64,000 bases of DNA from Chitinophagales bacterium. GTDB lineage: Bacteria; Bacteroidota; Bacteroidia; Chitinophagales; Chitinophagaceae. The position numbers and the translations under genes are program-made. How positions within the stretch are numbered: position 1 is the first letter of the stretch; every line of letters starts with the position of its first letter. The stretch lies in NCBI GenBank assembly GCA_021323755.1, contig JAJPKJ010000036.1, forward strand, positions 186,001 through 250,000. The letters run 5' to 3'. The notes beneath the pieces were generated by a model that was not told the DNA's origin, ran no database searches, and saw only the letters and a program-made list of their open reading frames with translations. Of this stretch, positions 1 to 64,000 are shown one piece after another.

Positions 1-855
1 ATTCAAAAATGGGTATTTCAAAAAAGAAATCTTGGGGTGATTCTCCAATTTCTGCGCAACATATAATGCATTTGATGCATGCCTTTCCATCCGTACGTCT
101 AGCGTTTCGAGACTCTTACTTAATACCCATGCATTGAATGGAGAAAGCGCCGGTCCCGTACTTCGGCAAAACATATAGATTTCATGAATCAAATCTTTTT
201 TTCCAACTACCACACCACCAAGAACGCGTCCTTGTCCGTCAATCCATTTTGTCGCTGAATGAATTACCAAATCTGCGCCAAATTGTATCGGCGTTTGGTT
301 TACCGGCGTAGCGAAGCAATTATCAACATTAAAAATGAGATTATACTTACGGGCGAGTCTGCCAGTAAATTCAAGATCAATAATTTCCAGCCCTGGATTG
401 GTTGGTGTTTCGATATAGATCATTTTGGTGTTGGGACGAACAGCTCTTTCCCATGATTGAGGGTCATTGGCATCAACGTAGGTATATTCAATGCCATATT
501 TGGGAAGATATTTTGTGATGATCGTATGGGTGCTTCCGAAAATGGCATTGCAGGCAATAAGGTGATCGCCTTGTTTTAAAAAAGTCATGAATGATGCAAA
601 CACGGCGCCCATGCCGGAAGCAACGGCATAACCCGCTTCGGCGCCCTCAAGTGCGCACATTCTGTCTACAAATTCCTGGACGGTAGGATTGCTGAAACGA
701 CTGTAAATATTATCGTTTGTTTCATCGGCAAAGGCTGCACGCATTTCTTCTGCAGTATCAAAACAAAAACTGCTTGTTAAGAATAGTGGAGAAGAATGTT
801 CCATTTCATTGGTCCGTTCTGCCCGGGTGCGTATTGCTTTAGTTATGGGATGCAT
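1..855 (-). CDS. metZ: O-acyl-homoserine sulfhydrylase (MetZ-like), partial at window edge
   Basis: PLP enzyme of the Cys/Met metabolism family, expected to condense an O-acylated homoserine with sulfide to give homocysteine in methionine synthesis. It starts at an ATG at 855 and is open to base 1, giving 285 of roughly 390 expected residues; the C-terminal part lies outside the window. Visible landmarks are SRFSNPT at residues 52-58 (phosphate-binding loop shared across subunits), GMGA at 81-84, D178 in NVDN (pyridine nitrogen), and K203 in HSATKWIDGQGR (Schiff-base lysine). The DGQGR context after the lysine fits MetZ better than cystathionine gamma-synthase or MetY. metX lies nearby on the other strand, which supports the pathway. 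Whether acetyl- or succinyl-homoserine is used cannot be read from this fragment. Confidence 0.85.
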   Translation of the reverse strand, partial: MHPITKAIRTRAERTNEMEHSSPLFLTSSFCFDTAEEMRAAFADETNDNIYSRFSNPTVQEFVDRMCALEGAEAGYAVASGMGAVFASFMTFLKQGDHLIACNAIFGSTHTIITKYLPKYGIEYTYVDANDPQSWERAVRPNTKMIYIETPTNPGLEIIDLEFTGRLARKYNLIFNVDNCFATPVNQTPIQFGADLVIHSATKWIDGQGRVLGGVVVGKKDLIHEIYMFCRSTGPALSPFNAWVLSKSLETLDVRMERHASNALYVAQKLENHPKISFLKYPFLN

Positions 856-906
856 TTATTCTATTTATGATTTCTGATTTATTGATCTTTATTATCTTTC
901 GATTAC

Positions 907-1335
907 TTACCATTCACTGGTCAGTTTCACCACCCAGCTAATGTGGCAACCCGCTTTTCGTAAAGTCGCTGCAACAGAGCAATATTTTTCCATAGAAAGT
1001 TCACAGGCTTTTTTTGCCTTCTCAGGATCGATATTCCCTTTCAACTCAAAAACTATACTGATGTTTTTCCATAAAGAAGGGTCATTTCCTGCTTCTCTTT
1101 CTCCATTAATGTGCATTCGAAATCCTTCAACTTTTTGCCGCTGCTTTTTTAAGATCGAAACAATATCAATACCGCTGCATCCGCCCAGACCCATTAATAA
1201 CATTTGCATCGGGCGGACACCATAATTGGTGCCGCCGGTTTCAGGACTGGTATCCAATTTCACCACATGACCATTTGCATCTCTAGCCTCAAAACCAAAG
1301 TCGCCGTTTGTGCGCTCAACCTCAATTTTTATCAT
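907..1335 (-). CDS. OsmC family protein (peroxiredoxin-like)
   Basis: A 142-residue cytoplasmic protein of the OsmC/Ohr fold, a family of thiol-dependent peroxidases acting on organic hydroperoxides. The two family cysteines are present: C53 in GLGGCSGID and C119 in KYCSVAATL. R41 in VRPMQML sits where the family has a residue helping the active site. It has no signal peptide or membrane segment and is full length for the family. It lies 51 bp upstream of metZ on the same strand and could share its transcript; its start is 68 bp from divergent metX. Linkage to sulfur amino-acid genes may reflect thiol-redox demand (inference). Its substrate is unknown. Confidence 0.85.
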   Translation of the reverse strand: MIKIEVERTNGDFGFEARDANGHVVKLDTSPETGGTNYGVRPMQMLLMGLGGCSGIDIVSILKKQRQKVEGFRMHINGEREAGNDPSLWKNISIVFELKGNIDPEKAKKACELSMEKYCSVAATLRKAGCHISWVVKLTSEW

Positions 1336-1345
1336 AAAAAATATT

Positions 1346-1379
1346 TTTGCAAATGTAATGCATGCATGCCCTTATTTTG
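1346..1379 (+). promoter_or_regulatory. candidate Bacteroidota-type promoter for metX
   Basis: In the 68-bp divergent gap, TTTG at 1346-1349 is followed after 23 bp by TATTTTG at 1373-1379. This resembles the Bacteroidota TTTG / TAnnTTTG pair, although the -7 box is one base short of consensus. A short ATGCATGCAT palindrome lies between the boxes. No riboswitch-like structure fits in so short a leader. Confidence 0.35.
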
Positions 1380-1403
1380 CATCCTTAAATCAGAAACTGT
1401 CCA

Positions 1404-2432
1404 ATGCAGCATTTTTCTTATCAACGGCAATTTGAGTTGGAGAATGGGGAACAATTGAATGGCATAACCATTGCCTACCACACTTATGGGAAGCTAAATG
1501 AGGACAAAAGCAATGTTGTGTGGGTTTGCCATGCATTAACAGCCAATTCCGACGCCGCAGACTGGTGGAATGGATTGGTTGGGCAAGGCTCCCTCATCAA
1601 TCCTGAAAAATATTTTATTGTATGCGCAAATATGCTGGGATCATGTTATGGCAGTACTGGACCATTGGACATTAATAAAGACACGCAAAAACCATATTAT
1701 AGCAGCTTTCCAATAGTAACGATCCGTGATATGGTAAAAGCTCATATACTTCTCCGTGAGTACCTCGGTATTGAAAAGATTTTTTTGGCAATGGGCGGAA
1801 GTATGGGCGGATATCAAATTTTAGAATGGTGTGTGATGGAAAAACAAATCATTCAAAATATTTTTCTTGTTGGGACATCTGCAACGGAAAGCGCATGGGG
1901 GATAGCCGTGCATACCGCACAACGATTGGCAATTGAAGCTGATGCAACCTGGAAAGATGAATCTGATAATGCCGGCAAAAAGGGATTGAAAGCGGCGCGC
2001 GCAATTGGCATGCTCACCTATCGTAATTATAAAATCTTTTTTCAGAAGCAAACTGATCAGGACAAAGAGAAAATTGATGATTACAAGGCATCTGCGTACA
2101 TCAATTACCAGGGTGAGAAATTAATGAACCGCTTTAATGCCTATAGTTACTGGCTTCTCACCAAATCAATGGATAGTCATAATATTGCTCGAGGAAGAAA
2201 TAAAATAACCGAAGAAGTATTGCAATCCATCTCGCAAAATGCTCTGATAATCGGTATTAACAGCGATATATTATGTCCTGTTGAAGAGCAAAGATTTCTT
2301 TTTAAATACCTGCGTCATGCGACTCTTGTTGAAATCGATTCAGCTTACGGTCACGATGGATTTTTAGTTGAGACTGAAAAGATTTCTGAACATCTGGGAA
2401 GATGGATTGAGGACTTGCAAAATGAAGAGTAA
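1404..2432 (+). CDS. metX: homoserine O-acetyltransferase
   Basis: A 342-residue alpha/beta-hydrolase-fold acyltransferase that activates homoserine with an acyl group from acyl-CoA, the committed step before sulfhydrylation by the neighbouring metZ product. The nucleophile elbow is GGSMGG with S133. The other members of the triad are D288 (in NSDILCP) and H317 (in YGHDGF). ANMLGSCYGSTGP near residues 75-87 is the usual family signature. Length is normal for MetX and it is cytoplasmic. MetX-fold enzymes include both acetyl- and succinyl-transferases, so the acyl donor is not proven. It is transcribed convergently toward the export locus and is insulated from it by the hairpin at 2440-2485. 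Confidence 0.92.
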   Translation: MQHFSYQRQFELENGEQLNGITIAYHTYGKLNEDKSNVVWVCHALTANSDAADWWNGLVGQGSLINPEKYFIVCANMLGSCYGSTGPLDINKDTQKPYYSSFPIVTIRDMVKAHILLREYLGIEKIFLAMGGSMGGYQILEWCVMEKQIIQNIFLVGTSATESAWGIAVHTAQRLAIEADATWKDESDNAGKKGLKAARAIGMLTYRNYKIFFQKQTDQDKEKIDDYKASAYINYQGEKLMNRFNAYSYWLLTKSMDSHNIARGRNKITEEVLQSISQNALIIGINSDILCPVEEQRFLFKYLRHATLVEIDSAYGHDGFLVETEKISEHLGRWIEDLQNEE

Positions 2433-2439
2433 GCAATAT

Positions 2440-2485
2440 GGAAAAGGGAAGAAAAAGTAGCTGTTTACTTTCCCTTCCCTTTTCC
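2440..2485. terminator. bidirectional terminator-like hairpin between metX and tolC-like gene
   Basis: The inverted repeat has a 12-bp outer stem (GGAAAAGGGAAG at 2440-2451 pairing with 2474-2485). A 2x2 internal loop follows, then a 6-bp inner stem (AAAGTA with TACTTT), closed by a 6-nt loop. It lies between two convergent genes (metX ends 2432, the outer-membrane gene ends 2505), so it could serve both directions. Confidence 0.75.
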
Positions 2486-2504
2486 CAGGCTATTCATTGC
2501 TTAT

Positions 2505-3959
2505 TTAATAATTTAATTTCCCCTGATAATAATCTAAAATTCTTGAGCGAAAAATATAATTATACCTTGCAATAGTAAGACTGATCGTTGCTCGATCCAG
2601 ATTATTCTTTGCAAGAAGATATACGTCTGAAGTGATCACCCCTTCATTAAATTTGATTTCTTTGATGCGAAATGATTCAGCATAACCATCAGCCGCATCC
2701 TGATCGGATTTGAGCTGACTGTTCGCCATTACCATATTCTGATATGCCAGTTCAACATTTTGTTGTATCACAAGCCTGGTGTTCGTTGCATTATATTGCG
2801 CATTTTCCAAATTTATTTTTGCCTGCTTAACATTATTTCTTGCCCGCAGCTGATTGAGGATCGGAATGCTTAATGAAAGAGAGAATGTTGTGTATTTGTT
2901 GTTTTTGAACTGGTCGCCAAAAGAAATATTTTGCGTAACTGAATTTTGCTCCTTGGAAATAACATAGAAGTCGCCGTTGTTGGTAGATACGTAATTGTTC
3001 CTGGACGTATCATAGAAAAAACTATTTATCGGGGTAGTTGCTGTTGCTGCATTTGAATAGCTGGTATAAATGCTCGCACCAAATGATAGTGTTGGGTAAT
3101 ATTGACCGCGCGCTACCGAGACTGCTTTTTCAAAAGCTCTTATTTTGAGATCTGCCGATTTAACGGAAGGAAGTGTGCCGAGAGCGATACGATAAATACT
3201 GTCCGGGTTGCCCTGGTAATCCGACATCTGAAGATCAAGAGAAATCTTTTCATATTGAACATCTCTTTTATAAGGAACATTTAAAAACTGGAACAAACTG
3301 ACCTTTGCGCTTTCCAAAGTATTAACCGCAGTAGCTATGTTTGCAAGGTCATTTGCGTATGCTCCTTTCAAATCCGACAAAGCAGATAGGTCAACCAGCG
3401 CGCCATCCTTATTTTGCAGATCCAATCTGTCTAATTGCTTTTTATCAACATCTGCTTGTCTTCGGCTAACATCCAGCAAATCCTGACTACTTGCTACTTG
3501 CAAATATTGAAGCAAAACGCTTAAAGTTATATTTTGTTTTTGTTGTTCCAGGTCAAGCTTGCTTGCATTATAAGCCAATGAAGTTTGCTTGATATAATTT
3601 TGCGTTTGAAGTCCGCTGAATAAAACAAGATTTCCGCTGATGCTATAGCTTCCCGTATTAATTTGAGAGTTAACATATTGATAGGTGTAAGGATTCAAAC
3701 TTCTACCGGATGATATTCCCTGTTGCCCATTTGCATTAATGCTTGGAAGCAAATAATCAATCGCCTGGTTATTATTTAGGCGTGCCTGTTGCTTTATTAT
3801 ATCATTTTGCTCAACGACCAGATTATTATTAATGGCTATTTCAACAGCCTGCTTTAATGTAAGCACATCGCCGATGGCTGCGTTTGCGTTTTGTGCATCG
3901 ACCTTCATGAACGATAAAAAAAAGATGATCATCAACAAACTTATTTTCTGTTTCTTCAT
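2505..3959 (-). CDS. TolC family outer-membrane efflux channel
   Basis: A 484-residue outer-membrane channel protein, last gene of the export locus. It has a Lys-rich N-terminus, a hydrophobic stretch and DAQ near residue 22, a plausible signal peptide with cleavage there. The mature part has the two-fold TolC pattern: long alpha-helical, Gln/Asn-rich repeats (about 35-90, 125-235, 260-285, 380-470) separated by strand segments rich in Ser, Tyr and Asn (about 95-115 and 300-375). LTLKQAVEIAINNN near 34-47 and LPS..A/G-type segments are typical of the OEP family. It starts 34 bp after ATPase1 and so is probably co-transcribed with the P7-P1 unit. It is the only outer-membrane channel in the window for 22 permeases. 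Confidence 0.9.
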   Translation of the reverse strand: MKKQKISLLMIIFFLSFMKVDAQNANAAIGDVLTLKQAVEIAINNNLVVEQNDIIKQQARLNNNQAIDYLLPSINANGQQGISSGRSLNPYTYQYVNSQINTGSYSISGNLVLFSGLQTQNYIKQTSLAYNASKLDLEQQKQNITLSVLLQYLQVASSQDLLDVSRRQADVDKKQLDRLDLQNKDGALVDLSALSDLKGAYANDLANIATAVNTLESAKVSLFQFLNVPYKRDVQYEKISLDLQMSDYQGNPDSIYRIALGTLPSVKSADLKIRAFEKAVSVARGQYYPTLSFGASIYTSYSNAATATTPINSFFYDTSRNNYVSTNNGDFYVISKEQNSVTQNISFGDQFKNNKYTTFSLSLSIPILNQLRARNNVKQAKINLENAQYNATNTRLVIQQNVELAYQNMVMANSQLKSDQDAADGYAESFRIKEIKFNEGVITSDVYLLAKNNLDRATISLTIARYNYIFRSRILDYYQGKLNY

Positions 3960-3993
3960 AACTATACTTATTAAAATAATTATTTTTTGATTT

Positions 3994-4662
3994 TTAGTTT
4001 ACAGATTCAATTCTACCGTCGAGTAAATTAATAATGCGCGAACCATACCCCGCATTTTTTTCTGAATGCGTAACTTGTATTATTGCCACCCCATCATTAT
4101 TAAGCTGTTGAAATAGTTCCATGATTTCTTCACCTTGGCGCGAATTCAGATTTCCCGTCGGCTCATCAGCCAATAATAATTTGGGTTTGGCGATTAATGC
4201 ACGTGCAATGCCGACAAGTTGTTGCTGACCGCCGGATAATTGTGTTGGAAAAAGATCTTTTTTACCAACAATCTGAAAACGATCCAAAATGTCTGCAACC
4301 ATGGCCTGTCTCTCAGAAGATTTTATGTTTTGATAAATAAGCGGGGTTTCTATGTTTTCGTAAACAGTCAACTCATCGATAAGATGATAAGCCTGGAAAA
4401 CAAAACCGATATACTGCTTATACAGATGTGAACGTTGTCTTTCTTTTAATGAATGAACCGCATTGCCCATAAAAAAATATTCACCTTCAGAAGGATCGTC
4501 GAGCATACCGATCAAATTCAGTAATGTTGATTTTCCCGAGCCCGATGGACCCATAATGGAAATAAATTCGCCTTCTTTAACAGAAAGGTTAATATCTTTT
4601 AAAATAAAATTTGGTCTGCCGTTAATCGTTATCCATTTTGAAATTTTCTTTAGTTCTATCAT
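3994..4662 (-). CDS. ABC transporter ATPase (MacB/LolD type), ATPase1, atypical D-loop
   Basis: A 222-residue stand-alone nucleotide-binding subunit that should power FtsX-type permeases. Walker A is GPSGSGKST at 38-46, Q-loop Q90, signature LSGGQ at 142-146, Walker B LLLADE ending at E167, and switch H199. Two positions differ from ATPase2 and from the usual family pattern. The D-loop is NLNS (N173 instead of Asp), and the residue after the signature glutamines is L149 instead of Arg. It lies 108 bp after P1 and 34 bp before the TolC gene. It may be specialised for a subset of permeases or be less active. All residues needed for ATP binding and the catalytic Glu are kept, so it is not obviously dead. 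Confidence 0.9.
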   Translation of the reverse strand: MIELKKISKWITINGRPNFILKDINLSVKEGEFISIMGPSGSGKSTLLNLIGMLDDPSEGEYFFMGNAVHSLKERQRSHLYKQYIGFVFQAYHLIDELTVYENIETPLIYQNIKSSERQAMVADILDRFQIVGKKDLFPTQLSGGQQQLVGIARALIAKPKLLLADEPTGNLNSRQGEEIMELFQQLNNDGVAIIQVTHSEKNAGYGSRIINLLDGRIESVN

Positions 4663-4770
4663 GATTTTTGTTTATAGTTTCAATTATAAAGTTTGTTATT
4701 TGTTACAAATGTTGCTTATTATTTTGTTGTTTATCATTAATCGTCTGTATTATTATCAATTATCCATTAC

Positions 4771-7209
4771 CTATTCTGTTCTCAGACTCTTCACCGGGTT
4801 TGCCAGGGCCGCTTTTATCGCCTGAAAACTTATTGTCGCAAATGCAATTACGATCGCAATGATTCCAGAGATCGCAAAGACCCACCAGCTGATGTTAATT
4901 CTATATGCAAAATCTTCAAGCCATTTATTCATTACCAACCATGTTAATGGAATGGCAATCAAGAATGCAATGGTCACCAGACGTAAAAAATCTTTTGATA
5001 ATAATATAAGCAATTGCGCGATCGATGCCCCCAATACTTTCCGCACGCCAATTTCTTTCCTTCTTTGCAAAACATTATAAGACGACAGACCCGAAAGTCC
5101 GAAACAGGCGATAAGAATTGCCAGCATTGAAAATATCGTGAATATGCTCCCGAACATTTCATCCGACTTATATTGATGGTTGAAGGAATCATCGAGGAAA
5201 AAATAATTGAACGGATCAGACGTAAAATATTTTCTCCATGTTTTTTCGATGGAAGCAACAGTCTGATGGATATTCTCTTTTCCCAGTTTGACAGAATAAT
5301 ACCGGCGTGCATCAGGCCGAAGCAAAACGATCATCGGTTCCACCTTTTTCTGTAACCCTTCATGATGATAATCCGCAATAACGCCAACAACGGTCAATGT
5401 ATCAGCCCGAATCACTTTTTGATTTACTGCATCTGCATCGCTCTTAAATCCCAATAGTTTTACTGCTTCTTCATTAAGCATGACAGCTTTATTATCGCTT
5501 GAAAAACTCTTTGAAAAATTTCTGCCTGCCTTTATTGAAATATTAAATGAAGGAATAAAATCATAGTCAACGCCAAGATGATATAAAGTAACTCCTTTGC
5601 TGTTTGCATCCAATCTGCGTATATCGCTCGTCCAGTAAATTTCATCACCCATTACTGATGTTGATGCGGTCACACTTTTTACATTCGGATCTCTCAAAAC
5701 ATCTTGCTTGAAGGGTTGAAAAGTATTCAGGTAAAAAGAATCCCGTATCGCCTCAGATCCGTTAATGACCAAAGTTTGACTGATATTGGTTCCTAATTTT
5801 TGATTGCGCATATAACTCAATTGCTGGTAAACGATCATCGTTCCCGCAACCAAGATCACTGATGTGATAAATTGAACGGTGATCAGCGATTTGCGCAACA
5901 ACACACCGCTGCTGGTATTTTTAAAAATGCCTTTTAAGACTTTTACCGGCTGATAACCTGATAATACAAACGCCGGATAAATTCCCGACAAAAAACTTCC
6001 TGCAAAAAACAATAACAGAAAACCTGCCCAGTAATTAATAGGCAATGCAAAATTTGTTGCTGTTTCCCTGCCGATAAATGCGTTGAACGCTGGGGTAATT
6101 AAATATGCGGCGGCAAATGCAATCAATAAGGCAATCAGATTCAACATAAAACTTTCCGTGAGAAACTGCCGGATAAGATCTGAACGAAATGCGCCAAGCA
6201 CTTTGCGAACGCCAACTTCCTTTGCCCTTTCAACAGAACGTGCCGTTGCCAGATTGATATAATTTATCCAGGCAATGAATATGATGAGAATGCCGATCAA
6301 AAATAAGAATCCAACGGTTTGTCCGTCGCCATTCACTTCCGCCTCCTGGTTATAATTTGAATACAAATGAATGTCTGAAAGTGGAAGAACGAACAATTCA
6401 TTTCTTGAATTATTTGCTTTTGCCCATTTTAGATTATTCATGTGCAGATCACAAAATGCTGGCAGTTTTGATTCTAATTTTTGCAGATCTGTTCCAGGTT
6501 TGAGTTTGAGATAAGTATAAAAATCATACCATCCCCAACTCGTTTCTGTTGCGTTTGATGTGTCGCCTTCCAGGCGATTTATTTTTCCCATCGTTGCGTA
6601 AGAAACCAAATAATCAATAATGAGGTGAGCATTTTTCGGGTAATTTTTAAAAACCCCGGTTATCAAATATGTTTGCACAAATTCCGGATCTTTTGAAGTA
6701 AGTGTTTTTCCAACGACATCATCAGTTCCAAAATATTTTTTTGCGATCGTTTCCGATACGATCATTTTATCCGGCGCATCCAGGGCAGCGTTAGCATTTC
6801 CTTTTTCTAATTTGACACCAAGCATATCGATGGAAGACGGATCTGCATAATATCCTTTTTTCTCATTGAACTTTATATCTTTTTCAGGATTCGATAATAA
6901 TAATTCCGCATCGTGCAGCCGGCAAAAATCTTCCACCTCAGGAAATTCTTTTTTAAGTGTTGGACCAATCGCGGGATAAATCGTTGCTGACTTCCACGCA
7001 AGTTGGCCCTGCTGGTATTGATCAAGCCGAAGTCTTACAATGTCGCCGGCTTCCTTATTAAATTTCTCATAACTTTTCTCGTAAGAAACATATTGAAATA
7101 TAAGCAGGCAGCATGTCACGCCTATTGCCAAACCAAATATATTCAGCAATGCATAGCCCCTGCGCCTGGTAAGGTTTCGAATTGCGATTTTAAAATAATT
7201 TCCGAACAT
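4771..7209 (-). CDS. double-FtsX ABC permease P1 (class V)
   Basis: An 812-residue inner-membrane permease and the last of the array. Counted landmarks: TM1 about 20-41; PCD1 with AKKYFG at 156-161; TM2 about 299-319; coupling helix KEVGVRKVLG at 330-339; TM3 about 353-373; TM4 about 393-415; linker QPVKVLKG; TM5 about 441-462. PCD2 contains NFSKSFSSD and VVGVIADYHHEGL (607-619). TM6 is about 689-709, the second coupling helix KEIGVRKVLG at 718-727, TM7 about 744-760, TM8 about 775-795. It is the permease nearest ATPase1 (108-bp gap), so it is the likeliest original partner of that ATPase. The PCD2 motif has HH-EG in place of the common HF-SL. Its substrate cannot be predicted. Confidence 0.93.
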   Translation of the reverse strand: MFGNYFKIAIRNLTRRRGYALLNIFGLAIGVTCCLLIFQYVSYEKSYEKFNKEAGDIVRLRLDQYQQGQLAWKSATIYPAIGPTLKKEFPEVEDFCRLHDAELLLSNPEKDIKFNEKKGYYADPSSIDMLGVKLEKGNANAALDAPDKMIVSETIAKKYFGTDDVVGKTLTSKDPEFVQTYLITGVFKNYPKNAHLIIDYLVSYATMGKINRLEGDTSNATETSWGWYDFYTYLKLKPGTDLQKLESKLPAFCDLHMNNLKWAKANNSRNELFVLPLSDIHLYSNYNQEAEVNGDGQTVGFLFLIGILIIFIAWINYINLATARSVERAKEVGVRKVLGAFRSDLIRQFLTESFMLNLIALLIAFAAAYLITPAFNAFIGRETATNFALPINYWAGFLLLFFAGSFLSGIYPAFVLSGYQPVKVLKGIFKNTSSGVLLRKSLITVQFITSVILVAGTMIVYQQLSYMRNQKLGTNISQTLVINGSEAIRDSFYLNTFQPFKQDVLRDPNVKSVTASTSVMGDEIYWTSDIRRLDANSKGVTLYHLGVDYDFIPSFNISIKAGRNFSKSFSSDNKAVMLNEEAVKLLGFKSDADAVNQKVIRADTLTVVGVIADYHHEGLQKKVEPMIVLLRPDARRYYSVKLGKENIHQTVASIEKTWRKYFTSDPFNYFFLDDSFNHQYKSDEMFGSIFTIFSMLAILIACFGLSGLSSYNVLQRRKEIGVRKVLGASIAQLLILLSKDFLRLVTIAFLIAIPLTWLVMNKWLEDFAYRINISWWVFAISGIIAIVIAFATISFQAIKAALANPVKSLRTE

Positions 7210-7320
7210 AAGGGGATTTATAATTAATTTATTTTCGGTTATGCATGGCTAATAATTTTCAATTTTTAGCTTCAGCTTATCGTTTTTTTTCTCAAAATGG
7301 GATTTCATTTCCAAATTATC

Positions 7321-9780
7321 TTATTCTGTTCTCAAACTCTTTACCGGGTTTGCCATCGCTGCTTTTACGGTTTGAATGCTTAAGGTTATTAATGCGATTA
7401 TTATCATCGATAATCCGCTTGCAGCAAATACCCACCAGTTTATTGAAGTTCTGTAAGCAAAATTCTGCAACCAGGTATTCATTACCCACCAAGACAATGG
7501 GGCTGCAATCACAAAGGCAATCATCACCAGCAACACAAAGTCTTTTGATAATAATGAAACAATATTTGCTACGGAAGCGCCCAAAACTTTTCTTACACCA
7601 ATTTCTTTGGTGCGAAGATTTGTTGTGTAGATCACCAATCCGAGTAATCCCATACAACTGATAAATATGGCTAGACCAGTTGCCCATTTTAACAAGCCTG
7701 AAAGATCCTGCTCGCTTTTATAGAATTTGGCAATGCTCGCATCAAAAAATTCATAGTTGAAGTCTTCTTCAGGATAATTCTTCTTAAATGCCGCCTCAAC
7801 TTTTTTGATCGTCACGGGCCATGCTGTGCCATCTGCACTTTGCGGTTTTAAAGCGATGTGAAAAGTATAGCTGTATTTATTTTCTGATGCAAATACAAGG
7901 GGCTTTACATTTTCATGCAATGATTGCTGATTAAAATCTGCCATCACGCCAACAATCGGTTTGCTGTTGATATTTTTATTCAGCGCATCTTCCGGATTTT
8001 TAAAACCTAAGATGTGCATATAAGTCTCGTTGATAACATATTCCTTAACCGTATCACTCTCCGTTGGCTTTCTGCCTGCGAGTAATCTTATATTATAGAG
8101 TTTAAGATAATTGCTGTCTCCATGTTTTTGCCGCACGTCGGTCTCAATTTCCTTTTTCCCATCCTGATACTTCATGGTGCTCATATTCCAGCCACTTGAA
8201 GATGGAGCAGCATCTCCTATGCTCACCATATCAATCCCTGAAATAGATCTCAGTTCATTTAACAATACAAAGCGTTTTGAATCCGGGTTTTCGAAATTAT
8301 GAAAATTGAAAGGTGCTCCAAAAAAGATGATGGCATCTTTTCTAAAACCCATGTCTTTGTTCACCATGTAACTGATCTGTTTTACAGAAATCACGGTTGC
8401 CATCACAAAAAACTGCGCGATAAAAAATTGAGATACTGTTAAACCCTTTCTCAGCAAGGCTTTTCGTGTTCCTGCTGTCCCTGTATAAGCCTGGTTTTTC
8501 AGCACCAGCGCAGGATTATATTTTGATAAGATCATGGCAGGATAAAATCCGGATAGAAAACTGACGGCAATTATCAAAGCGATCAAGAATAAAAAGATGC
8601 CCGGCTGTTTTAAAAGATCAAAATGCAGATCTTTTGGAATAAAATCTCCAAAAATTTTCAATAATATCGGGGTGATCGCGATGGATAATAAGGTAGCAAT
8701 GATGGTGATGAAAAAAGTTTCATTTAAGAATTGCAACTTTAATTGCCATCTTGAACCGCCCATCGTTTTGCGAATGCCAATCTCTTTAGAACGTTGTGCT
8801 GCCTGTGCAGTTGTGAGATTAATAAAATTGATGCAACCGAGTAATAATAAAAATGCGGCAACAGTAAGCAATCCGTATAGGGTATTTTTGTTTGCAACCC
8901 GATCTCCGATATTGCCATACTTGCCATCAAAATGAAGATCACTTAAGGGTTGCACACGATACACGGTGGTATTCTTACTATCCTTATTGCTGTCTTTGGA
9001 ATTTTTTGCCAGCACTTTTTTCAGCTGTGACTCAATGGAAGCTGTGGAAACATTTGGAGCCAGTTTCAAGAATAATTGCGAACCACTGTTCACGCTTCCC
9101 CATTCATCCCACGAATATATTTTTTTCAAGCCGCTGCTGGGGATGGTAGCTTGCGAAATGAATTCTTTGTATTTGAAATCTGTATTCTCGCTGAGATTTT
9201 TCACAATGCCGGTCACTGTTGTTATTATCGTGTCATCGTAGATGACCTGTTTGCCGATAATGTCAGCATAATTAACGGATGGAAAATATACCTTAGCTCT
9301 TTCTTCAGTAAGCACTAATTTGTACGGATCCTGCAACGCTTTTTCAGGAGTTCCGGCCAGCCACTGATAAGAAAGCATTTTTAGATAATCAGCGTCTGCA
9401 AAAATTATGTTATCCTGTTTTTTAAAAACATGAGGTTTTTCATTTTGATTTTTAGCAACGGAAACATTTGCATCGCCATTAAATTCATGGAAGGCGACAG
9501 CCTGCTCAAGTCCGGTTACATCTGCTTTGGTTGCTGCTGCCAGCGGTGATGTTACGCCCGAGAAGAAAAACGGCGTTCCGGCAAATTTCATATCAGATAC
9601 AATCCGGTAAATACGATTACCATCTTTCTCAAATTTATCGAAGCTGAAATCGTAATGAACGATCAGGTAGATCACTAATGCGGCGCTGATGCCGATTGAT
9701 AATCCGAGAATATTAATGAGCGAAAAAATTTTGTTTCGCCAAAAATTTCTGAAGGCAGTAACGAAATAATTTTTTAGCAT
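7321..9780 (-). CDS. double-FtsX ABC permease P2 (class IV)
   Basis: I place the start at the ATG at 9780 (819 residues, MLKNYF...), because every paralogue begins M-x-(K/R/Y/G)-x-(Y/F/H/L). A reading frame extends three codons further to a TTG, which I reject. Coupling helices are KEIGIRKTMG at 332-341 and KEIGVRKVLG at 725-734. PCD1 reads RAKVYFPS rather than the usual KKYFG, and the mid-linker is NPALVLKN rather than PVKVLKG; both are shared in spirit with P3. PCD2 ends in VGVMADFNQQSL. P2 and P3 have the same length and identical coupling-helix positions, so they are probably a local duplication. The gap to P3 is 79 bp. Confidence 0.92.
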   Translation of the reverse strand: MLKNYFVTAFRNFWRNKIFSLINILGLSIGISAALVIYLIVHYDFSFDKFEKDGNRIYRIVSDMKFAGTPFFFSGVTSPLAAATKADVTGLEQAVAFHEFNGDANVSVAKNQNEKPHVFKKQDNIIFADADYLKMLSYQWLAGTPEKALQDPYKLVLTEERAKVYFPSVNYADIIGKQVIYDDTIITTVTGIVKNLSENTDFKYKEFISQATIPSSGLKKIYSWDEWGSVNSGSQLFLKLAPNVSTASIESQLKKVLAKNSKDSNKDSKNTTVYRVQPLSDLHFDGKYGNIGDRVANKNTLYGLLTVAAFLLLLGCINFINLTTAQAAQRSKEIGIRKTMGGSRWQLKLQFLNETFFITIIATLLSIAITPILLKIFGDFIPKDLHFDLLKQPGIFLFLIALIIAVSFLSGFYPAMILSKYNPALVLKNQAYTGTAGTRKALLRKGLTVSQFFIAQFFVMATVISVKQISYMVNKDMGFRKDAIIFFGAPFNFHNFENPDSKRFVLLNELRSISGIDMVSIGDAAPSSSGWNMSTMKYQDGKKEIETDVRQKHGDSNYLKLYNIRLLAGRKPTESDTVKEYVINETYMHILGFKNPEDALNKNINSKPIVGVMADFNQQSLHENVKPLVFASENKYSYTFHIALKPQSADGTAWPVTIKKVEAAFKKNYPEEDFNYEFFDASIAKFYKSEQDLSGLLKWATGLAIFISCMGLLGLVIYTTNLRTKEIGVRKVLGASVANIVSLLSKDFVLLVMIAFVIAAPLSWWVMNTWLQNFAYRTSINWWVFAASGLSMIIIALITLSIQTVKAAMANPVKSLRTE

Positions 9781-9859
9781 AGATTGCAATTTTCCGATTT
9801 ACAATTTGGTGGTTTTAGATTCCCCATTATCAATTATCATTTATTGGTTATCCATTGCG

Positions 9860-12319
9860 CTACTCCGTTCTCAAACTCTTTACCGGGTTGGCTCTTGCTG
9901 CTTTTAGCGCATGAAAACTTACGGTTATCAATGCAATAACAAGAGCGATCAAACCGGCTAACAGAAACATCCACCATTGGATGGGTATGCGGTAAGCAAA
10001 ATCCTCCAACCACTTATTCATAGCCCACCATGCAATTGGCGATGCGATCAAAATAGAAATAATGATCAACTGCAAATATTGTTTTGATAATAACTGAACG
10101 ATGCCCAATACAGAAGCTCCCAGGACTTTTCTGATGCCGATTTCTTTTGTGCGTTGAAAAGCGGTGAGCACGGCCAATCCAAATAACCCTAAACAACTGA
10201 TAAAAATGGCGATGCCGGTTGCCAGATTGATAAGGGTTGCCAGATGTCGCTCAGTTTTATACATTTCTTCAATTGTCTCATCATAAAATTTGTATGAAAA
10301 AGATTCTGCCGGATAAAATTGATACCATTTCCTTTCAACTGCTTTTAATGTTGCCTGCCATTGAGCCGGGTTATTGCTCTCCAGTTTGATATTGAAAGTT
10401 GTCAGGTCCTCTTTTTCAGATTGAAAAGCCATGGGGTCAATGGCCTTGTAAAAATTCTGCAGATGAAAATCTTTAACGACACCTACTATTGGAAATTTTC
10501 CATCAGACTGCCCAATAAATTTACCAAGAGCTTCCCGAGGCGATTTAAATCCAAATTGATTCATCGCTGTTTCATTAATTACAAATTCATTGGTTGTATC
10601 TGATGCACGGATATTTCTGCCGGCAAGCAATGGTATATTATATAAACTGAGGTACCCCGTATCAACCCGTTTTTTAAAAACCTGTCTTTTAACCGGCGGT
10701 TTTCCCTCCTGGTCGTATTCATACCTGCTTGAAGAATATCCCTCTTCCATTGGTGGTGTACCAAGCGCCAGTTTTTGGATGCCGCTCACTTTTTTTAGTT
10801 CATCAAATAATACAAATTGTTTGTTCTCATATCTTTTATCAAACAAATATTTAAAAGGCACCTCTACCAGTACCACTGCATCTTTATTAAAACCCATATC
10901 TGTTGTTAATGCATAATGCAATTGTTTGCCAACGATCAATGCGCCGGTAATAAAAAAAAGTGCAATTGTAAATTGAAAAACGATCAGCACTTTTTGTAAA
11001 CTGATTTTTTTTGCGCTGTTTCCAATCACGGAGTAACCCCGAAATACATTAATCGTTTTAACTCTTGTAATAAGCCAACCCGGATAAATGCCGGCTAACA
11101 CCATTACCAAAATTGAAACAAGAACAACAAATGTTAATAATTGCAGCGTGTTTCCCAATGGTGTTACACCCGGCGGAATAATGTCTTTCAATAACCAAAA
11201 ATCAAAAAGACTTAATGCATGGGCAAAAATGGACGCCAAAAACGTGGTGCACAATGTTTGAATAAGAAACTGCAACATGAGTTGCACACCACTGCTGCCT
11301 AAAGTTTTACGTACTCCAATTTCTTTTGCGCGTTGCGGCATCGCCGCCACACTCATATTTACATAGTTGATGCAGGCAAGTAATAATAAAAATAAACCTA
11401 CCCCCATTAATCCAAACAGCACAGGTTTACTTGCTTTGCGAACTTGGTACTCCGGCGCATAGGTTGAAAAATGAGATTCTTTAAGTGGCATTAGTTCAAA
11501 ACTTCGGTTCATTTTAAAATCTTCTTTCCTCGTTTGCGCGAACTCTCTCTCTTTTTGTTCAGCCACTTTTGATATCTGACTCAATACATCCGCTGGTTTT
11601 GCGCCTTGTTTTAATTGCAGAAATAATCTGTCCGTACCGTTTGTGTTTGTCCATTCATTCAATCCAAAAGGTTTGGTGGATAGGGGAATAAATTCCTGTC
11701 CTGCGAATTCGGTTGGTTCTTCGAGATCCGCAACAATACCTGTAACAGTTCTGTGAACTGTATCTCGATATGAATAATAAGTGATGGTACGATTGATTAT
11801 ATCTTCCGGCTTTTTCCCGGGGAAATATTTTCTTGCCCTGCTCTCTGTAAGCACCACACTTTCCGGCGCGTTGAGCGCAGTTGATTTATTCCCGATGATC
11901 CAATGATAAGGCAGCATCGTGAAATAAAGAGAATCAGTACCATGAATAAGAAAATAAGGCGACCCCTCTATTACAAGAGGCTTTCCGTTTGCACTATTTA
12001 CTTCTACTGTGTTCACCCATTTACCTAAATCAGGAACAACATAATCAAGACCGCTTACAGACTCGCGAACACCCTGGTACATCGGCGCAGACACGCCGCC
12101 ATTATAAGAAGGTTTATCATCAAACTTAAATTTCGAAATAACCCGGTAAATCTTGTTCTTATTAGCAAGATCTTTATCATAACTGAATTCATAATCAACA
12201 ATTCGAAAAATCACCCAACATGCACTGATACTGACAGCTAATCCAAAAATATTCAGAACTGTGAACAAGCGATGCCGCCATAAATGACGCAGTGTAGTAA
12301 TAAAATATTTTTTGATCAT
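9860..12319 (-). CDS. double-FtsX ABC permease P3 (class IV)
   Basis: 819 residues, with coupling helices KEIGVRKTLG at 332-341 and KEIGIRKVLG at 725-734. PCD1 has RARKYFPGKKPEDII. Before the first coupling helix the usual LSTARS motif is replaced by MSVAAMPQR. The mid-linker KTINVFRG is the most divergent of the array. PCD2 carries VGVVKDFHLQNF and ends in a typical TM6-8 block with SFHALKAARANPVKSLRTE. It is 72 bp from P4. With P2 it forms a pair found only in the module nearest the TolC gene. Confidence 0.92.
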   Translation of the reverse strand: MIKKYFITTLRHLWRHRLFTVLNIFGLAVSISACWVIFRIVDYEFSYDKDLANKNKIYRVISKFKFDDKPSYNGGVSAPMYQGVRESVSGLDYVVPDLGKWVNTVEVNSANGKPLVIEGSPYFLIHGTDSLYFTMLPYHWIIGNKSTALNAPESVVLTESRARKYFPGKKPEDIINRTITYYSYRDTVHRTVTGIVADLEEPTEFAGQEFIPLSTKPFGLNEWTNTNGTDRLFLQLKQGAKPADVLSQISKVAEQKEREFAQTRKEDFKMNRSFELMPLKESHFSTYAPEYQVRKASKPVLFGLMGVGLFLLLLACINYVNMSVAAMPQRAKEIGVRKTLGSSGVQLMLQFLIQTLCTTFLASIFAHALSLFDFWLLKDIIPPGVTPLGNTLQLLTFVVLVSILVMVLAGIYPGWLITRVKTINVFRGYSVIGNSAKKISLQKVLIVFQFTIALFFITGALIVGKQLHYALTTDMGFNKDAVVLVEVPFKYLFDKRYENKQFVLFDELKKVSGIQKLALGTPPMEEGYSSSRYEYDQEGKPPVKRQVFKKRVDTGYLSLYNIPLLAGRNIRASDTTNEFVINETAMNQFGFKSPREALGKFIGQSDGKFPIVGVVKDFHLQNFYKAIDPMAFQSEKEDLTTFNIKLESNNPAQWQATLKAVERKWYQFYPAESFSYKFYDETIEEMYKTERHLATLINLATGIAIFISCLGLFGLAVLTAFQRTKEIGIRKVLGASVLGIVQLLSKQYLQLIIISILIASPIAWWAMNKWLEDFAYRIPIQWWMFLLAGLIALVIALITVSFHALKAARANPVKSLRTE

Positions 12320-12391
12320 AGAATGAAATTTTGAATGTGTGATTTCATGATAGCTGCTTTCATCATTGTCAATTCTTCATTATCAATTGCA

Positions 12392-14758
12392 TTACTCTGT
12401 CCTCAAACTCTTAACGGGATTTGCAATCGCTGCTTTTACTGATTGAAAACTAATGGTTATAACGGCAATGAGTATGGCAAGAAATCCTGCCAGCACAAAT
12501 ACTGACCATCCGATATTTATTTTATAGGCAAAATCCTCCAGCCATTTATTCATTACATACCAGGACACGGGAACTGCAATAACAATTGAGATCAGAATCA
12601 ATTTTATAAAATCAACCGCAAGCAATTGTATAATACCGGCAACACTTGCTCCCAGCACTTTTCTCACACCAATTTCACGCGTGCGAACCTGCGCTGTGTA
12701 TGAAGCAAGACCAAACAGTCCGAGACAGGAAATGAAAATCGCTATTGCGGCAAAAACATTATATAGTAATCCTGTTCTCGTTTCCGATTTATATAGGTTA
12801 TTGTATTCATCGTCGAGAAACGAGTAATTGAAATCAAATCCTGCATTATATTTTTTCCATTCTGTTTCTGCTGCAGCAATTGCTCTGGGCGCATCGGCGC
12901 CTGTTGTTTTCAAATAAATCTTATAATAGCCTGCCGGACGATAATAAAAGATCGCCGGCTGAATTTTTTCACGCATGGAGGTAAAATGAAAATCTTTTGC
13001 AACACCAATAATAGTTCCATCTATTCCATGCATTTTAAATTTATGCCCCACAGGATTTGCAAGTCTTGCAGCCTTCACGGCCGTTTCGTTAAGAATAAAA
13101 TGTGCTGAGTCAGACACAGCGCCGGTAAATGGGGATCCTTCTGTGATTTTCATTTTGAAGAAAGGAATAAAATCTTTATCAACTCCTATCGGGCTTAACA
13201 TCAATGTTTCGCCCGGTTGTTTTCCATCCCAGGAATTATCTCCCGTTTCTCCACCGTAATTGACAATATCCACATCCGCAGAAGTGATGTTTGATATGCC
13301 GGGTTGTTTTATCAGATCTGCTTTTACAGCATCATAATGCTTATTCATATTGATCATGTTAAAAGAAAGAACATGATCTTTATCATAACCGAGTTGCATG
13401 GCACGCACATAAGACAATTGTTTGCCAATGATAATGGTTCCCGTTATTAAAATGACTGAAAATGTAAATTGCACGACCACTAAAATCTTTCTGAATAATG
13501 CATCGCTGATCTTTGCAGCGATTTTTCCTTTCATCGCTTTGAGTGGTTCAAATGAAGAAAGCAATATTGCCGGATAAATGCTGGATATTATTAAAGTACC
13601 GAAAATTGCGATGAAAATGACCTCCCAAATACGATAATCTACCAAATTCACTACCAGCTCTTTTCCGGAAAATTCGTTGAAATAAGGCATCAAGAAATAA
13701 ACAAGCGTAAGGGAAATTAATGCTGCAAAAACAAAAAGCAAAGCAGTTTCAATGATGAACTGCATAAATAATTGCAATCTCGCTGCGCCAACAATTTTGC
13801 GAAGGCTTACTTCTTTTGCACGAAGCATTGAACGGGCAGTGGAGAGATTTACATAATTGATACATGCAATGACAAGAATCAACACAGCAATGATAATAAA
13901 CATGCGTACTGCAGCCAAGCCTCCATCGCTGCCATCTGAACGATAGAGATGCATTTTTTTTAGCGGCATCATTACATAACCAATATCGGTATCATCTGAT
14001 TTTACACCGAGATGCAGTTTGCGCAACTTGTCTGGCAAGGAACTTAATGATGCGCCTGGTTTCATCAAGAGAAAAGTGGTATAACTGTATTGGATAAAAT
14101 CGTTACTGAGATTTCGTCCGTCGTTATTTCCCGTGTACATATTTTTTTGGAGCAGGTCCATTGAAAAAAACATGTCGCCCTGTATGCTTGAATTTTTTGG
14201 GAAATCTTTTATTACACCGCTTACTTTCAAATTTATTTTATCATCGGCGCTGATCACTTTTCCAATTGGGTCGTCATTCCCGAAATATTTTTTTGCTGTT
14301 TTTTCTGTGATCACAATAGAATTGTATTCCGGAAAAGGATTTGTTGCGTTTCCTTTTATAATTTTAAAATCAAACACGGAAAACAGAGATGGATCTGTAT
14401 AAAAAGTATTAGGCTCTGCAAATAATTTATTACCGTATTTATACAAACCATAATATCCGTTATACGAAATGCGAACCTCATCTGTCACATCAGGAATATT
14501 TTTTTTGGCAAGCACTCCGATCGCCGAAGCAGTTTGAGTCCACAACTGCCGGCTGCTGCCGGTTCCAACCATATTTTCCAACTTGTAAATATTCTTTGTT
14601 TTGCTGTGAAAGGCATCATAACTAAATTCATCCTGCACCCAAAGCAATATTAAAATCCCAATGGTCAAACCAACAGCGAGCCCGCTAATATTAATCACTG
14701 TGTAAAATTTATTCTTTACCAGAGTTCGCCAAGCGGTTTTAAAATAATTTTTTAGCAT
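12392..14758 (-). CDS. double-FtsX ABC permease P4 (class V)
   Basis: 788 residues. The first coupling helix is KEVSLRKIVG at 315-324, with Ser replacing the near-invariant Gly. The second starts with Arg instead of Lys (REIGVRKVLG, 694-703). PCD1 has AKKYFGNDDPIGK. PCD2 has SWDGKQPGE, a loop resembling the W-PGKDP loops of classes I and II, and then GVAKDFHFTSM. The mid-linker is FEPLKAMKG. It lies 155 bp from P5, and the gap contains a small GC hairpin and an imperfect palindrome near 14851-14875. Both coupling-helix changes face the ATPase, so altered ATPase pairing is possible (inference). Confidence 0.92.
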   Translation of the reverse strand: MLKNYFKTAWRTLVKNKFYTVINISGLAVGLTIGILILLWVQDEFSYDAFHSKTKNIYKLENMVGTGSSRQLWTQTASAIGVLAKKNIPDVTDEVRISYNGYYGLYKYGNKLFAEPNTFYTDPSLFSVFDFKIIKGNATNPFPEYNSIVITEKTAKKYFGNDDPIGKVISADDKINLKVSGVIKDFPKNSSIQGDMFFSMDLLQKNMYTGNNDGRNLSNDFIQYSYTTFLLMKPGASLSSLPDKLRKLHLGVKSDDTDIGYVMMPLKKMHLYRSDGSDGGLAAVRMFIIIAVLILVIACINYVNLSTARSMLRAKEVSLRKIVGAARLQLFMQFIIETALLFVFAALISLTLVYFLMPYFNEFSGKELVVNLVDYRIWEVIFIAIFGTLIISSIYPAILLSSFEPLKAMKGKIAAKISDALFRKILVVVQFTFSVILITGTIIIGKQLSYVRAMQLGYDKDHVLSFNMINMNKHYDAVKADLIKQPGISNITSADVDIVNYGGETGDNSWDGKQPGETLMLSPIGVDKDFIPFFKMKITEGSPFTGAVSDSAHFILNETAVKAARLANPVGHKFKMHGIDGTIIGVAKDFHFTSMREKIQPAIFYYRPAGYYKIYLKTTGADAPRAIAAAETEWKKYNAGFDFNYSFLDDEYNNLYKSETRTGLLYNVFAAIAIFISCLGLFGLASYTAQVRTREIGVRKVLGASVAGIIQLLAVDFIKLILISIVIAVPVSWYVMNKWLEDFAYKINIGWSVFVLAGFLAILIAVITISFQSVKAAIANPVKSLRTE

Positions 14759-14855
14759 AAAATTCTATTTACAATTTATGATGTCGGTTGTGCGATTAGT
14801 TTACTTTTGGTTTTTCATTACTGTTAGCTCACGATTTCATTTAATATTATGCCGA

Positions 14856-14870
14856 CCTGAAGGACGGAAC
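14856..14870 (+). repeat. short intergenic palindromic element, copy 1
   Basis: The text CCTGAAGGACGGAAC lies inside an imperfect palindrome (CCGACCTGAAGGACGG, 14852-14867). It overlaps a second 5-bp hairpin, GACGG-AAC-CCGTC, at 14863-14875. A similar string occurs in the next permease gap at 17443-17457. It has no T-run on the coding side, so I do not call it a terminator. Confidence 0.35.
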
Positions 14871-14913
14871 CCGTCGAAACATTCATCAATTTCAGGTTCA
14901 ACATTCGCGATTC

Positions 14914-17295
14914 TTATTCCGTTCTCAAACTTTTTACCGGATTTGCAACTGCTGCTTTTATTGCCTGAAAACTAACCGTTATCAATGTTATCAAAAAAGC
15001 TCCAACGCCAGCTGTCACAAAAATCCACCATGAAAGACCTGTCCGGTAATGATAATTCTGTAACCAGTTATGCATGAAATAATAAGACAGAGGCACAGCG
15101 ATAAAAAAAGAAATGATCACCAGCGTCACAAAATCCTTCGAAAGTAAGTTCCACACATTAAACATCGATGCTCCCAAAACTTTTCTCACTCCGATTTCTT
15201 TTTTGCGCTGCTCGGCAACAAATGATGTTAGCCCGAATAATCCAAGACAGGAAATAACAACAGCCAATATGGCAAAGAAACTTGCCAGCTTACTGATCCG
15301 TTCTTCATCATTGAATTTTTTTGCGTACTCATCGTCTACAAATTGATATTCGAAAGGTTGATCAGGGTTAAACTTTTTAAATATCGGTTCAATTTTACTC
15401 AATGCATCTTTTGCATTTGCGGTTGGTTTGATTTTTAGAATCGCAAAATTACCAGGATAATTTAGGACACTATAAATAACTGGGGCCACTTCATCGTATG
15501 GAGAGCGCATTATCATATTCTCTGCAACACCAATCACTGTATATTTTTTATCCCACCATGTAATTATTGAGCCAACAGGGTTTTTCAAATTCATAAAATG
15601 TACAGCTGCTTCATTCAAAATAAATGCAGCGGTATCCGATGGATATTCTCTTGAAAAACCACGACCTTCTTTTATTTTCCAGCCGATTGTTTCTCCATAA
15701 TCAAAAGAAGCGCTCACCACGCCAAAATCAGTGGAAAGATTCGGGTCCTTCTGCGGCCAACTTATTCCGCTGGTGCTGTTCCATATCGCTGTTGCCGGGC
15801 TTTGTGCTTCAGCAATAGCAGTGATCACTCCTGTTTTAATCAACTCACTTTTTACTGCATCAAAATGATTATGAATATTCGGATTGCTGGTGGGTATACT
15901 CACTAACCCCTCACGCGAATAACCAACAGGTCGGTTTTTTGCAAATTGAATTTGCTGATAAACAACAATAGTTCCGATAATGAGTGTGACGGAAACCGTG
16001 AATTGCAATACCACAAGCACTTTGCGCGGAACAGATGCCAATCTTCCTGCCTTAAAAGTTCCTTTCAAAACTTTTACCGGCTTGAATGATGATAAATAAA
16101 ATGCAGGATAACTTCCGGAAATTAATGCCGTGAAAATAATAAAGAAAATTCCTGTCAGCCAGAAAAAAGGGTTGTCCCACAAAATTGTCATCTGTTTATT
16201 TGCTACGAGATTAAAAAACGGAAGAGCGAACTGAACGAGTAAGAGTGAAAATGCAAATGCTAAGATCACTGTCAATAATGATTCATAAAAAAATTGAAAA
16301 ATCAATTGACTTCGAACGGAGCCAACTGTTTTGCGGATGCCAACTTCTTTTGCCCGTTTTTCGCTTCTTGCTGTGCTGAGATTCATAAAATTTATACAAG
16401 CAAGCAGCAAAACAAAAACACCGATTATCCCAAACATCCAAACATATTGAATTGCACCGCCAACGTTAACTCCATTCTTAAATTCGGAATATAAATGCAG
16501 TTTGCTCATTGGTTGCAAAAAAACTGCTGGTTTCTTTTTTGCCAGTTGCGGATTTACTCTTTTCAATTTTGCATCTCTGATTCTTGCAGAAGCAGTAGCG
16601 AAATCTACATTATCATTGAGCTGAACAAAGATTGTAGTGAAATTTGGTCTCCAGGGATCATCCATCGATTTTAAATCATTGTTTTTATAAAAAGCATCCC
16701 AGGCACCCATAAAATTCAGACCTGCAAATGTCGAATTGAGCGGAAAATCTTCGTAAACACCTGATACTTTAACTGGAGGATCCTGGTCTATTTTTATAAT
16801 TCTATTTATTGGATCATCGTTTCCAAAATATGCTTTTGCAGCGGATGCGGAAATCAAAACCGACGAAGGATCGTTAAGGGTATTTCTGCTTCCCTGCAGC
16901 ATCTTTAAGGTAAACATTTCAGGTGCGTCTTTTTCAAAAAAACCGCCCGTTTCTTTTAATTTTTTTTGGTTGATGGTAATCGTGTGATCGCCCCATCCTT
17001 CAGTCATGACGATATATTTGAAATCGCTCCCATAATTTTTTCGCAGCTCATCCGCCAACGGATAAGGAACACTTGTCCATGTTTGCACTTCTCCATTATT
17101 GGTTACATTCTGTATTACCTGCGCAATGCGACTATAATGATCAAATTTTTTATTGAATGAAACTTCATTATATATCCATAAACCAATAAGGGTCGCTACA
17201 GCCATACCGCCGGACAGTCCTACAATATTTATAAATGAATACATTTTATTTTTGATAAGATTCCGCCACGCGATCTTGAAATAATTTTTAAACAT
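14914..17295 (-). CDS. double-FtsX ABC permease P5 (class I)
   Basis: 793 residues, with coupling helices KEVGIRKTVG at 316-325 and KEIGVRKVLG at 699-708. It shows the class I marks: GMAVATLIGLWIYNE in TM1, LHLYSEFKNGVNVGG before TM2, KPVKVLKGTFKAGR and PRKVLVVLQF at TM5, and RSPYDEVAP after the PCD2 motif, which here reads GVAENM instead of GVxKDF. PCD1 has AKAYFGNDDP. P5 and P6 are adjacent and closely related, consistent with a local duplication. The gap to P6 is 186 bp. Confidence 0.92.
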   Translation of the reverse strand: MFKNYFKIAWRNLIKNKMYSFINIVGLSGGMAVATLIGLWIYNEVSFNKKFDHYSRIAQVIQNVTNNGEVQTWTSVPYPLADELRKNYGSDFKYIVMTEGWGDHTITINQKKLKETGGFFEKDAPEMFTLKMLQGSRNTLNDPSSVLISASAAKAYFGNDDPINRIIKIDQDPPVKVSGVYEDFPLNSTFAGLNFMGAWDAFYKNNDLKSMDDPWRPNFTTIFVQLNDNVDFATASARIRDAKLKRVNPQLAKKKPAVFLQPMSKLHLYSEFKNGVNVGGAIQYVWMFGIIGVFVLLLACINFMNLSTARSEKRAKEVGIRKTVGSVRSQLIFQFFYESLLTVILAFAFSLLLVQFALPFFNLVANKQMTILWDNPFFWLTGIFFIIFTALISGSYPAFYLSSFKPVKVLKGTFKAGRLASVPRKVLVVLQFTVSVTLIIGTIVVYQQIQFAKNRPVGYSREGLVSIPTSNPNIHNHFDAVKSELIKTGVITAIAEAQSPATAIWNSTSGISWPQKDPNLSTDFGVVSASFDYGETIGWKIKEGRGFSREYPSDTAAFILNEAAVHFMNLKNPVGSIITWWDKKYTVIGVAENMIMRSPYDEVAPVIYSVLNYPGNFAILKIKPTANAKDALSKIEPIFKKFNPDQPFEYQFVDDEYAKKFNDEERISKLASFFAILAVVISCLGLFGLTSFVAEQRKKEIGVRKVLGASMFNVWNLLSKDFVTLVIISFFIAVPLSYYFMHNWLQNYHYRTGLSWWIFVTAGVGAFLITLITVSFQAIKAAVANPVKSLRTE

Positions 17296-17442
17296 AAAAT
17301 TCTATTCTATATTTACGAGTATACCTTTCTGTTAGTTTCCGGTTTCGATCTTTGGTTTACAGTTGCTTTTACGCTAAACTCATGGCTATCTCTATTTTCA
17401 CATTTTCGATTCTTCCATTTGCTCAAATTTCTTTCTCGCAGA

Positions 17443-17457
17443 ACTGAAGGTCGGAGC
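17443..17457 (+). repeat. short intergenic palindromic element, copy 2
   Basis: The text ACTGAAGGTCGGAGC in the P6-P5 gap resembles the element at 14856-14870 (shared TGAAGG-A/T-CGG). The left palindrome arm is weaker here. It may be a degenerate dispersed repeat, or chance. Confidence 0.25.
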
Positions 17458-17481
17458 AAGACGAAAATCCTCTCATTATTC

Positions 17482-19872
17482 TCATTCCGTTCTCAAACTC
17501 TTCACCGGATTTGCTATTGCTGCTTTTATTGATTGAAAACTCACCGTAAGCAATGTAATGATCATCGCCCCGGCTCCTGCTGCCGCAAAGATCCACCAGG
17601 ATAAAGCTGTCCGCAATTGGAAATCCTGTAGCCATTTGTTCATGAAATAATAAGCGATGGGTGCAGCAATCAGCAATGAAATAATAACCAGCATCGCAAA
17701 ATCTTTTGAGAGTAATCGCCACAAATTGAAAACAGATGCTCCCAGCACTTTGCGCACTCCAATTTCTTTAGTGCGCTGTTCTGCCATGAATGATGCCATT
17801 CCGAAAAGACCCAGGCAGCTGATGAAGATGGCAAGCATTGCAAAAACACCAGCTAATTTGCTCACGCGTTCTTCATCACCAAATTTTCTCTCATATTCAC
17901 TATCAATGAATTTGTATTCAAAAGGACTTTGGGGTGCATATTTTTTAAAGATGGCTTCAATCCGGGTAAGTGCAGCGCTGGCGCTTATTTGCGGATTTAA
18001 TCGCAAAGCGACATTCCATGTTTTCTCATTATCTACTATATAAACTGTTTCTTTTACAGGCCGGTAAGGAGATTGCATCAGCATATCTTTTACAACGCCA
18101 ACAACAGTATATGCAGTTGTTTTTCCAAACAATGTTTCTTTGATCACCATGCCAACCGGTTTTTTTACTCCCATATATTTTACCATGGATTCATTTAAAA
18201 TAATTCCTACTGAATCCGTTGCAATATCCCGGGAGAGATCTCTTCCATCTATAATTTGCCAGCCCACCGTTTTTCCATACTCAGGAGTTATATAAGCCTT
18301 GCCGATCCAAAAATTTTCGTCAATTGGCCTATTGTTCCATTGGAATCCGTTTCCTGCGAAACCGAGCGTGGTAACGGGATTCACTGTTTCAGCAATTTCC
18401 AGCACCGCGCCCGATCTTTTCAAATCTTCACGCACGACATCGATATGATCATGTATTTCATTAGTGGGTGTAGAAATATTCATTAGTCCCTCGCGTTGAT
18501 AACCAACCGGGCGATCTTTGCCCAATTGAATTTGTTTGTATACGATAATCACTCCAATAATGAGCGCAATGGAAACAGTAAACTGCAACACAACCAGGAC
18601 TTTTCTTGGAACTGACGCAAAACGCCCTGCGCGAAATGTTCCTTTTAATACTTTCACGGGTTTAAATGACGACAAATAAAATGCGGGATAACTTCCGGCA
18701 ATCAATCCCGTAAGTAAAGTGAATCCAAGACCAATTATCCAAAAGAAAGGATTGATCCATGGCATCGTTAGTTTTTTATCCGCAACATCATTAAAAAAAG
18801 GCAGCATGAGTTGGGCAATGATCAAAGAGAAAATAAAAGAAAATGCAACTACCAATAATGACTCACACAAAAATTGTTTTATCAATTGATTTCTTAATGA
18901 GCCGATCGCCTTGCGGATGCCAACTTCTTTTGCGCGTTTTTCTGAGCGCGCCGTAGCCAGATTCATAAAGTTGATGCATGCCAGCAACAAAACGAACACT
19001 CCAATGATTCCATACATCCAAACAGACTTTGCATCTTTGCCAACAATTACACCATTGTCAAAATCTGAATACAAATGAAATTTGCTCATGGGCAAAAGGA
19101 AAACCTGCGGATCAGCCTTTGCTTTTTCCTTATCAATTCTGTTCAGTTTCAAATTTCTGATTTCATAAGATACCTTATTCATGTCTGCATGATCCGCGAG
19201 TTGAACGTAAGTTTGAAATCCATCCTGCTCCCAATTATCTTTTCTTATAAACGGATCGCTGTTTACATACAATTGCCATGGCGCAACGAATTCCATGTCA
19301 TTAAAATCAGTATTATAAGGAAGATCTTCATACACTCCTGTCACGATCACATTCTCTTTATTATCTATTTTCATGGGTTTACCCATCGGATCCACATCTC
19401 CGAAAAAAGCTTTTGCTGCCGATGCCGATAATAATATGGATGCCGGATCATTCAATCCAGACCTTGTACCCTTCAGCATTTTTAGACTAAGCATATCCGT
19501 TATACCCGGTTCAAAATAATAACCAGATTTCATTAAATTCTTTTCACCAGATGACAAAACCACTTTCAATCCCCGCGAAGTCATCAGCACATGCTTGAAA
19601 TCATTTCCAAAAAGGTTTTTCAGCTCCGGACCATAAGGTGGGGCTGTATTGTAGTCGGTATTGATGCCGCCGTTATACTTCATATTGGTCATTACCTGCG
19701 CAATGCGGTCATAGTTTGCAAAACTTTTGTTGAAAGACAACTCATCCCATATCCACATGCCAATTAGCATGGCTACAGCCATGCCAACAGCGAGTCCACT
19801 GATATTAATAAAAGAAGAAGTCTTATTCTTCAGTAAATTTCTCCAAGCAATTTTGAAATAATTCCTTAACAT
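17482..19872 (-). CDS. double-FtsX ABC permease P6 (class I)
   Basis: 796 residues, with coupling helices KEVGIRKAIG at 315-324 and KEIGVRKVLG at 702-711. Class I marks are GMAVAMLIGMWIWDE, FHLYSDFDNGVIVG, KPVKVLKGTFRAGR, PRKVLVVLQF and QSPYRPVKE. It aligns to P5 almost throughout; the largest differences lie in PCD1 (residues about 60-260) and the middle of PCD2. The start ATG at 19872 follows the family pattern MLRNYFKIAW. It is separated from P7 by 90 bp. Confidence 0.92.
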   Translation of the reverse strand: MLRNYFKIAWRNLLKNKTSSFINISGLAVGMAVAMLIGMWIWDELSFNKSFANYDRIAQVMTNMKYNGGINTDYNTAPPYGPELKNLFGNDFKHVLMTSRGLKVVLSSGEKNLMKSGYYFEPGITDMLSLKMLKGTRSGLNDPASILLSASAAKAFFGDVDPMGKPMKIDNKENVIVTGVYEDLPYNTDFNDMEFVAPWQLYVNSDPFIRKDNWEQDGFQTYVQLADHADMNKVSYEIRNLKLNRIDKEKAKADPQVFLLPMSKFHLYSDFDNGVIVGKDAKSVWMYGIIGVFVLLLACINFMNLATARSEKRAKEVGIRKAIGSLRNQLIKQFLCESLLVVAFSFIFSLIIAQLMLPFFNDVADKKLTMPWINPFFWIIGLGFTLLTGLIAGSYPAFYLSSFKPVKVLKGTFRAGRFASVPRKVLVVLQFTVSIALIIGVIIVYKQIQLGKDRPVGYQREGLMNISTPTNEIHDHIDVVREDLKRSGAVLEIAETVNPVTTLGFAGNGFQWNNRPIDENFWIGKAYITPEYGKTVGWQIIDGRDLSRDIATDSVGIILNESMVKYMGVKKPVGMVIKETLFGKTTAYTVVGVVKDMLMQSPYRPVKETVYIVDNEKTWNVALRLNPQISASAALTRIEAIFKKYAPQSPFEYKFIDSEYERKFGDEERVSKLAGVFAMLAIFISCLGLFGMASFMAEQRTKEIGVRKVLGASVFNLWRLLSKDFAMLVIISLLIAAPIAYYFMNKWLQDFQLRTALSWWIFAAAGAGAMIITLLTVSFQSIKAAIANPVKSLRTE

Positions 19873-19962
19873 AATTAAAATGTTAGTTGTACAGTGTACG
19901 ATGAACGATTTTTAAAAGCTATTATTAATTAAACCCTCATTAATTATCAATTCCCATTACCA

Positions 19963-22368
19963 TCACTCCATTCTCAGGCTGTTCACCGGGTTCGCCAATC
20001 CTGCCCTGAGAGCTTTATACCCCACCGTTACCCATGCAATTAAAATTGCACCGACAAAGGCCAAAAGGAAAAACTGAATTCCCAGATCAATTTTGAATGT
20101 AAAATTCTCCAGCCATTTGTGCATGAAATAATAAGACACAGGTGTTGCAATTAAAAATGCAACACCAATCAATATGGTAAACTCTTTTGAAAACAGATAA
20201 ACTATGTTTGCAACAGAAGCACCGAGGACTTTGCGGATGCCCACTTCTTTGATGCGCTGTATTGCCATAAAAGAAACAAGTCCGTATAAACCAAGACATG
20301 AAATAAAAATAGCGATGGTTGCAAAAATTTGGTAAAGTCTGGAAAGCTGATTTTCTTCCTGATAAAAGTTTGCGATCTTTTCATCCAAAAATTTATATTC
20401 GTACATGCTGTTGGGAAAAGTCTGCGTCCATAATTTTTCGACGGCGCTTAACACTTGTTTTTCTTTACCTGGCTGCATTTTTATTCCAATAGTTCGATAA
20501 TTATTTTTTCTGCACGCGAATACAGCAGGTGCGATCGGATCACGCAAAGAATTAAGGTGAAAATCTTTTACCACCCCTACCACAAGGGCATGTATACGCC
20601 TATTCCAAAAACTAATTTCTTTACCGAGTATATCTTCAGGGTTTTTAAGCCCAAGCTTTTTGATCAAGGTTTCATTCACGACAAATTCATTTACTGTATC
20701 GCTTTGCACGTAAGATCTACCGGCAACAAGTTGCAAACCGTAGGTCTTGAAATAATTGGCATCAGCCCATTTTAATGTTGGTTCAAAACTTGTTTCCTTT
20801 GGAGAATGGTTGAAAGTAAATTCGCTCGTCCAATCTCCATTATTCGCAGGGGGAGTAAAACTGAAACTTACATTTTGTATACCGGGCTGCTGTAGTAATT
20901 CCTGGCGAATAATTTCTATTTTCGATTTGCTGGTGCTATCTCCCGGAAGAGGTACATTTACAATTGCGTTTTTATCAAAGCCCATTGGTTGCGTTTGAAA
21001 AAAATGCATCTGGCTCAAAACAACCAATGTTCCGATAATTAGAATTTGTGCCACAGTGAATTGAAAAACAACCAATCCCCTTCTCAAAGAGATTCCACCG
21101 GCTGATTTAGCACTTATTTTGCTTTTCAAAGCATTAAGAGGATTAAAACCGGATAAGATAATCGCCGGATAAAATCCGGACAACAGCGTCACTAAAACTG
21201 CCACTGCAGCTAAAAATAAAATGATGACTGAAATTTGCGGCAATGCCTGCTCAAGCGGAATGTTTAATAACAATCCAAGATAAGGCAAGGCAAATCGTGC
21301 GACCAGACATGCAAGCAAGATTGAAAAAATGGTGATCAAAAATGTTTCTCCCATGAATTGAAATGCCAATTGCGAGCGATTGCCGCCCAGCACTTTTCTT
21401 ATACCCACTTCTTTGGAACGATTTACAGCCTGGGCTGTCGCGAGATTGATAAAATTTACGCAAGCAATCACCAAAAGAAATATCCCAATCAGCGCCAAAG
21501 CTGTGATAAGTTCTTTACTGAAAGTTCTTTCGTTATAATTCCCAAAGTTGCTATCGTAATGGATTTGATTTAATGGTTGTAGCAGATATGAAATCTTAAT
21601 ATCAGCGTTGTCATTTTTTTCTTCATGCTTGCTTCGAAAGGCGGGCAATAATGAACTGACCTGTTGTGGAGAAACATTTTGCGCTAAGACAATAAGACAA
21701 TTGACGTCACTGGAAGTACTGCCCCAATCTGTGCTGGTGGCGTTATCACTGGTTTTAAATGATATGACCACCTGAAATGGAAAGTCGGAATTCACCGGAA
21801 TATCATCAATAATTCCTGTAACTTTTAATGTTTCCCTGTTTTCATGCTTAATTATTTTGCCTATGGACTCTTTCCAATTACCAAAATATTTATCTGCAAT
21901 AGTTTTTGAAAGAACAACCGTATTGGGTTCAGACAGGGATGTCCTCGGATTTCCAGATAACCACTTTACATCAAGTATATCGAACACTTGCGGCTGGGCA
22001 TAGAAAATATTCGCCTCGTTAAATTTTTTTCCTGTTTGATCATCCGGCACCACGATCAGATTTCCGCCACTGCCTAAAATAGTTCCCACAGCTTGCAACT
22101 GTGAAAACGCTGTCCGCATCGCATCGCCAACAGGAATAGAAACGCCGCTGGTATAGTCAACATTTTCCGCCCGGTTAAATTGAGTGACTACTCTGTAAAT
22201 GCGATCCTTCTTTTTGTGAAAATTATCAAAACTTGTTTCAAACTGGATGACAAGAAAAATAAGCAGGCAGGATGCAATACCAATTGTTAATCCGAGCACA
22301 TTGATAAAAGTGAAACTTTTATTGCGAATCAAATTTCTGAATGCAGTCTTGAAATAATTTTTAATCAT
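19963..22368 (-). CDS. double-FtsX ABC permease P7 (class III), first gene after the internal promoter block
   Basis: 801 residues, with coupling helices KEVGIRKVLG at 319-328 and 707-716. Class III marks are TAQAVNRSKEVG, NPLNALKSK in the mid-linker, VSFMAIQRIKEVG and YLFSKEF. Residues 34-53 around TM1 are identical to those of P22, and both proteins are 801 residues with the same coupling-helix positions, so these two are probably close relatives despite lying 37 kb apart. It ends NPVNSLRME, a double deviation from KSLRTE. The gene is preceded by a 327-bp gap, the largest between array genes, containing the 97-bp regulatory block. Confidence 0.93.
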   Translation of the reverse strand: MIKNYFKTAFRNLIRNKSFTFINVLGLTIGIASCLLIFLVIQFETSFDNFHKKKDRIYRVVTQFNRAENVDYTSGVSIPVGDAMRTAFSQLQAVGTILGSGGNLIVVPDDQTGKKFNEANIFYAQPQVFDILDVKWLSGNPRTSLSEPNTVVLSKTIADKYFGNWKESIGKIIKHENRETLKVTGIIDDIPVNSDFPFQVVISFKTSDNATSTDWGSTSSDVNCLIVLAQNVSPQQVSSLLPAFRSKHEEKNDNADIKISYLLQPLNQIHYDSNFGNYNERTFSKELITALALIGIFLLVIACVNFINLATAQAVNRSKEVGIRKVLGGNRSQLAFQFMGETFLITIFSILLACLVARFALPYLGLLLNIPLEQALPQISVIILFLAAVAVLVTLLSGFYPAIILSGFNPLNALKSKISAKSAGGISLRRGLVVFQFTVAQILIIGTLVVLSQMHFFQTQPMGFDKNAIVNVPLPGDSTSKSKIEIIRQELLQQPGIQNVSFSFTPPANNGDWTSEFTFNHSPKETSFEPTLKWADANYFKTYGLQLVAGRSYVQSDTVNEFVVNETLIKKLGLKNPEDILGKEISFWNRRIHALVVGVVKDFHLNSLRDPIAPAVFACRKNNYRTIGIKMQPGKEKQVLSAVEKLWTQTFPNSMYEYKFLDEKIANFYQEENQLSRLYQIFATIAIFISCLGLYGLVSFMAIQRIKEVGIRKVLGASVANIVYLFSKEFTILIGVAFLIATPVSYYFMHKWLENFTFKIDLGIQFFLLAFVGAILIAWVTVGYKALRAGLANPVNSLRME

Positions 22369-22485
22369 TTCTCATGTATTTATCTTGCTTGAATCAAACT
22401 TGAAACAGTGCTCCTTTTTTTTCTGCCAATCCAAATCATTAATGCTGTTTTACAGATGATTACACCGTTATTAATTACCCAATGA

Positions 22486-22582
22486 TGTGCCGGAAGCAAT
22501 GTGAATGATTTACAGGATAATAGCTAATTATTATATACGAAGTAGTTCGTTTTTGATACAGGGAGTGTTCGGTTTTGATACA
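22486..22582 (-). promoter_or_regulatory. internal promoter/operator block, copy B (drives P7-P1, ATPase1, TolC)
   Basis: This lies in the 327-bp gap 22369-22695 and is identical at about 72 of 97 positions, without a gap, to 63731-63827. In plus-strand order it holds TGTGCC (GGCACA on the coding strand), ATGATTTACAGG (22505-22516), ATATACGAAGTAGTTCG (from 22533), and two direct repeats, GTTCGTTTTTGATACA at 22545-22560 and GTTCGGTTTTGATACA at 22567-22582, with a 22-bp period. ACGAA-N4-TTCGT forms a small palindrome overlapping the first repeat. The block ends 118 nt before the P7 start. The rest of the gap (22583-22695) shows only AT-rich sequence with a TAGGCCTA palindrome, and no gene. Confidence 0.75.
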
Positions 22583-22695
22583 GTGATTTTATTAATAGAC
22601 TTAGGCCTATCTATGATGAATGATAAACTGAATAGACTGACAATATCATCATTTCATCGTTCAGGATTCATCACTGATCGTTCACATTTTTATTC

Positions 22696-25125
22696 TTATT
22701 CCGTCCGCAGGCTCTTTACCGGATTCATTAGCGCTGCACGAATTGCCTGGAAACTAACAGTTATCAATGCAATGATCAATGCCATTATCCCGGCAAAAGC
22801 AAAAATCCACCAACTGATGTTTATCCGGTAAACAAATTCCTGTAACCATTTATGCATAAAATACCAGCCGAGGGGTGTAGCAATCACAAATGCAATACCG
22901 ACTAGTATTACAAAATCTTTTGAAAGCAATTGAACAATTCCGCGAACACTGGCGCCCAAAACTTTTCTTATTCCGATTTCCTTCGTGCGTTGCTCTGCAA
23001 TAAAAGTTGCCAAACCAAATAAACCAAGGCAAGCAATTAAAATAGCGAGCACAGAAAAAATCAAAATAACCTTCCCGATCCTCTGTTCAGAACGATACAT
23101 GTCATCAAATGATTCGTCCATAAAACGATAACTGAATGGCATGCCGGGTGCCATCACTTTCCACTTATCTTCAATTTGCTCGAGGAGATTTTTAATGTTT
23201 GATGTCTTTACTTTAAAAATAGCAAACCCATTATTTTGACCGAGGCGAAAGCACAGCGGACCTACATCTTGACGCAAGGACTCAAAGTTGAAATTCTTAA
23301 CGACACCGATGACGTTATACCCAATCGGTTTATTATGATCATCTGTAGTATATAATTTTTTTCCAACGGGATCTTCATATCCTAAAAGTCTTGCTGCTGT
23401 TTCATTGATGATCATGGCGCTGGAATCACTGCCGAAATCTTTTGAAAAACTTCTTCCTTTGATCATTTGCATGCCCATCAATTTGAGATAATCATAATCA
23501 ATCATCCAATTTTGCATATCGATTCCGCCTTTTACGTCCATCGTTGCATCTTTAAAAAAACTATTATCATTTCTTGAAGAATTATCAACAGGCAAATATG
23601 CGCTCAGGGTCGCGCCCGAGACTCCATTCATCTGCAAAATATCATTCTTAAATGCTTGTGCATTATTTTGTAATGAATAAGCTCCATCAATAATTAATAG
23701 CTGGTCTTTTTTAAAACCAATATCTTTTGTTTGAATAAAATTGAGTTGTTTGTAAATAACAATTGTACCGATGATCAGCAAAATAGAAGTGGCGAATTGA
23801 AAAACGACGAGTACACTTCTCAAGCTTCCACTTTTGCCTCCCAATTTCAATTTTCCTTTTAATACTTCTATCGGTTTGAATGAAGAAAGAAAAAATGCAG
23901 GGTAGCTTCCGGCAATTAATCCAACTACAAACGGAAGTGCAATAAGTAATGGCAAAATAATTGGCGAGAAAAGGCTACTTACATGCATTGATTTTACAGC
24001 GATGGTATTAAATAACGGCAGTACTGACCATGCCATGAAAATGCCGATTATCAGCGAGAGGAATACCATCAGCATTGATTCGCTGAGAAATTGAACGATT
24101 AACTCTTTGCGTTCTGTACCTAATACTTTTCGAATGCCTACTTCTTTTGCACGATTTGCAGAACGCGCTGTGGTGAGGTTCATGAAATTGATACAGGCAA
24201 TGGCCAAAATAAATAATGCAACTATAGAAAAAATGTACACAAATTGAATATTCCCATTTGGTGCCAATTCATAGGGACGATCAGAAAAGAGATGAATCTT
24301 TCTCAGCGGTATTAGAGAATATTCCAGTTTATTTCCGGCTTTTTTAAATTCATCCATGCTGGAAATCTTAATGAATTGCTGTACATAAGGAAGCACATAT
24401 TTAACAGTATACTCATCAAATTTTTTTTCGAATACCTTATAATCGGTTCCTTTTGCAAGTAACAAATAAGTATGAAAATTATGACTGGTAAATTGCCCCC
24501 ATTGATAATGGACATTTTTCATGGAGAATAAAAAATCATAATTAAAGTGACCATTGTGCGGCATGTCTTTTATAACGGCAGTCACTTTATATAAAGTTCT
24601 TCCATCATCATTTGTTTCAAACGTTTTTCCGATTGCATCAGTGGTTGAAAAATATTTTTTTGCGGCTGATTCTGTTATTACCACGGAGTTGGGTTCATTC
24701 AGGGCAGTTCTTGTATCACCTGCAATTGCCGGGAATGTAAACACTTCAAAAAAAGTAGAATCAACATGCGCTACGCTTTGTTCATTGATGTATGAATTAT
24801 CTTTCTTAAGAAGCTTGCTTCCATTGCTGTTATAGATGCGTGTGTATTGCTCAACCTGGGGATAGTCTTTTTTCAAAACTTGCCCCATCATGTCAGAAGA
24901 CAAAGGCATATTCAGTTCAGCGCCGCCGAAAATAATATCGGCATTAATACGATAAATACGATCCGCATTGGTATTGAATCTATCATAGCTCAGTTCGTCG
25001 AGGACGTATAATGAGATCAACAGAAAACAGCAAAGACCAATTGCCAAACCAACAATATTAATAATGGAGAAGGTCTTGTTGCGCAATAAATTTCTCCAGG
25101 CGATCTTAAAGTAATTTTTAAACAT
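22696..25125 (-). CDS. double-FtsX ABC permease P8 (class V)
   Basis: 809 residues, with coupling helices KEVGIRKVLG at 327-336 and KEIGIRKVLG at 715-724. PCD1 has AKKYFSTTDAIGK (Ser where Gly is usual). The linker is KPIEVLKGKLKLGGKSG. PCD2 has RSFSKDFGSDSSAMIINE and GVVKNFNFESL. It ends MNPVKSLRTE. It is probably the last gene of the upstream transcription unit, because the internal promoter block follows its stop within about 115 bp. No clear terminator hairpin is visible after it, so read-through into P7 is possible. The gap to P9 (185 bp) holds a dispersed repeat. Confidence 0.92.
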   Translation of the reverse strand: MFKNYFKIAWRNLLRNKTFSIINIVGLAIGLCCFLLISLYVLDELSYDRFNTNADRIYRINADIIFGGAELNMPLSSDMMGQVLKKDYPQVEQYTRIYNSNGSKLLKKDNSYINEQSVAHVDSTFFEVFTFPAIAGDTRTALNEPNSVVITESAAKKYFSTTDAIGKTFETNDDGRTLYKVTAVIKDMPHNGHFNYDFLFSMKNVHYQWGQFTSHNFHTYLLLAKGTDYKVFEKKFDEYTVKYVLPYVQQFIKISSMDEFKKAGNKLEYSLIPLRKIHLFSDRPYELAPNGNIQFVYIFSIVALFILAIACINFMNLTTARSANRAKEVGIRKVLGTERKELIVQFLSESMLMVFLSLIIGIFMAWSVLPLFNTIAVKSMHVSSLFSPIILPLLIALPFVVGLIAGSYPAFFLSSFKPIEVLKGKLKLGGKSGSLRSVLVVFQFATSILLIIGTIVIYKQLNFIQTKDIGFKKDQLLIIDGAYSLQNNAQAFKNDILQMNGVSGATLSAYLPVDNSSRNDNSFFKDATMDVKGGIDMQNWMIDYDYLKLMGMQMIKGRSFSKDFGSDSSAMIINETAARLLGYEDPVGKKLYTTDDHNKPIGYNVIGVVKNFNFESLRQDVGPLCFRLGQNNGFAIFKVKTSNIKNLLEQIEDKWKVMAPGMPFSYRFMDESFDDMYRSEQRIGKVILIFSVLAILIACLGLFGLATFIAEQRTKEIGIRKVLGASVRGIVQLLSKDFVILVGIAFVIATPLGWYFMHKWLQEFVYRINISWWIFAFAGIMALIIALITVSFQAIRAALMNPVKSLRTE

Positions 25126-25259
25126 GGCTATGCTATTTACGATGAAAGATTATGGCTGGCGGGAACTCTACAATTTCCTTATTAATTTTTGGTTTTCCAT
25201 TACCGATTGTCAAATTGTGTGAAATACAATTTCCTCAATAGAATCGTCACCGCACCTGT

Positions 25260-25300
25260 GTGCGACGCAGAGATGTTGAAAAAGGTTACAGAAGATCGGC
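25260..25300 (+). repeat. GTGCGACGC dispersed repeat, copy 1
   Basis: In the P9-P8 gap the sequence starts GTGCGACGCAGAGATGTTGA and continues to GGTTACA. It matches 35322-35360 (GTGCGACGCA, then GAT-TTGAA-AA, then GTTACA) with the same orientation and spacing. Both copies lie just 3' of a permease stop codon. The function is unknown; it may be a genome-wide intergenic repeat. Confidence 0.6.
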
Positions 25301-25310
25301 AAATAGACTA

Positions 25311-27737
25311 TTATTCGGTTCTTAAACTCTTTACGGGATTTGCCGTTGCCGCTTTTATTGCCTGGATGCCGACTGTTATCAAGGCAACCAACGCCGCCAA
25401 AATTCCAGCTAATATAAATACCCACCACTGTATATCGATGCGATATGCAAAATCTTTTAACCAAACGTTCATAGCAAACCACGCAACCGGGAATGCAACT
25501 ACCGCAGCGATGAGGATAAGTTTCAAAAATTCCTTTGACAATAATGTTACGATGCTGGTGACGTTTGCTCCAAGCACTTTTCGAATACCGATTTCTTTTA
25601 TGCGTTGTGAAATGGCAAACGCGGAAAGCCCGAATAATCCCAGGCATGCAATAAAAATGGCGATGCACGCAAATGAAACAAAAATGGTTCCTTGCTTTTG
25701 TTCGCTCTCATATAATTTATCAAAGCGTTCATCCAAGAAATTAAACTGATAGGGCGCCTCGGGGAACATTCTGCGCCAGGTTTTTTCAAGATAATCGAGC
25801 GAAGAGTGAATATTATTTCCGGACATTTTGATAGATACGTCATTATAATAAGTCTGTGAAGGCGACAGCATGATAAAAACCATCGGCACAATTTGCTGAT
25901 GCATGGATTCAAAATTAAAATCGTTTATCACACCAATGACATGACCTTTTTGATTTCCATATTTGAAATCTTTTCCAATCGCATTCTGTGCAGTTTTCCA
26001 GCCAAGTGCTTTTATTGCAGATTCATTCAGAACAAAACTTGCGGTATCGGTTGAATATTGGCGCGAAAAATTTCTTCCGGCTAAAAATTTAATTCCATAA
26101 ACAGGCATAAAATCATAATCTACGTTAATGAATTTTATATCTGTGTTAACTGGCTGCAGCGAATCTCCGGAAACAACATAAGCGCCCATATCATCAAGCA
26201 ACCGTCCTGTAGGGACACGCGACGAACGTCCAACTTCTTTAAAACCTGAATTGCGTAAAAGTTCTGTACGGAATGCATCGTATTGTTTCGAAACATCGTT
26301 TCCGTAAGGAATCAAAACAACGTGCTCCTTATCATAACCCAAAGATTTCTGTTGGATGTATCGCAGCTGTTGAAATACAATTGCAGTTGTAATAATCAAA
26401 ATAATGCTGATCGTAAATTGCGTTGTCACCAAAATTTGTCTGAACGAAATATTGCTACCTGTTGTTTTAAATAATCCTTTCAAGGTTTTTATTGGTTGAA
26501 AGGACGACATGAACAATGCAGGATAAATTCCGGAAATAATACCAATAAAAAAAGGGGCAATAAACAACGGAACAAGTATTTGCCATTTTAATAAAATTGT
26601 GAAAGAAAAATGCTGATTCGCAATTTTATTGAGCCAAGGCAAAGCAAGAAATGTAAATAAACCGGCAAGAATAATGGCGATCCAGCATAACAATACAGAT
26701 TCGCCTAGAAATTGGAGGATCAGTTCTTTTTTCCCGGCGCCTACAACTTTTCTTATCCCAATTTCGCGCGCGCGTAAAGCTGAGCGCGCGGTAGACAGGT
26801 TCATATAGTTGATGCAGGCGATCAATAGAATAAACATCGCAACAACTGAAAAAATATATACACGTTTCATATCGCCGTTCGGCTCCGCTTCATAATCAGT
26901 GTGGGAATAAAGATGTATGTCTGTTAGTTTTTGCAAATCAAGACTGGTGAATTTAGATGGATCTTGTCCATTATAGTTACTATGCGGCATGTTCTTATCA
27001 AGAAAAGCAGGAAACTGTGCGATCATATTTTTCACCGGATAATTTTCCGGCATCAGCAAATAAGTAAAGAAAGAATTGTTGCCCCAGCTTGTACGCAAGC
27101 CCTCTGCGCCATAAACTGCTGTATCATTTAAGGTGTTGAAAGAAACCATTATCTCGGGATGGATGTGCGCACTCGACGGAAAAGATCTGTAAACACCAGA
27201 GACTTTTAAATTAAACTGGTTGTTGAACCGGACGCTCTTATTCATCGGATCTTCGCTACCGAAATATTTTTTTGCCATTTCTTCATCAAGCATGACGGTA
27301 AACGGAACGTTAAGCGCGGTCTTAGGATCTCCTTCAGTGACTTTAACGGAGAAAACGTCAAATAAATGCTCATCGGCGAAATAAACTTCTTCATTAAATA
27401 ATTTCTCCCGGTAACGTACAGACGTTTTTCCGTTATTCAGCAGCCTCGTCATTTTTTGGATATCAGGAAAATCGTTGAGCAGATAAGGACCAAATGCCGG
27501 CGCAATGGTGCTCAATCGTAATGAAACAGTACCATTCTGGTTATTAAAAGTGCGCGTTACACGGTAAATTCGATCCGCATTTGCATTGTATTTATCGTAA
27601 CTCAACTCATTTAATATATAAGCAAGGATTAACAGGCAACATGTTAATCCAACGGTAAGTCCGAATAAATTAATTGAAGAAATAACTTTGTATTTCATCA
27701 AATTTCTAAAGGCGATCTTGAAATAATTTTTTAGCAT
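25311..27737 (-). CDS. double-FtsX ABC permease P9 (class V)
   Basis: 808 residues. The first coupling helix begins with Arg (REIGIRKVVG, 324-333) and the second is KEIGIRKVLG at 714-723. TM1 is LTVGLTCCLLILAYILNELSYD. PCD1 has AKKYFGSEDPMNK. The linker is QPIKTLKGLFK. PCD2 has NFSRQYSTDTASFVLNE and GVINDFNFESM. It ends KAATANPVKSLRTE. The gap to P10 is 109 bp. Membrane topology matches the family with no truncation. Confidence 0.92.
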   Translation of the reverse strand: MLKNYFKIAFRNLMKYKVISSINLFGLTVGLTCCLLILAYILNELSYDKYNANADRIYRVTRTFNNQNGTVSLRLSTIAPAFGPYLLNDFPDIQKMTRLLNNGKTSVRYREKLFNEEVYFADEHLFDVFSVKVTEGDPKTALNVPFTVMLDEEMAKKYFGSEDPMNKSVRFNNQFNLKVSGVYRSFPSSAHIHPEIMVSFNTLNDTAVYGAEGLRTSWGNNSFFTYLLMPENYPVKNMIAQFPAFLDKNMPHSNYNGQDPSKFTSLDLQKLTDIHLYSHTDYEAEPNGDMKRVYIFSVVAMFILLIACINYMNLSTARSALRAREIGIRKVVGAGKKELILQFLGESVLLCWIAIILAGLFTFLALPWLNKIANQHFSFTILLKWQILVPLFIAPFFIGIISGIYPALFMSSFQPIKTLKGLFKTTGSNISFRQILVTTQFTISIILIITTAIVFQQLRYIQQKSLGYDKEHVVLIPYGNDVSKQYDAFRTELLRNSGFKEVGRSSRVPTGRLLDDMGAYVVSGDSLQPVNTDIKFINVDYDFMPVYGIKFLAGRNFSRQYSTDTASFVLNESAIKALGWKTAQNAIGKDFKYGNQKGHVIGVINDFNFESMHQQIVPMVFIMLSPSQTYYNDVSIKMSGNNIHSSLDYLEKTWRRMFPEAPYQFNFLDERFDKLYESEQKQGTIFVSFACIAIFIACLGLFGLSAFAISQRIKEIGIRKVLGANVTSIVTLLSKEFLKLILIAAVVAFPVAWFAMNVWLKDFAYRIDIQWWVFILAGILAALVALITVGIQAIKAATANPVKSLRTE

Positions 27738-27846
27738 GGCCGAAATATTTAAGGTGTTAGAAGTACGATCTAAGATTTCTTATTTCCAGGTATCCATTGT
27801 TGCTAGCTTGAAGTTTGCCGTCCTCATTATCCATTATTGATTGACC

Positions 27847-30243
27847 TCACTCCATTCTCAAACTTTTCACCGGGTTCATCATTGCTGCTTTTATTGCATG
27901 CACACAAACAGTTAGGATCGCAAGTAAGATAGTTAATACGGCAGCAGCAATAAAGATCGTCCAGCTCATGTTGGTACGGTAAGCAAAATCCTGCAACCAT
28001 TTTGTCATGGCAAACCAGGCAATGGGAAATGCAATTGCAATGGCAATTAATGCAAGAAGAATAAAATTCTTTGACAAGGCAATTACGATATCGCTTACGG
28101 ATGCGCCCAATACTTTCCGTATGCCCATTTCCTTGAAACGTTGTTGTGCCGCATAAGAAGATAATCCAAACAAACCCAGACAAGCAAGGACGATCGCGAC
28201 TGAGGAAAATAAATTCATCACTTTCCCGAGACGAATTTCCGATTCATACAATTTATTATAATCATCATCCATGAAACGATATTCGAAAGGCCGCGTTGGA
28301 ACTAATGTTTTCCATTTGTCTTCCAAAAAAGAAATTGTCTGTGGAAGATTGTTACCACTCAGTTTCAATAACAATTCTCTTGACCACGATTCCGGGAAAA
28401 GTATATATCCTTTTATCGGATCGTGTAGCGATTGAAAATGAAAATCTTTTACAACGCCACTCACATATCCTGGACGATTATCTCCCAAAAACATTTTTTT
28501 TCCTACGGCTTCTTGGGGGGTCCATCCCAGTTGTTTTGCAGCGGATTCATTCAAAACAAAATGATACACTATCTTTTTTATGTCTATTTCATCGACTTGT
28601 TTTACCTCTTGTTTGGTATATCCCGTTCCTGCAATAATTTGCAAGCCTGTTGTTTTGATAAAATCTTCATCAGCCGGATTTGCAATGACTGCGATTTGTT
28701 GATTTTCGGGCATAATTTCCGAGCGCATATTGTAACCACCCCCGCCCTCCACCGGAGAACGATGACAACGTGAAATGCTTAGTACGTCGGGGTTTTCTCT
28801 GAATTCCTCTTTGATCAGATCAATATGTGCCAGCATGGAATTATCAAGCGGTAATATCAAAACATGCTCGCGATCATAGCCCAGCTTTTTGTGCTGGACA
28901 TAATACAATTGCTTTTGCATGATGAAAGTGGATACAATTAGAAAAACCGAAATGACAAATTGAAAAACGATCAGCGATTTTCGAAGCCATTGTCCTGAAT
29001 CGCTGTTTTTAAAAGAACCTTTTAAAACTTTCACCGGTTGAAATCCTGAAAGTATTAAGGCAGGATAACTTCCTGCAATTAAACTTACACCTATAGCAAT
29101 TCCGAACAAAAATAAAATAAACGGTAAAGAAAAAAATGAACTTGCCTGCAACTGTCTTTGCGAAAGCTGATTAAAATACGGAAGTATTAATATGGAGATC
29201 AGTAAACTTATTATGCCCGCTAAAACACACACCAGCGCTGACTCTCCGATAAATTGCCAGAACAATTGTTTTTTTTCTGCACCGATAACTTTTCTTATGC
29301 CAACTTCTTTTGCTCTTTCAATTGAGCGCGCAGTGCTCAGATTAATATAAGTTGAACACGCGATGATCAATATCAATAATGCAACGGCAGCAAGAATATA
29401 AATATAAGTGATGCTGGTATTCGGTTCAAAGCCGCCATAAGGAGAATGTAAATGAATTTTATCGAAGGGTTCCAAATAGAAATTGACCGTAGCTCCCTGT
29501 CCGGCCATTTCTTTTTTCATAAAAGCCGGAAGTTTGGCCTGCAGCGTATTGACAGCATTTTCATTTTTTAATAATAGATAAGTGGTATAATTCGCATCCC
29601 AATATGTTTTCTCCCAATCGACTGTTAATCCCAGGGAAGAAAATGAAGCAAGAAAATCAAATTTGATCTGTGAATTCGATGGACAATCCCGGATCACTCC
29701 GGTTATCTGGTAAAGATTACTGTCGGTACCAACATGCAAAGCTTTACCAATGGGGTTTTCATCACCAAAATATTTCTTTGCGGTAGATTCAGTCAGCACC
29801 ACATTGTACGGTGATGATAACACGTTTCGAATATTTCCCTGCAATAATTGAAATGAAAACAAATCGAAGAATGTTGAATCTGCAAACATGAATTTTTTTT
29901 CATCAATGAGTTTGTCTTTATAACCAATCACTCTTTCATATTCTACCATCTTTACCGCCGATTCCACTTCTGGAAATGTTCTTCTGAAAACAGATGCCAC
30001 GCGCACGCTTGTATAATTTCCTTTGTTTGATGACGGGCTTCCGTCAAAACTATATTCCATGATTACGCGCGCAATCCGATTTCCCTTTTGCTCAAAATCA
30101 TCATAACTCAATTCATGGTCAATATACAAGGCAATCAACAAACAACAAGTCAAACCAATGGTCAATCCTAAAATATTGATCAGTGAAGAAGTTTTGTTCT
30201 TCCAAAAATTGCGCAGAGCAATCTTTAAATAGTTTTTAAACAT
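27847..30243 (-). CDS. double-FtsX ABC permease P10 (class V)
   Basis: 798 residues, with coupling helices KEVGIRKVIG at 312-321 and KEMGIRKVLG at 704-713, the only KEM variant in the array. TM2 ends IACSTYINLSTARS, where the paralogues have AC-(I/V/F)-N. PCD1 has AKKYFGDENPIGK. PCD2 is longer than in neighbours around VKQVDEIDIKK, followed by GVVKDFHFQSLHDPIKG. It ends MNPVKSLRME. It is separated from P11 by 73 bp. Confidence 0.92.
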   Translation of the reverse strand: MFKNYLKIALRNFWKNKTSSLINILGLTIGLTCCLLIALYIDHELSYDDFEQKGNRIARVIMEYSFDGSPSSNKGNYTSVRVASVFRRTFPEVESAVKMVEYERVIGYKDKLIDEKKFMFADSTFFDLFSFQLLQGNIRNVLSSPYNVVLTESTAKKYFGDENPIGKALHVGTDSNLYQITGVIRDCPSNSQIKFDFLASFSSLGLTVDWEKTYWDANYTTYLLLKNENAVNTLQAKLPAFMKKEMAGQGATVNFYLEPFDKIHLHSPYGGFEPNTSITYIYILAAVALLILIIACSTYINLSTARSIERAKEVGIRKVIGAEKKQLFWQFIGESALVCVLAGIISLLISILILPYFNQLSQRQLQASSFFSLPFILFLFGIAIGVSLIAGSYPALILSGFQPVKVLKGSFKNSDSGQWLRKSLIVFQFVISVFLIVSTFIMQKQLYYVQHKKLGYDREHVLILPLDNSMLAHIDLIKEEFRENPDVLSISRCHRSPVEGGGGYNMRSEIMPENQQIAVIANPADEDFIKTTGLQIIAGTGYTKQEVKQVDEIDIKKIVYHFVLNESAAKQLGWTPQEAVGKKMFLGDNRPGYVSGVVKDFHFQSLHDPIKGYILFPESWSRELLLKLSGNNLPQTISFLEDKWKTLVPTRPFEYRFMDDDYNKLYESEIRLGKVMNLFSSVAIVLACLGLFGLSSYAAQQRFKEMGIRKVLGASVSDIVIALSKNFILLALIAIAIAFPIAWFAMTKWLQDFAYRTNMSWTIFIAAAVLTILLAILTVCVHAIKAAMMNPVKSLRME

Positions 30244-30316
30244 AAAATGAAATTTATTAGTTGCCCAAGGTGACCATTGCTCAATTCAGCAGTTGAGAAA
30301 AGTTCATTTTTGCAAC

Positions 30317-32701
30317 TTATTCTGTTCTCAAACTTTTCACCGGGTTCGCTACCGCAGCTTTTATTGCTTGGAAACTTACGGTTATTAAGGTGACGACAAT
30401 GGACAACAATACAACCACTACAAAAACGCTGATGCCGATACCTGTTTTATAAGTATAGGTTTTCAGCCATTCATTCATAAAATACCAGCTAATGGGAATT
30501 GCGATTCCGCAAGAAATCAAAACAAGTATCACAAAATCTTTAGAAAGTAATTGCCAAAGATTGAAAACAGATGCACCAAGCACTTTTCGCACCCCAATTT
30601 CCTTTACACGTTGCTCGGCGGTAAAAGAGGCCAATCCAAAAAGCCCAAGACAAGAAATAAAAATGGCCAACACAGCAATGATAGCTGCAAGATTTCCAAC
30701 CAATTCTTCGTAATTAAATTTTTTGGCATATTCTTCATCAGCGAATTTATATTCGAACGGAAAAGCAGGATTGTATTTATCAAAGATGGGTTTTATCCGG
30801 CTGATCGCTGTCGATGCGGAGAGTGCTGGATTTAAACGAATATTAATATAACCAACCCAATCTTTATTAAATATTATGGTGAGCGGAGAAATAGGCCGGT
30901 AAGGAGATTCCATTTGCATATCCGGAACTACACCCAGCACAACCATCGGCTTATCATTCCACTTCAACATTTCTCCCACAGGATTTTTTAATCCCATTCG
31001 CTTTACCGCAGCCTGGTTCAAAATGACTCCGTTTGAATCTGCAAAGTCTCTTGAAAAATCTCTGCCATCGACCAGTTTAACTCCCAGCGTCTTGGAATAG
31101 TCGTAAGTGGTAACAATGGTTGAAAATACGACGGTTTTTTCAACAGGTTGGCTATTTTTCCACTCCCAACCATTATTGTTGCTGTAAATATCAGAAGGAG
31201 GAGAATTGGTTTGACAAACCGAGATAGCTGCCCCCGAACTCAATAATTCCTGCCGAATGATCTCCAAATTTTTCTTGATATCGTCAGACCAATTCACAGT
31301 AATCAATCCTCTATTGTTAAACCCGATGGGTTGATTTTTCCCAAATTGTATTTGCTGATTAATAATGATTGTGCCGATCATCAACACGACTGAACTTGCA
31401 AATTGTAAAACAACCAATATCTTGCGTGGTAATGAACTGCTTCTGCCTGCCTTCAAATTTCCTTTCAGCACGCGCACTGGATTGAAAGAAGAAAGATAAA
31501 ATGCTGGATAGCTTCCGGCCAATAAACCAGTGATAACCGTAAATGCGATCATTATCCCCCAAAAAATCGGATTGGTAATCTGCAGGCTCATTTGTTTATC
31601 GGTAAGTGTATTAAAGAATGGTAATGCAATGATCACAATTCCTAATGCCAGGACAAATGCCAATGCAGCGATCAACATTGATTCACTCAAAAATTGATTG
31701 ATCAATTGACTTCTCCCCGATCCAACTGCTTTACGAACGCCAACTTCTTTTGCTCTTTTTTCAGAACGTGCAGTACTTAAATTCATAAAATTGATGCAGG
31801 CAATGAGCAAAACAATGAGTCCTAAAATGCCAAACATCTTTACATATTTTATAAAACCACCAACATTCTTACCATTTTCAAAGTCGCTATACAATCTCCA
31901 TTTTTTCATCGGGTGAATGAATACTTCAGGGATAATATGTTTCAAAGTGTTTTCATCTGTGAAATGAGAAAGCACCACATTCTTTATTTTTGCGTCAACA
32001 CTTTTTTCGGTTGCATTATCATTTAACTGCACAAAAACCTGCCAGGAATTATTTCCCCAATTTGTTTTATGATATAATTTAACCCAATCGTAAATTTTTT
32101 CCTGCAGCGAAAATGGGATCAGGTAATCGAAATTCAGAGAGCTGTTTTTCGGTTGCTTTTCAACAACAGCGGTCACTTTAAGGTTTGTCTGGTTATCTAA
32201 TTTTACGGCTTTCCCAATGGGATTTTCATTACCAAAAAGAATTTTAGCTGTTTCGTTTGTCAGCACAATTGAATAAGGATCCCGCAGTGGCTCTTTGTCG
32301 CCATCAAGGATTTTTAATGAGAACATGTTTACCGCCTCATCGCCGATAAAATGTCCGAATTTGCTTATTTTCTTTTCTCCATATACAAGCGAATGAGGTT
32401 GTCCCCAATCACACATTGCCACCCCTTTGAAATCAGGACATTTACTTTTCAGTTCATCGCCCAATGGAAAAGGCAAAGCTTGTTGCGAGTAACGTTTCCC
32501 ATCAAAAGTCTGGTGCATCATTACCTGATATAGCGTTTCGTAATTCTTAAAATTCCGGTTTGCCGAAGCTTCATCATAAATCCATAAACCGATGATCATG
32601 GCCACAGCCATACCCGAAGCCAGTCCGGCAATATTGATAAAAGAATACACCTTATTTTTTATCAAATTTCTCCAGGCGATTTTAAAATAATTCTTAAGCA
32701 T
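30317..32701 (-). CDS. double-FtsX ABC permease P11 (class I)
   Basis: 794 residues, with coupling helices KEVGVRKAVG at 318-327 and KEIGVRKVLG at 700-709. Class I marks are GMAVAMIIGLWIYDE, WRLYSDFENGKNVGG, NPVRVLKGNLKAGR, PRKILVVLQF and ESPYRPISP. The PCD2 motif reads GVVPDMQM, and PCD1 has AKILFGNENPIGK instead of KKYFG. The last transmembrane segment (GISVFVVVVLLSIVVTLITV) is unusually valine-rich. It is 67 bp from P12, another class I protein. Confidence 0.92.
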   Translation of the reverse strand: MLKNYFKIAWRNLIKNKVYSFINIAGLASGMAVAMIIGLWIYDEASANRNFKNYETLYQVMMHQTFDGKRYSQQALPFPLGDELKSKCPDFKGVAMCDWGQPHSLVYGEKKISKFGHFIGDEAVNMFSLKILDGDKEPLRDPYSIVLTNETAKILFGNENPIGKAVKLDNQTNLKVTAVVEKQPKNSSLNFDYLIPFSLQEKIYDWVKLYHKTNWGNNSWQVFVQLNDNATEKSVDAKIKNVVLSHFTDENTLKHIIPEVFIHPMKKWRLYSDFENGKNVGGFIKYVKMFGILGLIVLLIACINFMNLSTARSEKRAKEVGVRKAVGSGRSQLINQFLSESMLIAALAFVLALGIVIIALPFFNTLTDKQMSLQITNPIFWGIMIAFTVITGLLAGSYPAFYLSSFNPVRVLKGNLKAGRSSSLPRKILVVLQFASSVVLMIGTIIINQQIQFGKNQPIGFNNRGLITVNWSDDIKKNLEIIRQELLSSGAAISVCQTNSPPSDIYSNNNGWEWKNSQPVEKTVVFSTIVTTYDYSKTLGVKLVDGRDFSRDFADSNGVILNQAAVKRMGLKNPVGEMLKWNDKPMVVLGVVPDMQMESPYRPISPLTIIFNKDWVGYINIRLNPALSASTAISRIKPIFDKYNPAFPFEYKFADEEYAKKFNYEELVGNLAAIIAVLAIFISCLGLFGLASFTAEQRVKEIGVRKVLGASVFNLWQLLSKDFVILVLISCGIAIPISWYFMNEWLKTYTYKTGIGISVFVVVVLLSIVVTLITVSFQAIKAAVANPVKSLRTE

Positions 32702-32768
32702 AAAAAGGTATTTCAGATTTTGAGGTGGATGATTTCTTTATTATCGATTTTCGCTTCGAGCAATTTGT

Positions 32769-35129
32769 TTACTCTGTTCTCAAACTCTTCACCGGGTTTG
32801 CGACAGCCGCTTTAATTGCCTGGAAACTTACCGTTACCAACGAAATAATAATCGATAATAATCCCGCTGCAACAAAAACCCACCACTGAATGCTGATTCG
32901 ATAATCATAATTCTGCAACCACTTGTGCATAGCATACCATGCAACAGGTGAAGCGATGAGAATTGAAATGAGAACGAGCATAAGAAATTCTTTTGATAAT
33001 AATGAAGTGATGCTGAAAACAGATGCTCCCAAAACTTTTCTCACACCAATTTCTTTGATCCTGTTTTCTGCCATGTAAGTGGCAAGCCCAAACAATCCCA
33101 AGCAGGAAATAAAAATGGTAAGCGCTGCAAAAAGTCCGATGAGTGTTGCGGTACGTTTTGTATCGGCAAATTTTTGCTCATATTCTTTGTCAATGAATTT
33201 GTACTCGAACGGGTATTCAGGATTGTATTTTTTAAAAATCTTCTCCGTTGCCTTCAAATTCTGAGACATGCTTCTGTTGCGATCAAACTTGATATGAATA
33301 ACATTGAACCATCCTTTGCTGCCTTCAATAAACATTGGATCTAATGGACGATAAGGCGACTGAAGAATAAAATCTTTGATTACACCAACTATATGCCAGT
33401 CCCTGTCATCTGTTTTTAAAATTTGCCCGATGGGGTTTTTTAATTTCATGTGTCTGACCGCAGATTCGTTGACCAAACATGCAAGCGAATCTGAAGGATA
33501 ATCTCTCAGATCGAGGTCGCGACCTTCCAATAATGTAAAGCCTGCAGTCTTCACGATATCTTCATCAGCACAAAAACGATTGAAAATTGTTTTATCATTT
33601 ATATCTTTTCCAGGCCACTCCATTCCCCAGGTATTGCTCCATCCTTCTGTGAGCGGCGCACTTGTTTTACTCACAGCGGTTGCCGTTCCGCTGTTTAATA
33701 ATTCCTGTTTGATTAATTTATAATTCTTATCAATATCGCCAGTAATAAAATGATAAATAAGGTTATCTTTTGCGTAACCTGCCTGTCTTTCCTGCGCATA
33801 ATTTATTTGCCTTTCAACAATAATGGTACATATTATAAGAATGATGGCGAATGTAAACTGCAGTACCACCAATACTTTACGCGGATTGATGGCCGCATGC
33901 GCCGCTTTGAAAGTACCTTTCAAAACTTTTACCGGCTGAAAAGATGATAAATAAAATGCAGGATAGCTTCCGGCAAGTATGCCGGTGAACAAAACAAAAG
34001 CCAAACCTTCTATCCAAAAATAAATATTACCATATCCAATGCGGAGTTGTTGTTCAGTGAGTGTATTGAATGCCGGAAGACAAAGTTGCACCACGCCGAG
34101 GGCAATAAGACCGGCGATAAAAGCTAAGAATACAGATTCGCTGATAAACTGACCAATCAATGATTGTTTTTGTGCGCCGACAACTTTTCGAATGCCTACT
34201 TCTTTTGCCCGTTTCTCACTTCGTGCAGTAGAAAGATTCATAAAATTGATACAGGCAATCAATAAAATGAACGCTGCAATGATGCCAAACATCCGCACCG
34301 TTTCTATTTCTCCCCCAACAACTTTTCCTTTTTCAAAATCTGTATACAAATGCCACATTTTTGCCGGGTGAAGAAATATTTCTATTTTTTCTTTGCCGTC
34401 AAGATGTTTTATAATTACGTTTTTTATCTTTTCATTTACATTGGCCAGAGAAACATTCTCTTTTAGTTGCACAAAGGTCTGTGTGGAGTTATTATCCCAG
34501 TTACTATCGCTCCATCCTCTTTTATCCATATAAGCCCAGGGAATCAGATAATCAAATTTGAATCTTGTATTATTGGGCAAATCTTTCATTATTGCTTTTA
34601 CTGTAAAATTATCCTGGTTATCAAGCTTCACTATTTTGCCCATCGGGTCTTCGCTGCCGAACAATCTTTTTGCAAAAGATTCTGTCAGTGTTATGGAATA
34701 AATATCACTCAATGCAGTGTTCACATTTCCTTTTACAATCGGAAAACTGAACATGGTTAAAAAGGCAGGATCAACGCAGGTTCCTTCAGCGGTTAGACGT
34801 TTTTCACCGAGTGAAAATAAAAAACTGTTACCCCAATTCACACGTGTTGTATTCTCTATCTCCGGGTAATCCTGTTTTAATGTAGGTCCGAGTATTTTCG
34901 GTGTTGTATTCCAACTGTGCAGATCTGCATCAAATATTTCCCGATCATAAACTTCATACAAGACGTCCTTATTTTTATGAAAGAGATCATAACTCATTTC
35001 ATTTTGAATGAACAATAAAATGACGATGGCGCTTGCCATACCAATAGCCAGTCCGAATATATTAATGGCAGAAAAGCCTTTGCTGCGCCAAAGATTCCTT
35101 ATAGCAATTTTGAAGAAGTTTTTTATCAT
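32769..35129 (-). CDS. double-FtsX ABC permease P12 (class I)
   Basis: I choose the ATG at 35129 (786 residues, MIKNFFKIAI...). A longer frame begins at a TTG ten codons upstream, but the ATG matches all paralogues and has AAAAAGG about 6 nt in front, one of the better ribosome-binding sites here. Coupling helices are KEVGIRKVVG at 309-318 and KEIGVRKVLG at 692-701. Class I marks are WHLYTDFEKGKVVGG, QPVKVLKGTFK, PRKVLVVLQF and QSPYRPLDP. PCD1 has AKRLFGSEDPMGK. It is followed upstream by a 316-bp gap with a dispersed repeat. Confidence 0.92.
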   Translation of the reverse strand: MIKNFFKIAIRNLWRSKGFSAINIFGLAIGMASAIVILLFIQNEMSYDLFHKNKDVLYEVYDREIFDADLHSWNTTPKILGPTLKQDYPEIENTTRVNWGNSFLFSLGEKRLTAEGTCVDPAFLTMFSFPIVKGNVNTALSDIYSITLTESFAKRLFGSEDPMGKIVKLDNQDNFTVKAIMKDLPNNTRFKFDYLIPWAYMDKRGWSDSNWDNNSTQTFVQLKENVSLANVNEKIKNVIIKHLDGKEKIEIFLHPAKMWHLYTDFEKGKVVGGEIETVRMFGIIAAFILLIACINFMNLSTARSEKRAKEVGIRKVVGAQKQSLIGQFISESVFLAFIAGLIALGVVQLCLPAFNTLTEQQLRIGYGNIYFWIEGLAFVLFTGILAGSYPAFYLSSFQPVKVLKGTFKAAHAAINPRKVLVVLQFTFAIILIICTIIVERQINYAQERQAGYAKDNLIYHFITGDIDKNYKLIKQELLNSGTATAVSKTSAPLTEGWSNTWGMEWPGKDINDKTIFNRFCADEDIVKTAGFTLLEGRDLDLRDYPSDSLACLVNESAVRHMKLKNPIGQILKTDDRDWHIVGVIKDFILQSPYRPLDPMFIEGSKGWFNVIHIKFDRNRSMSQNLKATEKIFKKYNPEYPFEYKFIDKEYEQKFADTKRTATLIGLFAALTIFISCLGLFGLATYMAENRIKEIGVRKVLGASVFSITSLLSKEFLMLVLISILIASPVAWYAMHKWLQNYDYRISIQWWVFVAAGLLSIIISLVTVSFQAIKAAVANPVKSLRTE

Positions 35130-35445
35130 ATAGCCTTTTTGGTTTCTATTGCATGGCAATAAAGTCGTTCAACAAGAAAAGAATGTTGCTTTTCGGATAA
35201 TGTTTTTTCACCAGTTATCTGGCTGGCGATTACATCCTGATGCTTCATTTGAGAATAATGAGGGAAATAGGGAAAAAATCATGCTTCACACATTGTCGAA
35301 TAGCATCCTTACCATACCATAGTGCGACGCAATGATCTTGAATAATGTTACAATGCCGGAGCATATTATTTTCTGATTCTTGATGCCTGCTGCCTGATTT
35401 AAGAAATGGCAAGGCCCAAAACCAGCATCCCTAATTCAACAATGC
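35130..35445. other. 316-bp non-coding gap between P13 and P12
   Basis: This is the second-largest gap in the array. Apart from the GTGCGACGC repeat (35322-35363), the P12 ribosome-binding site and AT-rich sequence, I see no gene. I also see no copy of the 97-bp regulatory block and no obvious terminator. Confidence 0.6.
35322..35363 (+). repeat. GTGCGACGC dispersed repeat, copy 2
   Basis: The sequence GTGCGACGCAATGATCTTGA continues to ATGTTACAATGCCGGA. It aligns to the copy at 25260-25300 in the same orientation, about 85-120 bp after the stop of P13. Confidence 0.6.
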
Positions 35446-37827
35446 CTATTCCGTTCTTAAACTCTTCACCGGGTTTGCCACAGCTGCTTTTATTGCCTGT
35501 GCGCTGACTGTTACCATTGCAATTAATACGGCAAGGAGGGCAGCCGTTGCAAATAGCCACCAGTGAATGTTTACCTGATAGGCAAAACCCTGGAGCCACT
35601 TTTGTGTGATGAAATACCCGGCAGGAATTGCAATTGCCGTTCCGATCAAAACAGGTTTGAGTAGATCCTTTGATAACAAAATGACGATATTTTCTACTGA
35701 AGAACCAAGCACTTTTCTTATCCCGATCTCTTTTGTTTTTTTCATTGCCGTGTAGGATGCTAATCCGAACAAACCAAGACAGGCGATGAAAATGGCGATT
35801 GCTGAAAAAATGGTGAGAATAGATTCTTGTCTTTCCTCAGATTTATACTGTTGATTAAACTGCTCATCTAAAAAATTGTATTCAAATGGGTAAGCCGGAG
35901 CAAGACTTGTATAAATATTTCTAATCCGGTTCAGCGTTGCCTGAAGATTTCCGGGTTTAATACGAACCAGCGCAAGACGCCGGTCATCATTAGGGGCAAT
36001 TACAAATGGCTGGATCGGATCTTTCAATGAAGAAAAATGAAAATCCTCCACCACGCCAACAATATTTCTGCGAAGACTGTCTCTCATTTTATTCTTTATC
36101 CATTTGCCAACGGCTTCCTGCGGCGTGTAACCTAACTTTGTTGCGGTTGCCCTGTTAATAAGAGCCGCTTGCAAAGAATCCGTTTGATATTGTGCAGAAA
36201 GATCTCTACCAGCAATGATTTTTAATCCGAGGGTTTTTGCAAATTCAAAATCTGCAAATTCTGTATTGATCAATAAGGATTCGTTCGGCTTGGCCTGCGC
36301 TTCAAATGTATGTGTGTCGTGAAATCCACCGGGTTCACCGGACATCAAAGAAACGCTGGACACAGCTTGATCATTTGCTAATTGATTCTTAAAAAGAATT
36401 TTCTTTTCGGAGATATCGTTATTATCAAGTCTGATAATGATTGCATGTTCTTTATTAAAACCAAGATCAATATTCTGCATATAATTCATCTGCTTTAAAA
36501 TAACGGCGATGCTGATGATCAGCAATACCGAAATGCTGAATTGAATAACAACCAAAGTCTTTCTGAAAAAAGATCCTCGTTTTCCAACTTTTAATTTTCC
36601 CTTTAATGAATCGATCGGAGAAAATGAAGAAAGTAATAATGCCGGATAGCTTCCTGCGAGTAAACCAACAACTAAAATTATTCCGGCAATAAAAATATAT
36701 ACCAAAGGATTAGACCAGTACGATGGCATTGTATAACCCAATAGACTATTGTAAGCGGGCATTAACAATTGTAATAACCCAAGCGCAAGAATTGACGAAA
36801 GTATTGCAAATAAAAATGCTTCTCCGATAAACTGAGTGATCAGCTGATTTCGCAATGCACCCAATACTTTCCGAAGTCCAACTTCTTTGGAACGGTCGGT
36901 TGCCCGCGCTGTAGCAAGATTCATAAAATTGATGCAGGCAATAACCAAAATCAAAATAGCAATGGACATAAAAATATACACTACACTTTTGCTGCCATGT
37001 TTTACATTGTCAAATTGCAAACTCTGAAAATAAATATCCTTCAGTGGATCAATGGTGAGATCCATTGAAAAACCTTGTTCTTTGTAATACTTTCCGAGGT
37101 ATTTATCCATGAAATTCGGAAACCTGCTTATTAATTTTTTTGGATCGGTATTCGGATTGAGCTGAATATAAGTAAACAACATGTTGTTTGGAAACTGGTT
37201 GTACCAGGGTCTGTCCTTATAATAAGAAATCGGCGCAACCATATCAAAATATAAATGAGAATTTGAAGGCACATCTTTTGCAATACCTGTTACCGTTAAT
37301 TTTATTGTTTTGTTCCATTCGATGACTTTTCCAATCGGATCCTGGTTGCCAAAATATTTTTTTGCAGTTGTTTCCGTAAGTACAATGCTAAGCGGATCTT
37401 TTAGAACACTGGCGGCGTTCCCTTTTATTAACGGGAAACTGAAAAACTCAAAGAAGTTATCATCTACGAGATAAATATTCTTTTCATTGAACCCGATATT
37501 GTTATAAGTGATCAGGTCATTATCTGGCATTACTCGCACCGCTTTTTGAATTGCGTCGGGATAATCGTTAAGCAAGGCTGTTGAATATGCCGGCGACAAC
37601 CAGGCCACTTCTTCTTTGCCTGCGCCGTTAAGATTCCCAACGCGCATTACCCGATAAATATCTTTTTCGTTTTTATGAAAACCATCATAACTCAATTCAT
37701 GAGCGATGAAAAGAAAAATCATCAGACAACAGGTAATACCAACTGTTAATCCTAAAATATTGATTATAGAAAATATTTTTTGTTTCTTTAATTTCCGAAA
37801 CCCGAGGAGAAAATAGTTTTTAAACAT
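35446..37827 (-). CDS. double-FtsX ABC permease P13 (class V)
   Basis: 793 residues, with coupling helices KEVGLRKVLG at 314-323 and KEIGIRKVLG at 699-708, the latter followed by SSVEN where most have ASV. The N-terminus is atypical (MFKNYFLLGFRKLKKQKIFS). PCD1 has AKKYFGNQDPIGK. The linker is SPIDSLKGKLKVGKRG. PCD2 has DLSAQYQTDSLQAALINR, with Arg replacing the usual NE, then GVVEDFHFSSL. TM7 ends PAGYFITQKWL, again divergent. It sits second in its module, as P21 does in the first module. The gap to P14 is 103 bp. Confidence 0.92.
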   Translation of the reverse strand: MFKNYFLLGFRKLKKQKIFSIINILGLTVGITCCLMIFLFIAHELSYDGFHKNEKDIYRVMRVGNLNGAGKEEVAWLSPAYSTALLNDYPDAIQKAVRVMPDNDLITYNNIGFNEKNIYLVDDNFFEFFSFPLIKGNAASVLKDPLSIVLTETTAKKYFGNQDPIGKVIEWNKTIKLTVTGIAKDVPSNSHLYFDMVAPISYYKDRPWYNQFPNNMLFTYIQLNPNTDPKKLISRFPNFMDKYLGKYYKEQGFSMDLTIDPLKDIYFQSLQFDNVKHGSKSVVYIFMSIAILILVIACINFMNLATARATDRSKEVGLRKVLGALRNQLITQFIGEAFLFAILSSILALGLLQLLMPAYNSLLGYTMPSYWSNPLVYIFIAGIILVVGLLAGSYPALLLSSFSPIDSLKGKLKVGKRGSFFRKTLVVIQFSISVLLIISIAVILKQMNYMQNIDLGFNKEHAIIIRLDNNDISEKKILFKNQLANDQAVSSVSLMSGEPGGFHDTHTFEAQAKPNESLLINTEFADFEFAKTLGLKIIAGRDLSAQYQTDSLQAALINRATATKLGYTPQEAVGKWIKNKMRDSLRRNIVGVVEDFHFSSLKDPIQPFVIAPNDDRRLALVRIKPGNLQATLNRIRNIYTSLAPAYPFEYNFLDEQFNQQYKSEERQESILTIFSAIAIFIACLGLFGLASYTAMKKTKEIGIRKVLGSSVENIVILLSKDLLKPVLIGTAIAIPAGYFITQKWLQGFAYQVNIHWWLFATAALLAVLIAMVTVSAQAIKAAVANPVKSLRTE

Positions 37828-37930
37828 AAAATGTTATTTCAGATTGCTGAACTTGCGATATATGATTTCTAATTTTTCAATTATACATTACGGGTGGTAA
37901 TGCCAATAACTATCGGCTATTAACTTTTAG

Positions 37931-40345
37931 CTATTCCGTCCTTAAGCTCTTCACCGGATTGGCGATTGCTGCTTTTATCGCCTGGAAACTTACTGTTGCC
38001 AGTGCGATGATCACAGATAATAATCCCCCAAAAATAAAAATCCAGAAACTTATGTCAATTCTGTATACATAATCCTGTAACCACTGATGCATAAAATACC
38101 AGGCGAGGGGTGATGCAATTAAAAATGCGATTATGATCAATATCACAAACTCTTTTGAAAAAAGATATACGATATGACTTGTTGTTGCTCCGAGCACTTT
38201 ACGAATACCCACTTCTTTAATGCGCTGAACAGCCATGAACGACGCTAACCCATATAGGCCAAGGCAACTTAAAAAGATGGCAATGACCGCGAATAATTGA
38301 AAGAGTTGTGATAATTGCCTTTCCTGTTTATAGAAGCTGTCAATTTTTGAATCAAGAAATTGATATTCAAAAACAAAATCAGGAAAAACTTTTGTCCATA
38401 TTTTTTCAATTGAGTTCATGGTAGCTGAAGCATCATTGGATGATAATTTTATTCCGGCGTTGCTATATCCCCTTTTGAATGTGGTGAGTATCACCGGGGC
38501 AAGCTCGCGGCGAAATGAGCGCGCATTGAATTCTTTCATTACGCCGACGATTGGTCCACTCATATGTCCCCATAAACCAATTTGTTTTCCTATTGCATCC
38601 TTCGGATCAGTGATTCCTAAATTCTTCAGCAACAATTCATCAACAACAAATTCGCGGGAGGTGTCTGAAGGCTCCAGATTTCTTCCTGCAACCAATGGTA
38701 ATTTATATGTTGGTATATACTGATCATCCGCCCATTTAATTATGGCATAAAAATCAGTTTCTTTTGCGGCATGATTAAAATTGAAAGTTGTCCAGTTATC
38801 ATTGTCATCCTCAACTGGAGTATTTGAACTGAAGCTTATATTTTGAATTCCATTTACAGATGATAATTCTTTTCGTAAATAATCCAATTTACTTACCCCT
38901 GCACTATCGCCAGGAAAAGGAATATTTACCACTGCATTTTTATCAAAACCGAGTGGTTGATTGGTGAAATAATTCATCTGCTTCACTATTATCAATGTCC
39001 CGATTATCAATGCCTGCGCGATGATGAATTGAAATACAACCAACCCTCTTCTCAAAGAAATCCCTTTTGTGCTCTTTGCTGCGAGTTTGCTTTTCAACGC
39101 GTTGATCGGGTTGAACCGCGACAACACAACAGATGGATAAAAACCTGCGATCGCAGTTACCACAATGGTGATGATGAAAAGAAATAGGATGGCCGCTGGA
39201 TCAAAAAGAAGATTAAACGTTAGCGGCAAATCAAGTATTTTACTTATTGCGGACAATGATACAGTGCTGATGATCAGAGATAATATTACCGCCATTACGA
39301 CAATTAAAAATGTTTCAATGATAAATTGCAGTTTTAACTGCGATTTATTGCTGCCCAAAACTTTTCGAACCCCAACTTCTTTTGCGCGATTAACTGCTTG
39401 TGCAGTTGATAAATTAATAAAATTGACACAAGCGATCAATAAAATGAATGCTCCGATCAACCACAATCCGCGTATCAATTGTGGGCTGATGGTCTTACCA
39501 CTAAAATTGCCAACATGTGTATCGTAATGAACTTTGCTTAACGACTGAATGATATGACTATCCTTATCACCTGCCGGCTCCATTTTTTTTGAAAATGCTC
39601 TGAGTTGAGTATTAAATTTTTCTTCTGACAAATTCGGCGACAATAGAATATAACATCCAAAGCTTCCATTGGTATTAGACCATTCGGTTGATTTTGCATA
39701 ACCGGCTGTATAGCCCGTGCCATAAGCAATCGCGATCTTCAATTGAAAGTCAGTATTGGCTGGAATCGTTGCCAATACTCCGGTTATCCTAAGGGTATTT
39801 GCATTATTCCACTTTATGGTTTTGCCGATCGCAGTTCGCCAGTCGCCAAAATATTTGTCTGCAATTTCTTTAGTAAGAACTGCCGTATTCGGTTCCTTTA
39901 ATGCGGTTGTGGGATCACCCGCCAAAAAAGGAAAGTCGAAAATATTAAAGAATGAAGGCTCGGTAAAAAAAACGCCTTTTTCTTCTTTGAATTTCTTTAT
40001 AGCCTGCCCTTTGTTATCCAACACCAATATCTGGTCATTTCCCTCAAAATATACCGGCGCAACGCCTTCAATTTGGGGAAAGGAATTTTTTAATCCGGCC
40101 GGCAACGCAAACGGTACCCCCTGCCCATAAAAAATATTTGCATCTGCATGATGATATTCTGTGAGCACACGATAAATACGATCTTTCTTCGCATGAAATT
40201 TATCATAACTCAATTCAAAATTAATGATGACGAAGATCAGCAAACAAATAGCTGTGCCGGCAGCTAATCCCGCCACATTAATGATGGTGTAATTTTTATT
40301 TCGCAATAAGGTGCGAAATGCTGTTTTAAAATAATTCTTGAACAT
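37931..40345 (-). CDS. double-FtsX ABC permease P14 (class III)
   Basis: 804 residues, with coupling helices KEVGVRKVLG at 322-331 and KEVGIRKVLG at 710-719. Class III marks are TAQAVNRAKEVG, NPINALKSKLA, LYGLASFMAVQRIKEVG and YLFSKEF. PCD1 has ADKYFGDWRTAIGK, as P22 does. The PCD2 motif is GVMKEFNARSF. After the second coupling helix it has ATTSH where the others mostly have ASV. It begins the second module and lies 216 bp after the DUF4097-like gene. Confidence 0.93.
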   Translation of the reverse strand: MFKNYFKTAFRTLLRNKNYTIINVAGLAAGTAICLLIFVIINFELSYDKFHAKKDRIYRVLTEYHHADANIFYGQGVPFALPAGLKNSFPQIEGVAPVYFEGNDQILVLDNKGQAIKKFKEEKGVFFTEPSFFNIFDFPFLAGDPTTALKEPNTAVLTKEIADKYFGDWRTAIGKTIKWNNANTLRITGVLATIPANTDFQLKIAIAYGTGYTAGYAKSTEWSNTNGSFGCYILLSPNLSEEKFNTQLRAFSKKMEPAGDKDSHIIQSLSKVHYDTHVGNFSGKTISPQLIRGLWLIGAFILLIACVNFINLSTAQAVNRAKEVGVRKVLGSNKSQLKLQFIIETFLIVVMAVILSLIISTVSLSAISKILDLPLTFNLLFDPAAILFLFIITIVVTAIAGFYPSVVLSRFNPINALKSKLAAKSTKGISLRRGLVVFQFIIAQALIIGTLIIVKQMNYFTNQPLGFDKNAVVNIPFPGDSAGVSKLDYLRKELSSVNGIQNISFSSNTPVEDDNDNWTTFNFNHAAKETDFYAIIKWADDQYIPTYKLPLVAGRNLEPSDTSREFVVDELLLKNLGITDPKDAIGKQIGLWGHMSGPIVGVMKEFNARSFRRELAPVILTTFKRGYSNAGIKLSSNDASATMNSIEKIWTKVFPDFVFEYQFLDSKIDSFYKQERQLSQLFQLFAVIAIFLSCLGLYGLASFMAVQRIKEVGIRKVLGATTSHIVYLFSKEFVILIIIAFLIASPLAWYFMHQWLQDYVYRIDISFWIFIFGGLLSVIIALATVSFQAIKAAIANPVKSLRTE

Positions 40346-40461
40346 GGCTACACTTATTTATTTATCTACAATCGAATTGTTCACAGTAATAGCTATCAGT
40401 TATTGGCGTTTAGCTATAGATCCTTTTGGAACCAGCAATTACTCCTTTCTTAAACATCGAT

Positions 40462-40486
40462 GTGCCTGACTGCGGCAGACGGTCAC
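40462..40486. repeat. 25-bp imperfect palindrome after the DUF4097-like gene
   Basis: The palindrome is centred on CTGCGGCAG with outer arms GTG/CAC and alternating matches between. It lies in the 216-bp gap between the DUF4097-like stop (40562) and the P14 start (40345). It could act as an mRNA hairpin, a weak terminator without a T-run, or a dispersed repeat. The remainder of the gap is AT-rich with no recognisable gene. Confidence 0.4.
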
Positions 40487-40561
40487 TCATTTGTACAACC
40501 ATCCACAACTCATCCTGATCATCCGATCCCAAAAAACGGACGCATTACCCTTAGTTGCTGG

Positions 40562-41593
40562 TTATTTGAACGATAAATAAACTTTACCGCCGCCTGCATT
40601 TACGGTTACCGGAATGCCGCCACCATTCACAGTCCCTTCTATCTTATCTTCTTTTATCGTTCCGCTGAAATTCTTAAACGTAAAATTCTTGTCCATTTTA
40701 TCCCCGTATAATTTAAGGTCGTAACCTTTGTCTTTCGGAATTTTCAGATCAATGTTGCCGCCTGAATTACTGAGCTTAATATATTTTCCAACTTCTGCAA
40801 TTTCAGCGTCAATATTTCCACCGCTTGTTGATGCATCAAGACTGCAAGCCATTTCGCGCAAACTCAAACTACCGCCCGAAGTATGTGTGCTCAATTCACC
40901 TTTAACGATTTTTCCGTCTACGGAGCCACCGCTGGTAACAGCTTTAATATCTCCATCCAGATTGCGGAGCGAAAGGGAGCCACCCGAAGTACTCAATCTT
41001 ATTTTTCCGGTACAATTATTTGCTTCGATACTCCCTCCACTTGTGCCCAGGTCAATATCATCTTTTGAATCAGAAACATTAATGCTTCCCCCCGAAGTTT
41101 CACCGTGAATTTTACCGGATAATTTTTCAACAGTAAGACTGCCACCACTCGTTGAAAAATCTTCTGTACCGGATAAATTCGACAGGCTAATGCTTCCTCC
41201 GCTGGTTGACAGGTCCGTAGAAACATTTTGGGGAACAAAAATTTTGAAAGAAATATTTAATGCTTTTCTCCAATTCGTAATCCTGTTCTTGGTTTTTGCA
41301 ATTGCTGTCAACTTGTTTGCAGATGCAGAAACATTCAGTTCGTAATCATTTAATCTTTGTTGAATTTCTTCTTTGGATAATGTATGACCATTGTTAGAAG
41401 TAATATAAACTTCAATACGTGCTTCCTGGGAATTTCCGCCGGCAACATCAATGCTGCCACCGGATGTTTTTGCTTCCACTTCTTTTATAGATTCATTTGT
41501 CAAAGGCTTTGTCAGATATAATGCATCGCGATTTTGCGCGTTGATGCTTAAAGTGGCAAATGCAAGCAGAACTACCAAAAAATGTTTTTTCAT
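40562..41593 (-). CDS. secreted DUF4097-like beta-repeat protein
   Basis: A 343-residue protein with a signal peptide (MKKHFLVVLLAFATLSINAQ, cleavage near residue 20), so periplasmic or surface-located. TSGG(S/N) motifs occur at residues 130, 148, 166, 184, 202, 220, 238 and 256, exactly 18 residues apart. An outlier lies at 43 and a degenerate NSGGN at 276. Each repeat reads TSGGS(I/L) followed by a short hydrophobic strand, as in DUF4097 putative adhesins folding as a parallel beta-stack. The C-terminus has GGGIPVTVNAGGGKVYLSFK-type strands. It is the only gene of another type inside the array, 60 bp after P15 and 216 bp before P14, exactly at a module junction. Its function is unknown; an extracytoplasmic partner or cargo of the exporter is possible. 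Confidence 0.8.
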   Translation of the reverse strand: MKKHFLVVLLAFATLSINAQNRDALYLTKPLTNESIKEVEAKTSGGSIDVAGGNSQEARIEVYITSNNGHTLSKEEIQQRLNDYELNVSASANKLTAIAKTKNRITNWRKALNISFKIFVPQNVSTDLSTSGGSISLSNLSGTEDFSTSGGSLTVEKLSGKIHGETSGGSINVSDSKDDIDLGTSGGSIEANNCTGKIRLSTSGGSLSLRNLDGDIKAVTSGGSVDGKIVKGELSTHTSGGSLSLREMACSLDASTSGGNIDAEIAEVGKYIKLSNSGGNIDLKIPKDKGYDLKLYGDKMDKNFTFKNFSGTIKEDKIEGTVNGGGIPVTVNAGGGKVYLSFK

Positions 41594-41653
41594 GTTTTAC
41601 TTATTTGTTTTGCGTATTATTTTTAATCTTTAGTTTTTCATTATTAATTATCG

Positions 41654-44035
41654 TTATTCGCTTCTTAAACTTTTTACTGGATTTGCCATCGCTGCTTTTA
41701 GCGCCTGGAAACTGATTGTTGTTAATGCAATCAATATTGCTAAAACACCGGCCATGGCAAAAACCCACCAATAAATACTTGTTCGGTAGGCAAAACCCTG
41801 CAACCATTTGTTCATAAAATACCAGGTGAGTGGCGCAGCGATCAAAAAAGAAATCAATATCAAGACCAAAAACTCTTTTGATAACAAGTTCAAAATGTTT
41901 GTTACGGTTGCGCCCATCACTTTTCTTATACCAATTTCTTTGGTGCGCTGCATGGTGCTGTAAGAGGCAAGTCCTAATAAACCAAGACAAGAAATGAAAA
42001 TAGCGAGGATAGCAAAATTCAAAAACAATCTTCCAAACCTGTCTTCACTCCGATATTGTTTATCAAAAAATTCATCTAAGAAGTAATAACTGAATGGGCG
42101 GTTCGGCACTAATCTTTTCCATTTGTTTTCTATAGCAGAAATAGTAGAAGGTAAATTATTTGGATTTACATTTATCGAAACCAAACTGCAACCATTGGGC
42201 TCAATACGAATACTCAAAGGCTTTATGACTTCTTGTAGTGATCTAAAATGAAAATCTTTTACAACACCGATTATCATTCCTTTTCTTCCCCATTGATCAA
42301 ATTTTTTCCCGATGATCTGTTCTGGTGAACTGTATCCGAACATTTTCATAGCCGCTTCATTAACGATCATTGATTGTGTGGTGTCCGTCATAAAATCCTT
42401 TGAAAATGCGCGACCGGCTAGTATTTTCATTTTGTATTGTGCTATATAATCAAAATCTACAAAGTACAGATCAAGATTAGCGATCTGCATATCACCTTTT
42501 ACATTTTCTATTTGCGAATATGCGCCCGGATTACCGCCGCCGGGAACGCTTCCTGCCATTGAAGTTGAGATTACTCCGGGTAACGTCGAAACTTCATGCT
42601 CAAAAACAAGTTTAGTTGAATCGCCATGTGTGTCAATGATCATTTTTTGATCTTTATTAAAACCAAGATCCTGGCTGCGCATATAATTCATTTGATTCAA
42701 CACAACGATTGTGGCAATGATCAATGCAATGGAAATGGTGAATTGTGTAACTACTAGCCCTTTTCGCAGAAAGATTCCTTTTGTTCCGGTAACGAAACGT
42801 CCTTTTAAGACTGTGATTGGCTGGAAGGAAGACAACACAAGCGATGGATAAATTCCTGCGAATATCCCGATGGCAATTGCCACCAAAAAAAGAATGAGAA
42901 TATCCTGCGGATGTGAGAAAATATTATGACCGATTATCTTTCCTGAAAGTTGGTTGAATAATGGAAATAATAATGCAGTGAGTAAAACAGATAAAAAAAA
43001 TGCGATCAAACAAAGAAAAACACTTTCACCGATAAATTGCCGTGCTAATTGCGTCTGCAATGCGCCAACCACTTTACGGATGCCCACTTCTTTTGCCCTT
43101 TCCGCAGAACGGGCTGTAGTAAGATTTACAAAATTGAAACAAGCGATGAGTAAAATGAATACCGCCACTATGGAGAAGATGTAAACATTACTAATGTTAC
43201 CAGTTTTACTCCCATCGCGTGTCGATCGCAAGTACACATCACGCAATCGTTCGAGGTATAATGTTGGGTACATCTGCAATTGTTTCATTTCTGATCCATT
43301 ATATTTCTGCAAGAATGCAGGAAGCTTCGCCTGCAATGCCAGCGGGTTTGTGCCAGGTTTCAGCAATAGAAATGTATTCTCACCATAATTTCCCCACTGG
43401 TCGTCCAATCCTTTATTGAATTCTTGCGTGACGGTCGTCATGCTCACCAGCATATCCGCCTTTATTTGCGAGTTCTCCGGAATATCCTGCATTATGCCGG
43501 TGATCGTTGAAACAAAATTTCCATCAGTCAACAAAACAGTTTGCCCTATTGGATTGGAATTACCGAAATATTTCTTTGCTGCAGTTTCAGAAAGAACGAT
43601 GCTGAATTTTTCTTTCAGTGCTGTTTGCGGATTTCCTCTGAATAGTTTAAAATCGAAAACATGAAAAAAAGAAGAATCGGCAAACAGCGTATTGTCTTCC
43701 TGAAACTTTACATCGCCTTTTCGCACCAGCAAACTGGCGCCGCTAATGCGTATGGAAGATTCTATTTCAGGAAATTCGCTTTTTATGTGTGGTGAAACTG
43801 CCCATGCCGGACCGCTGGCATTGATCGTCTCTGTTGGAGTCTTAATGTCACAAACTACACGATAAATTCTATTTGCTTTCGAATGAAATGAATCGTAACT
43901 CAATTCAAATTTCACATACAAAAAGATCAGGAAAAAAGCGGTCATCCCGACTGTCAATCCCATAATATTAATAAAAGAAAAAATTTTGTGTTTCCACAAA
44001 TTGCGTAAAGCGATCTTCAAATAATTCTTAATCAT
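41654..44035 (-). CDS. double-FtsX ABC permease P15 (class V)
   Basis: 793 residues, with coupling helices KEVGIRKVVG at 315-324 and KEIGIRKVMG at 699-708. PCD1 has AKKYFGNSNPIGQ. TM2 ends IACFNFVNLTTARSAER. The linker is QPITVLKGRFVTG. PCD2 has AFSKDFMTDTTQSMIVNE and GVVKDFHFRSL. It ends NPVKSLRSE. It is the last permease of the first module, and its stop is only 60 bp before the DUF4097-like start, so the two are probably co-transcribed. The gap to P16 is 68 bp. Confidence 0.92.
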   Translation of the reverse strand: MIKNYLKIALRNLWKHKIFSFINIMGLTVGMTAFFLIFLYVKFELSYDSFHSKANRIYRVVCDIKTPTETINASGPAWAVSPHIKSEFPEIESSIRISGASLLVRKGDVKFQEDNTLFADSSFFHVFDFKLFRGNPQTALKEKFSIVLSETAAKKYFGNSNPIGQTVLLTDGNFVSTITGIMQDIPENSQIKADMLVSMTTVTQEFNKGLDDQWGNYGENTFLLLKPGTNPLALQAKLPAFLQKYNGSEMKQLQMYPTLYLERLRDVYLRSTRDGSKTGNISNVYIFSIVAVFILLIACFNFVNLTTARSAERAKEVGIRKVVGALQTQLARQFIGESVFLCLIAFFLSVLLTALLFPLFNQLSGKIIGHNIFSHPQDILILFLVAIAIGIFAGIYPSLVLSSFQPITVLKGRFVTGTKGIFLRKGLVVTQFTISIALIIATIVVLNQMNYMRSQDLGFNKDQKMIIDTHGDSTKLVFEHEVSTLPGVISTSMAGSVPGGGNPGAYSQIENVKGDMQIANLDLYFVDFDYIAQYKMKILAGRAFSKDFMTDTTQSMIVNEAAMKMFGYSSPEQIIGKKFDQWGRKGMIIGVVKDFHFRSLQEVIKPLSIRIEPNGCSLVSINVNPNNLPSTISAIENKWKRLVPNRPFSYYFLDEFFDKQYRSEDRFGRLFLNFAILAIFISCLGLLGLASYSTMQRTKEIGIRKVMGATVTNILNLLSKEFLVLILISFLIAAPLTWYFMNKWLQGFAYRTSIYWWVFAMAGVLAILIALTTISFQALKAAMANPVKSLRSE

Positions 44036-44103
44036 ATAAGCTGTTTCTGATGTTTGATTTTTTGATCTCTGATTTCTTTATTATCAATTATTCATTATTG
44101 TTT

Positions 44104-46467
44104 CTATTCCGTTCTCAAACTCTTAACCGGATTTGCGACTGCAACCTTTAACGCCTGATAACTTATCGTCAATAAGGTGATAATAATAATTGACGCACCA
44201 GCAACAATGAAAACGGTTGGGCTGATGTCAATGCGATAGGCAAAACCTTGCAACCATTTGTTCATCACCCACCACGATAAGGGAAATGCAACAAGGATCG
44301 CAATTCCGATAAGTAACAAAAAATCTTTAGACAACATCAAAAAAATATGGCTCACGGATGCGCCGATAATTTTTCTTATTCCAATTTCTTTTTGTCTCCT
44401 TTGTGCAGTAAATGCAGCAAGTCCAAATAGCCCGAGACAGGAAATAATGATGGCCAATCCTGCAAAATATTTCGAAAGAACAGACACAATAGATTCTGCT
44501 TCATATTGTTTTTGATAAGCTTGATCTAAAAAATTAAATTCGAATGGAAAGCCAGGGTTAAAGCGTTCATACAAATCCTGAATTCGGGCGATCGTTTCTT
44601 TTTGTCCGGAGCTATTCAATCTCACCATCACTTTGTCCCAAACTTCTCCATAATCCAGACTAATATAAAGTGGTGTTACTGCTGCATGTAAAGATTCAAA
44701 ATGAAAATCCTTTACCACCCCGATGATATGCACATTACGTCCAAACCATTTTACCGTTTTCCCAATCGGGTCTTTCAATCCCATGGTTTTTATTGCTGTT
44801 TCATTAAAGACTATTGCCGCAGAATCACTGGCAAATTGTTTTGAATAACTTCGACCCTCAACCAATTGCATATTCATGGTTTCTACAAAATCATAACCTG
44901 CATTAATGCCTTCAAAATAATAAAGTCCATTTGGATCTTTTCCCGGCCATTCAATCATATTGCCACCAAAATTTCTCCCCACCATTTCATGTGTTGTCGT
45001 TGAAGCATTGACAACACCAGGAATTTTTTTTAATTCCGTCAAAAAATTTTCTTCGTCTCTTAAAAGCTTTCCTTCCGCATTAAAGCGAAGAATATTGTCT
45101 TTATTATAACCAAGTTGAACCGATTGTATAAGATCAATTTGTTTATATACTACGAGTACTGCAATTATCAGCGTAACCGTAATTGCAAATTGAAAAACTA
45201 CCAAACCTTTTCTTGCCCACCTTTCGCCAACAGATGAATTAAGTTTATTTTTTAAAATAGTAATCGGATTAAACCCCGAAAGATATAATGCAGGATAACT
45301 TCCGGAAATAAGCCCCGTTAGCAGTGTAATGCCCAAAACACCGAATAGAATTTGGGGACTAAAATGAAGCGATAGCTGTTTGCCCGTTAATTGATTGAAC
45401 TCAGGCAATAACAGCAGTACAATGATCAATGCAAGAACGACTGAAATAAAAGCCAGCAAAACCGACTCACTCAAAAACTGGAAAATAAGTTGCTTTCGTC
45501 CTGCACCTACAACTTTTTTTATACCCACTTCTTTTAACCTGCGCGATGCTTTTGCTGTTGAAAGATTCATGAAGTTGATACAGGCTATAGCCAGAATAAA
45601 AATGGCTATAACTGAAAACAGACGAACATATTCCATTTTGCCTCCTGTACTTGCGCCATGCACAAAGGTGTTTTGCAGGTAAGCCGTTGAGACGGGGATG
45701 GCTTCCACCTTTCGAAATGTATCGTTAGCGTTGCGGGTAATGATATCATAGACGCGTTTATTGAATGCCTTGATATCTGTACCTTTTTTCAAAAGAACAT
45801 AATTATGCGGGCCACCGTTGTACCACGATCTTACCCAATTAGAGACATCTCCGTAATATTCAAACGACAGCGCAAAATCGAATTGTATGGAAGAATTACG
45901 AGGAATATTCTCGAATATGCCCGAAACAAAAAAAGTAGTGTCATGCTGGAAACGGATGGCTTTTCCAATAACATCATCTGTAGTGCCAAAAAGTTTTTTA
46001 GCAAGGTCTTCTGAAATAACGATTGAACTCTTGTCTTTAAGCACAGTACCCGCATCTCCTTTGATGAGTGGAAATGAAAGTATACTAAAATAATCTTCGC
46101 CAACATATTGCCCAAAAGCTTTTATGTTTTTATCGCCAACAGTCAAGGTAAATTTTTGAAACCAGTTTGCCGGGGCAACAGTTGCTGCAAATTCCACTTC
46201 CGGCATTTGTGCTTTTACTGTTTTTGCCAGCAATCCGGATGACTCATCTGAAATGCCTTGATGCCCTGGGTAATTTCTCAGCTCCATCAACTGGTACATC
46301 TGATCGCTTTTGGCAAAAAATTTATCGTAACTGAGTTCATCTGTGACCCATAAATAAATTAATACTGCACAGGCAAGTCCTGTTGCCAATCCCACCAAAT
46401 TAAGCAACGTGAATTGGCGATCGCGAACCATATTACGCCAAGCGATTTTGAAATAATTTTTTAGCAT
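44104..46467 (-). CDS. double-FtsX ABC permease P16 (class V, class I/II-like PCD2 loop)
   Basis: 787 residues. The first coupling helix is KEVGIKKVVG (312-321), with Lys replacing the near-invariant Arg, and it is preceded by STAKASRRL instead of STARS. The second is KEIGIRKIIG at 693-702. PCD1 has AKKLFGTTDDVIGK. PCD2 contains IEWPGKDPNG, a loop like those of classes I and II, but ends in the class V motif GVVKDFHFESL. The linker is NPITILKNKLN. It is therefore a mosaic by eye. The gap to P17 is 71 bp. Confidence 0.92.
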   Translation of the reverse strand: MLKNYFKIAWRNMVRDRQFTLLNLVGLATGLACAVLIYLWVTDELSYDKFFAKSDQMYQLMELRNYPGHQGISDESSGLLAKTVKAQMPEVEFAATVAPANWFQKFTLTVGDKNIKAFGQYVGEDYFSILSFPLIKGDAGTVLKDKSSIVISEDLAKKLFGTTDDVIGKAIRFQHDTTFFVSGIFENIPRNSSIQFDFALSFEYYGDVSNWVRSWYNGGPHNYVLLKKGTDIKAFNKRVYDIITRNANDTFRKVEAIPVSTAYLQNTFVHGASTGGKMEYVRLFSVIAIFILAIACINFMNLSTAKASRRLKEVGIKKVVGAGRKQLIFQFLSESVLLAFISVVLALIIVLLLLPEFNQLTGKQLSLHFSPQILFGVLGITLLTGLISGSYPALYLSGFNPITILKNKLNSSVGERWARKGLVVFQFAITVTLIIAVLVVYKQIDLIQSVQLGYNKDNILRFNAEGKLLRDEENFLTELKKIPGVVNASTTTHEMVGRNFGGNMIEWPGKDPNGLYYFEGINAGYDFVETMNMQLVEGRSYSKQFASDSAAIVFNETAIKTMGLKDPIGKTVKWFGRNVHIIGVVKDFHFESLHAAVTPLYISLDYGEVWDKVMVRLNSSGQKETIARIQDLYERFNPGFPFEFNFLDQAYQKQYEAESIVSVLSKYFAGLAIIISCLGLFGLAAFTAQRRQKEIGIRKIIGASVSHIFLMLSKDFLLLIGIAILVAFPLSWWVMNKWLQGFAYRIDISPTVFIVAGASIIIITLLTISYQALKVAVANPVKSLRTE

Positions 46468-46538
46468 AAATAGATATTTATGATGTCTGATCTTGAGCTG
46501 TCTGATTTCATCATTATCAATTATTCATTTTTATCTGC

Positions 46539-48923
46539 CTACTCTGCTCTTAAACTTTTCGCCGGATTTGCAATCGCCGCTTTTACTGTATGAAATATTA
46601 CGGTTAGTAATGTGATCAATAAAACGGCAAATGCAGAAAGCAAAAATGGAGCAACCCCTAAACCTGTATTGTAAGAAAATAATTTGAGCCATTTATCCAT
46701 AAAGAAATAAGCAACCGGAAATGCAATGAGACAAGATATGCCTACAAGAAAAACAAAATTTCTGGTGATCAGCGGCACAATTTGAGCAACGCTTGCACCC
46801 ATTATTTTTCTGATGCTGATTTCTTTTTGACGTTGCTCTGTGGTAAATGCGATCAATCCCAACAACCCCAAACACGTAATTAATATGGTAAGAACAGAAA
46901 ATGCGGTGAATATTTTTCCTCTTTTTTGATCGGCTGCATATTGCGAATCAAAATCCTGGTCGAGGAACGTGTAAGAAAAAGGCAGATCTGGAAAAATGGC
47001 TTTCCATGATTTTTCAATACCAGCAACAGCTGAAGGAATATTTTTTGCATCGAGCTTTAGTTGCAAACTATTATTGTTGGGTCTGTACTGTAAAATCAAT
47101 GGCGCGATCGGGTTATATAATGATTGCTGATTGAAATCTTTCACAACACCAACTACTTCAAAATAAAATCCTGTAGTGTCTCCCGGAAATTTTACTTTTT
47201 TTCCTATGGGATTATCCCATCCGTAATATTTTACCATGTTTTCATTAACAATGATGCTTCTTAATGTATCAGAAAGTCCGGTAAAACCTCTTCCTTTTTT
47301 AATTTGCATTCCCATCGTCTTGAAATAATCTTCATCAATAGCGTAATTCCACACGCCTTTTTGTGTAAATCCATTTTTTGTTTCTATAGAAAAAAGATTG
47401 AAGCCGATGTTACCACCTGGAACCGCGCTGGCTGTACTTACATTAAGCACTTGCGAGTTTTGTCTTACATAATTCTTAAATGCAAGAATCTTACTGCGTA
47501 TATCATCATTCGCATTTGCTGTTATGGTAAGCACTTGTTCCTTATTAAATCCTAAATCAATATTGCGCAAATATTTTAATTGCCCATATACAACCCATGT
47601 GCAAATAAGCATGATCATTGAAATGGAAAATTGCACAACCACCAGTATGCGTCGCAAGGTTACATTACTCGAACCTTTTGAAAGACTTCCTTTAAGGACG
47701 CTGACAGGATTGAATTTTGAAAGATAAAATGCCGGATAACTTCCACCGAGCAATCCTACAAATAGAACAATGCCGATCAATATTAAGAAAGTGCCTGGCT
47801 CCAATAATGTTTGAAAAGAAATCGACTTGCCGGATAATGTATTGAATGTCGGCAAAAACAATGCGATCAATAACATACTTAATAACAAGGCAACAATGGA
47901 GATCAGTGTTGATTCAATAAGAAATTGCGTAATGAGTTGCAACTGAGATGAACCGGTTACTTTACGAATACCAATTTCCTTTGCTCTGCGGGCGGAACGT
48001 GCGGTAGTCAAGTTCATGTAATTGATGCAGGCGATAAGCAACATGAATAATGCGACTGCAGAAAATATATAGATGTAGGAAATGTTCCCCAATTCTTCGG
48101 GCTCGCTTCCCAGGTCTGAATGTAAATGAATAGCGAGAATGGGCTGGATTCCATAATGTATCTTAATATTAAACTGGGCAAAAATGGGCGCCATAAATTT
48201 ATCATATAATGGCAACAACTTTTTTTCAAATGCAGCTGCATTACTATTTGGCTTTAATAACGCATACGTATAAACACCAAATCCACCCCAGCTATTGGCA
48301 AAATCTTTTGGTAATGAACTTGCTGATATTAATACATTAAAAATGATATGCGAATTTTTGGGGACATCTTTTACAACTGCTGTTATATTGTAAACTTCCC
48401 CTTTATCGTTCTGCAATGTTTTGCCAACAATGGATTTGTTTTTGCCAAAATATTTTTCTGCTTCCGATTGTGTTAGCACCATTGATTTGGGTTCAACCAA
48501 TGCTGTTTGGGGATTGCCCTCGATAAATTGATAGGTAAAAATTTTGAACAGATTACTATCACAAATAAATACTTTATCTGCATAAAAACGCAAGTTGCCA
48601 TTTCTAAGCATTGTTCGTCCATTACCAACAAACCTTACCGCTTCTTCCACTTCCGGAAAATCTTTTTTAAGTTCAGGCGCAAGTGTAAATTGAGTAATCG
48701 CTATTTTCATAACATCTTTTTCAGGTTCTTTTATGTATGAATTGATGCGATATATTCTTTCTGCATTTTTATTATAACGGTCATAACTCAATTCATCTTT
48801 GATATAAAATATCAAGAACAAACTGAAGGTTATGCCAATCATCAGTCCGACAATGTTGAGCAAACTATACCATTTGTCTCTTTTAAAATTGCGGATGGCA
48901 ACGAGGAACAGGTTCTTTATCAT
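46539..48923 (-). CDS. double-FtsX ABC permease P17 (class V, most divergent tail)
   Basis: 794 residues. The first coupling helix is KEIGIRKVTG (315-324). The second is KEISIRKIMG (700-709), with Ser in place of Gly. It ends ANPAKSLRAE, the only member lacking V in NPV. After the second helix it has ITRNFVFL where the others have SK(D/E)F. PCD1 has AEKYFGKNKSIVGK. PCD2 has GFTGLSDTLRSIIVNE and GVVKDFNQQSL. The gap to P18 is only 33 bp, the tightest junction in the locus, so co-transcription with P18 is very likely. Confidence 0.92.
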   Translation of the reverse strand: MIKNLFLVAIRNFKRDKWYSLLNIVGLMIGITFSLFLIFYIKDELSYDRYNKNAERIYRINSYIKEPEKDVMKIAITQFTLAPELKKDFPEVEEAVRFVGNGRTMLRNGNLRFYADKVFICDSNLFKIFTYQFIEGNPQTALVEPKSMVLTQSEAEKYFGKNKSIVGKTLQNDKGEVYNITAVVKDVPKNSHIIFNVLISASSLPKDFANSWGGFGVYTYALLKPNSNAAAFEKKLLPLYDKFMAPIFAQFNIKIHYGIQPILAIHLHSDLGSEPEELGNISYIYIFSAVALFMLLIACINYMNLTTARSARRAKEIGIRKVTGSSQLQLITQFLIESTLISIVALLLSMLLIALFLPTFNTLSGKSISFQTLLEPGTFLILIGIVLFVGLLGGSYPAFYLSKFNPVSVLKGSLSKGSSNVTLRRILVVVQFSISMIMLICTWVVYGQLKYLRNIDLGFNKEQVLTITANANDDIRSKILAFKNYVRQNSQVLNVSTASAVPGGNIGFNLFSIETKNGFTQKGVWNYAIDEDYFKTMGMQIKKGRGFTGLSDTLRSIIVNENMVKYYGWDNPIGKKVKFPGDTTGFYFEVVGVVKDFNQQSLYNPIAPLILQYRPNNNSLQLKLDAKNIPSAVAGIEKSWKAIFPDLPFSYTFLDQDFDSQYAADQKRGKIFTAFSVLTILITCLGLLGLIAFTTEQRQKEISIRKIMGASVAQIVPLITRNFVFLVGISCLIAFPVAYFFMDKWLKLFSYNTGLGVAPFLLSAFAVLLITLLTVIFHTVKAAIANPAKSLRAE

Positions 48924-48956
48924 GGCAGATATTATTTATGTATTTTGATAATTCAA

Positions 48957-51320
48957 TTATTCCGTTCTTAAACTTTTCACCGGATTTGCCAATGCTGCTT
49001 TTATTGCCTGGAAACTCACCGTCAACAATGCAATGCTAACGGCCAGCAAACCGGCAATAAGAAATATTTTCCAGTCAATATTTATCCTGTATTCATAATC
49101 CTGCAACCAATTGTGCATCATCCAACCGGCAAGCGGAAATGCGATAAAGCAAGAAATAAGAACGAGCATAATAAAATCCTTTGATAAAAGTTTCGCCAGC
49201 CCTGCAGTTGAGGCGCCCAGCACTTTGCGGATGCCAATTTCTTTTGTCCTTCTTTCCGCAGTATATGCAGATAATCCAAAAAGACCAAGACAAGAAATAA
49301 TAATGGCAAGCACGGCAAACACACTTGCTAATTTTCCAATTAATGATTCCGTTTTAAATAATTGATTGAATTGCGCATCAACAAAATTGAATTCAATGGG
49401 ATAACCTGGATTATCATTTTTTACAACAGCCTCTGCCTTTGTAATTGCCGATTTTAAATCTGCATTTTGTCTAAAGCGTACACTCAATGTATAAACATTG
49501 GATGTATCGGAATATAAAATCAGCGGCGCTGGGGGAGCGTACATCGAGTTGTAAACAAAATCCTTTACTACACCCACAATATTGTATTTTTCCTTGCCAT
49601 CGTTGCGGGTGAGCACACTTCCAACAATTTCTTTTTTCCCGATAATTTTTGCAAGTGATTCATTAACGATAATATTATTGCTATCCGATTTTATATTGTC
49701 ATAAAAATTTCTGCCTTCTTTCAAATGCATGCCTATTGTCGAGATATATTCAGGACTTATGGATTCAACAGTGATAAGCACTTGTTTATTCGGGTCTTTG
49801 CCTGACCATGAAAAATCACCGGTGTTGCTTCCTAATTGTAAAACCTGGCTATTGCTTAAACATGCGTTTTCTACATAACCGGTTTTCAGCAGATCATTTT
49901 TTATTACGGCAAAATCCCTTCGCATATTTCCGGTGAGATAGGTATAAGAAAGTCTTTCTTTGTCGTAACCGAGATCGCGATTCTTTACAAAACCAATTTG
50001 CTGGTAAATAATAATGGTACTGATAATCAGAATAATAGAAATTGCAAATTGCAGAATCACCAAACCCTTCCTTATAAATCCAGCGCTCCCTGATTTTAAT
50101 TTCAATCCCTTTAAAACAGTTATGGGGTTAAATGCAGAAAGATAAAATGCCGGGTAGCTCCCGGCGATCAATCCGCATAATAAAGTGATGATCAAAAAAC
50201 CTGCAATGTGCAGCGGATTAAAAATATCAACGGCCAATTGTTTTTCGACAAGTGTATTAAATGCAGTGAGTGAAAGATAAATGATCAGAATTGCGAACAG
50301 TGTGGCCAATAAGGACATGAAAATAGATTCACCAATAAATTGAATAACGAGTTTTTGCTTTGGTGCGCCTAAAACTTTTCTGACCCCAACTTCACGCGCA
50401 CGCTGTTCGGAGCTTGCCGTTGCAAGATTCATAAAATTGATGCAGGCGATAATTAGAATTATCCAGGCGATCAGGCTAAAAAGGTTTACATATTTTAATT
50501 GTCCTTCTTTTTCCTTTCCGTTATTATCAAAATTGTTATACAATCTCCAACGCGTCATGGGGTAGATGGACATTTTTGCGATCGTTCCCGGCTGTTTGGT
50601 TTGTATGAATCCAAAGAGTTTTTTATTGATTGCAGCAACATCAGCCTTTGGATCTACTTCAACATACGTTAATATTCCATTTGATCCCCATTCACGTAAC
50701 CAGGTATTTCTGTCTTCATGAATTTTAAAAGGGGCAAGCCATTGAAATCTTAACGATACATTTTCGGGCAGATCTTTTATCACACCGGTAACCGTATAAT
50801 TTTGTTTATTGTCAACTCTAAGCACTTTACCAACTGCATCGGAGGAACCAAAAAATTTATTGGCCATTTTTTCAGTGATCACCAAGGAATATAATTGCTG
50901 AAATGCGCTCGCAGCATTTCCCTTAATAAATTCAAAATGAAACATGGATAAAAATCCCGAGTCGACATAACTGCCCTGTTCATAAATTGTTTTATCACCT
51001 AAAGCAAAAAGCATTGGGTTACTCCAGCTCGAACGTGCAGTATTTTTAATTCCGGGAATTTCTGCTTTTACAGCCTGCGCCAGCGGACCTGGCGTTGCAT
51101 CAAAGGTAAACGTTGTACCATCATAGGTTTGCTGATCTTTTATATTATACAAATGATCACGGTTGGCGAAATAATGATCATAGGTCAATTCATTTTCCAC
51201 CCATAAGAAAATCAATCCTGCACAAGCAATACCTGTTGCTAATCCAAAGATGTTTAGAAAACTGTAGGTTTTGTTTTTCCACAAGTTGCGGAAAGTAGTC
51301 TTTAGAAATGTTTTGAACAT
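48957..51320 (-). CDS. double-FtsX ABC permease P18 (class II)
   Basis: 787 residues, with coupling helices REVGVRKVLG at 309-318 and KEIGIRKVLG at 693-702. It has the N-terminus MFKTFLKTTFRNLWKNKTYS, TM1 GIACAGLIFLWVENE, WRLYNNFDN before TM2, and NPITVLKGLKLKSGSAGFIR in the linker. PCD2 has SWSGKDPNK, then GVVKDFVYNSMYAPPAP. P18 and P19 share long near-identical stretches around TM1 and TM5 and are adjacent, so a tandem duplication is likely. The gap to P19 is 145 bp and includes a small TTGGC-TTTTG-GCCAA hairpin at 51373-51387. Confidence 0.92.
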   Translation of the reverse strand: MFKTFLKTTFRNLWKNKTYSFLNIFGLATGIACAGLIFLWVENELTYDHYFANRDHLYNIKDQQTYDGTTFTFDATPGPLAQAVKAEIPGIKNTARSSWSNPMLFALGDKTIYEQGSYVDSGFLSMFHFEFIKGNAASAFQQLYSLVITEKMANKFFGSSDAVGKVLRVDNKQNYTVTGVIKDLPENVSLRFQWLAPFKIHEDRNTWLREWGSNGILTYVEVDPKADVAAINKKLFGFIQTKQPGTIAKMSIYPMTRWRLYNNFDNNGKEKEGQLKYVNLFSLIAWIILIIACINFMNLATASSEQRAREVGVRKVLGAPKQKLVIQFIGESIFMSLLATLFAILIIYLSLTAFNTLVEKQLAVDIFNPLHIAGFLIITLLCGLIAGSYPAFYLSAFNPITVLKGLKLKSGSAGFIRKGLVILQFAISIILIISTIIIYQQIGFVKNRDLGYDKERLSYTYLTGNMRRDFAVIKNDLLKTGYVENACLSNSQVLQLGSNTGDFSWSGKDPNKQVLITVESISPEYISTIGMHLKEGRNFYDNIKSDSNNIIVNESLAKIIGKKEIVGSVLTRNDGKEKYNIVGVVKDFVYNSMYAPPAPLILYSDTSNVYTLSVRFRQNADLKSAITKAEAVVKNDNPGYPIEFNFVDAQFNQLFKTESLIGKLASVFAVLAIIISCLGLFGLSAYTAERRTKEIGIRKVLGASTAGLAKLLSKDFIMLVLISCFIAFPLAGWMMHNWLQDYEYRINIDWKIFLIAGLLAVSIALLTVSFQAIKAALANPVKSLRTE

Positions 51321-51465
51321 AAATTCTATTTTCGATGTTAGGTTTATGAATCCTTTATTATATTAATAGCTCTTGGCTTTTGGCCAACCGCCTTTTTATT
51401 TTCGAGGAATTGTAATTCTTTTCGACGTTATGGTGTCCCTGGACTTTCACCATTATCAATAATTC

Positions 51466-53856
51466 TCATTCACTTCTCAGACTCTTCACCGGGTTCATTA
51501 ATGCAGCTCTGATGGATTGAAAACTGATCGTCATTAATGCGATCAGCATTGCCAATACGCCTGCAATTAAAAATATCCCCCAGCTGATATTGATCCGGTA
51601 TGGATAGCTCTTTAGCCAATTGTTCATTACCATCCATGCAATCGGAAATGCCACCATGCATGAAATTATTACCAGCTTCAAAAAGTCTTTTGATAATAAT
51701 GCGGTGATGCCAGACACGCTCGCCCCGAGTACTTTTCGTATCCCGATCTCTTTTGTCCTTCGCTCGGCGGTGTAGGCTGCCAAACCAAACAAACCCAAGC
51801 AGGAAATAATTATTGCCAATGACGCAAAAACGCGCGATAATTTACTGATCAACATTTCGCTTAAAAACATTTGGTTGAACTGATCATCAACAAATCTGTA
51901 TTGAAATGGATAAGCGGGATTATCTTTTTTCATTACGGCTTCTAATTTTGCCAATGTCTGTTCAGGGTCCCTTGAAGTTTTAGTATTCACATACATTATG
52001 GTTTCATCATGTGGTGGTACACAGAAAAAAATGACCGGGTCAGGTTTGCCATACATGTATCCGTAGACATAATCATTAACAACGCCGACAACATTTGCAT
52101 TGAGCGCACCGCTTTCATCTTTTATTATTTTCCCAATGGCGCTTCCTTTTCCCATCAGTTTTGCCATGGACTGTGTAATTAAAACATTAATGTTTTTAGG
52201 AGGGAGATCGAATTCTACGCTGTCAGTAATTTGCAGATCTCGTCCTTCTAAAATTTTCATTCCTGAAGTAGACATAAATTCAGGACTCACATTTCTCCAT
52301 GAAATAAGAATTCTGGCGCCAGGCGTTTTGGATGCCCAGCTCAAACCATCGGTATTATTGCCCCCATATATTATGGAGTGATCAGAGAGCGCAACGTTGT
52401 TTGCAATTCCTGTATTCAAGATATCCTGTTTTATCGCGCTAAAATGTTTTGCCATATCACCTTGCAGATTCATCTCTATCAAATTATCTTTATTAAAACC
52501 CAGGGTTCTGCTTTTTATATGTTGTATCTGCTGGTAAATAATTATAGTACCGATAATTAATATGATGGAAACAGAAAACTGCATTACCACCAATCCTTTC
52601 CTTATTAATGCTGCGCTACCTGATTTTAATTTTATTCCTTTCAATACAAATACCGGGTTGAATGATGAAAGATATAATGAAGGATAACTGCCCGCGACAA
52701 CACCACAAATCAATGTGATGAGCAATAAGATTATTATATGAAAGGGATTACTCAATCCTAATGAAAGATTCTTTTGAACCAATATGTTAAACGCAGATAA
52801 GGTAAATGACATGATAATTACTGCGGCAGCAGCGGAGAGGAATGCCATTAACAAGGCTTCGCCGATGAATTGCGAGATAAGTCTTTTTTTGCCGGCGCCC
52901 AACACTTTCCTCACGCCAACTTCACGTGCACGTTTTTCGCTGCGCGCAGTTGCCAGGTTCATAAAATTGATACAAGCGATCAATAAAATTACCCACGCTA
53001 TGATGGAAAATAAGCGAACGTATTCTATTTGTCCGCCGCCGGTTTGTTTTCCATTTTGAAAATCATCATACAAATGCCAGTCATTCATACCAAATAAAAA
53101 AACACGGCCGGTAGATGTCGGTGCTTTCTTCTGCACAAAATCATACATCTGTTTATTAATGTTTGCGAGATTTGCCCCGGGTTTTAATTCTACATAAGTG
53201 CTCAGACAATTATTTTCCCATTTGTATGCCCATGGACTCTGTTGATACCAGATCTGAAAAGGTGCAACCCATTCAAATTGCAGGGAGGAATTTTCAGGAA
53301 TATCTTTTAATACACCACTGACAACATAATTCTGTTTGTTATCCACTCGCACAGTTTTGCCGATAATATTTTTATCATCGCCAAAAAATTTTTTTGCCGT
53401 TTTTTCTGTAATGACGATGGAATACAATTGCGCGAAAGCACTTTTTGCATTGCCTTGTACAAAAGGCAACGTGAACATGTCAAACATCGAAGGCTCGACA
53501 TATTTGCCTTCCGCATAAACCGACTTGTCTCCAATTTGAAAAAGCAATGAGGTCTCATTTTCGCTCATGCGGCAGGTATTGGCGATACCGGGAATTTCGG
53601 CTCGCATTGCCGGACCTAAAACGCCTGGAGTTGATCCATGAGTGAACACGTTTGATTCCAACTGTGAATTTACGCGGACAAAATATAACTGATCCTTTCT
53701 TACATTAAACTTATCATAGCTCATTTCACTCTCCACCCATAAAAAAATTAATCCGGCGCATGCAATACCAATTGCCAAACCCAATATATTCAGGAAACTG
53801 TAGGTTTTGTTTTTCCACAGATTGCGAAAAGTTGTTTTGAAAAAATTTTTAATCAT
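51466..53856 (-). CDS. double-FtsX ABC permease P19 (class II)
   Basis: 796 residues, with coupling helices REVGVRKVLG at 311-320 and KEIGIRKVLG at 702-711. It has the N-terminus MIKNFFKTTFRNLWKNKTYS, WHLYDDFQNGKQTGGG, and KGIKLKSGSAALIRKGLVVMQF. The PCD2 motif is GVVNDYVYGYMYGKPDP, matching the MY-x-x-P pattern of P18. PCD1 has AKKFFGDDKNIIGK. It ends MNPVKSLRSE. The gap to P20 is 160 bp with no recognisable gene or strong structure. Confidence 0.92.
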   Translation of the reverse strand: MIKNFFKTTFRNLWKNKTYSFLNILGLAIGIACAGLIFLWVESEMSYDKFNVRKDQLYFVRVNSQLESNVFTHGSTPGVLGPAMRAEIPGIANTCRMSENETSLLFQIGDKSVYAEGKYVEPSMFDMFTLPFVQGNAKSAFAQLYSIVITEKTAKKFFGDDKNIIGKTVRVDNKQNYVVSGVLKDIPENSSLQFEWVAPFQIWYQQSPWAYKWENNCLSTYVELKPGANLANINKQMYDFVQKKAPTSTGRVFLFGMNDWHLYDDFQNGKQTGGGQIEYVRLFSIIAWVILLIACINFMNLATARSEKRAREVGVRKVLGAGKKRLISQFIGEALLMAFLSAAAAVIIMSFTLSAFNILVQKNLSLGLSNPFHIIILLLITLICGVVAGSYPSLYLSSFNPVFVLKGIKLKSGSAALIRKGLVVMQFSVSIILIIGTIIIYQQIQHIKSRTLGFNKDNLIEMNLQGDMAKHFSAIKQDILNTGIANNVALSDHSIIYGGNNTDGLSWASKTPGARILISWRNVSPEFMSTSGMKILEGRDLQITDSVEFDLPPKNINVLITQSMAKLMGKGSAIGKIIKDESGALNANVVGVVNDYVYGYMYGKPDPVIFFCVPPHDETIMYVNTKTSRDPEQTLAKLEAVMKKDNPAYPFQYRFVDDQFNQMFLSEMLISKLSRVFASLAIIISCLGLFGLAAYTAERRTKEIGIRKVLGASVSGITALLSKDFLKLVIISCMVAFPIAWMVMNNWLKSYPYRINISWGIFLIAGVLAMLIALMTISFQSIRAALMNPVKSLRSE

Positions 53857-54016
53857 AAAAGATTATTTATTGTCAATTTTTCATTTTTTGTTGGCCGGCA
53901 TATGTTCACTCTTCCGCATCGTTACGTGCCATTTATGTACTGCAGAAATTGTATTCGCCCATCGCTTTCATCCACTATTAAACCGTTGACCATTCTGGAA
54001 CTTCATGATCCATTAC

Positions 54017-56413
54017 CTATTCCGATCTCAAACTTTTTACCGGGTTTGCCACCGCCGCCTTTAACGCCTGGAAACTCACTGTCAATAAAGTGATCAGGAT
54101 TACTCCAACCCCGGAAATTCCAAAAACCCACCACGAAATATTTGTTCGATAATTATAATGCAATAACCAGTTGTTCATAAAATAATATGAGAGTGGAACT
54201 GCTATGAGCAATGAGATCATCACCAGCAATAAAAAGTCTTTTGATAATAGTCGCCACAGATTGAATAAGGATGCCCCAAGTACTTTTCTCACACCAATTT
54301 CTTTTGTTCTTTGCTCCGCAACAAATGAAGCAAGCCCAAACAAGCCGAGACAACTAATAAAGATGGCGAGCCCGGCAAAAAAAGTTGACAATTTGCCGAT
54401 GCGCTCTTCGGCAGCAAATTTTGACGCGAACTCTCTGTCAGCAAATTCGTAATCGAATGGCACAGAAGGAATATATTTTTTGAAAACCGATTCAACTTGG
54501 GAAATCGACTGCTTTGCACTTTTGTTTGGATTCAATTTTAAGATTATCCAATTAACATTGTCATAATCCATAAAATAAATGGTTTGCTTAACTGCATCGT
54601 ATGGCGATTCCATAAGTAAATCCTTAACCACGCCAATTATTTTATAATTTTTTGCGTTGGCATCTGTGCCCCACTTCACAATCGTGCCAACAGGATCTTT
54701 TAATCCCATATATTTTACCGCAGATTCATTTATTATGATTGCCGATGAATCTGAGGTAAATTCTTTGGAGAAATCTCTGCCTTCTTTCAATTGCCAGCTA
54801 ATTGTCTTTCCAAAATCGTGCGTTACCCAAATGGTTTCAAAATCTTCATCAAGACTTGGGTTTTGTCCTGGCCAGCTAAACCCATTATTGCTCGAATACA
54901 CGTTTGTCAAAGGACTATGCGACTCCGCCATTTGTTCGACTGCACCTGAATTTTTTAATTCGTTTTCAAGCAAACCAAACTTTCCATAAAAATCCGGCGT
55001 TTTCATTCTGATCATCATCAGTCCATTCCGATTATAACCGATCGGCCTGTTTTTGGAAAACTGAATTTGATTGTACACAACAATGGTCCCTATGATCAGT
55101 GCAAGAGAAATGCTGAATTGCATCACCACTAAAATTTTTCTTGGAATTGCTGCAAGGCGGCCAACTTTAAAAGTTCCTTTCAAAACTTTTATTGGTTGAA
55201 AAGAAGATAAATAAAGTGCAGGGTAACTGCCTGCAATAATTCCAGTAATGAATGAAAAGCCTAATCCAGCGATCCAGAAAAAAGGATTGTTCCAGGGAAT
55301 GATCATTTTTTTACTTGCTACATCATTAAACCATGGCAATATGAGCTGCGCTAAGACCAAAGACAACGCAAATGCCACCATAACGATCAATAAAGATTCA
55401 ACGTAAAACTGCATTACCAGTTGACCACGCAAAGAGCCAATAGATTTACGAATGCCTACTTCTTTTGCACGTTTTTCGCTGCGCGCCGTACTCAAGTTCA
55501 TAAAATTGATGCAGGCGAGCAACAGAACAAAAATGCCAATGATACTGAATAATCTGACATATTCTATTGGACCACCCGTTCTTATTCCATTCTCAAAATG
55601 TGTTCTCAAATGCCAGTCACGCATCGGGTTTAGAAAAACTTGTGCATTATATTTTTTGTCTTCCGGCGCATCATGAATATTTTTTGAGTGCATGATATTT
55701 CTGTCGACCGCATCAAACGCTGTATGATCTGCTATCTGCACATAGATCTGAAAAGAGTTATTATCCCATGCTGCTTCCGATTGCTTGATCCATTTTTCGC
55801 TGGTGAGATATAAACTCCACGGGGCAATATATTCAAGACCGGCGAACTCTGTATTTAATGGAATGTCTTCATAAACGCCTGTAACTTTAACATCCAGTTT
55901 GTGACCGATTTTCATCGGCTTATTAATAGGATCATCATTCCCGAAAAATGCTTTTGCCATTGACGAAGAAATGATAATTGTATTTGGATATTTTAAAGCA
56001 TCGTAAGATCCTTCGATCATTTTTAGCGAGAACATCCTCGGACCATCTTCATCCATAAAAATGCCGCGTTTGGAGAGATTTTTTTCCCCGGCGGTAATGA
56101 TCCCATCTCCTGCCCAGGAAGTCATCACCACGTATTTAAAATTATTCCCGTAATTGGTCTGTAATTCTTTTCCCAAAGGCAGAGGCATGCCATTAAAAGT
56201 GGAGATATTTCCGTTTGCCGTTTGGTGCTGCATCAGCTGTGCAATTCGGTCATAGTTCTTAAAACTTTTATTGAAGTTAACCTCATCATAGATCCAAAAT
56301 CCGATCAGCAGTGCAACTGCCATACCAACAGCAAGTCCGCCAATATTAATTACAGAAGACATTCTGTCTTTCAATAAATTTCGCCACGCTATTTTGAAAT
56401 GATTTTTAAACAT
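54017..56413 (-). CDS. double-FtsX ABC permease P20 (class I)
   Basis: 798 residues, with coupling helices KEVGIRKSIG at 317-326 and KEIGVRKVLG at 704-713. Class I marks are GMAVALLIGFWIYDE, WHLRTHFENGIRTGG, QPIKVLKGTFKVGR, PRKILVVMQF and MESPYDAVKQ. PCD1 has AKAFFGNDDPINK. PCD2 has FSWPGQNPS. It ends NPVKSLRSE. It is the third permease of its module, the position that a class I protein (P12) also holds in the second module. The gap to P21 is 58 bp. Confidence 0.92.
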   Translation of the reverse strand: MFKNHFKIAWRNLLKDRMSSVINIGGLAVGMAVALLIGFWIYDEVNFNKSFKNYDRIAQLMQHQTANGNISTFNGMPLPLGKELQTNYGNNFKYVVMTSWAGDGIITAGEKNLSKRGIFMDEDGPRMFSLKMIEGSYDALKYPNTIIISSSMAKAFFGNDDPINKPMKIGHKLDVKVTGVYEDIPLNTEFAGLEYIAPWSLYLTSEKWIKQSEAAWDNNSFQIYVQIADHTAFDAVDRNIMHSKNIHDAPEDKKYNAQVFLNPMRDWHLRTHFENGIRTGGPIEYVRLFSIIGIFVLLLACINFMNLSTARSEKRAKEVGIRKSIGSLRGQLVMQFYVESLLIVMVAFALSLVLAQLILPWFNDVASKKMIIPWNNPFFWIAGLGFSFITGIIAGSYPALYLSSFQPIKVLKGTFKVGRLAAIPRKILVVMQFSISLALIIGTIVVYNQIQFSKNRPIGYNRNGLMMIRMKTPDFYGKFGLLENELKNSGAVEQMAESHSPLTNVYSSNNGFSWPGQNPSLDEDFETIWVTHDFGKTISWQLKEGRDFSKEFTSDSSAIIINESAVKYMGLKDPVGTIVKWGTDANAKNYKIIGVVKDLLMESPYDAVKQTIYFMDYDNVNWIILKLNPNKSAKQSISQVESVFKKYIPSVPFDYEFADREFASKFAAEERIGKLSTFFAGLAIFISCLGLFGLASFVAEQRTKEIGVRKVLGASLFNLWRLLSKDFLLLVMISLLIAVPLSYYFMNNWLLHYNYRTNISWWVFGISGVGVILITLLTVSFQALKAAVANPVKSLRSE

Positions 56414-56471
56414 ACAATCCCATTTCAGATGTACAATTTAGAGACAAGTGATTTCTTCACTGTCAATTCCC

Positions 56472-58904
56472 CTACTCTGTTCTCAAACTATTCACCGGAT
56501 TTGCAACGGCCGCTTTTATTGCTAAAAAACTGATTGCCATCAAAGCAATCAACATGGCCAATAGTCCTGCAACTAAAAATATCCACCAGCTGATATTAAT
56601 GCGATATGCAAAATTGTTCAGCCAGTTATGCATTGCCCACCAGGTTACCGGTATAGAAATGATAAAGGCAACGCACACCAGCAATAAAAATTCTTTTGTT
56701 AAAAGAACCAGCACCTGGTTTATTGATGCCCCGAGCACTTTGCGGATCCCAATTTCCTTTGTGCGTTGTTCGGTTGTAAATGCAACCAATCCAAATAATC
56801 CGAGACTCGCGATCAGCAAGGCGATCCCTGCGAACATGGTAAATATTTGTCCGGTCTTTTCTTCAGCTTTATATAATAAAGCAAATTTGTCGTCAAGAAA
56901 ATAGTAAGAGAATGGCGTTCTGGCATTATAACTATTCCATTCTTTTTTTGTATCGGCCAAAAAACCGGGGATATCCGCAGTTTTCATTTTTACCATTATT
57001 GTTCCGGAACTGCGCCCGAGCATCATCATTACTGGAGCGATTTTTTGTTTTACAGAAGCGTAATTAAAATCTTGTACTACTCCAATCACATTATATTGAT
57101 GTTGCCCGGAAGAAATAATTGTTTTATCAAGAGCGGTTTTATTATCCTTCCATCCCAGGTCGCGAACGGCAGCTTCATTAATTACAACAGCAGTCGAATC
57201 ACCATGAAAATCTTTGGAAAAATTTCTTCCGGCAATTATTTTCATTCCCAACGTTGATATATAGTCGAGATCAACATGAAAATAATTGGCGTGAATTTCA
57301 CTTGCACTTTCGTTTGATTTATTTTCTTTCGCGTAAACCTCCGAGCCATCCATATTCCCTTCTGCGCGACCGACCGGAACGTCTCTTGAAATTGTTGCAT
57401 TGATCACGCGACTATCACTCAAAAGTTTTTGTTTGAAAGAATATTGATTGCTGTCTAATCCATAGGTATCCTGCAGCACCAACACCTGTTCCTTGTCGTA
57501 ACCTAATTTTTTATTTTGCATAAAATGCAACTGCTGGTACACAACAATAGTTGCAATCATCAATGCGGTAGAGATCATAAATTGAAAAACGACCAATCCA
57601 CTGCGAAGCCGACTTCTTTTTGCGGGAGTATTCGAAGAAGCACCCTTTAAAACACTGATGGTTTGAAATGAAGAAAGAAAAAATGCCGGATAAATTCCCG
57701 CTAATATTCCCACAAAAAATATTAATCCAACGGCAGCAATGATCGCTTTATAATTCAGAAAAAATAAAATGCTGATGTTTTTTCCTGAAAGATGATTGAA
57801 CGATGGTAATAATAAATAAACGAATAACAAGGCAAAAAGCATTGCGCAGCAAGTAAGCAAAACAGATTCCGTTAGAAACTGAAATATCAACTGATCTTTT
57901 ACAGAACCAAGCACTTTGCGAATGCCCACTTCGCGCGAACGTTTTGCAGAACTTGCGGTTGAAAGATTAGTGAAATTAACGCAGGCAAGTAATAATATAA
58001 ATACAGCGAGCGCGCCAAAAATGTAAACATATTGAATGTCGCTATTTGCATCCAACTCATATTTTGTATTGGAATGGAGATGAATATCAGTAATTGGCAT
58101 GAGGTAAAAATGCCAACTGCCGACACCCTTTTGCGCCTCCGCCAAACTAATTCCCATATCCCGCGCTCCTTCCGGCACTACATATTTACTAATGAGTTCA
58201 GGAAATTTTGCTTCTAATTTTTTTGGGTCTGCCTCTTTATTTAATAACAGGTAAGTGTAAAAACCAATATTGCTCCAGGTGTGTCCCGTCACAGCATAAT
58301 TGTTAGAGGTCATGCTTACAAAAGCATCATAATGAAAATGAGTGTTGTCAGGCACTTTGTCAATTATTCCAGTCACCTTAAATGTGCCTCTGCCTATTGT
58401 AAGCGCTTTGCCCAATGCTTTTTCATCGCCAAAATATTTTTTTGCGAATGCTTTGCTGATGACAATAGAATTTGGAGCCACCAGAGCTGTCTTATCATCT
58501 CCCTCAATCAATGGGATAGAAAAAAGTTGCAGAAAATTGGAATCACAAAAAGCAATATGCTGTTCTTTGAATTGTTTTTCCTGGTAGTGGATGAAGACAT
58601 CATTCCAACCATTGATCCTTGTCGAAGCAAGCACTTCGGGATAAGTATTTTTGACTCCGGCGCCAACGGCAACATCGACATCAGGATAATCGGCTATCCC
58701 AGCGTTTTGTGTTACCTGCAACCCGAGGCGGTAAATTTGATTGGCATGTTCAGGATACTTATCATAACTCAATTCATCAAACAAAAAGGCGGCGATCAGC
58801 ATGCAGCAAGTGAGTCCCACGGCTAAACCAAAAACATTGATAAAAGAAAAAATTTTATTCTTTCTCAAGTTTCTCAGCGCTATCCTGAAATAGTTTCTGA
58901 ACAT
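56472..58904 (-). CDS. double-FtsX ABC permease P21 (class V)
   Basis: 810 residues, with coupling helices REVGIRKVLG at 324-333 and KEIGIRKVLG at 716-725. The N-terminus is MFRNYFRIALRNLRKNKIFS. PCD1 has AKKYFGDEKALGK and a long insert near residues 245-265 (EGARDMGISLAEAQKG). The linker is QTISVLKGASSNTPAKRSR. PCD2 has NFSKDFHGDSTAVVINE and GVVQDFNYASV. It ends NPVNSLRTE. It is second in its module, like P13, with which it shares the KIFS N-terminal pattern and an FS-PLI-G segment in PCD1. The gap to P22 is 108 bp. Confidence 0.92.
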   Translation of the reverse strand: MFRNYFRIALRNLRKNKIFSFINVFGLAVGLTCCMLIAAFLFDELSYDKYPEHANQIYRLGLQVTQNAGIADYPDVDVAVGAGVKNTYPEVLASTRINGWNDVFIHYQEKQFKEQHIAFCDSNFLQLFSIPLIEGDDKTALVAPNSIVISKAFAKKYFGDEKALGKALTIGRGTFKVTGIIDKVPDNTHFHYDAFVSMTSNNYAVTGHTWSNIGFYTYLLLNKEADPKKLEAKFPELISKYVVPEGARDMGISLAEAQKGVGSWHFYLMPITDIHLHSNTKYELDANSDIQYVYIFGALAVFILLLACVNFTNLSTASSAKRSREVGIRKVLGSVKDQLIFQFLTESVLLTCCAMLFALLFVYLLLPSFNHLSGKNISILFFLNYKAIIAAVGLIFFVGILAGIYPAFFLSSFQTISVLKGASSNTPAKRSRLRSGLVVFQFMISTALMIATIVVYQQLHFMQNKKLGYDKEQVLVLQDTYGLDSNQYSFKQKLLSDSRVINATISRDVPVGRAEGNMDGSEVYAKENKSNESASEIHANYFHVDLDYISTLGMKIIAGRNFSKDFHGDSTAVVINEAAVRDLGWKDNKTALDKTIISSGQHQYNVIGVVQDFNYASVKQKIAPVMMMLGRSSGTIMVKMKTADIPGFLADTKKEWNSYNARTPFSYYFLDDKFALLYKAEEKTGQIFTMFAGIALLIASLGLFGLVAFTTEQRTKEIGIRKVLGASINQVLVLLTKEFLLLVCVAFIISIPVTWWAMHNWLNNFAYRINISWWIFLVAGLLAMLIALMAISFLAIKAAVANPVNSLRTE

Positions 58905-59012
58905 GTTTAAATATTTATGATGCTAGATGTAGGGTAAAGCGTTTCCGTCTTCGGTTATGCATTACTGATAATTCCCAGTTTTGAGTTTTCAGTTTGAAGC
59001 TCCCCATTAACC

Positions 59013-61418
59013 TCACTCTGTTCTCAAACTTTTCACCGGGTTTGCAATTGCTGCTTTTATCGCACGATGCCCAACAGTTATCCATGAAATAATGATAGAG
59101 CCTGCAATTGCCAATAAAAATGTCGATGCGCCCAAATCAATTCTATAGGTGTAATCAAGCAACCACTTATGCATAATATAATAAGCTATCGGGGCAGCAA
59201 TGGCAAATGCAATTATTATCAGCAACGTAAATTCTTTTGAGAAGAGGTAAACAATATTTTGTACAGATGCGCCAAGCACTTTACGAATGCCCACTTCTTT
59301 GGTGCGTTGTACGGCCATGAATGACACCAGACCATATAATCCAAGGCATGAAATGAATATGGCCAATCCGGCAAAAACCTTGTACAGTAGGGAAAGTTGG
59401 TTCTCCTGTTTGTAAAATCCAGCAATCGTATCATCAAGAAATCTATATTCATACACATAATCGGGAAAAGCATCGTTCCAGACCTTTTCAATAAAAGGTA
59501 AGGTTGCTTTTTCTGCTCCCGGTTTGATTTTAATATTGATGGTTTGATAAAAGTCTTTCGCAGAACTTAGCACCACTGCTCCGATTGGTTTACGCAGTGA
59601 ATAAGTATTAAAATCACGGATCACTCCGACAATGTTTGCCACTTTCGCTCCATTCCAAAAATTAATTTGTTTCCCAATTGCATCTTTTGGATCTCTGATG
59701 CCTAATTTTTTAATCAGCGTTTCATTCACCACAAATTCGCGGGACGTATCGGAAGGATAAAAGGCGCGCCCGGCAACGAATTGCAGGTTATAGGTTTTGA
59801 AATAATTTTCATCAGCCCATTTGAGGTTTGCGCTGAAGTCCGTTGTTTTCGCAGAATGATCAAATTTAAAATCACTGTTCCAATTGCTTTCAGAAGAAGG
59901 GCTCGTAAAACTGAAACTCACATTTTTTATATCGGGGTTTTTAAGAAGAGCGTCGCGAACATAATTAATTTTTGTATGGCTAACGCTATCACCCGGCAAT
60001 CCAACATTGAGAATAGCTGCTTTATCAAAGCCGAGAGAAGCAGTTCTGAAATAATTCATCTGGCTTACCACAATCAACATGCCGATGATCAGAATTTGAG
60101 CGATCACAAATTGCAAAACGACCAATACTCTGCGTAGTGAAAGACCGCCAACCATTTTAGAGGTGATCTTACTTTTTAACGCAGTGATTGGATTAAACCC
60201 GGATAAAATGATTGCCGGATAAATTCCGGATAAAAATGTAACGAGCACAAGCGTAGTTACAAGAAATAGTGTCACCACAGGGTTAGCAATAAAATTGATC
60301 GACATTTTAATTTCCAACAATTGATTAACTAAAGGCAATACAATGATTGCTATTCCGACCGCAAAAATTATTGCGGCAAATGTGATCAGAAATGTTTCGC
60401 CAAGAAACTGAAGAGCGAGTTGCAGGCGGTTGCTTCCTAAAACTTTTCGGATGCCAACTTCCTTTGAGCGATTTACCGCCTGGGCAGTGGCCAGGTTAAT
60501 AAAATTGACAGAGGCAATGACAATGAGAAAAACGCCGATCAATGCTAATGCTTCTATTAATGAATGACCAAAAGTGTGGCCAGAAAAATTTCCGAACCGG
60601 TTATCAAAGTGTATTTCAGTTAATGGTTGTGCGTAAGAAGCCTCTTTAGCATATTCAGCAGGTTTATGTTTTTTTGAAAATGCTTTCAGTTGCTCATTGA
60701 ATTTAATTTGAGAAATTTCAGGTGGCAAAACAACAAAAGTATATGCATCCCCAAAAGTGCTCACCCAATCTTTCAAATTATCTTTTAAATATGTACTATT
60801 GATTGCAGAGTATGAAACGACGATGCCTAAAGGGAAATCGCTGTTAGCCGGAATGTTTTTTAATATGCCACAAATTTTATATGGCGTTTTATTTTCATAC
60901 TTAAATGTTTTACCAATTGCAGATCTCCAGTCTCCAAAATATTTTTCTGCAACTTCCTGGGTAATTGCCGCAGAGTTTGGATCCTTTAAACAAGTTTGTG
61001 GATTGCCTGAAAGCCATCCAAAATCAAAGATTGAAAAAAATTCAGGTTCGGCATAAAAAAAATTGTCCGCGTTGAATTTTTTTTGTGAACCGTTATTGTC
61101 AATGGTTATTTGTCCGCCCTGGTTAAAAATGGAGGCCACTTCTTTTACCTGGGGGAAATCCAGACGAAGCTGCGGTCCGACAGGAAGGGCGCAGCCGGCA
61201 GTATAATTCATGCCATCGGCGCCAGGCAATTCAGTTCCGATCCGATAAATTTCATTTTTCTTTTTATGAAAATTATCAAAGCTCGTTTCAAATTGTATTA
61301 CCAAAAAAATAAGAAGGCACGCTGCAATACCTACTGCCAGTCCAACAATATTTATTGCAGCGTACCCCTTATTGCGTAATAAATTTCTAAATGCAGTTTT
61401 AAAATAATTATAAAACAT
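59013..61418 (-). CDS. double-FtsX ABC permease P22 (class III), first permease of the array
   Basis: 801 residues, with coupling helices KEVGIRKVLG at 319-328 and 707-716. It has class III marks (TAQAVNRSKEVG, NPITALKSK, VSFMAVQRTKEVG, YLFSKEF). PCD1 has AEKYFGDWRSAIGK. The PCD2 motif is GVIRDFNTYSLRKPIGA. TM2 ends IASVNFINLA, lacking the cysteine that most paralogues have there (AC-x-N). It starts 95 bp after ATPase2 and is the likeliest ancestral partner of the adaptor/ATPase2 pair. A small GC hairpin lies 33-45 nt in front of its start. Confidence 0.93.
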   Translation of the reverse strand: MFYNYFKTAFRNLLRNKGYAAINIVGLAVGIAACLLIFLVIQFETSFDNFHKKKNEIYRIGTELPGADGMNYTAGCALPVGPQLRLDFPQVKEVASIFNQGGQITIDNNGSQKKFNADNFFYAEPEFFSIFDFGWLSGNPQTCLKDPNSAAITQEVAEKYFGDWRSAIGKTFKYENKTPYKICGILKNIPANSDFPLGIVVSYSAINSTYLKDNLKDWVSTFGDAYTFVVLPPEISQIKFNEQLKAFSKKHKPAEYAKEASYAQPLTEIHFDNRFGNFSGHTFGHSLIEALALIGVFLIVIASVNFINLATAQAVNRSKEVGIRKVLGSNRLQLALQFLGETFLITFAAIIFAVGIAIIVLPLVNQLLEIKMSINFIANPVVTLFLVTTLVLVTFLSGIYPAIILSGFNPITALKSKITSKMVGGLSLRRVLVVLQFVIAQILIIGMLIVVSQMNYFRTASLGFDKAAILNVGLPGDSVSHTKINYVRDALLKNPDIKNVSFSFTSPSSESNWNSDFKFDHSAKTTDFSANLKWADENYFKTYNLQFVAGRAFYPSDTSREFVVNETLIKKLGIRDPKDAIGKQINFWNGAKVANIVGVIRDFNTYSLRKPIGAVVLSSAKDFYQTINIKIKPGAEKATLPFIEKVWNDAFPDYVYEYRFLDDTIAGFYKQENQLSLLYKVFAGLAIFISCLGLYGLVSFMAVQRTKEVGIRKVLGASVQNIVYLFSKEFTLLIIIAFAIAAPIAYYIMHKWLLDYTYRIDLGASTFLLAIAGSIIISWITVGHRAIKAAIANPVKSLRTE

Positions 61419-61451
61419 GGCTATACTTTTCCTGTCTAAAAATTATATACG

Positions 61452-61464
61452 CGGGCAACGCCCG
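61452..61464. other. GC hairpin in the ATPase2-P22 gap
   Basis: CGGGC-AAC-GCCCG forms a perfect 5-bp GC stem with a 3-nt loop. The T-run lies only on the plus-strand side, so on the coding (minus) strand it is not a classic terminator. It could stabilise mRNA ends or tune expression between the adaptor/ATPase pair and the permeases. Confidence 0.4.
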
Positions 61465-61513
61465 TTTTCGACCAATAAAAAGTTTACATACCAGAAGGGT
61501 TTAGATGGAGAGG

Positions 61514-62191
61514 TTATACCAATATATTTTCTGTAACTGTTTGCCCATCGAGCATGCGGATAATGCGGTGACTGTAACCCGCATCATGTTCACTGTGAGT
61601 AACCATTACAATTGTTGTTCCCTGTTCATTTAATTCAGTTAATAATTGCATTACATCATTACCATTATGGCTATCCAGGTTTCCGGTAGGTTCATCTGCA
61701 AGAATCAATTTTGGTTTGTTCACAACGGCACGCGCAACCGCAACACGTTGTTGTTGACCGCCGGAAAGCTGTTGCGGATAATGGTTCCGCCTGTGCATGA
61801 TCTGCACTTTATCCAATACTTCTTCTACCCGTTTCTTTCTGTCGGCAGATTTCACCCCTGTATAGATCAATGGCAATTCTACATTTTCAAATACCGTTAA
61901 TTCATCAATCAAATTAAAACTTTGAAATACGAAACCAATATTATGCTTCCGCAGATCAGCACGTCTGCGTTCATTAAAATCAGCAACTTCTATCTGATTG
62001 AAAATAAAACTTCCTTTATCCGGATCATCCAATAATCCGAGAATGTTCAATAAAGTTGATTTGCCACAGCCCGATGGTCCCATAACGGCTACAAATTCTC
62101 CATCTTTTACTTCTATGGAAAGTTTATTTAAAGCAATTGTCTCCACCTCTTCAGTGCGGTAGATTTTTTCGAGTTCAGTGATTTTGATCAT
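61514..62191 (-). CDS. ABC transporter ATPase (MacB/LolD type), ATPase2, canonical
   Basis: A 225-residue nucleotide-binding subunit with all motifs canonical: Walker A GPSGCGKST at 38-46, Q-loop Q90, signature LSGGQQQRV starting at 142, Walker B LILADE ending at E167, D-loop NLDS with D173, and switch H199. Motif positions match ATPase1 residue for residue, so the two are paralogues. It follows the adaptor gene by 163 bp and precedes P22 by 95 bp. It is expected to form a cytoplasmic dimer under one permease, whose two FtsX halves replace the usual permease dimer (known for the family: two nucleotide-binding domains per transporter). Confidence 0.93.
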   Translation of the reverse strand: MIKITELEKIYRTEEVETIALNKLSIEVKDGEFVAVMGPSGCGKSTLLNILGLLDDPDKGSFIFNQIEVADFNERRRADLRKHNIGFVFQSFNLIDELTVFENVELPLIYTGVKSADRKKRVEEVLDKVQIMHRRNHYPQQLSGGQQQRVAVARAVVNKPKLILADEPTGNLDSHNGNDVMQLLTELNEQGTTIVMVTHSEHDAGYSHRIIRMLDGQTVTENILV

Positions 62192-62302
62192 AATTGATGA
62201 ATTTGAAATGATGAGTATTTAGTATGACGTATTTTTTAAAAAAGTGTTACGCGAAAAATTTTTATTTTTGATTAAACAGTTTGTGAAACTTTGGCAGTGA
62301 AA

Positions 62303-62344
62303 TATGAAACAGTATATCTCCTGTTTTTTATCTCAGGTTTCATA
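62303..62344. other. inverted repeat between adaptor and ATPase2 genes
   Basis: TATGAAAC (62303-62310) and GTTTCATA (62337-62344) form an 8-bp perfect inverted repeat with a 26-nt loop, which contains a nested CCTG/CAGG pair. It lies just after the adaptor stop codon, so it could be a 3' processing or attenuation structure or an operator. The remainder of the 163-bp gap is AT-rich. Confidence 0.3.
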
Positions 62345-62354
62345 CCTCCCATAA

Positions 62355-63608
62355 TTATTTCAAAATCAATTCCTGCATATTCCCATAAGTTTCATAGCTG
62401 CTTGTAATTACTTTGTCTCCTGGTTTCAATCCCTGCACTACTTCATAGAAATCAGTATTTTGATTACCAAGGGTAATGTCTACACGATATGCTTTTTTGC
62501 CATCGTCACTCACTTTAAAAATCCAGTTGCCACCTGTTTGCTGGAAAAAGCCACCACGTGGAACCAATACGGATTGTCTTTCTTCACTCAATTCCAGGAA
62601 CACTTGCAATGTTTGTCCACGACGAAGTCCCTTTGGTATTTTACCGACAAAAGTCATATCCACATTAAACACTCCATTTACAATTTGGGAGTAAACTTTT
62701 TTGATCACCAACTGATAGGTCGTGTCATTAAAATCAAAATGCCCTTTCAACCCGGTAAAAATTCTTGCTATATAATGGTCATCCACATCCACCCGAATCT
62801 TAAACCCGCTAAGCACGTCTATTTGTCCTAATCGTTCCCCTTTATTTTTATTTTGTCCAACTTCTGCATCGAGGGAGGTAAGTTGTCCTTCCACCGGCGC
62901 ACGAACAATTAGTCCTTCCACTTTTTGTTGCATGATATGCAAGGCTTCCTGTGATGCCTGATAGGATCGTTTATCCTGTAATTCCTGCTGTGCGCGGGAA
63001 ACAGAATCCTGTTGTAAAATTTGCAGTGTCAGTTGCCTTTTGTTCAAGAGATAGTTATAATTATTTTCAGCCGTTTTGAATTCTTGCAATCCAATGACTT
63101 TTTCAGCATATAATTTTTTATCCACATTGTACAGGCGAGCCGCTTCGTTATACGAAGCTTCCACGTCAGCTACGGCAGTTTGCTTGTTCACCGTATTCTG
63201 CATGGCATTGTTATGATTGATCTGCATCTGCGTCAATGTATTATACACCTGGTTTTGCTGCGTCATCATATTTTCCATAAGGTCATTATTCGACAGCCGC
63301 AAAATGGGTTCGTCCTTTTTCATTACCGCTCCATCTTCTACATATTTCTCTTCTACACGGCCACCTTCTGTTGCATCCAAATAAATACTGGTTATCGGTT
63401 GTACCACGCCGTTGCGGGGAATGGTCTCCTGGAAAGGTCCTTTTGTAACGGTACTGACCGTCAATCGCTCCATGTCTACGCTTAATCTGGATTTGCCTGA
63501 TGTAAAATAAAAGCTGCCTGCAATCAATAATATCAATGCCGTAATCCCGCCAATTGTTAATAATCTTTTAGTTGACCATTTTTTCTTTGCTATGACTCTA
63601 TCTACCAT
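62355..63608 (-). CDS. HlyD/MacA-type periplasmic adaptor (membrane fusion protein)
   Basis: A 417-residue adaptor linking the inner-membrane permease to the TolC channel. It has a single N-terminal membrane anchor about 15-36 after a basic start. The first lipoyl half is about 50-105. A long coiled coil, about 107-230, is rich in Gln, Asn and Lys. The second lipoyl half begins at LIVRAPVEGQL (233 on), and beta-barrel and membrane-proximal strands run to the end. ERLGQIDVLSGFKIRVDVDD is typical of the MacA/HlyD barrel start. It is the first gene of the locus, preceded by the 97-bp regulatory block, and the only adaptor in the window. Confidence 0.93.
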   Translation of the reverse strand: MVDRVIAKKKWSTKRLLTIGGITALILLIAGSFYFTSGKSRLSVDMERLTVSTVTKGPFQETIPRNGVVQPITSIYLDATEGGRVEEKYVEDGAVMKKDEPILRLSNNDLMENMMTQQNQVYNTLTQMQINHNNAMQNTVNKQTAVADVEASYNEAARLYNVDKKLYAEKVIGLQEFKTAENNYNYLLNKRQLTLQILQQDSVSRAQQELQDKRSYQASQEALHIMQQKVEGLIVRAPVEGQLTSLDAEVGQNKNKGERLGQIDVLSGFKIRVDVDDHYIARIFTGLKGHFDFNDTTYQLVIKKVYSQIVNGVFNVDMTFVGKIPKGLRRGQTLQVFLELSEERQSVLVPRGGFFQQTGGNWIFKVSDDGKKAYRVDITLGNQNTDFYEVVQGLKPGDKVITSSYETYGNMQELILK

Positions 63609-63643
63609 TTGACAAATATTTTTTTTAGTTTTTTTTAAAAGAA

Positions 63644-63663
63644 CCCGATATAGATATACCGGG
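63644..63663 (-). other. leader hairpin upstream of the adaptor gene, possible attenuator
   Basis: On the coding strand, CCCGGTAT-ATCT-ATATCGGG can fold into an 8-bp stem with one mismatch, followed at once by TTCTTTT. It lies 36-55 nt before the start codon and downstream of the regulatory block, within the predicted leader. It could terminate part of the transcripts. Nothing similar is seen in the P7 leader. Confidence 0.35.
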
Positions 63664-63730
63664 CGGTTGTTCTACTACATAAGGAAAATTTCTAAAGAGC
63701 TTATCAAACCACTACTTTTAGCTATAAATA

Positions 63731-63827
63731 CATGCCAAACTGAATTTGGATGATTTACAGGTGCTTAGTGTTGATTTATATACGAAATAGTTCGTTTTTG
63801 ATACACAAAGTGTTCGTTTTTGATACA
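63731..63827 (-). promoter_or_regulatory. promoter/operator block, copy A (drives adaptor, ATPase2, P22 onward)
   Basis: This lies within the 331-bp divergent gap 63609-63939. Elements in plus-strand order are CATGCC (63731-63736; GGCATG on the coding strand), ATGATTTACAGG (63750-63761), ATATACGAAATAGTTCG (from 63778), and two identical direct repeats GTTCGTTTTTGATACA at 63790-63805 and 63812-63827. Every internal distance equals that in copy B at 22486-22582 (28, 12 and 22 bp). It ends 123 nt before the adaptor start. The repeat period of two helical turns suggests a dimeric activator binding one DNA face. GGCAY at the downstream end resembles the -24 half of a sigma-54 promoter, but no -12 GC is at proper spacing, so the core promoter is unresolved. 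Confidence 0.75.
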
Positions 63828-63859
63828 CTTTATTTTCATAGTTTCACGCTAAAAAATTA

Positions 63860-63891
63860 ATTGCCACATCCTTATATTTAAGGTATAGTTG
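63860..63891 (+). promoter_or_regulatory. candidate promoter for the response-regulator gene
   Basis: ATTG (63860-63863), a 20-bp spacer and TATAGTTG (63884-63891) resemble the Bacteroidota TTTG / TAnnTTTG promoter with one mismatch in each box. It lies about 50 bp before the start codon at 63940. A CCTTA-TATT-TAAGG palindrome sits in the spacer and could be an operator. Confidence 0.35.
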
Positions 63892-63939
63892 TAGTCTCAT
63901 TTTGTTGCATCAGCTAAAAAAAATTTTTATTCACTACAC

Positions 63940-64000
63940 ATGGTTCTTAAAAATGCTTCCATATTGGTTATTGACGATGACACCGACGTGCTCACCGCGG
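63940..64000 (+). CDS. response regulator, N-terminal fragment (partial at window edge)
   Basis: Twenty codons are visible, reading MVLKNASILVIDDDTDVLTA. The ILVIDDD string is the first strand and acidic pocket (D12-D14) of a two-component receiver domain. The rest lies beyond the window, so the output domain (for example NtrC-type AAA+ or LytTR) cannot be seen. It is divergent from the export locus and shares the intergenic region carrying block A, which makes it the first candidate for the regulator of both promoter blocks. Confidence 0.7.
   Translation, partial: MVLKNASILVIDDDTDVLTA

Follow-up and report, generated by a model that had tools for sequence, protein, structure and literature searches.

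Among the described systems closest to the locus considered here, MacAB-TolC, a type VII tripartite ABC pump for the efflux of drugs, toxins or peptides, fuses its ATPase to a single permease, the darobactin exporter DarBCD has one permease and one ATPase, and the YbbAP operon holds one permease and is not known to include an adaptor/TolC pair. The ADOP model (TIGR03434) describes large paralogous families that lack an ATPase of their own, and in group II ECF transporters one engine with two different ATPases serves many swappable membrane parts whose genes are dispersed. While ADOP and DarB permeases are already known, a description of the permease regulon outlined below was not found in the literature searched, and passages of PMC9425974 gave no further lead. 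Large families of orphan FtsX-type permeases in Bacteroidota and Acidobacteria have so far been annotated without a role. A passage of one paper gives 28 and 33 ADOP-annotated copies per genome in Dyadobacter (PMC11573002).

The window, that is, the whole 64,000-nucleotide stretch of DNA that was analysed, carries between positions 4771 and 61418 a row of 22 large minus-strand open reading frames, all with MacB_PCD and FtsX domains and none with an ATPase domain reported in a Pfam scan (Table 1). The ADOP, DarB and MacB models of NCBIfam likewise match all 22. An HlyD adaptor and ATPase 1 lie on one side of the array, ATPase 2 and TolC on the other. The preliminary description had rightly named 22 co-directional double-FtsX permeases without ATPase, one adaptor, two ATPases and one TolC; its length range of 786–819 residues is close but becomes 787–822 with mechanical start calls, those of p11 and p21 being doubtful and the true start codons probably lying further in. 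It did not mention a DUF4097 gene inside the array or a divergent NtrC-type regulator/kinase pair.

Table 1. Features of the locus (window coordinates unless prefixed; aa, amino acids).
Feature	Coordinates	Strand	Basis or remark
TolC-type outer-membrane efflux protein, 484 aa	2505..3959	-	OEP (Pfam); TolC model below cut-off
ATPase 2, 222 aa	3994..4662	-	domain match
Permease p22, 812 aa	4771..7209	-	ORF, Pfam, NCBIfam
Permease p21, 822 aa with TTG start; 819 aa from ATG at 9780	7321..9789	-	ORF, Pfam, NCBIfam
Permease p20, 819 aa	9860..12319	-	ORF, Pfam, NCBIfam
Permease p19, 788 aa	12392..14758	-	ORF, Pfam, NCBIfam
Permease p18, 793 aa	14914..17295	-	ORF, Pfam, NCBIfam
Permease p17, 796 aa	17482..19872	-	ORF, Pfam, NCBIfam
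Permease p16, 801 aa	19963..22368	-	ORF, Pfam, NCBIfam
GGCAC element downstream of internal site pair	22487..22491	-	
Internal upstream site 2 before p16	22541..22560	-	PWM 26.5, exact pattern match
Internal upstream site 1 before p16	22563..22582	-	PWM 27.1, exact pattern match
Permease p15, 809 aa	22696..25125	-	ORF, Pfam, NCBIfam
Permease p14, 808 aa	25311..27737	-	ORF, Pfam, NCBIfam
Permease p13, 798 aa	27847..30243	-	ORF, Pfam, NCBIfam
Permease p12, 794 aa	30317..32701	-	ORF, Pfam, NCBIfam
Permease p11, 796 aa with TTG start; ATG at 35129 likelier	32769..35159	-	ORF, Pfam, NCBIfam
Permease p10, 793 aa	35446..37827	-	ORF, Pfam, NCBIfam
Permease p09, 804 aa	37931..40345	-	ORF, Pfam, NCBIfam
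DUF4097/LiaG-like protein, 343 aa, between 8th and 9th permease	40562..41593	-	domain match
Permease p08, 793 aa	41654..44035	-	ORF, Pfam, NCBIfam
Permease p07, 787 aa	44104..46467	-	ORF, Pfam, NCBIfam
Permease p06, 794 aa	46539..48923	-	ORF, Pfam, NCBIfam
Permease p05, 787 aa	48957..51320	-	ORF, Pfam, NCBIfam
Permease p04, 796 aa	51466..53856	-	ORF, Pfam, NCBIfam
Permease p03, 798 aa	54017..56413	-	ORF, Pfam, NCBIfam
Permease p02, 810 aa	56472..58904	-	ORF, Pfam, NCBIfam
Permease p01, 801 aa	59013..61418	-	ORF, Pfam, NCBIfam
ATPase 1, 225 aa	61514..62191	-	ABC_tran; best NCBIfam model DarD, below cut-off
HlyD/MacA-type periplasmic adaptor, 417 aa	62355..63608	-	HlyD_3; RND_mfp above cut-off, DarC below
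Terminator-like hairpin and T-run, between TGGCAY element and adaptor start	63643..63664	-	
TGGCAY element, ~69 bp downstream of site 2	63732..63737	-	resembles sigma-54 -24 element
Upstream site 2 before adaptor, 22 bp from site 1	63786..63805	-	PWM score 28.0
Upstream site 1 before adaptor, TGTATCAAAAACGAACACTT	63808..63827	-	PWM score 29.0
NtrC-type response regulator, 452 aa, gene start only in window	63940..64000	+	Response_reg, Sigma54_activat, HTH_8
Histidine kinase behind regulator, outside window	L011:3288-4631		

The locus shares with MacAB-TolC the MacB_PCD and FtsX domains, an HlyD/MacA-type adaptor and a TolC-type partner in the operon, and both sequence and structure comparisons place MacB among the best matches. 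It differs in having two kinds of ATPase encoded by separate genes, a two-in-one permease protein with eight transmembrane segments, and 22 permeases (56 in the genome) rather than one. Membership in the MacB/FtsX-type (type VII) ABC permeases is indicated by the domains of all 22 and by the fold of one, p14, whose predicted structure (single model, pLDDT 85.5) matches those of YbbAP and MacB. E. coli YbbAP, likewise a double FtsX permease with a separate ATPase, is its best whole-length structure match (9ge6_A, E 5.7e-23, TM 0.49). Like DarBCD, the locus encodes permease, adaptor and ATPase separately, and the DarB, DarC and DarD models rank first or second in NCBIfam, at scores below their equivalog cut-offs (100–175 bits of 700 for two permeases, 153 of 450 for DarC, 246 and 297 of 375 for the ATPases against DarD); unlike DarBCD, it showed neither a peptide precursor nor a radical SAM gene among the genes examined in the window. 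The ADOP model gives full-length matches for all 22 array permeases, although its curated cut-off of 622.3 bits is reached by none of the candidates scored in this genome (two array members score 267 and 301), and the present family differs in being apparently tied to a single engine and a single control site. The likeness to group II ECF transporters is one of logic only: those are importers of unrelated fold, and the 22 permeases gave no homology to S- or T-components, the Pfam matches being MacB_PCD, FtsX and one stray weak hit.

We regard it as somewhat probable, at roughly 0.58, that these genes form a modular, co-regulated type VII (MacB/FtsX-type) ABC exporter in which one engine serves the array and probably most of the dispersed permeases. 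The engine, encoded once beside the NtrC-type regulator and kinase, would consist of the adaptor, ATPase 1, ATPase 2 and TolC, with its alternative inner-membrane parts supplied by the array's 22 permeases and, probably, by most of the 34 located elsewhere. Each permease would recruit the same cytoplasmic ATPases through conserved coupling loops and its C-terminus, ATP use would move its own periplasmic domain pair, and cargo bound by those domains would leave through the shared adaptor and TolC. A signal would pass through the kinase and regulator to tandem sites before the adaptor operon, p16 and the dispersed permease runs. We infer that the regulator binds the upstream site, that the two ATPases form a mixed pair, that every permease uses both, and that the cargo comprises periplasmic amphiphiles or peptides; cargo and direction are the weakest steps of the scheme. 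Such an exporter would have a modular, expandable specificity part with a single engine and channel. Were the engine indeed shared, a whole class of unexplained genes would fall together into one system whose regulator is known, and the role of its permeases could be tested by a few deletions (adaptor, both ATPases, regulator).

Several observations argue for a common engine. Both coupling loops and the C-terminal N-P-x-x-S-L-R-x-E are kept in every array permease, and over the 231 array pairs mean identity is 63% in the coupling segments, 49% in the whole membrane part and 27% in the periplasmic parts. The two ATPases are 50% identical and differ at fixed positions among full-motif sequences (NLDS in 38/38 of ATPase 1, NLNS in 22/22 of ATPase 2). 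Across the compared loci ATPase 1 is 86–96% conserved versus 58–86% for the adaptor; high ATPase conservation is expected of a hub that fits many partners, without being proof of one. The adaptor has a match in 31 of 33 genomes of the genus, with a single close copy in 28 of those 31. It is nonetheless possible, if unlikely, that the permeases are co-regulated without sharing the engine, each working with other ATPases or none, and that the adaptor and TolC serve only a small part of the array. The genome holds four further LolD/MacB-type ATPase matches (38–47%) and a separate MacAB-TolC-like set (L103), so the dispersed permeases might use those; one of these other ATPases (C19:42111-42710) is preceded by a copy of the site with one mismatch, and TolC is far more variable between species than the ATPases. 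Against this stand the conserved coupling loops and C-termini, the retention of both ATPases, as adjacent genes, in a relative whose locus has no permease (G107), and nine dispersed permease stretches beside which no ATPase or adaptor relative was found.

The array is only part of a larger set. The genome contains 56 permeases of this kind, 22 in the array and 34 elsewhere, and 31 of those 34 lie in runs headed by a copy of the adaptor-upstream site, so that the unit appears to be a genome-wide regulon; the array that the preliminary description took as the unit is real yet incomplete. Of the remaining run heads, two lack the site and a third is truncated by the end of its contig, and in G111, a relative whose genome consists of one contig, 10 of 29 run heads outside the array lack it. 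As a family counter, a C-terminal DNA pattern was dropped, having occurred at 52 places in this genome and only 8 in G009, where a loose first profile pass gave 90 permease candidates.

The site, which follows the pattern TGTATC-N4-CGNAC, was scored with a PWM trained only on the adaptor-upstream sites of other genomes. Of the 28 pattern matches in this genome, 19 fall in the 300 bp ahead of a permease or adaptor gene and are correctly oriented, the reversed-pattern control giving 8 matches; among exact matches the proportion is 8/11, with three not before permeases. In G111 the counts are 14/17 for exact matches, again with three not before permeases, and 10/43 for one-mismatch matches, the control giving 14 matches. 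These genome-wide G111 statistics assume uniform chance and are based on 49 of 65 ADOP rows, the 16 left out being fragments of entered genes, proteins of about half length and a divergent 854-aa frame shown as two rows; seven gene starts were extrapolated and given 400 instead of 300 bp. In relatives, a PWM score of 15 is attained by 12/198 permease upstream regions versus 0/429 controls, a few genes being counted twice where G002 stretches overlap.

The 22-bp-spaced site pair recurs in 29/35 adaptor-upstream regions (this one counted), and in 28 of those 29 a TGGCAY element follows at an offset of 68–70. A sigma-54 gene is present in the genome and a sigma-54 activator adjoins the operon. 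The -12 half near TGGCAY is imperfect, the spacing is usually one base short of the consensus, and the full -24/-12 consensus near the adaptor gave no match at one mismatch. A textbook sigma-54 promoter is not favoured, consensus scans of the window and L011 having given no more than chance. Many dispersed permeases have a different leader, with TGGCAY absent at the expected distance. A generic promoter scan found 64 candidates versus 68.7 expected, and positions 60000-64000 yielded no Rfam RNA in the leader up to E 0.5. Terminator-like hairpins numbered 16 in the scanned region versus 17.0 expected, and hairpins similar to that before the adaptor occur in several relatives.

Relatives share the layout regulator|adaptor-ATPase1-[permease]n-ATPase2-TolC, with n ranging from 0 to 44 across 21 loci flanked by both ATPases; G031 has 44, all longer than 650 aa, and the single-contig G111 has 19. 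More than 20 permeases were seen only in this genome in one family sample, as far as loci were read and with the partner ATPase of G094 ambiguous. An n of 22 thus sits in the upper tail of slot sizes and is not unique, and reading the array as a one-off is not supported. The preliminary description's view of a locus built around permease diversity is supported, since the engine genes stay conserved and almost single-copy around permeases that differ in both number and type; that 22 is "far beyond what a transporter needs" presumes one transporter, and one engine shared by many alternative permeases is the more economical reading. An assembly artefact is hardly credible. The genome is in 75 contigs, but the copies are 27–57% identical (median 35%) and hence no assembly duplicates, and the layout recurs across many independent genomes, among them one consisting of a single contig.

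The array did not arise by recent amplification but forms a mosaic of old lineages. In a permease tree built from the 211 sequences, out of 233, that reach 650 aa or more, 36 of 55 own permeases, 16 of the 22 in the array among them, are nearer to a permease of another genome than to an own paralogue. The p14 cluster is present in most loci (17 genomes), p08 clusters with the sole permease of two loci with n=1, those of G008 and G027, and several members of one relative's array have their closest counterparts here at dispersed sites. Recent local tandem amplification was rejected because neighbours are barely closer than in random order (p 0.03 here, 0.57 in the array of G031); some neighbours are closer, among them p04/p05 and p17/p18 at 55% identity. 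We hold tentatively, at somewhat less than even odds, that the system is an ECF-like exporter with a single-copy engine (a mixed ATPase pair, one adaptor and one outer-membrane channel), about 50 interchangeable, individually ancient permeases and one NtrC-type regulator. Permeases would then be exchanged between dispersed sites and a slot in the engine operon, expandable from 0 to 44, that collects the genome's export repertoire.

Copy numbers that differ widely between relatives, permease fragments in the arrays of G039, G001 and G006, and unrelated genes inserted in those of G025, G031 and G079 could instead reflect neutral accretion of mostly dispensable paralogues at a recombination-prone locus. 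This is improbable given that all 22 frames here are intact and all 44 permeases of G031 exceed 650 aa, that the nearest relatives so often lie in other genomes, and that the control sites are conserved. Array permeases of relatives moreover show dN/dS of about 0.04–0.25 in 17 pairs, indicating purifying selection, although two of the pairs are visibly paralogues (dN 0.56 and 0.36). Special diversifying selection on the periplasmic domains was rejected, the periplasmic/membrane divergence ratio being 1.43 in array paralogues and same-cluster pairs alike.

The regulator gene, divergent from the array, continues past the window as L011:1940-3298, and its orthologues adjoin the adaptor gene in relatives. 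By hydropathy the kinase lacks a periplasmic domain and has a transmembrane hairpin with hardly any loop, as do intramembrane-sensing kinases. The permeases might be mechanotransmitting receptors of envelope damage rather than exporters, passing signals to the kinase in the manner of BceAB and BceS, and the system an envelope-stress detector; the p14 model has BceAB among its structural matches, and passages of PMC11237479 link DUF4097/Toastrack proteins to envelope-stress systems. We judge this doubtful, though a little less so than neutral accretion, because an operon with its own adaptor and TolC suggests export, and 56 permeases would not be needed for sensing alone. Sensing can also be partly true together with the export by a shared engine that we favour.

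The DUF4097/LiaG-like protein of the array shows, by eye, a signal peptide and TSGGS repeats, and its relatives sit in the arrays of six other genomes.

The array is best read as an enlarged version of a conserved, regulated system in which one engine (adaptor, ATPase 1, ATPase 2 and TolC) serves many permeases, with cargo, direction and ATPase sharing putative. The preliminary description of 22 co-directional permeases (p01 to p22 in transcription order) with one adaptor, two ATPases and one TolC is borne out, since MacB_PCD and FtsX match every one of them. The ADOP (TIGR03434) and DarB models also match all 22 at full length, with scores under the curated cut-offs in both array permeases checked. 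The permease genes are separated by gaps of 33-327 bp, except for a 1308-bp gap containing a DUF4097 gene. The source genome (4.08 Mb, 75 contigs) is 99.8% complete, and an assembly artefact was rejected as the origin of the array because the 22 copies are only 27-57% identical pairwise at the protein level (median 35%).

Array and engine genes in the window, in transcription order
Feature	Coordinates	Strand	Position in the array
HlyD-type adaptor	62355-63608	minus	first
ATPase 1	61514-62191	minus	after adaptor, before p01-p08
Permeases p01 to p08		minus	between ATPase 1 and DUF4097/LiaG-like gene
DUF4097/LiaG-like gene	40562-41593	minus	between p08 and p09
Permeases p09 to p22		minus	between DUF4097/LiaG-like gene and ATPase 2
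ATPase 2	3994-4662	minus	after p22
TolC-type protein	2505-3959	minus	last, after ATPase 2

Of the 33 genus genomes, 31 yielded an adaptor match; those that did not are 78% and 80% complete. The same gene order (regulator, divergent adaptor, ATPase 1, permeases, ATPase 2, TolC) is found again around the adaptor in relatives. Named adaptor relatives include Agriterribacter, Flavihumibacter, Lacibacter, Paraflavitalea and Mucilaginibacter; judging by these names, the source organism is probably a member of Chitinophagaceae. A single close copy is carried by 28 of the 31 genomes, and G002, G007 and G020 have a second at 59-60%; the second copies on G002 C15 (stretch L077) and G020 C9 (L076) lie away from the main locus, that of G002 adjoining a single permease. 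What varies is the slot, the place between the two ATPases that holds the permeases. Permease ORFs were counted in 21 loci where ATPase 2 closes the slot (ATPase 1 of G111, a single-contig genome, was placed by the family-sample search). Large slots hold 44 (G031), 22 (the array), 19 (G111), 14 (G054), 12 (G067) and 10 (G079); intermediate ones 8 (G002), 7 (G020, G007 and G039, three of G039's being fragments), 5 (G011) and 4 (G009); small ones 3 (G019, G038, G029) and 2 (G030, and G001 with two fragments); and the smallest 1 (G008, G027, and G006 with a short one) or 0 (G107, where the ATPase genes are adjacent). The G031 slot spans ~132 kb, inserted unrelated genes included. An inversion breaks the locus in G085, and G090 has one permease without ATPase 2. 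The proposal of a system built on permease diversity thus gains a conserved locus, but the array is no freak one-off, slots ranging from 0 to 44.

Among 78 family genomes, each at least 98% complete, ATPase 1/2 relatives (E 1e-60 or better) occur in 38, and 26 of these carry both on one contig and strand (one, G094, ambiguous). Only three of the 26 pairs, in this genome, G111 and G079, lie >50 kb apart, which makes slots above 20 rare, yet the end of a range; in G079 the 92 kb contain no more than 10 permeases, along with unrelated genes. A loose first look with the ADOP profile gave 24-121 candidates, not gene counts, per genome in 12 genus genomes (this one included), and 2-12, likewise candidates, in seven genomes from other families of the order. 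A DUF4097 relative lies in seven loci (the array, G035, G031, G111, G079, G085 and G054), within the slot in the six other genomes as well. The array's DUF4097 protein looks exported by eye (signal peptide, TSGGS repeats), unlike Toastrack, predicted intracellular in PMC11237479, which treats Toastrack/DUF4097, and FtsX/MacB domains with the HAAS-PadR system.

The permease repertoire extends well beyond the array. A MacB_PCD search of the genome and ORF reading of fetched stretches revealed 34 further permeases of this kind on other contigs (C27, nine; C22, C45 and C40, six each; C12, four; C13, C19 and C50, one each), for a total of 56, two of them cut by contig ends. No adaptor or ATPase relatives were labelled beside them in the fetched stretches. 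A separate set on the window's contig (L103:3388-8124: TolC-like, adaptor-like, ATPase and single-FtsX genes) indicates another MacAB-like pump. In a tree of 211 permeases, where other genomes are represented by slot members only, another genome's permease is nearer than any own paralogue for 36 of this genome's 55, and for 16 of the array's 22. At a cut of 1.0 the tree yields 73 clusters, 18 covered by the array and 32 by the G031 slot; of the latter, 12 are in common with the array and six only with the dispersed permeases, and G031 slot members are the nearest relatives of dispersed C12_3, C40_4, C40_5 and C22_2. These relationships suggest that the slot collects a repertoire which is dispersed elsewhere. 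One collinear block of four aligns p11-p14 with G031 8-11. Among relatives' slot members (not the window's genes), 17 pairs gave dN/dS of ~0.04-0.25.

Over the 231 pairs of array permeases, mean identity is 63% in the coupling segments, 49% in the whole membrane part and 27% in the periplasmic parts, and a C-terminal N-P-x-x-S-L-R-x-E is kept in 22/22. The two coupling loops are consistently unlike each other. So are the fixed motifs of the ATPases, grouped by >75% identity to the window's copies: NLDS (38/38) and LSGGQQQR (38/40) in ATPase 1, NLNS and LSGGQQQL (22/22 each) in ATPase 2. As judged from sequence, distinct loops and distinct ATPases would fit a mixed ATPase pair serving a two-in-one permease. 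A structure model of p14 (pLDDT 85.5, pTM 0.79) matches E. coli YbbAP along its length and MacB over half. A review of tripartite pumps (PMC8277102) describes MacB as a mechanotransmitter, which drives motion of the periplasmic domains instead of taking cargo across the inner membrane.

An NtrC-type response regulator (gene start at 63940) and a kinase, which by hydropathy has a TM hairpin but lacks a periplasmic domain, are encoded divergently from the adaptor just beyond the window edge, and the genome has a sigma-54 gene. Pairs of TGTATCNNAANCGNAC-like sites with a spacing of exactly 22 bp occur in 29 of 35 regions between regulator and adaptor; in 28 of the 29, a TGGCAY element resembling the -24 half of a sigma-54 promoter follows 68-70 bp after the second site's start. 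From this position and geometry, we infer that the neighbouring regulator binds the sites.

Allowing at most one mismatch, the site pattern matches the genome at 28 places vs 8 for the reversed control; 19 of the 28 (8 of 11 exact ones) are correctly oriented and no more than 300 bp ahead of a permease or the adaptor. With a weight matrix trained solely on adaptor-upstream sites from other genomes, a site scoring at least 11 precedes 14 of the 56 permeases, and, provided that genes further down a run are co-transcribed, 53 of 56 lie in co-directional runs headed by such a site or by the promoter of the adaptor. This leaves C50, C45a and a single gene where a contig ends. Among relatives, scores of at least 15 were found in 12/198 permease upstreams vs 0/429 control upstreams (best control 3.8). 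As an independent case, G111 has 14 of 17 exact matches before a permease or adaptor (one-mismatch matches, 10/43; control 14), and 19 of its 29 run heads outside the slot carry a site, 10 being without. A site pair before p16 gives the array at least two candidate promoters, and a site precedes ATPase 2 in G085 and G054. A one-mismatch copy also lies ~175 bp upstream of a LolD-like ATPase (L101:6099-6758; C19:42111-42710), 45% identical to ATPase 1.

A terminator-like hairpin with a T-run (63643-63664, minus) separates the TGGCAY element from the start of the adaptor, and several relatives have a hairpin at the same place in other letters, so that attenuation of the adaptor operon is possible; the region had no Rfam match. 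A second leader kind occurs upstream of dispersed permeases on C27, C40 and C45: a 39-base stretch (at most three mismatches) with six occurrences genome-wide, of which five closely precede permeases, combined with a variant of the upstream site ~110 bp before the start codon.

A search of freely available journal papers yielded no description of an engine or a regulon that these permeases share, which is a weak sign of novelty; PMC11573002 counts 28 ADOP-annotated genes in one Dyadobacter genome and 33 in another.

Two further features of the surroundings concern neighbouring genes. A MetX-like gene (1404-2432, plus) adjoins the array. Other genes that we take to be methionine/cysteine biosynthesis-like (L016:18024-19280, L023:1-1796 and C53:71356) flank the permease run on C22 and follow one exact site copy. 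Such neighbours could be fortuitous, or they could point to the cargo. The array's contig carries another local paralogue run, five tandem oxidoreductase-like genes, presumably of GMC type (L012:1-8595; C73:170001-178595).
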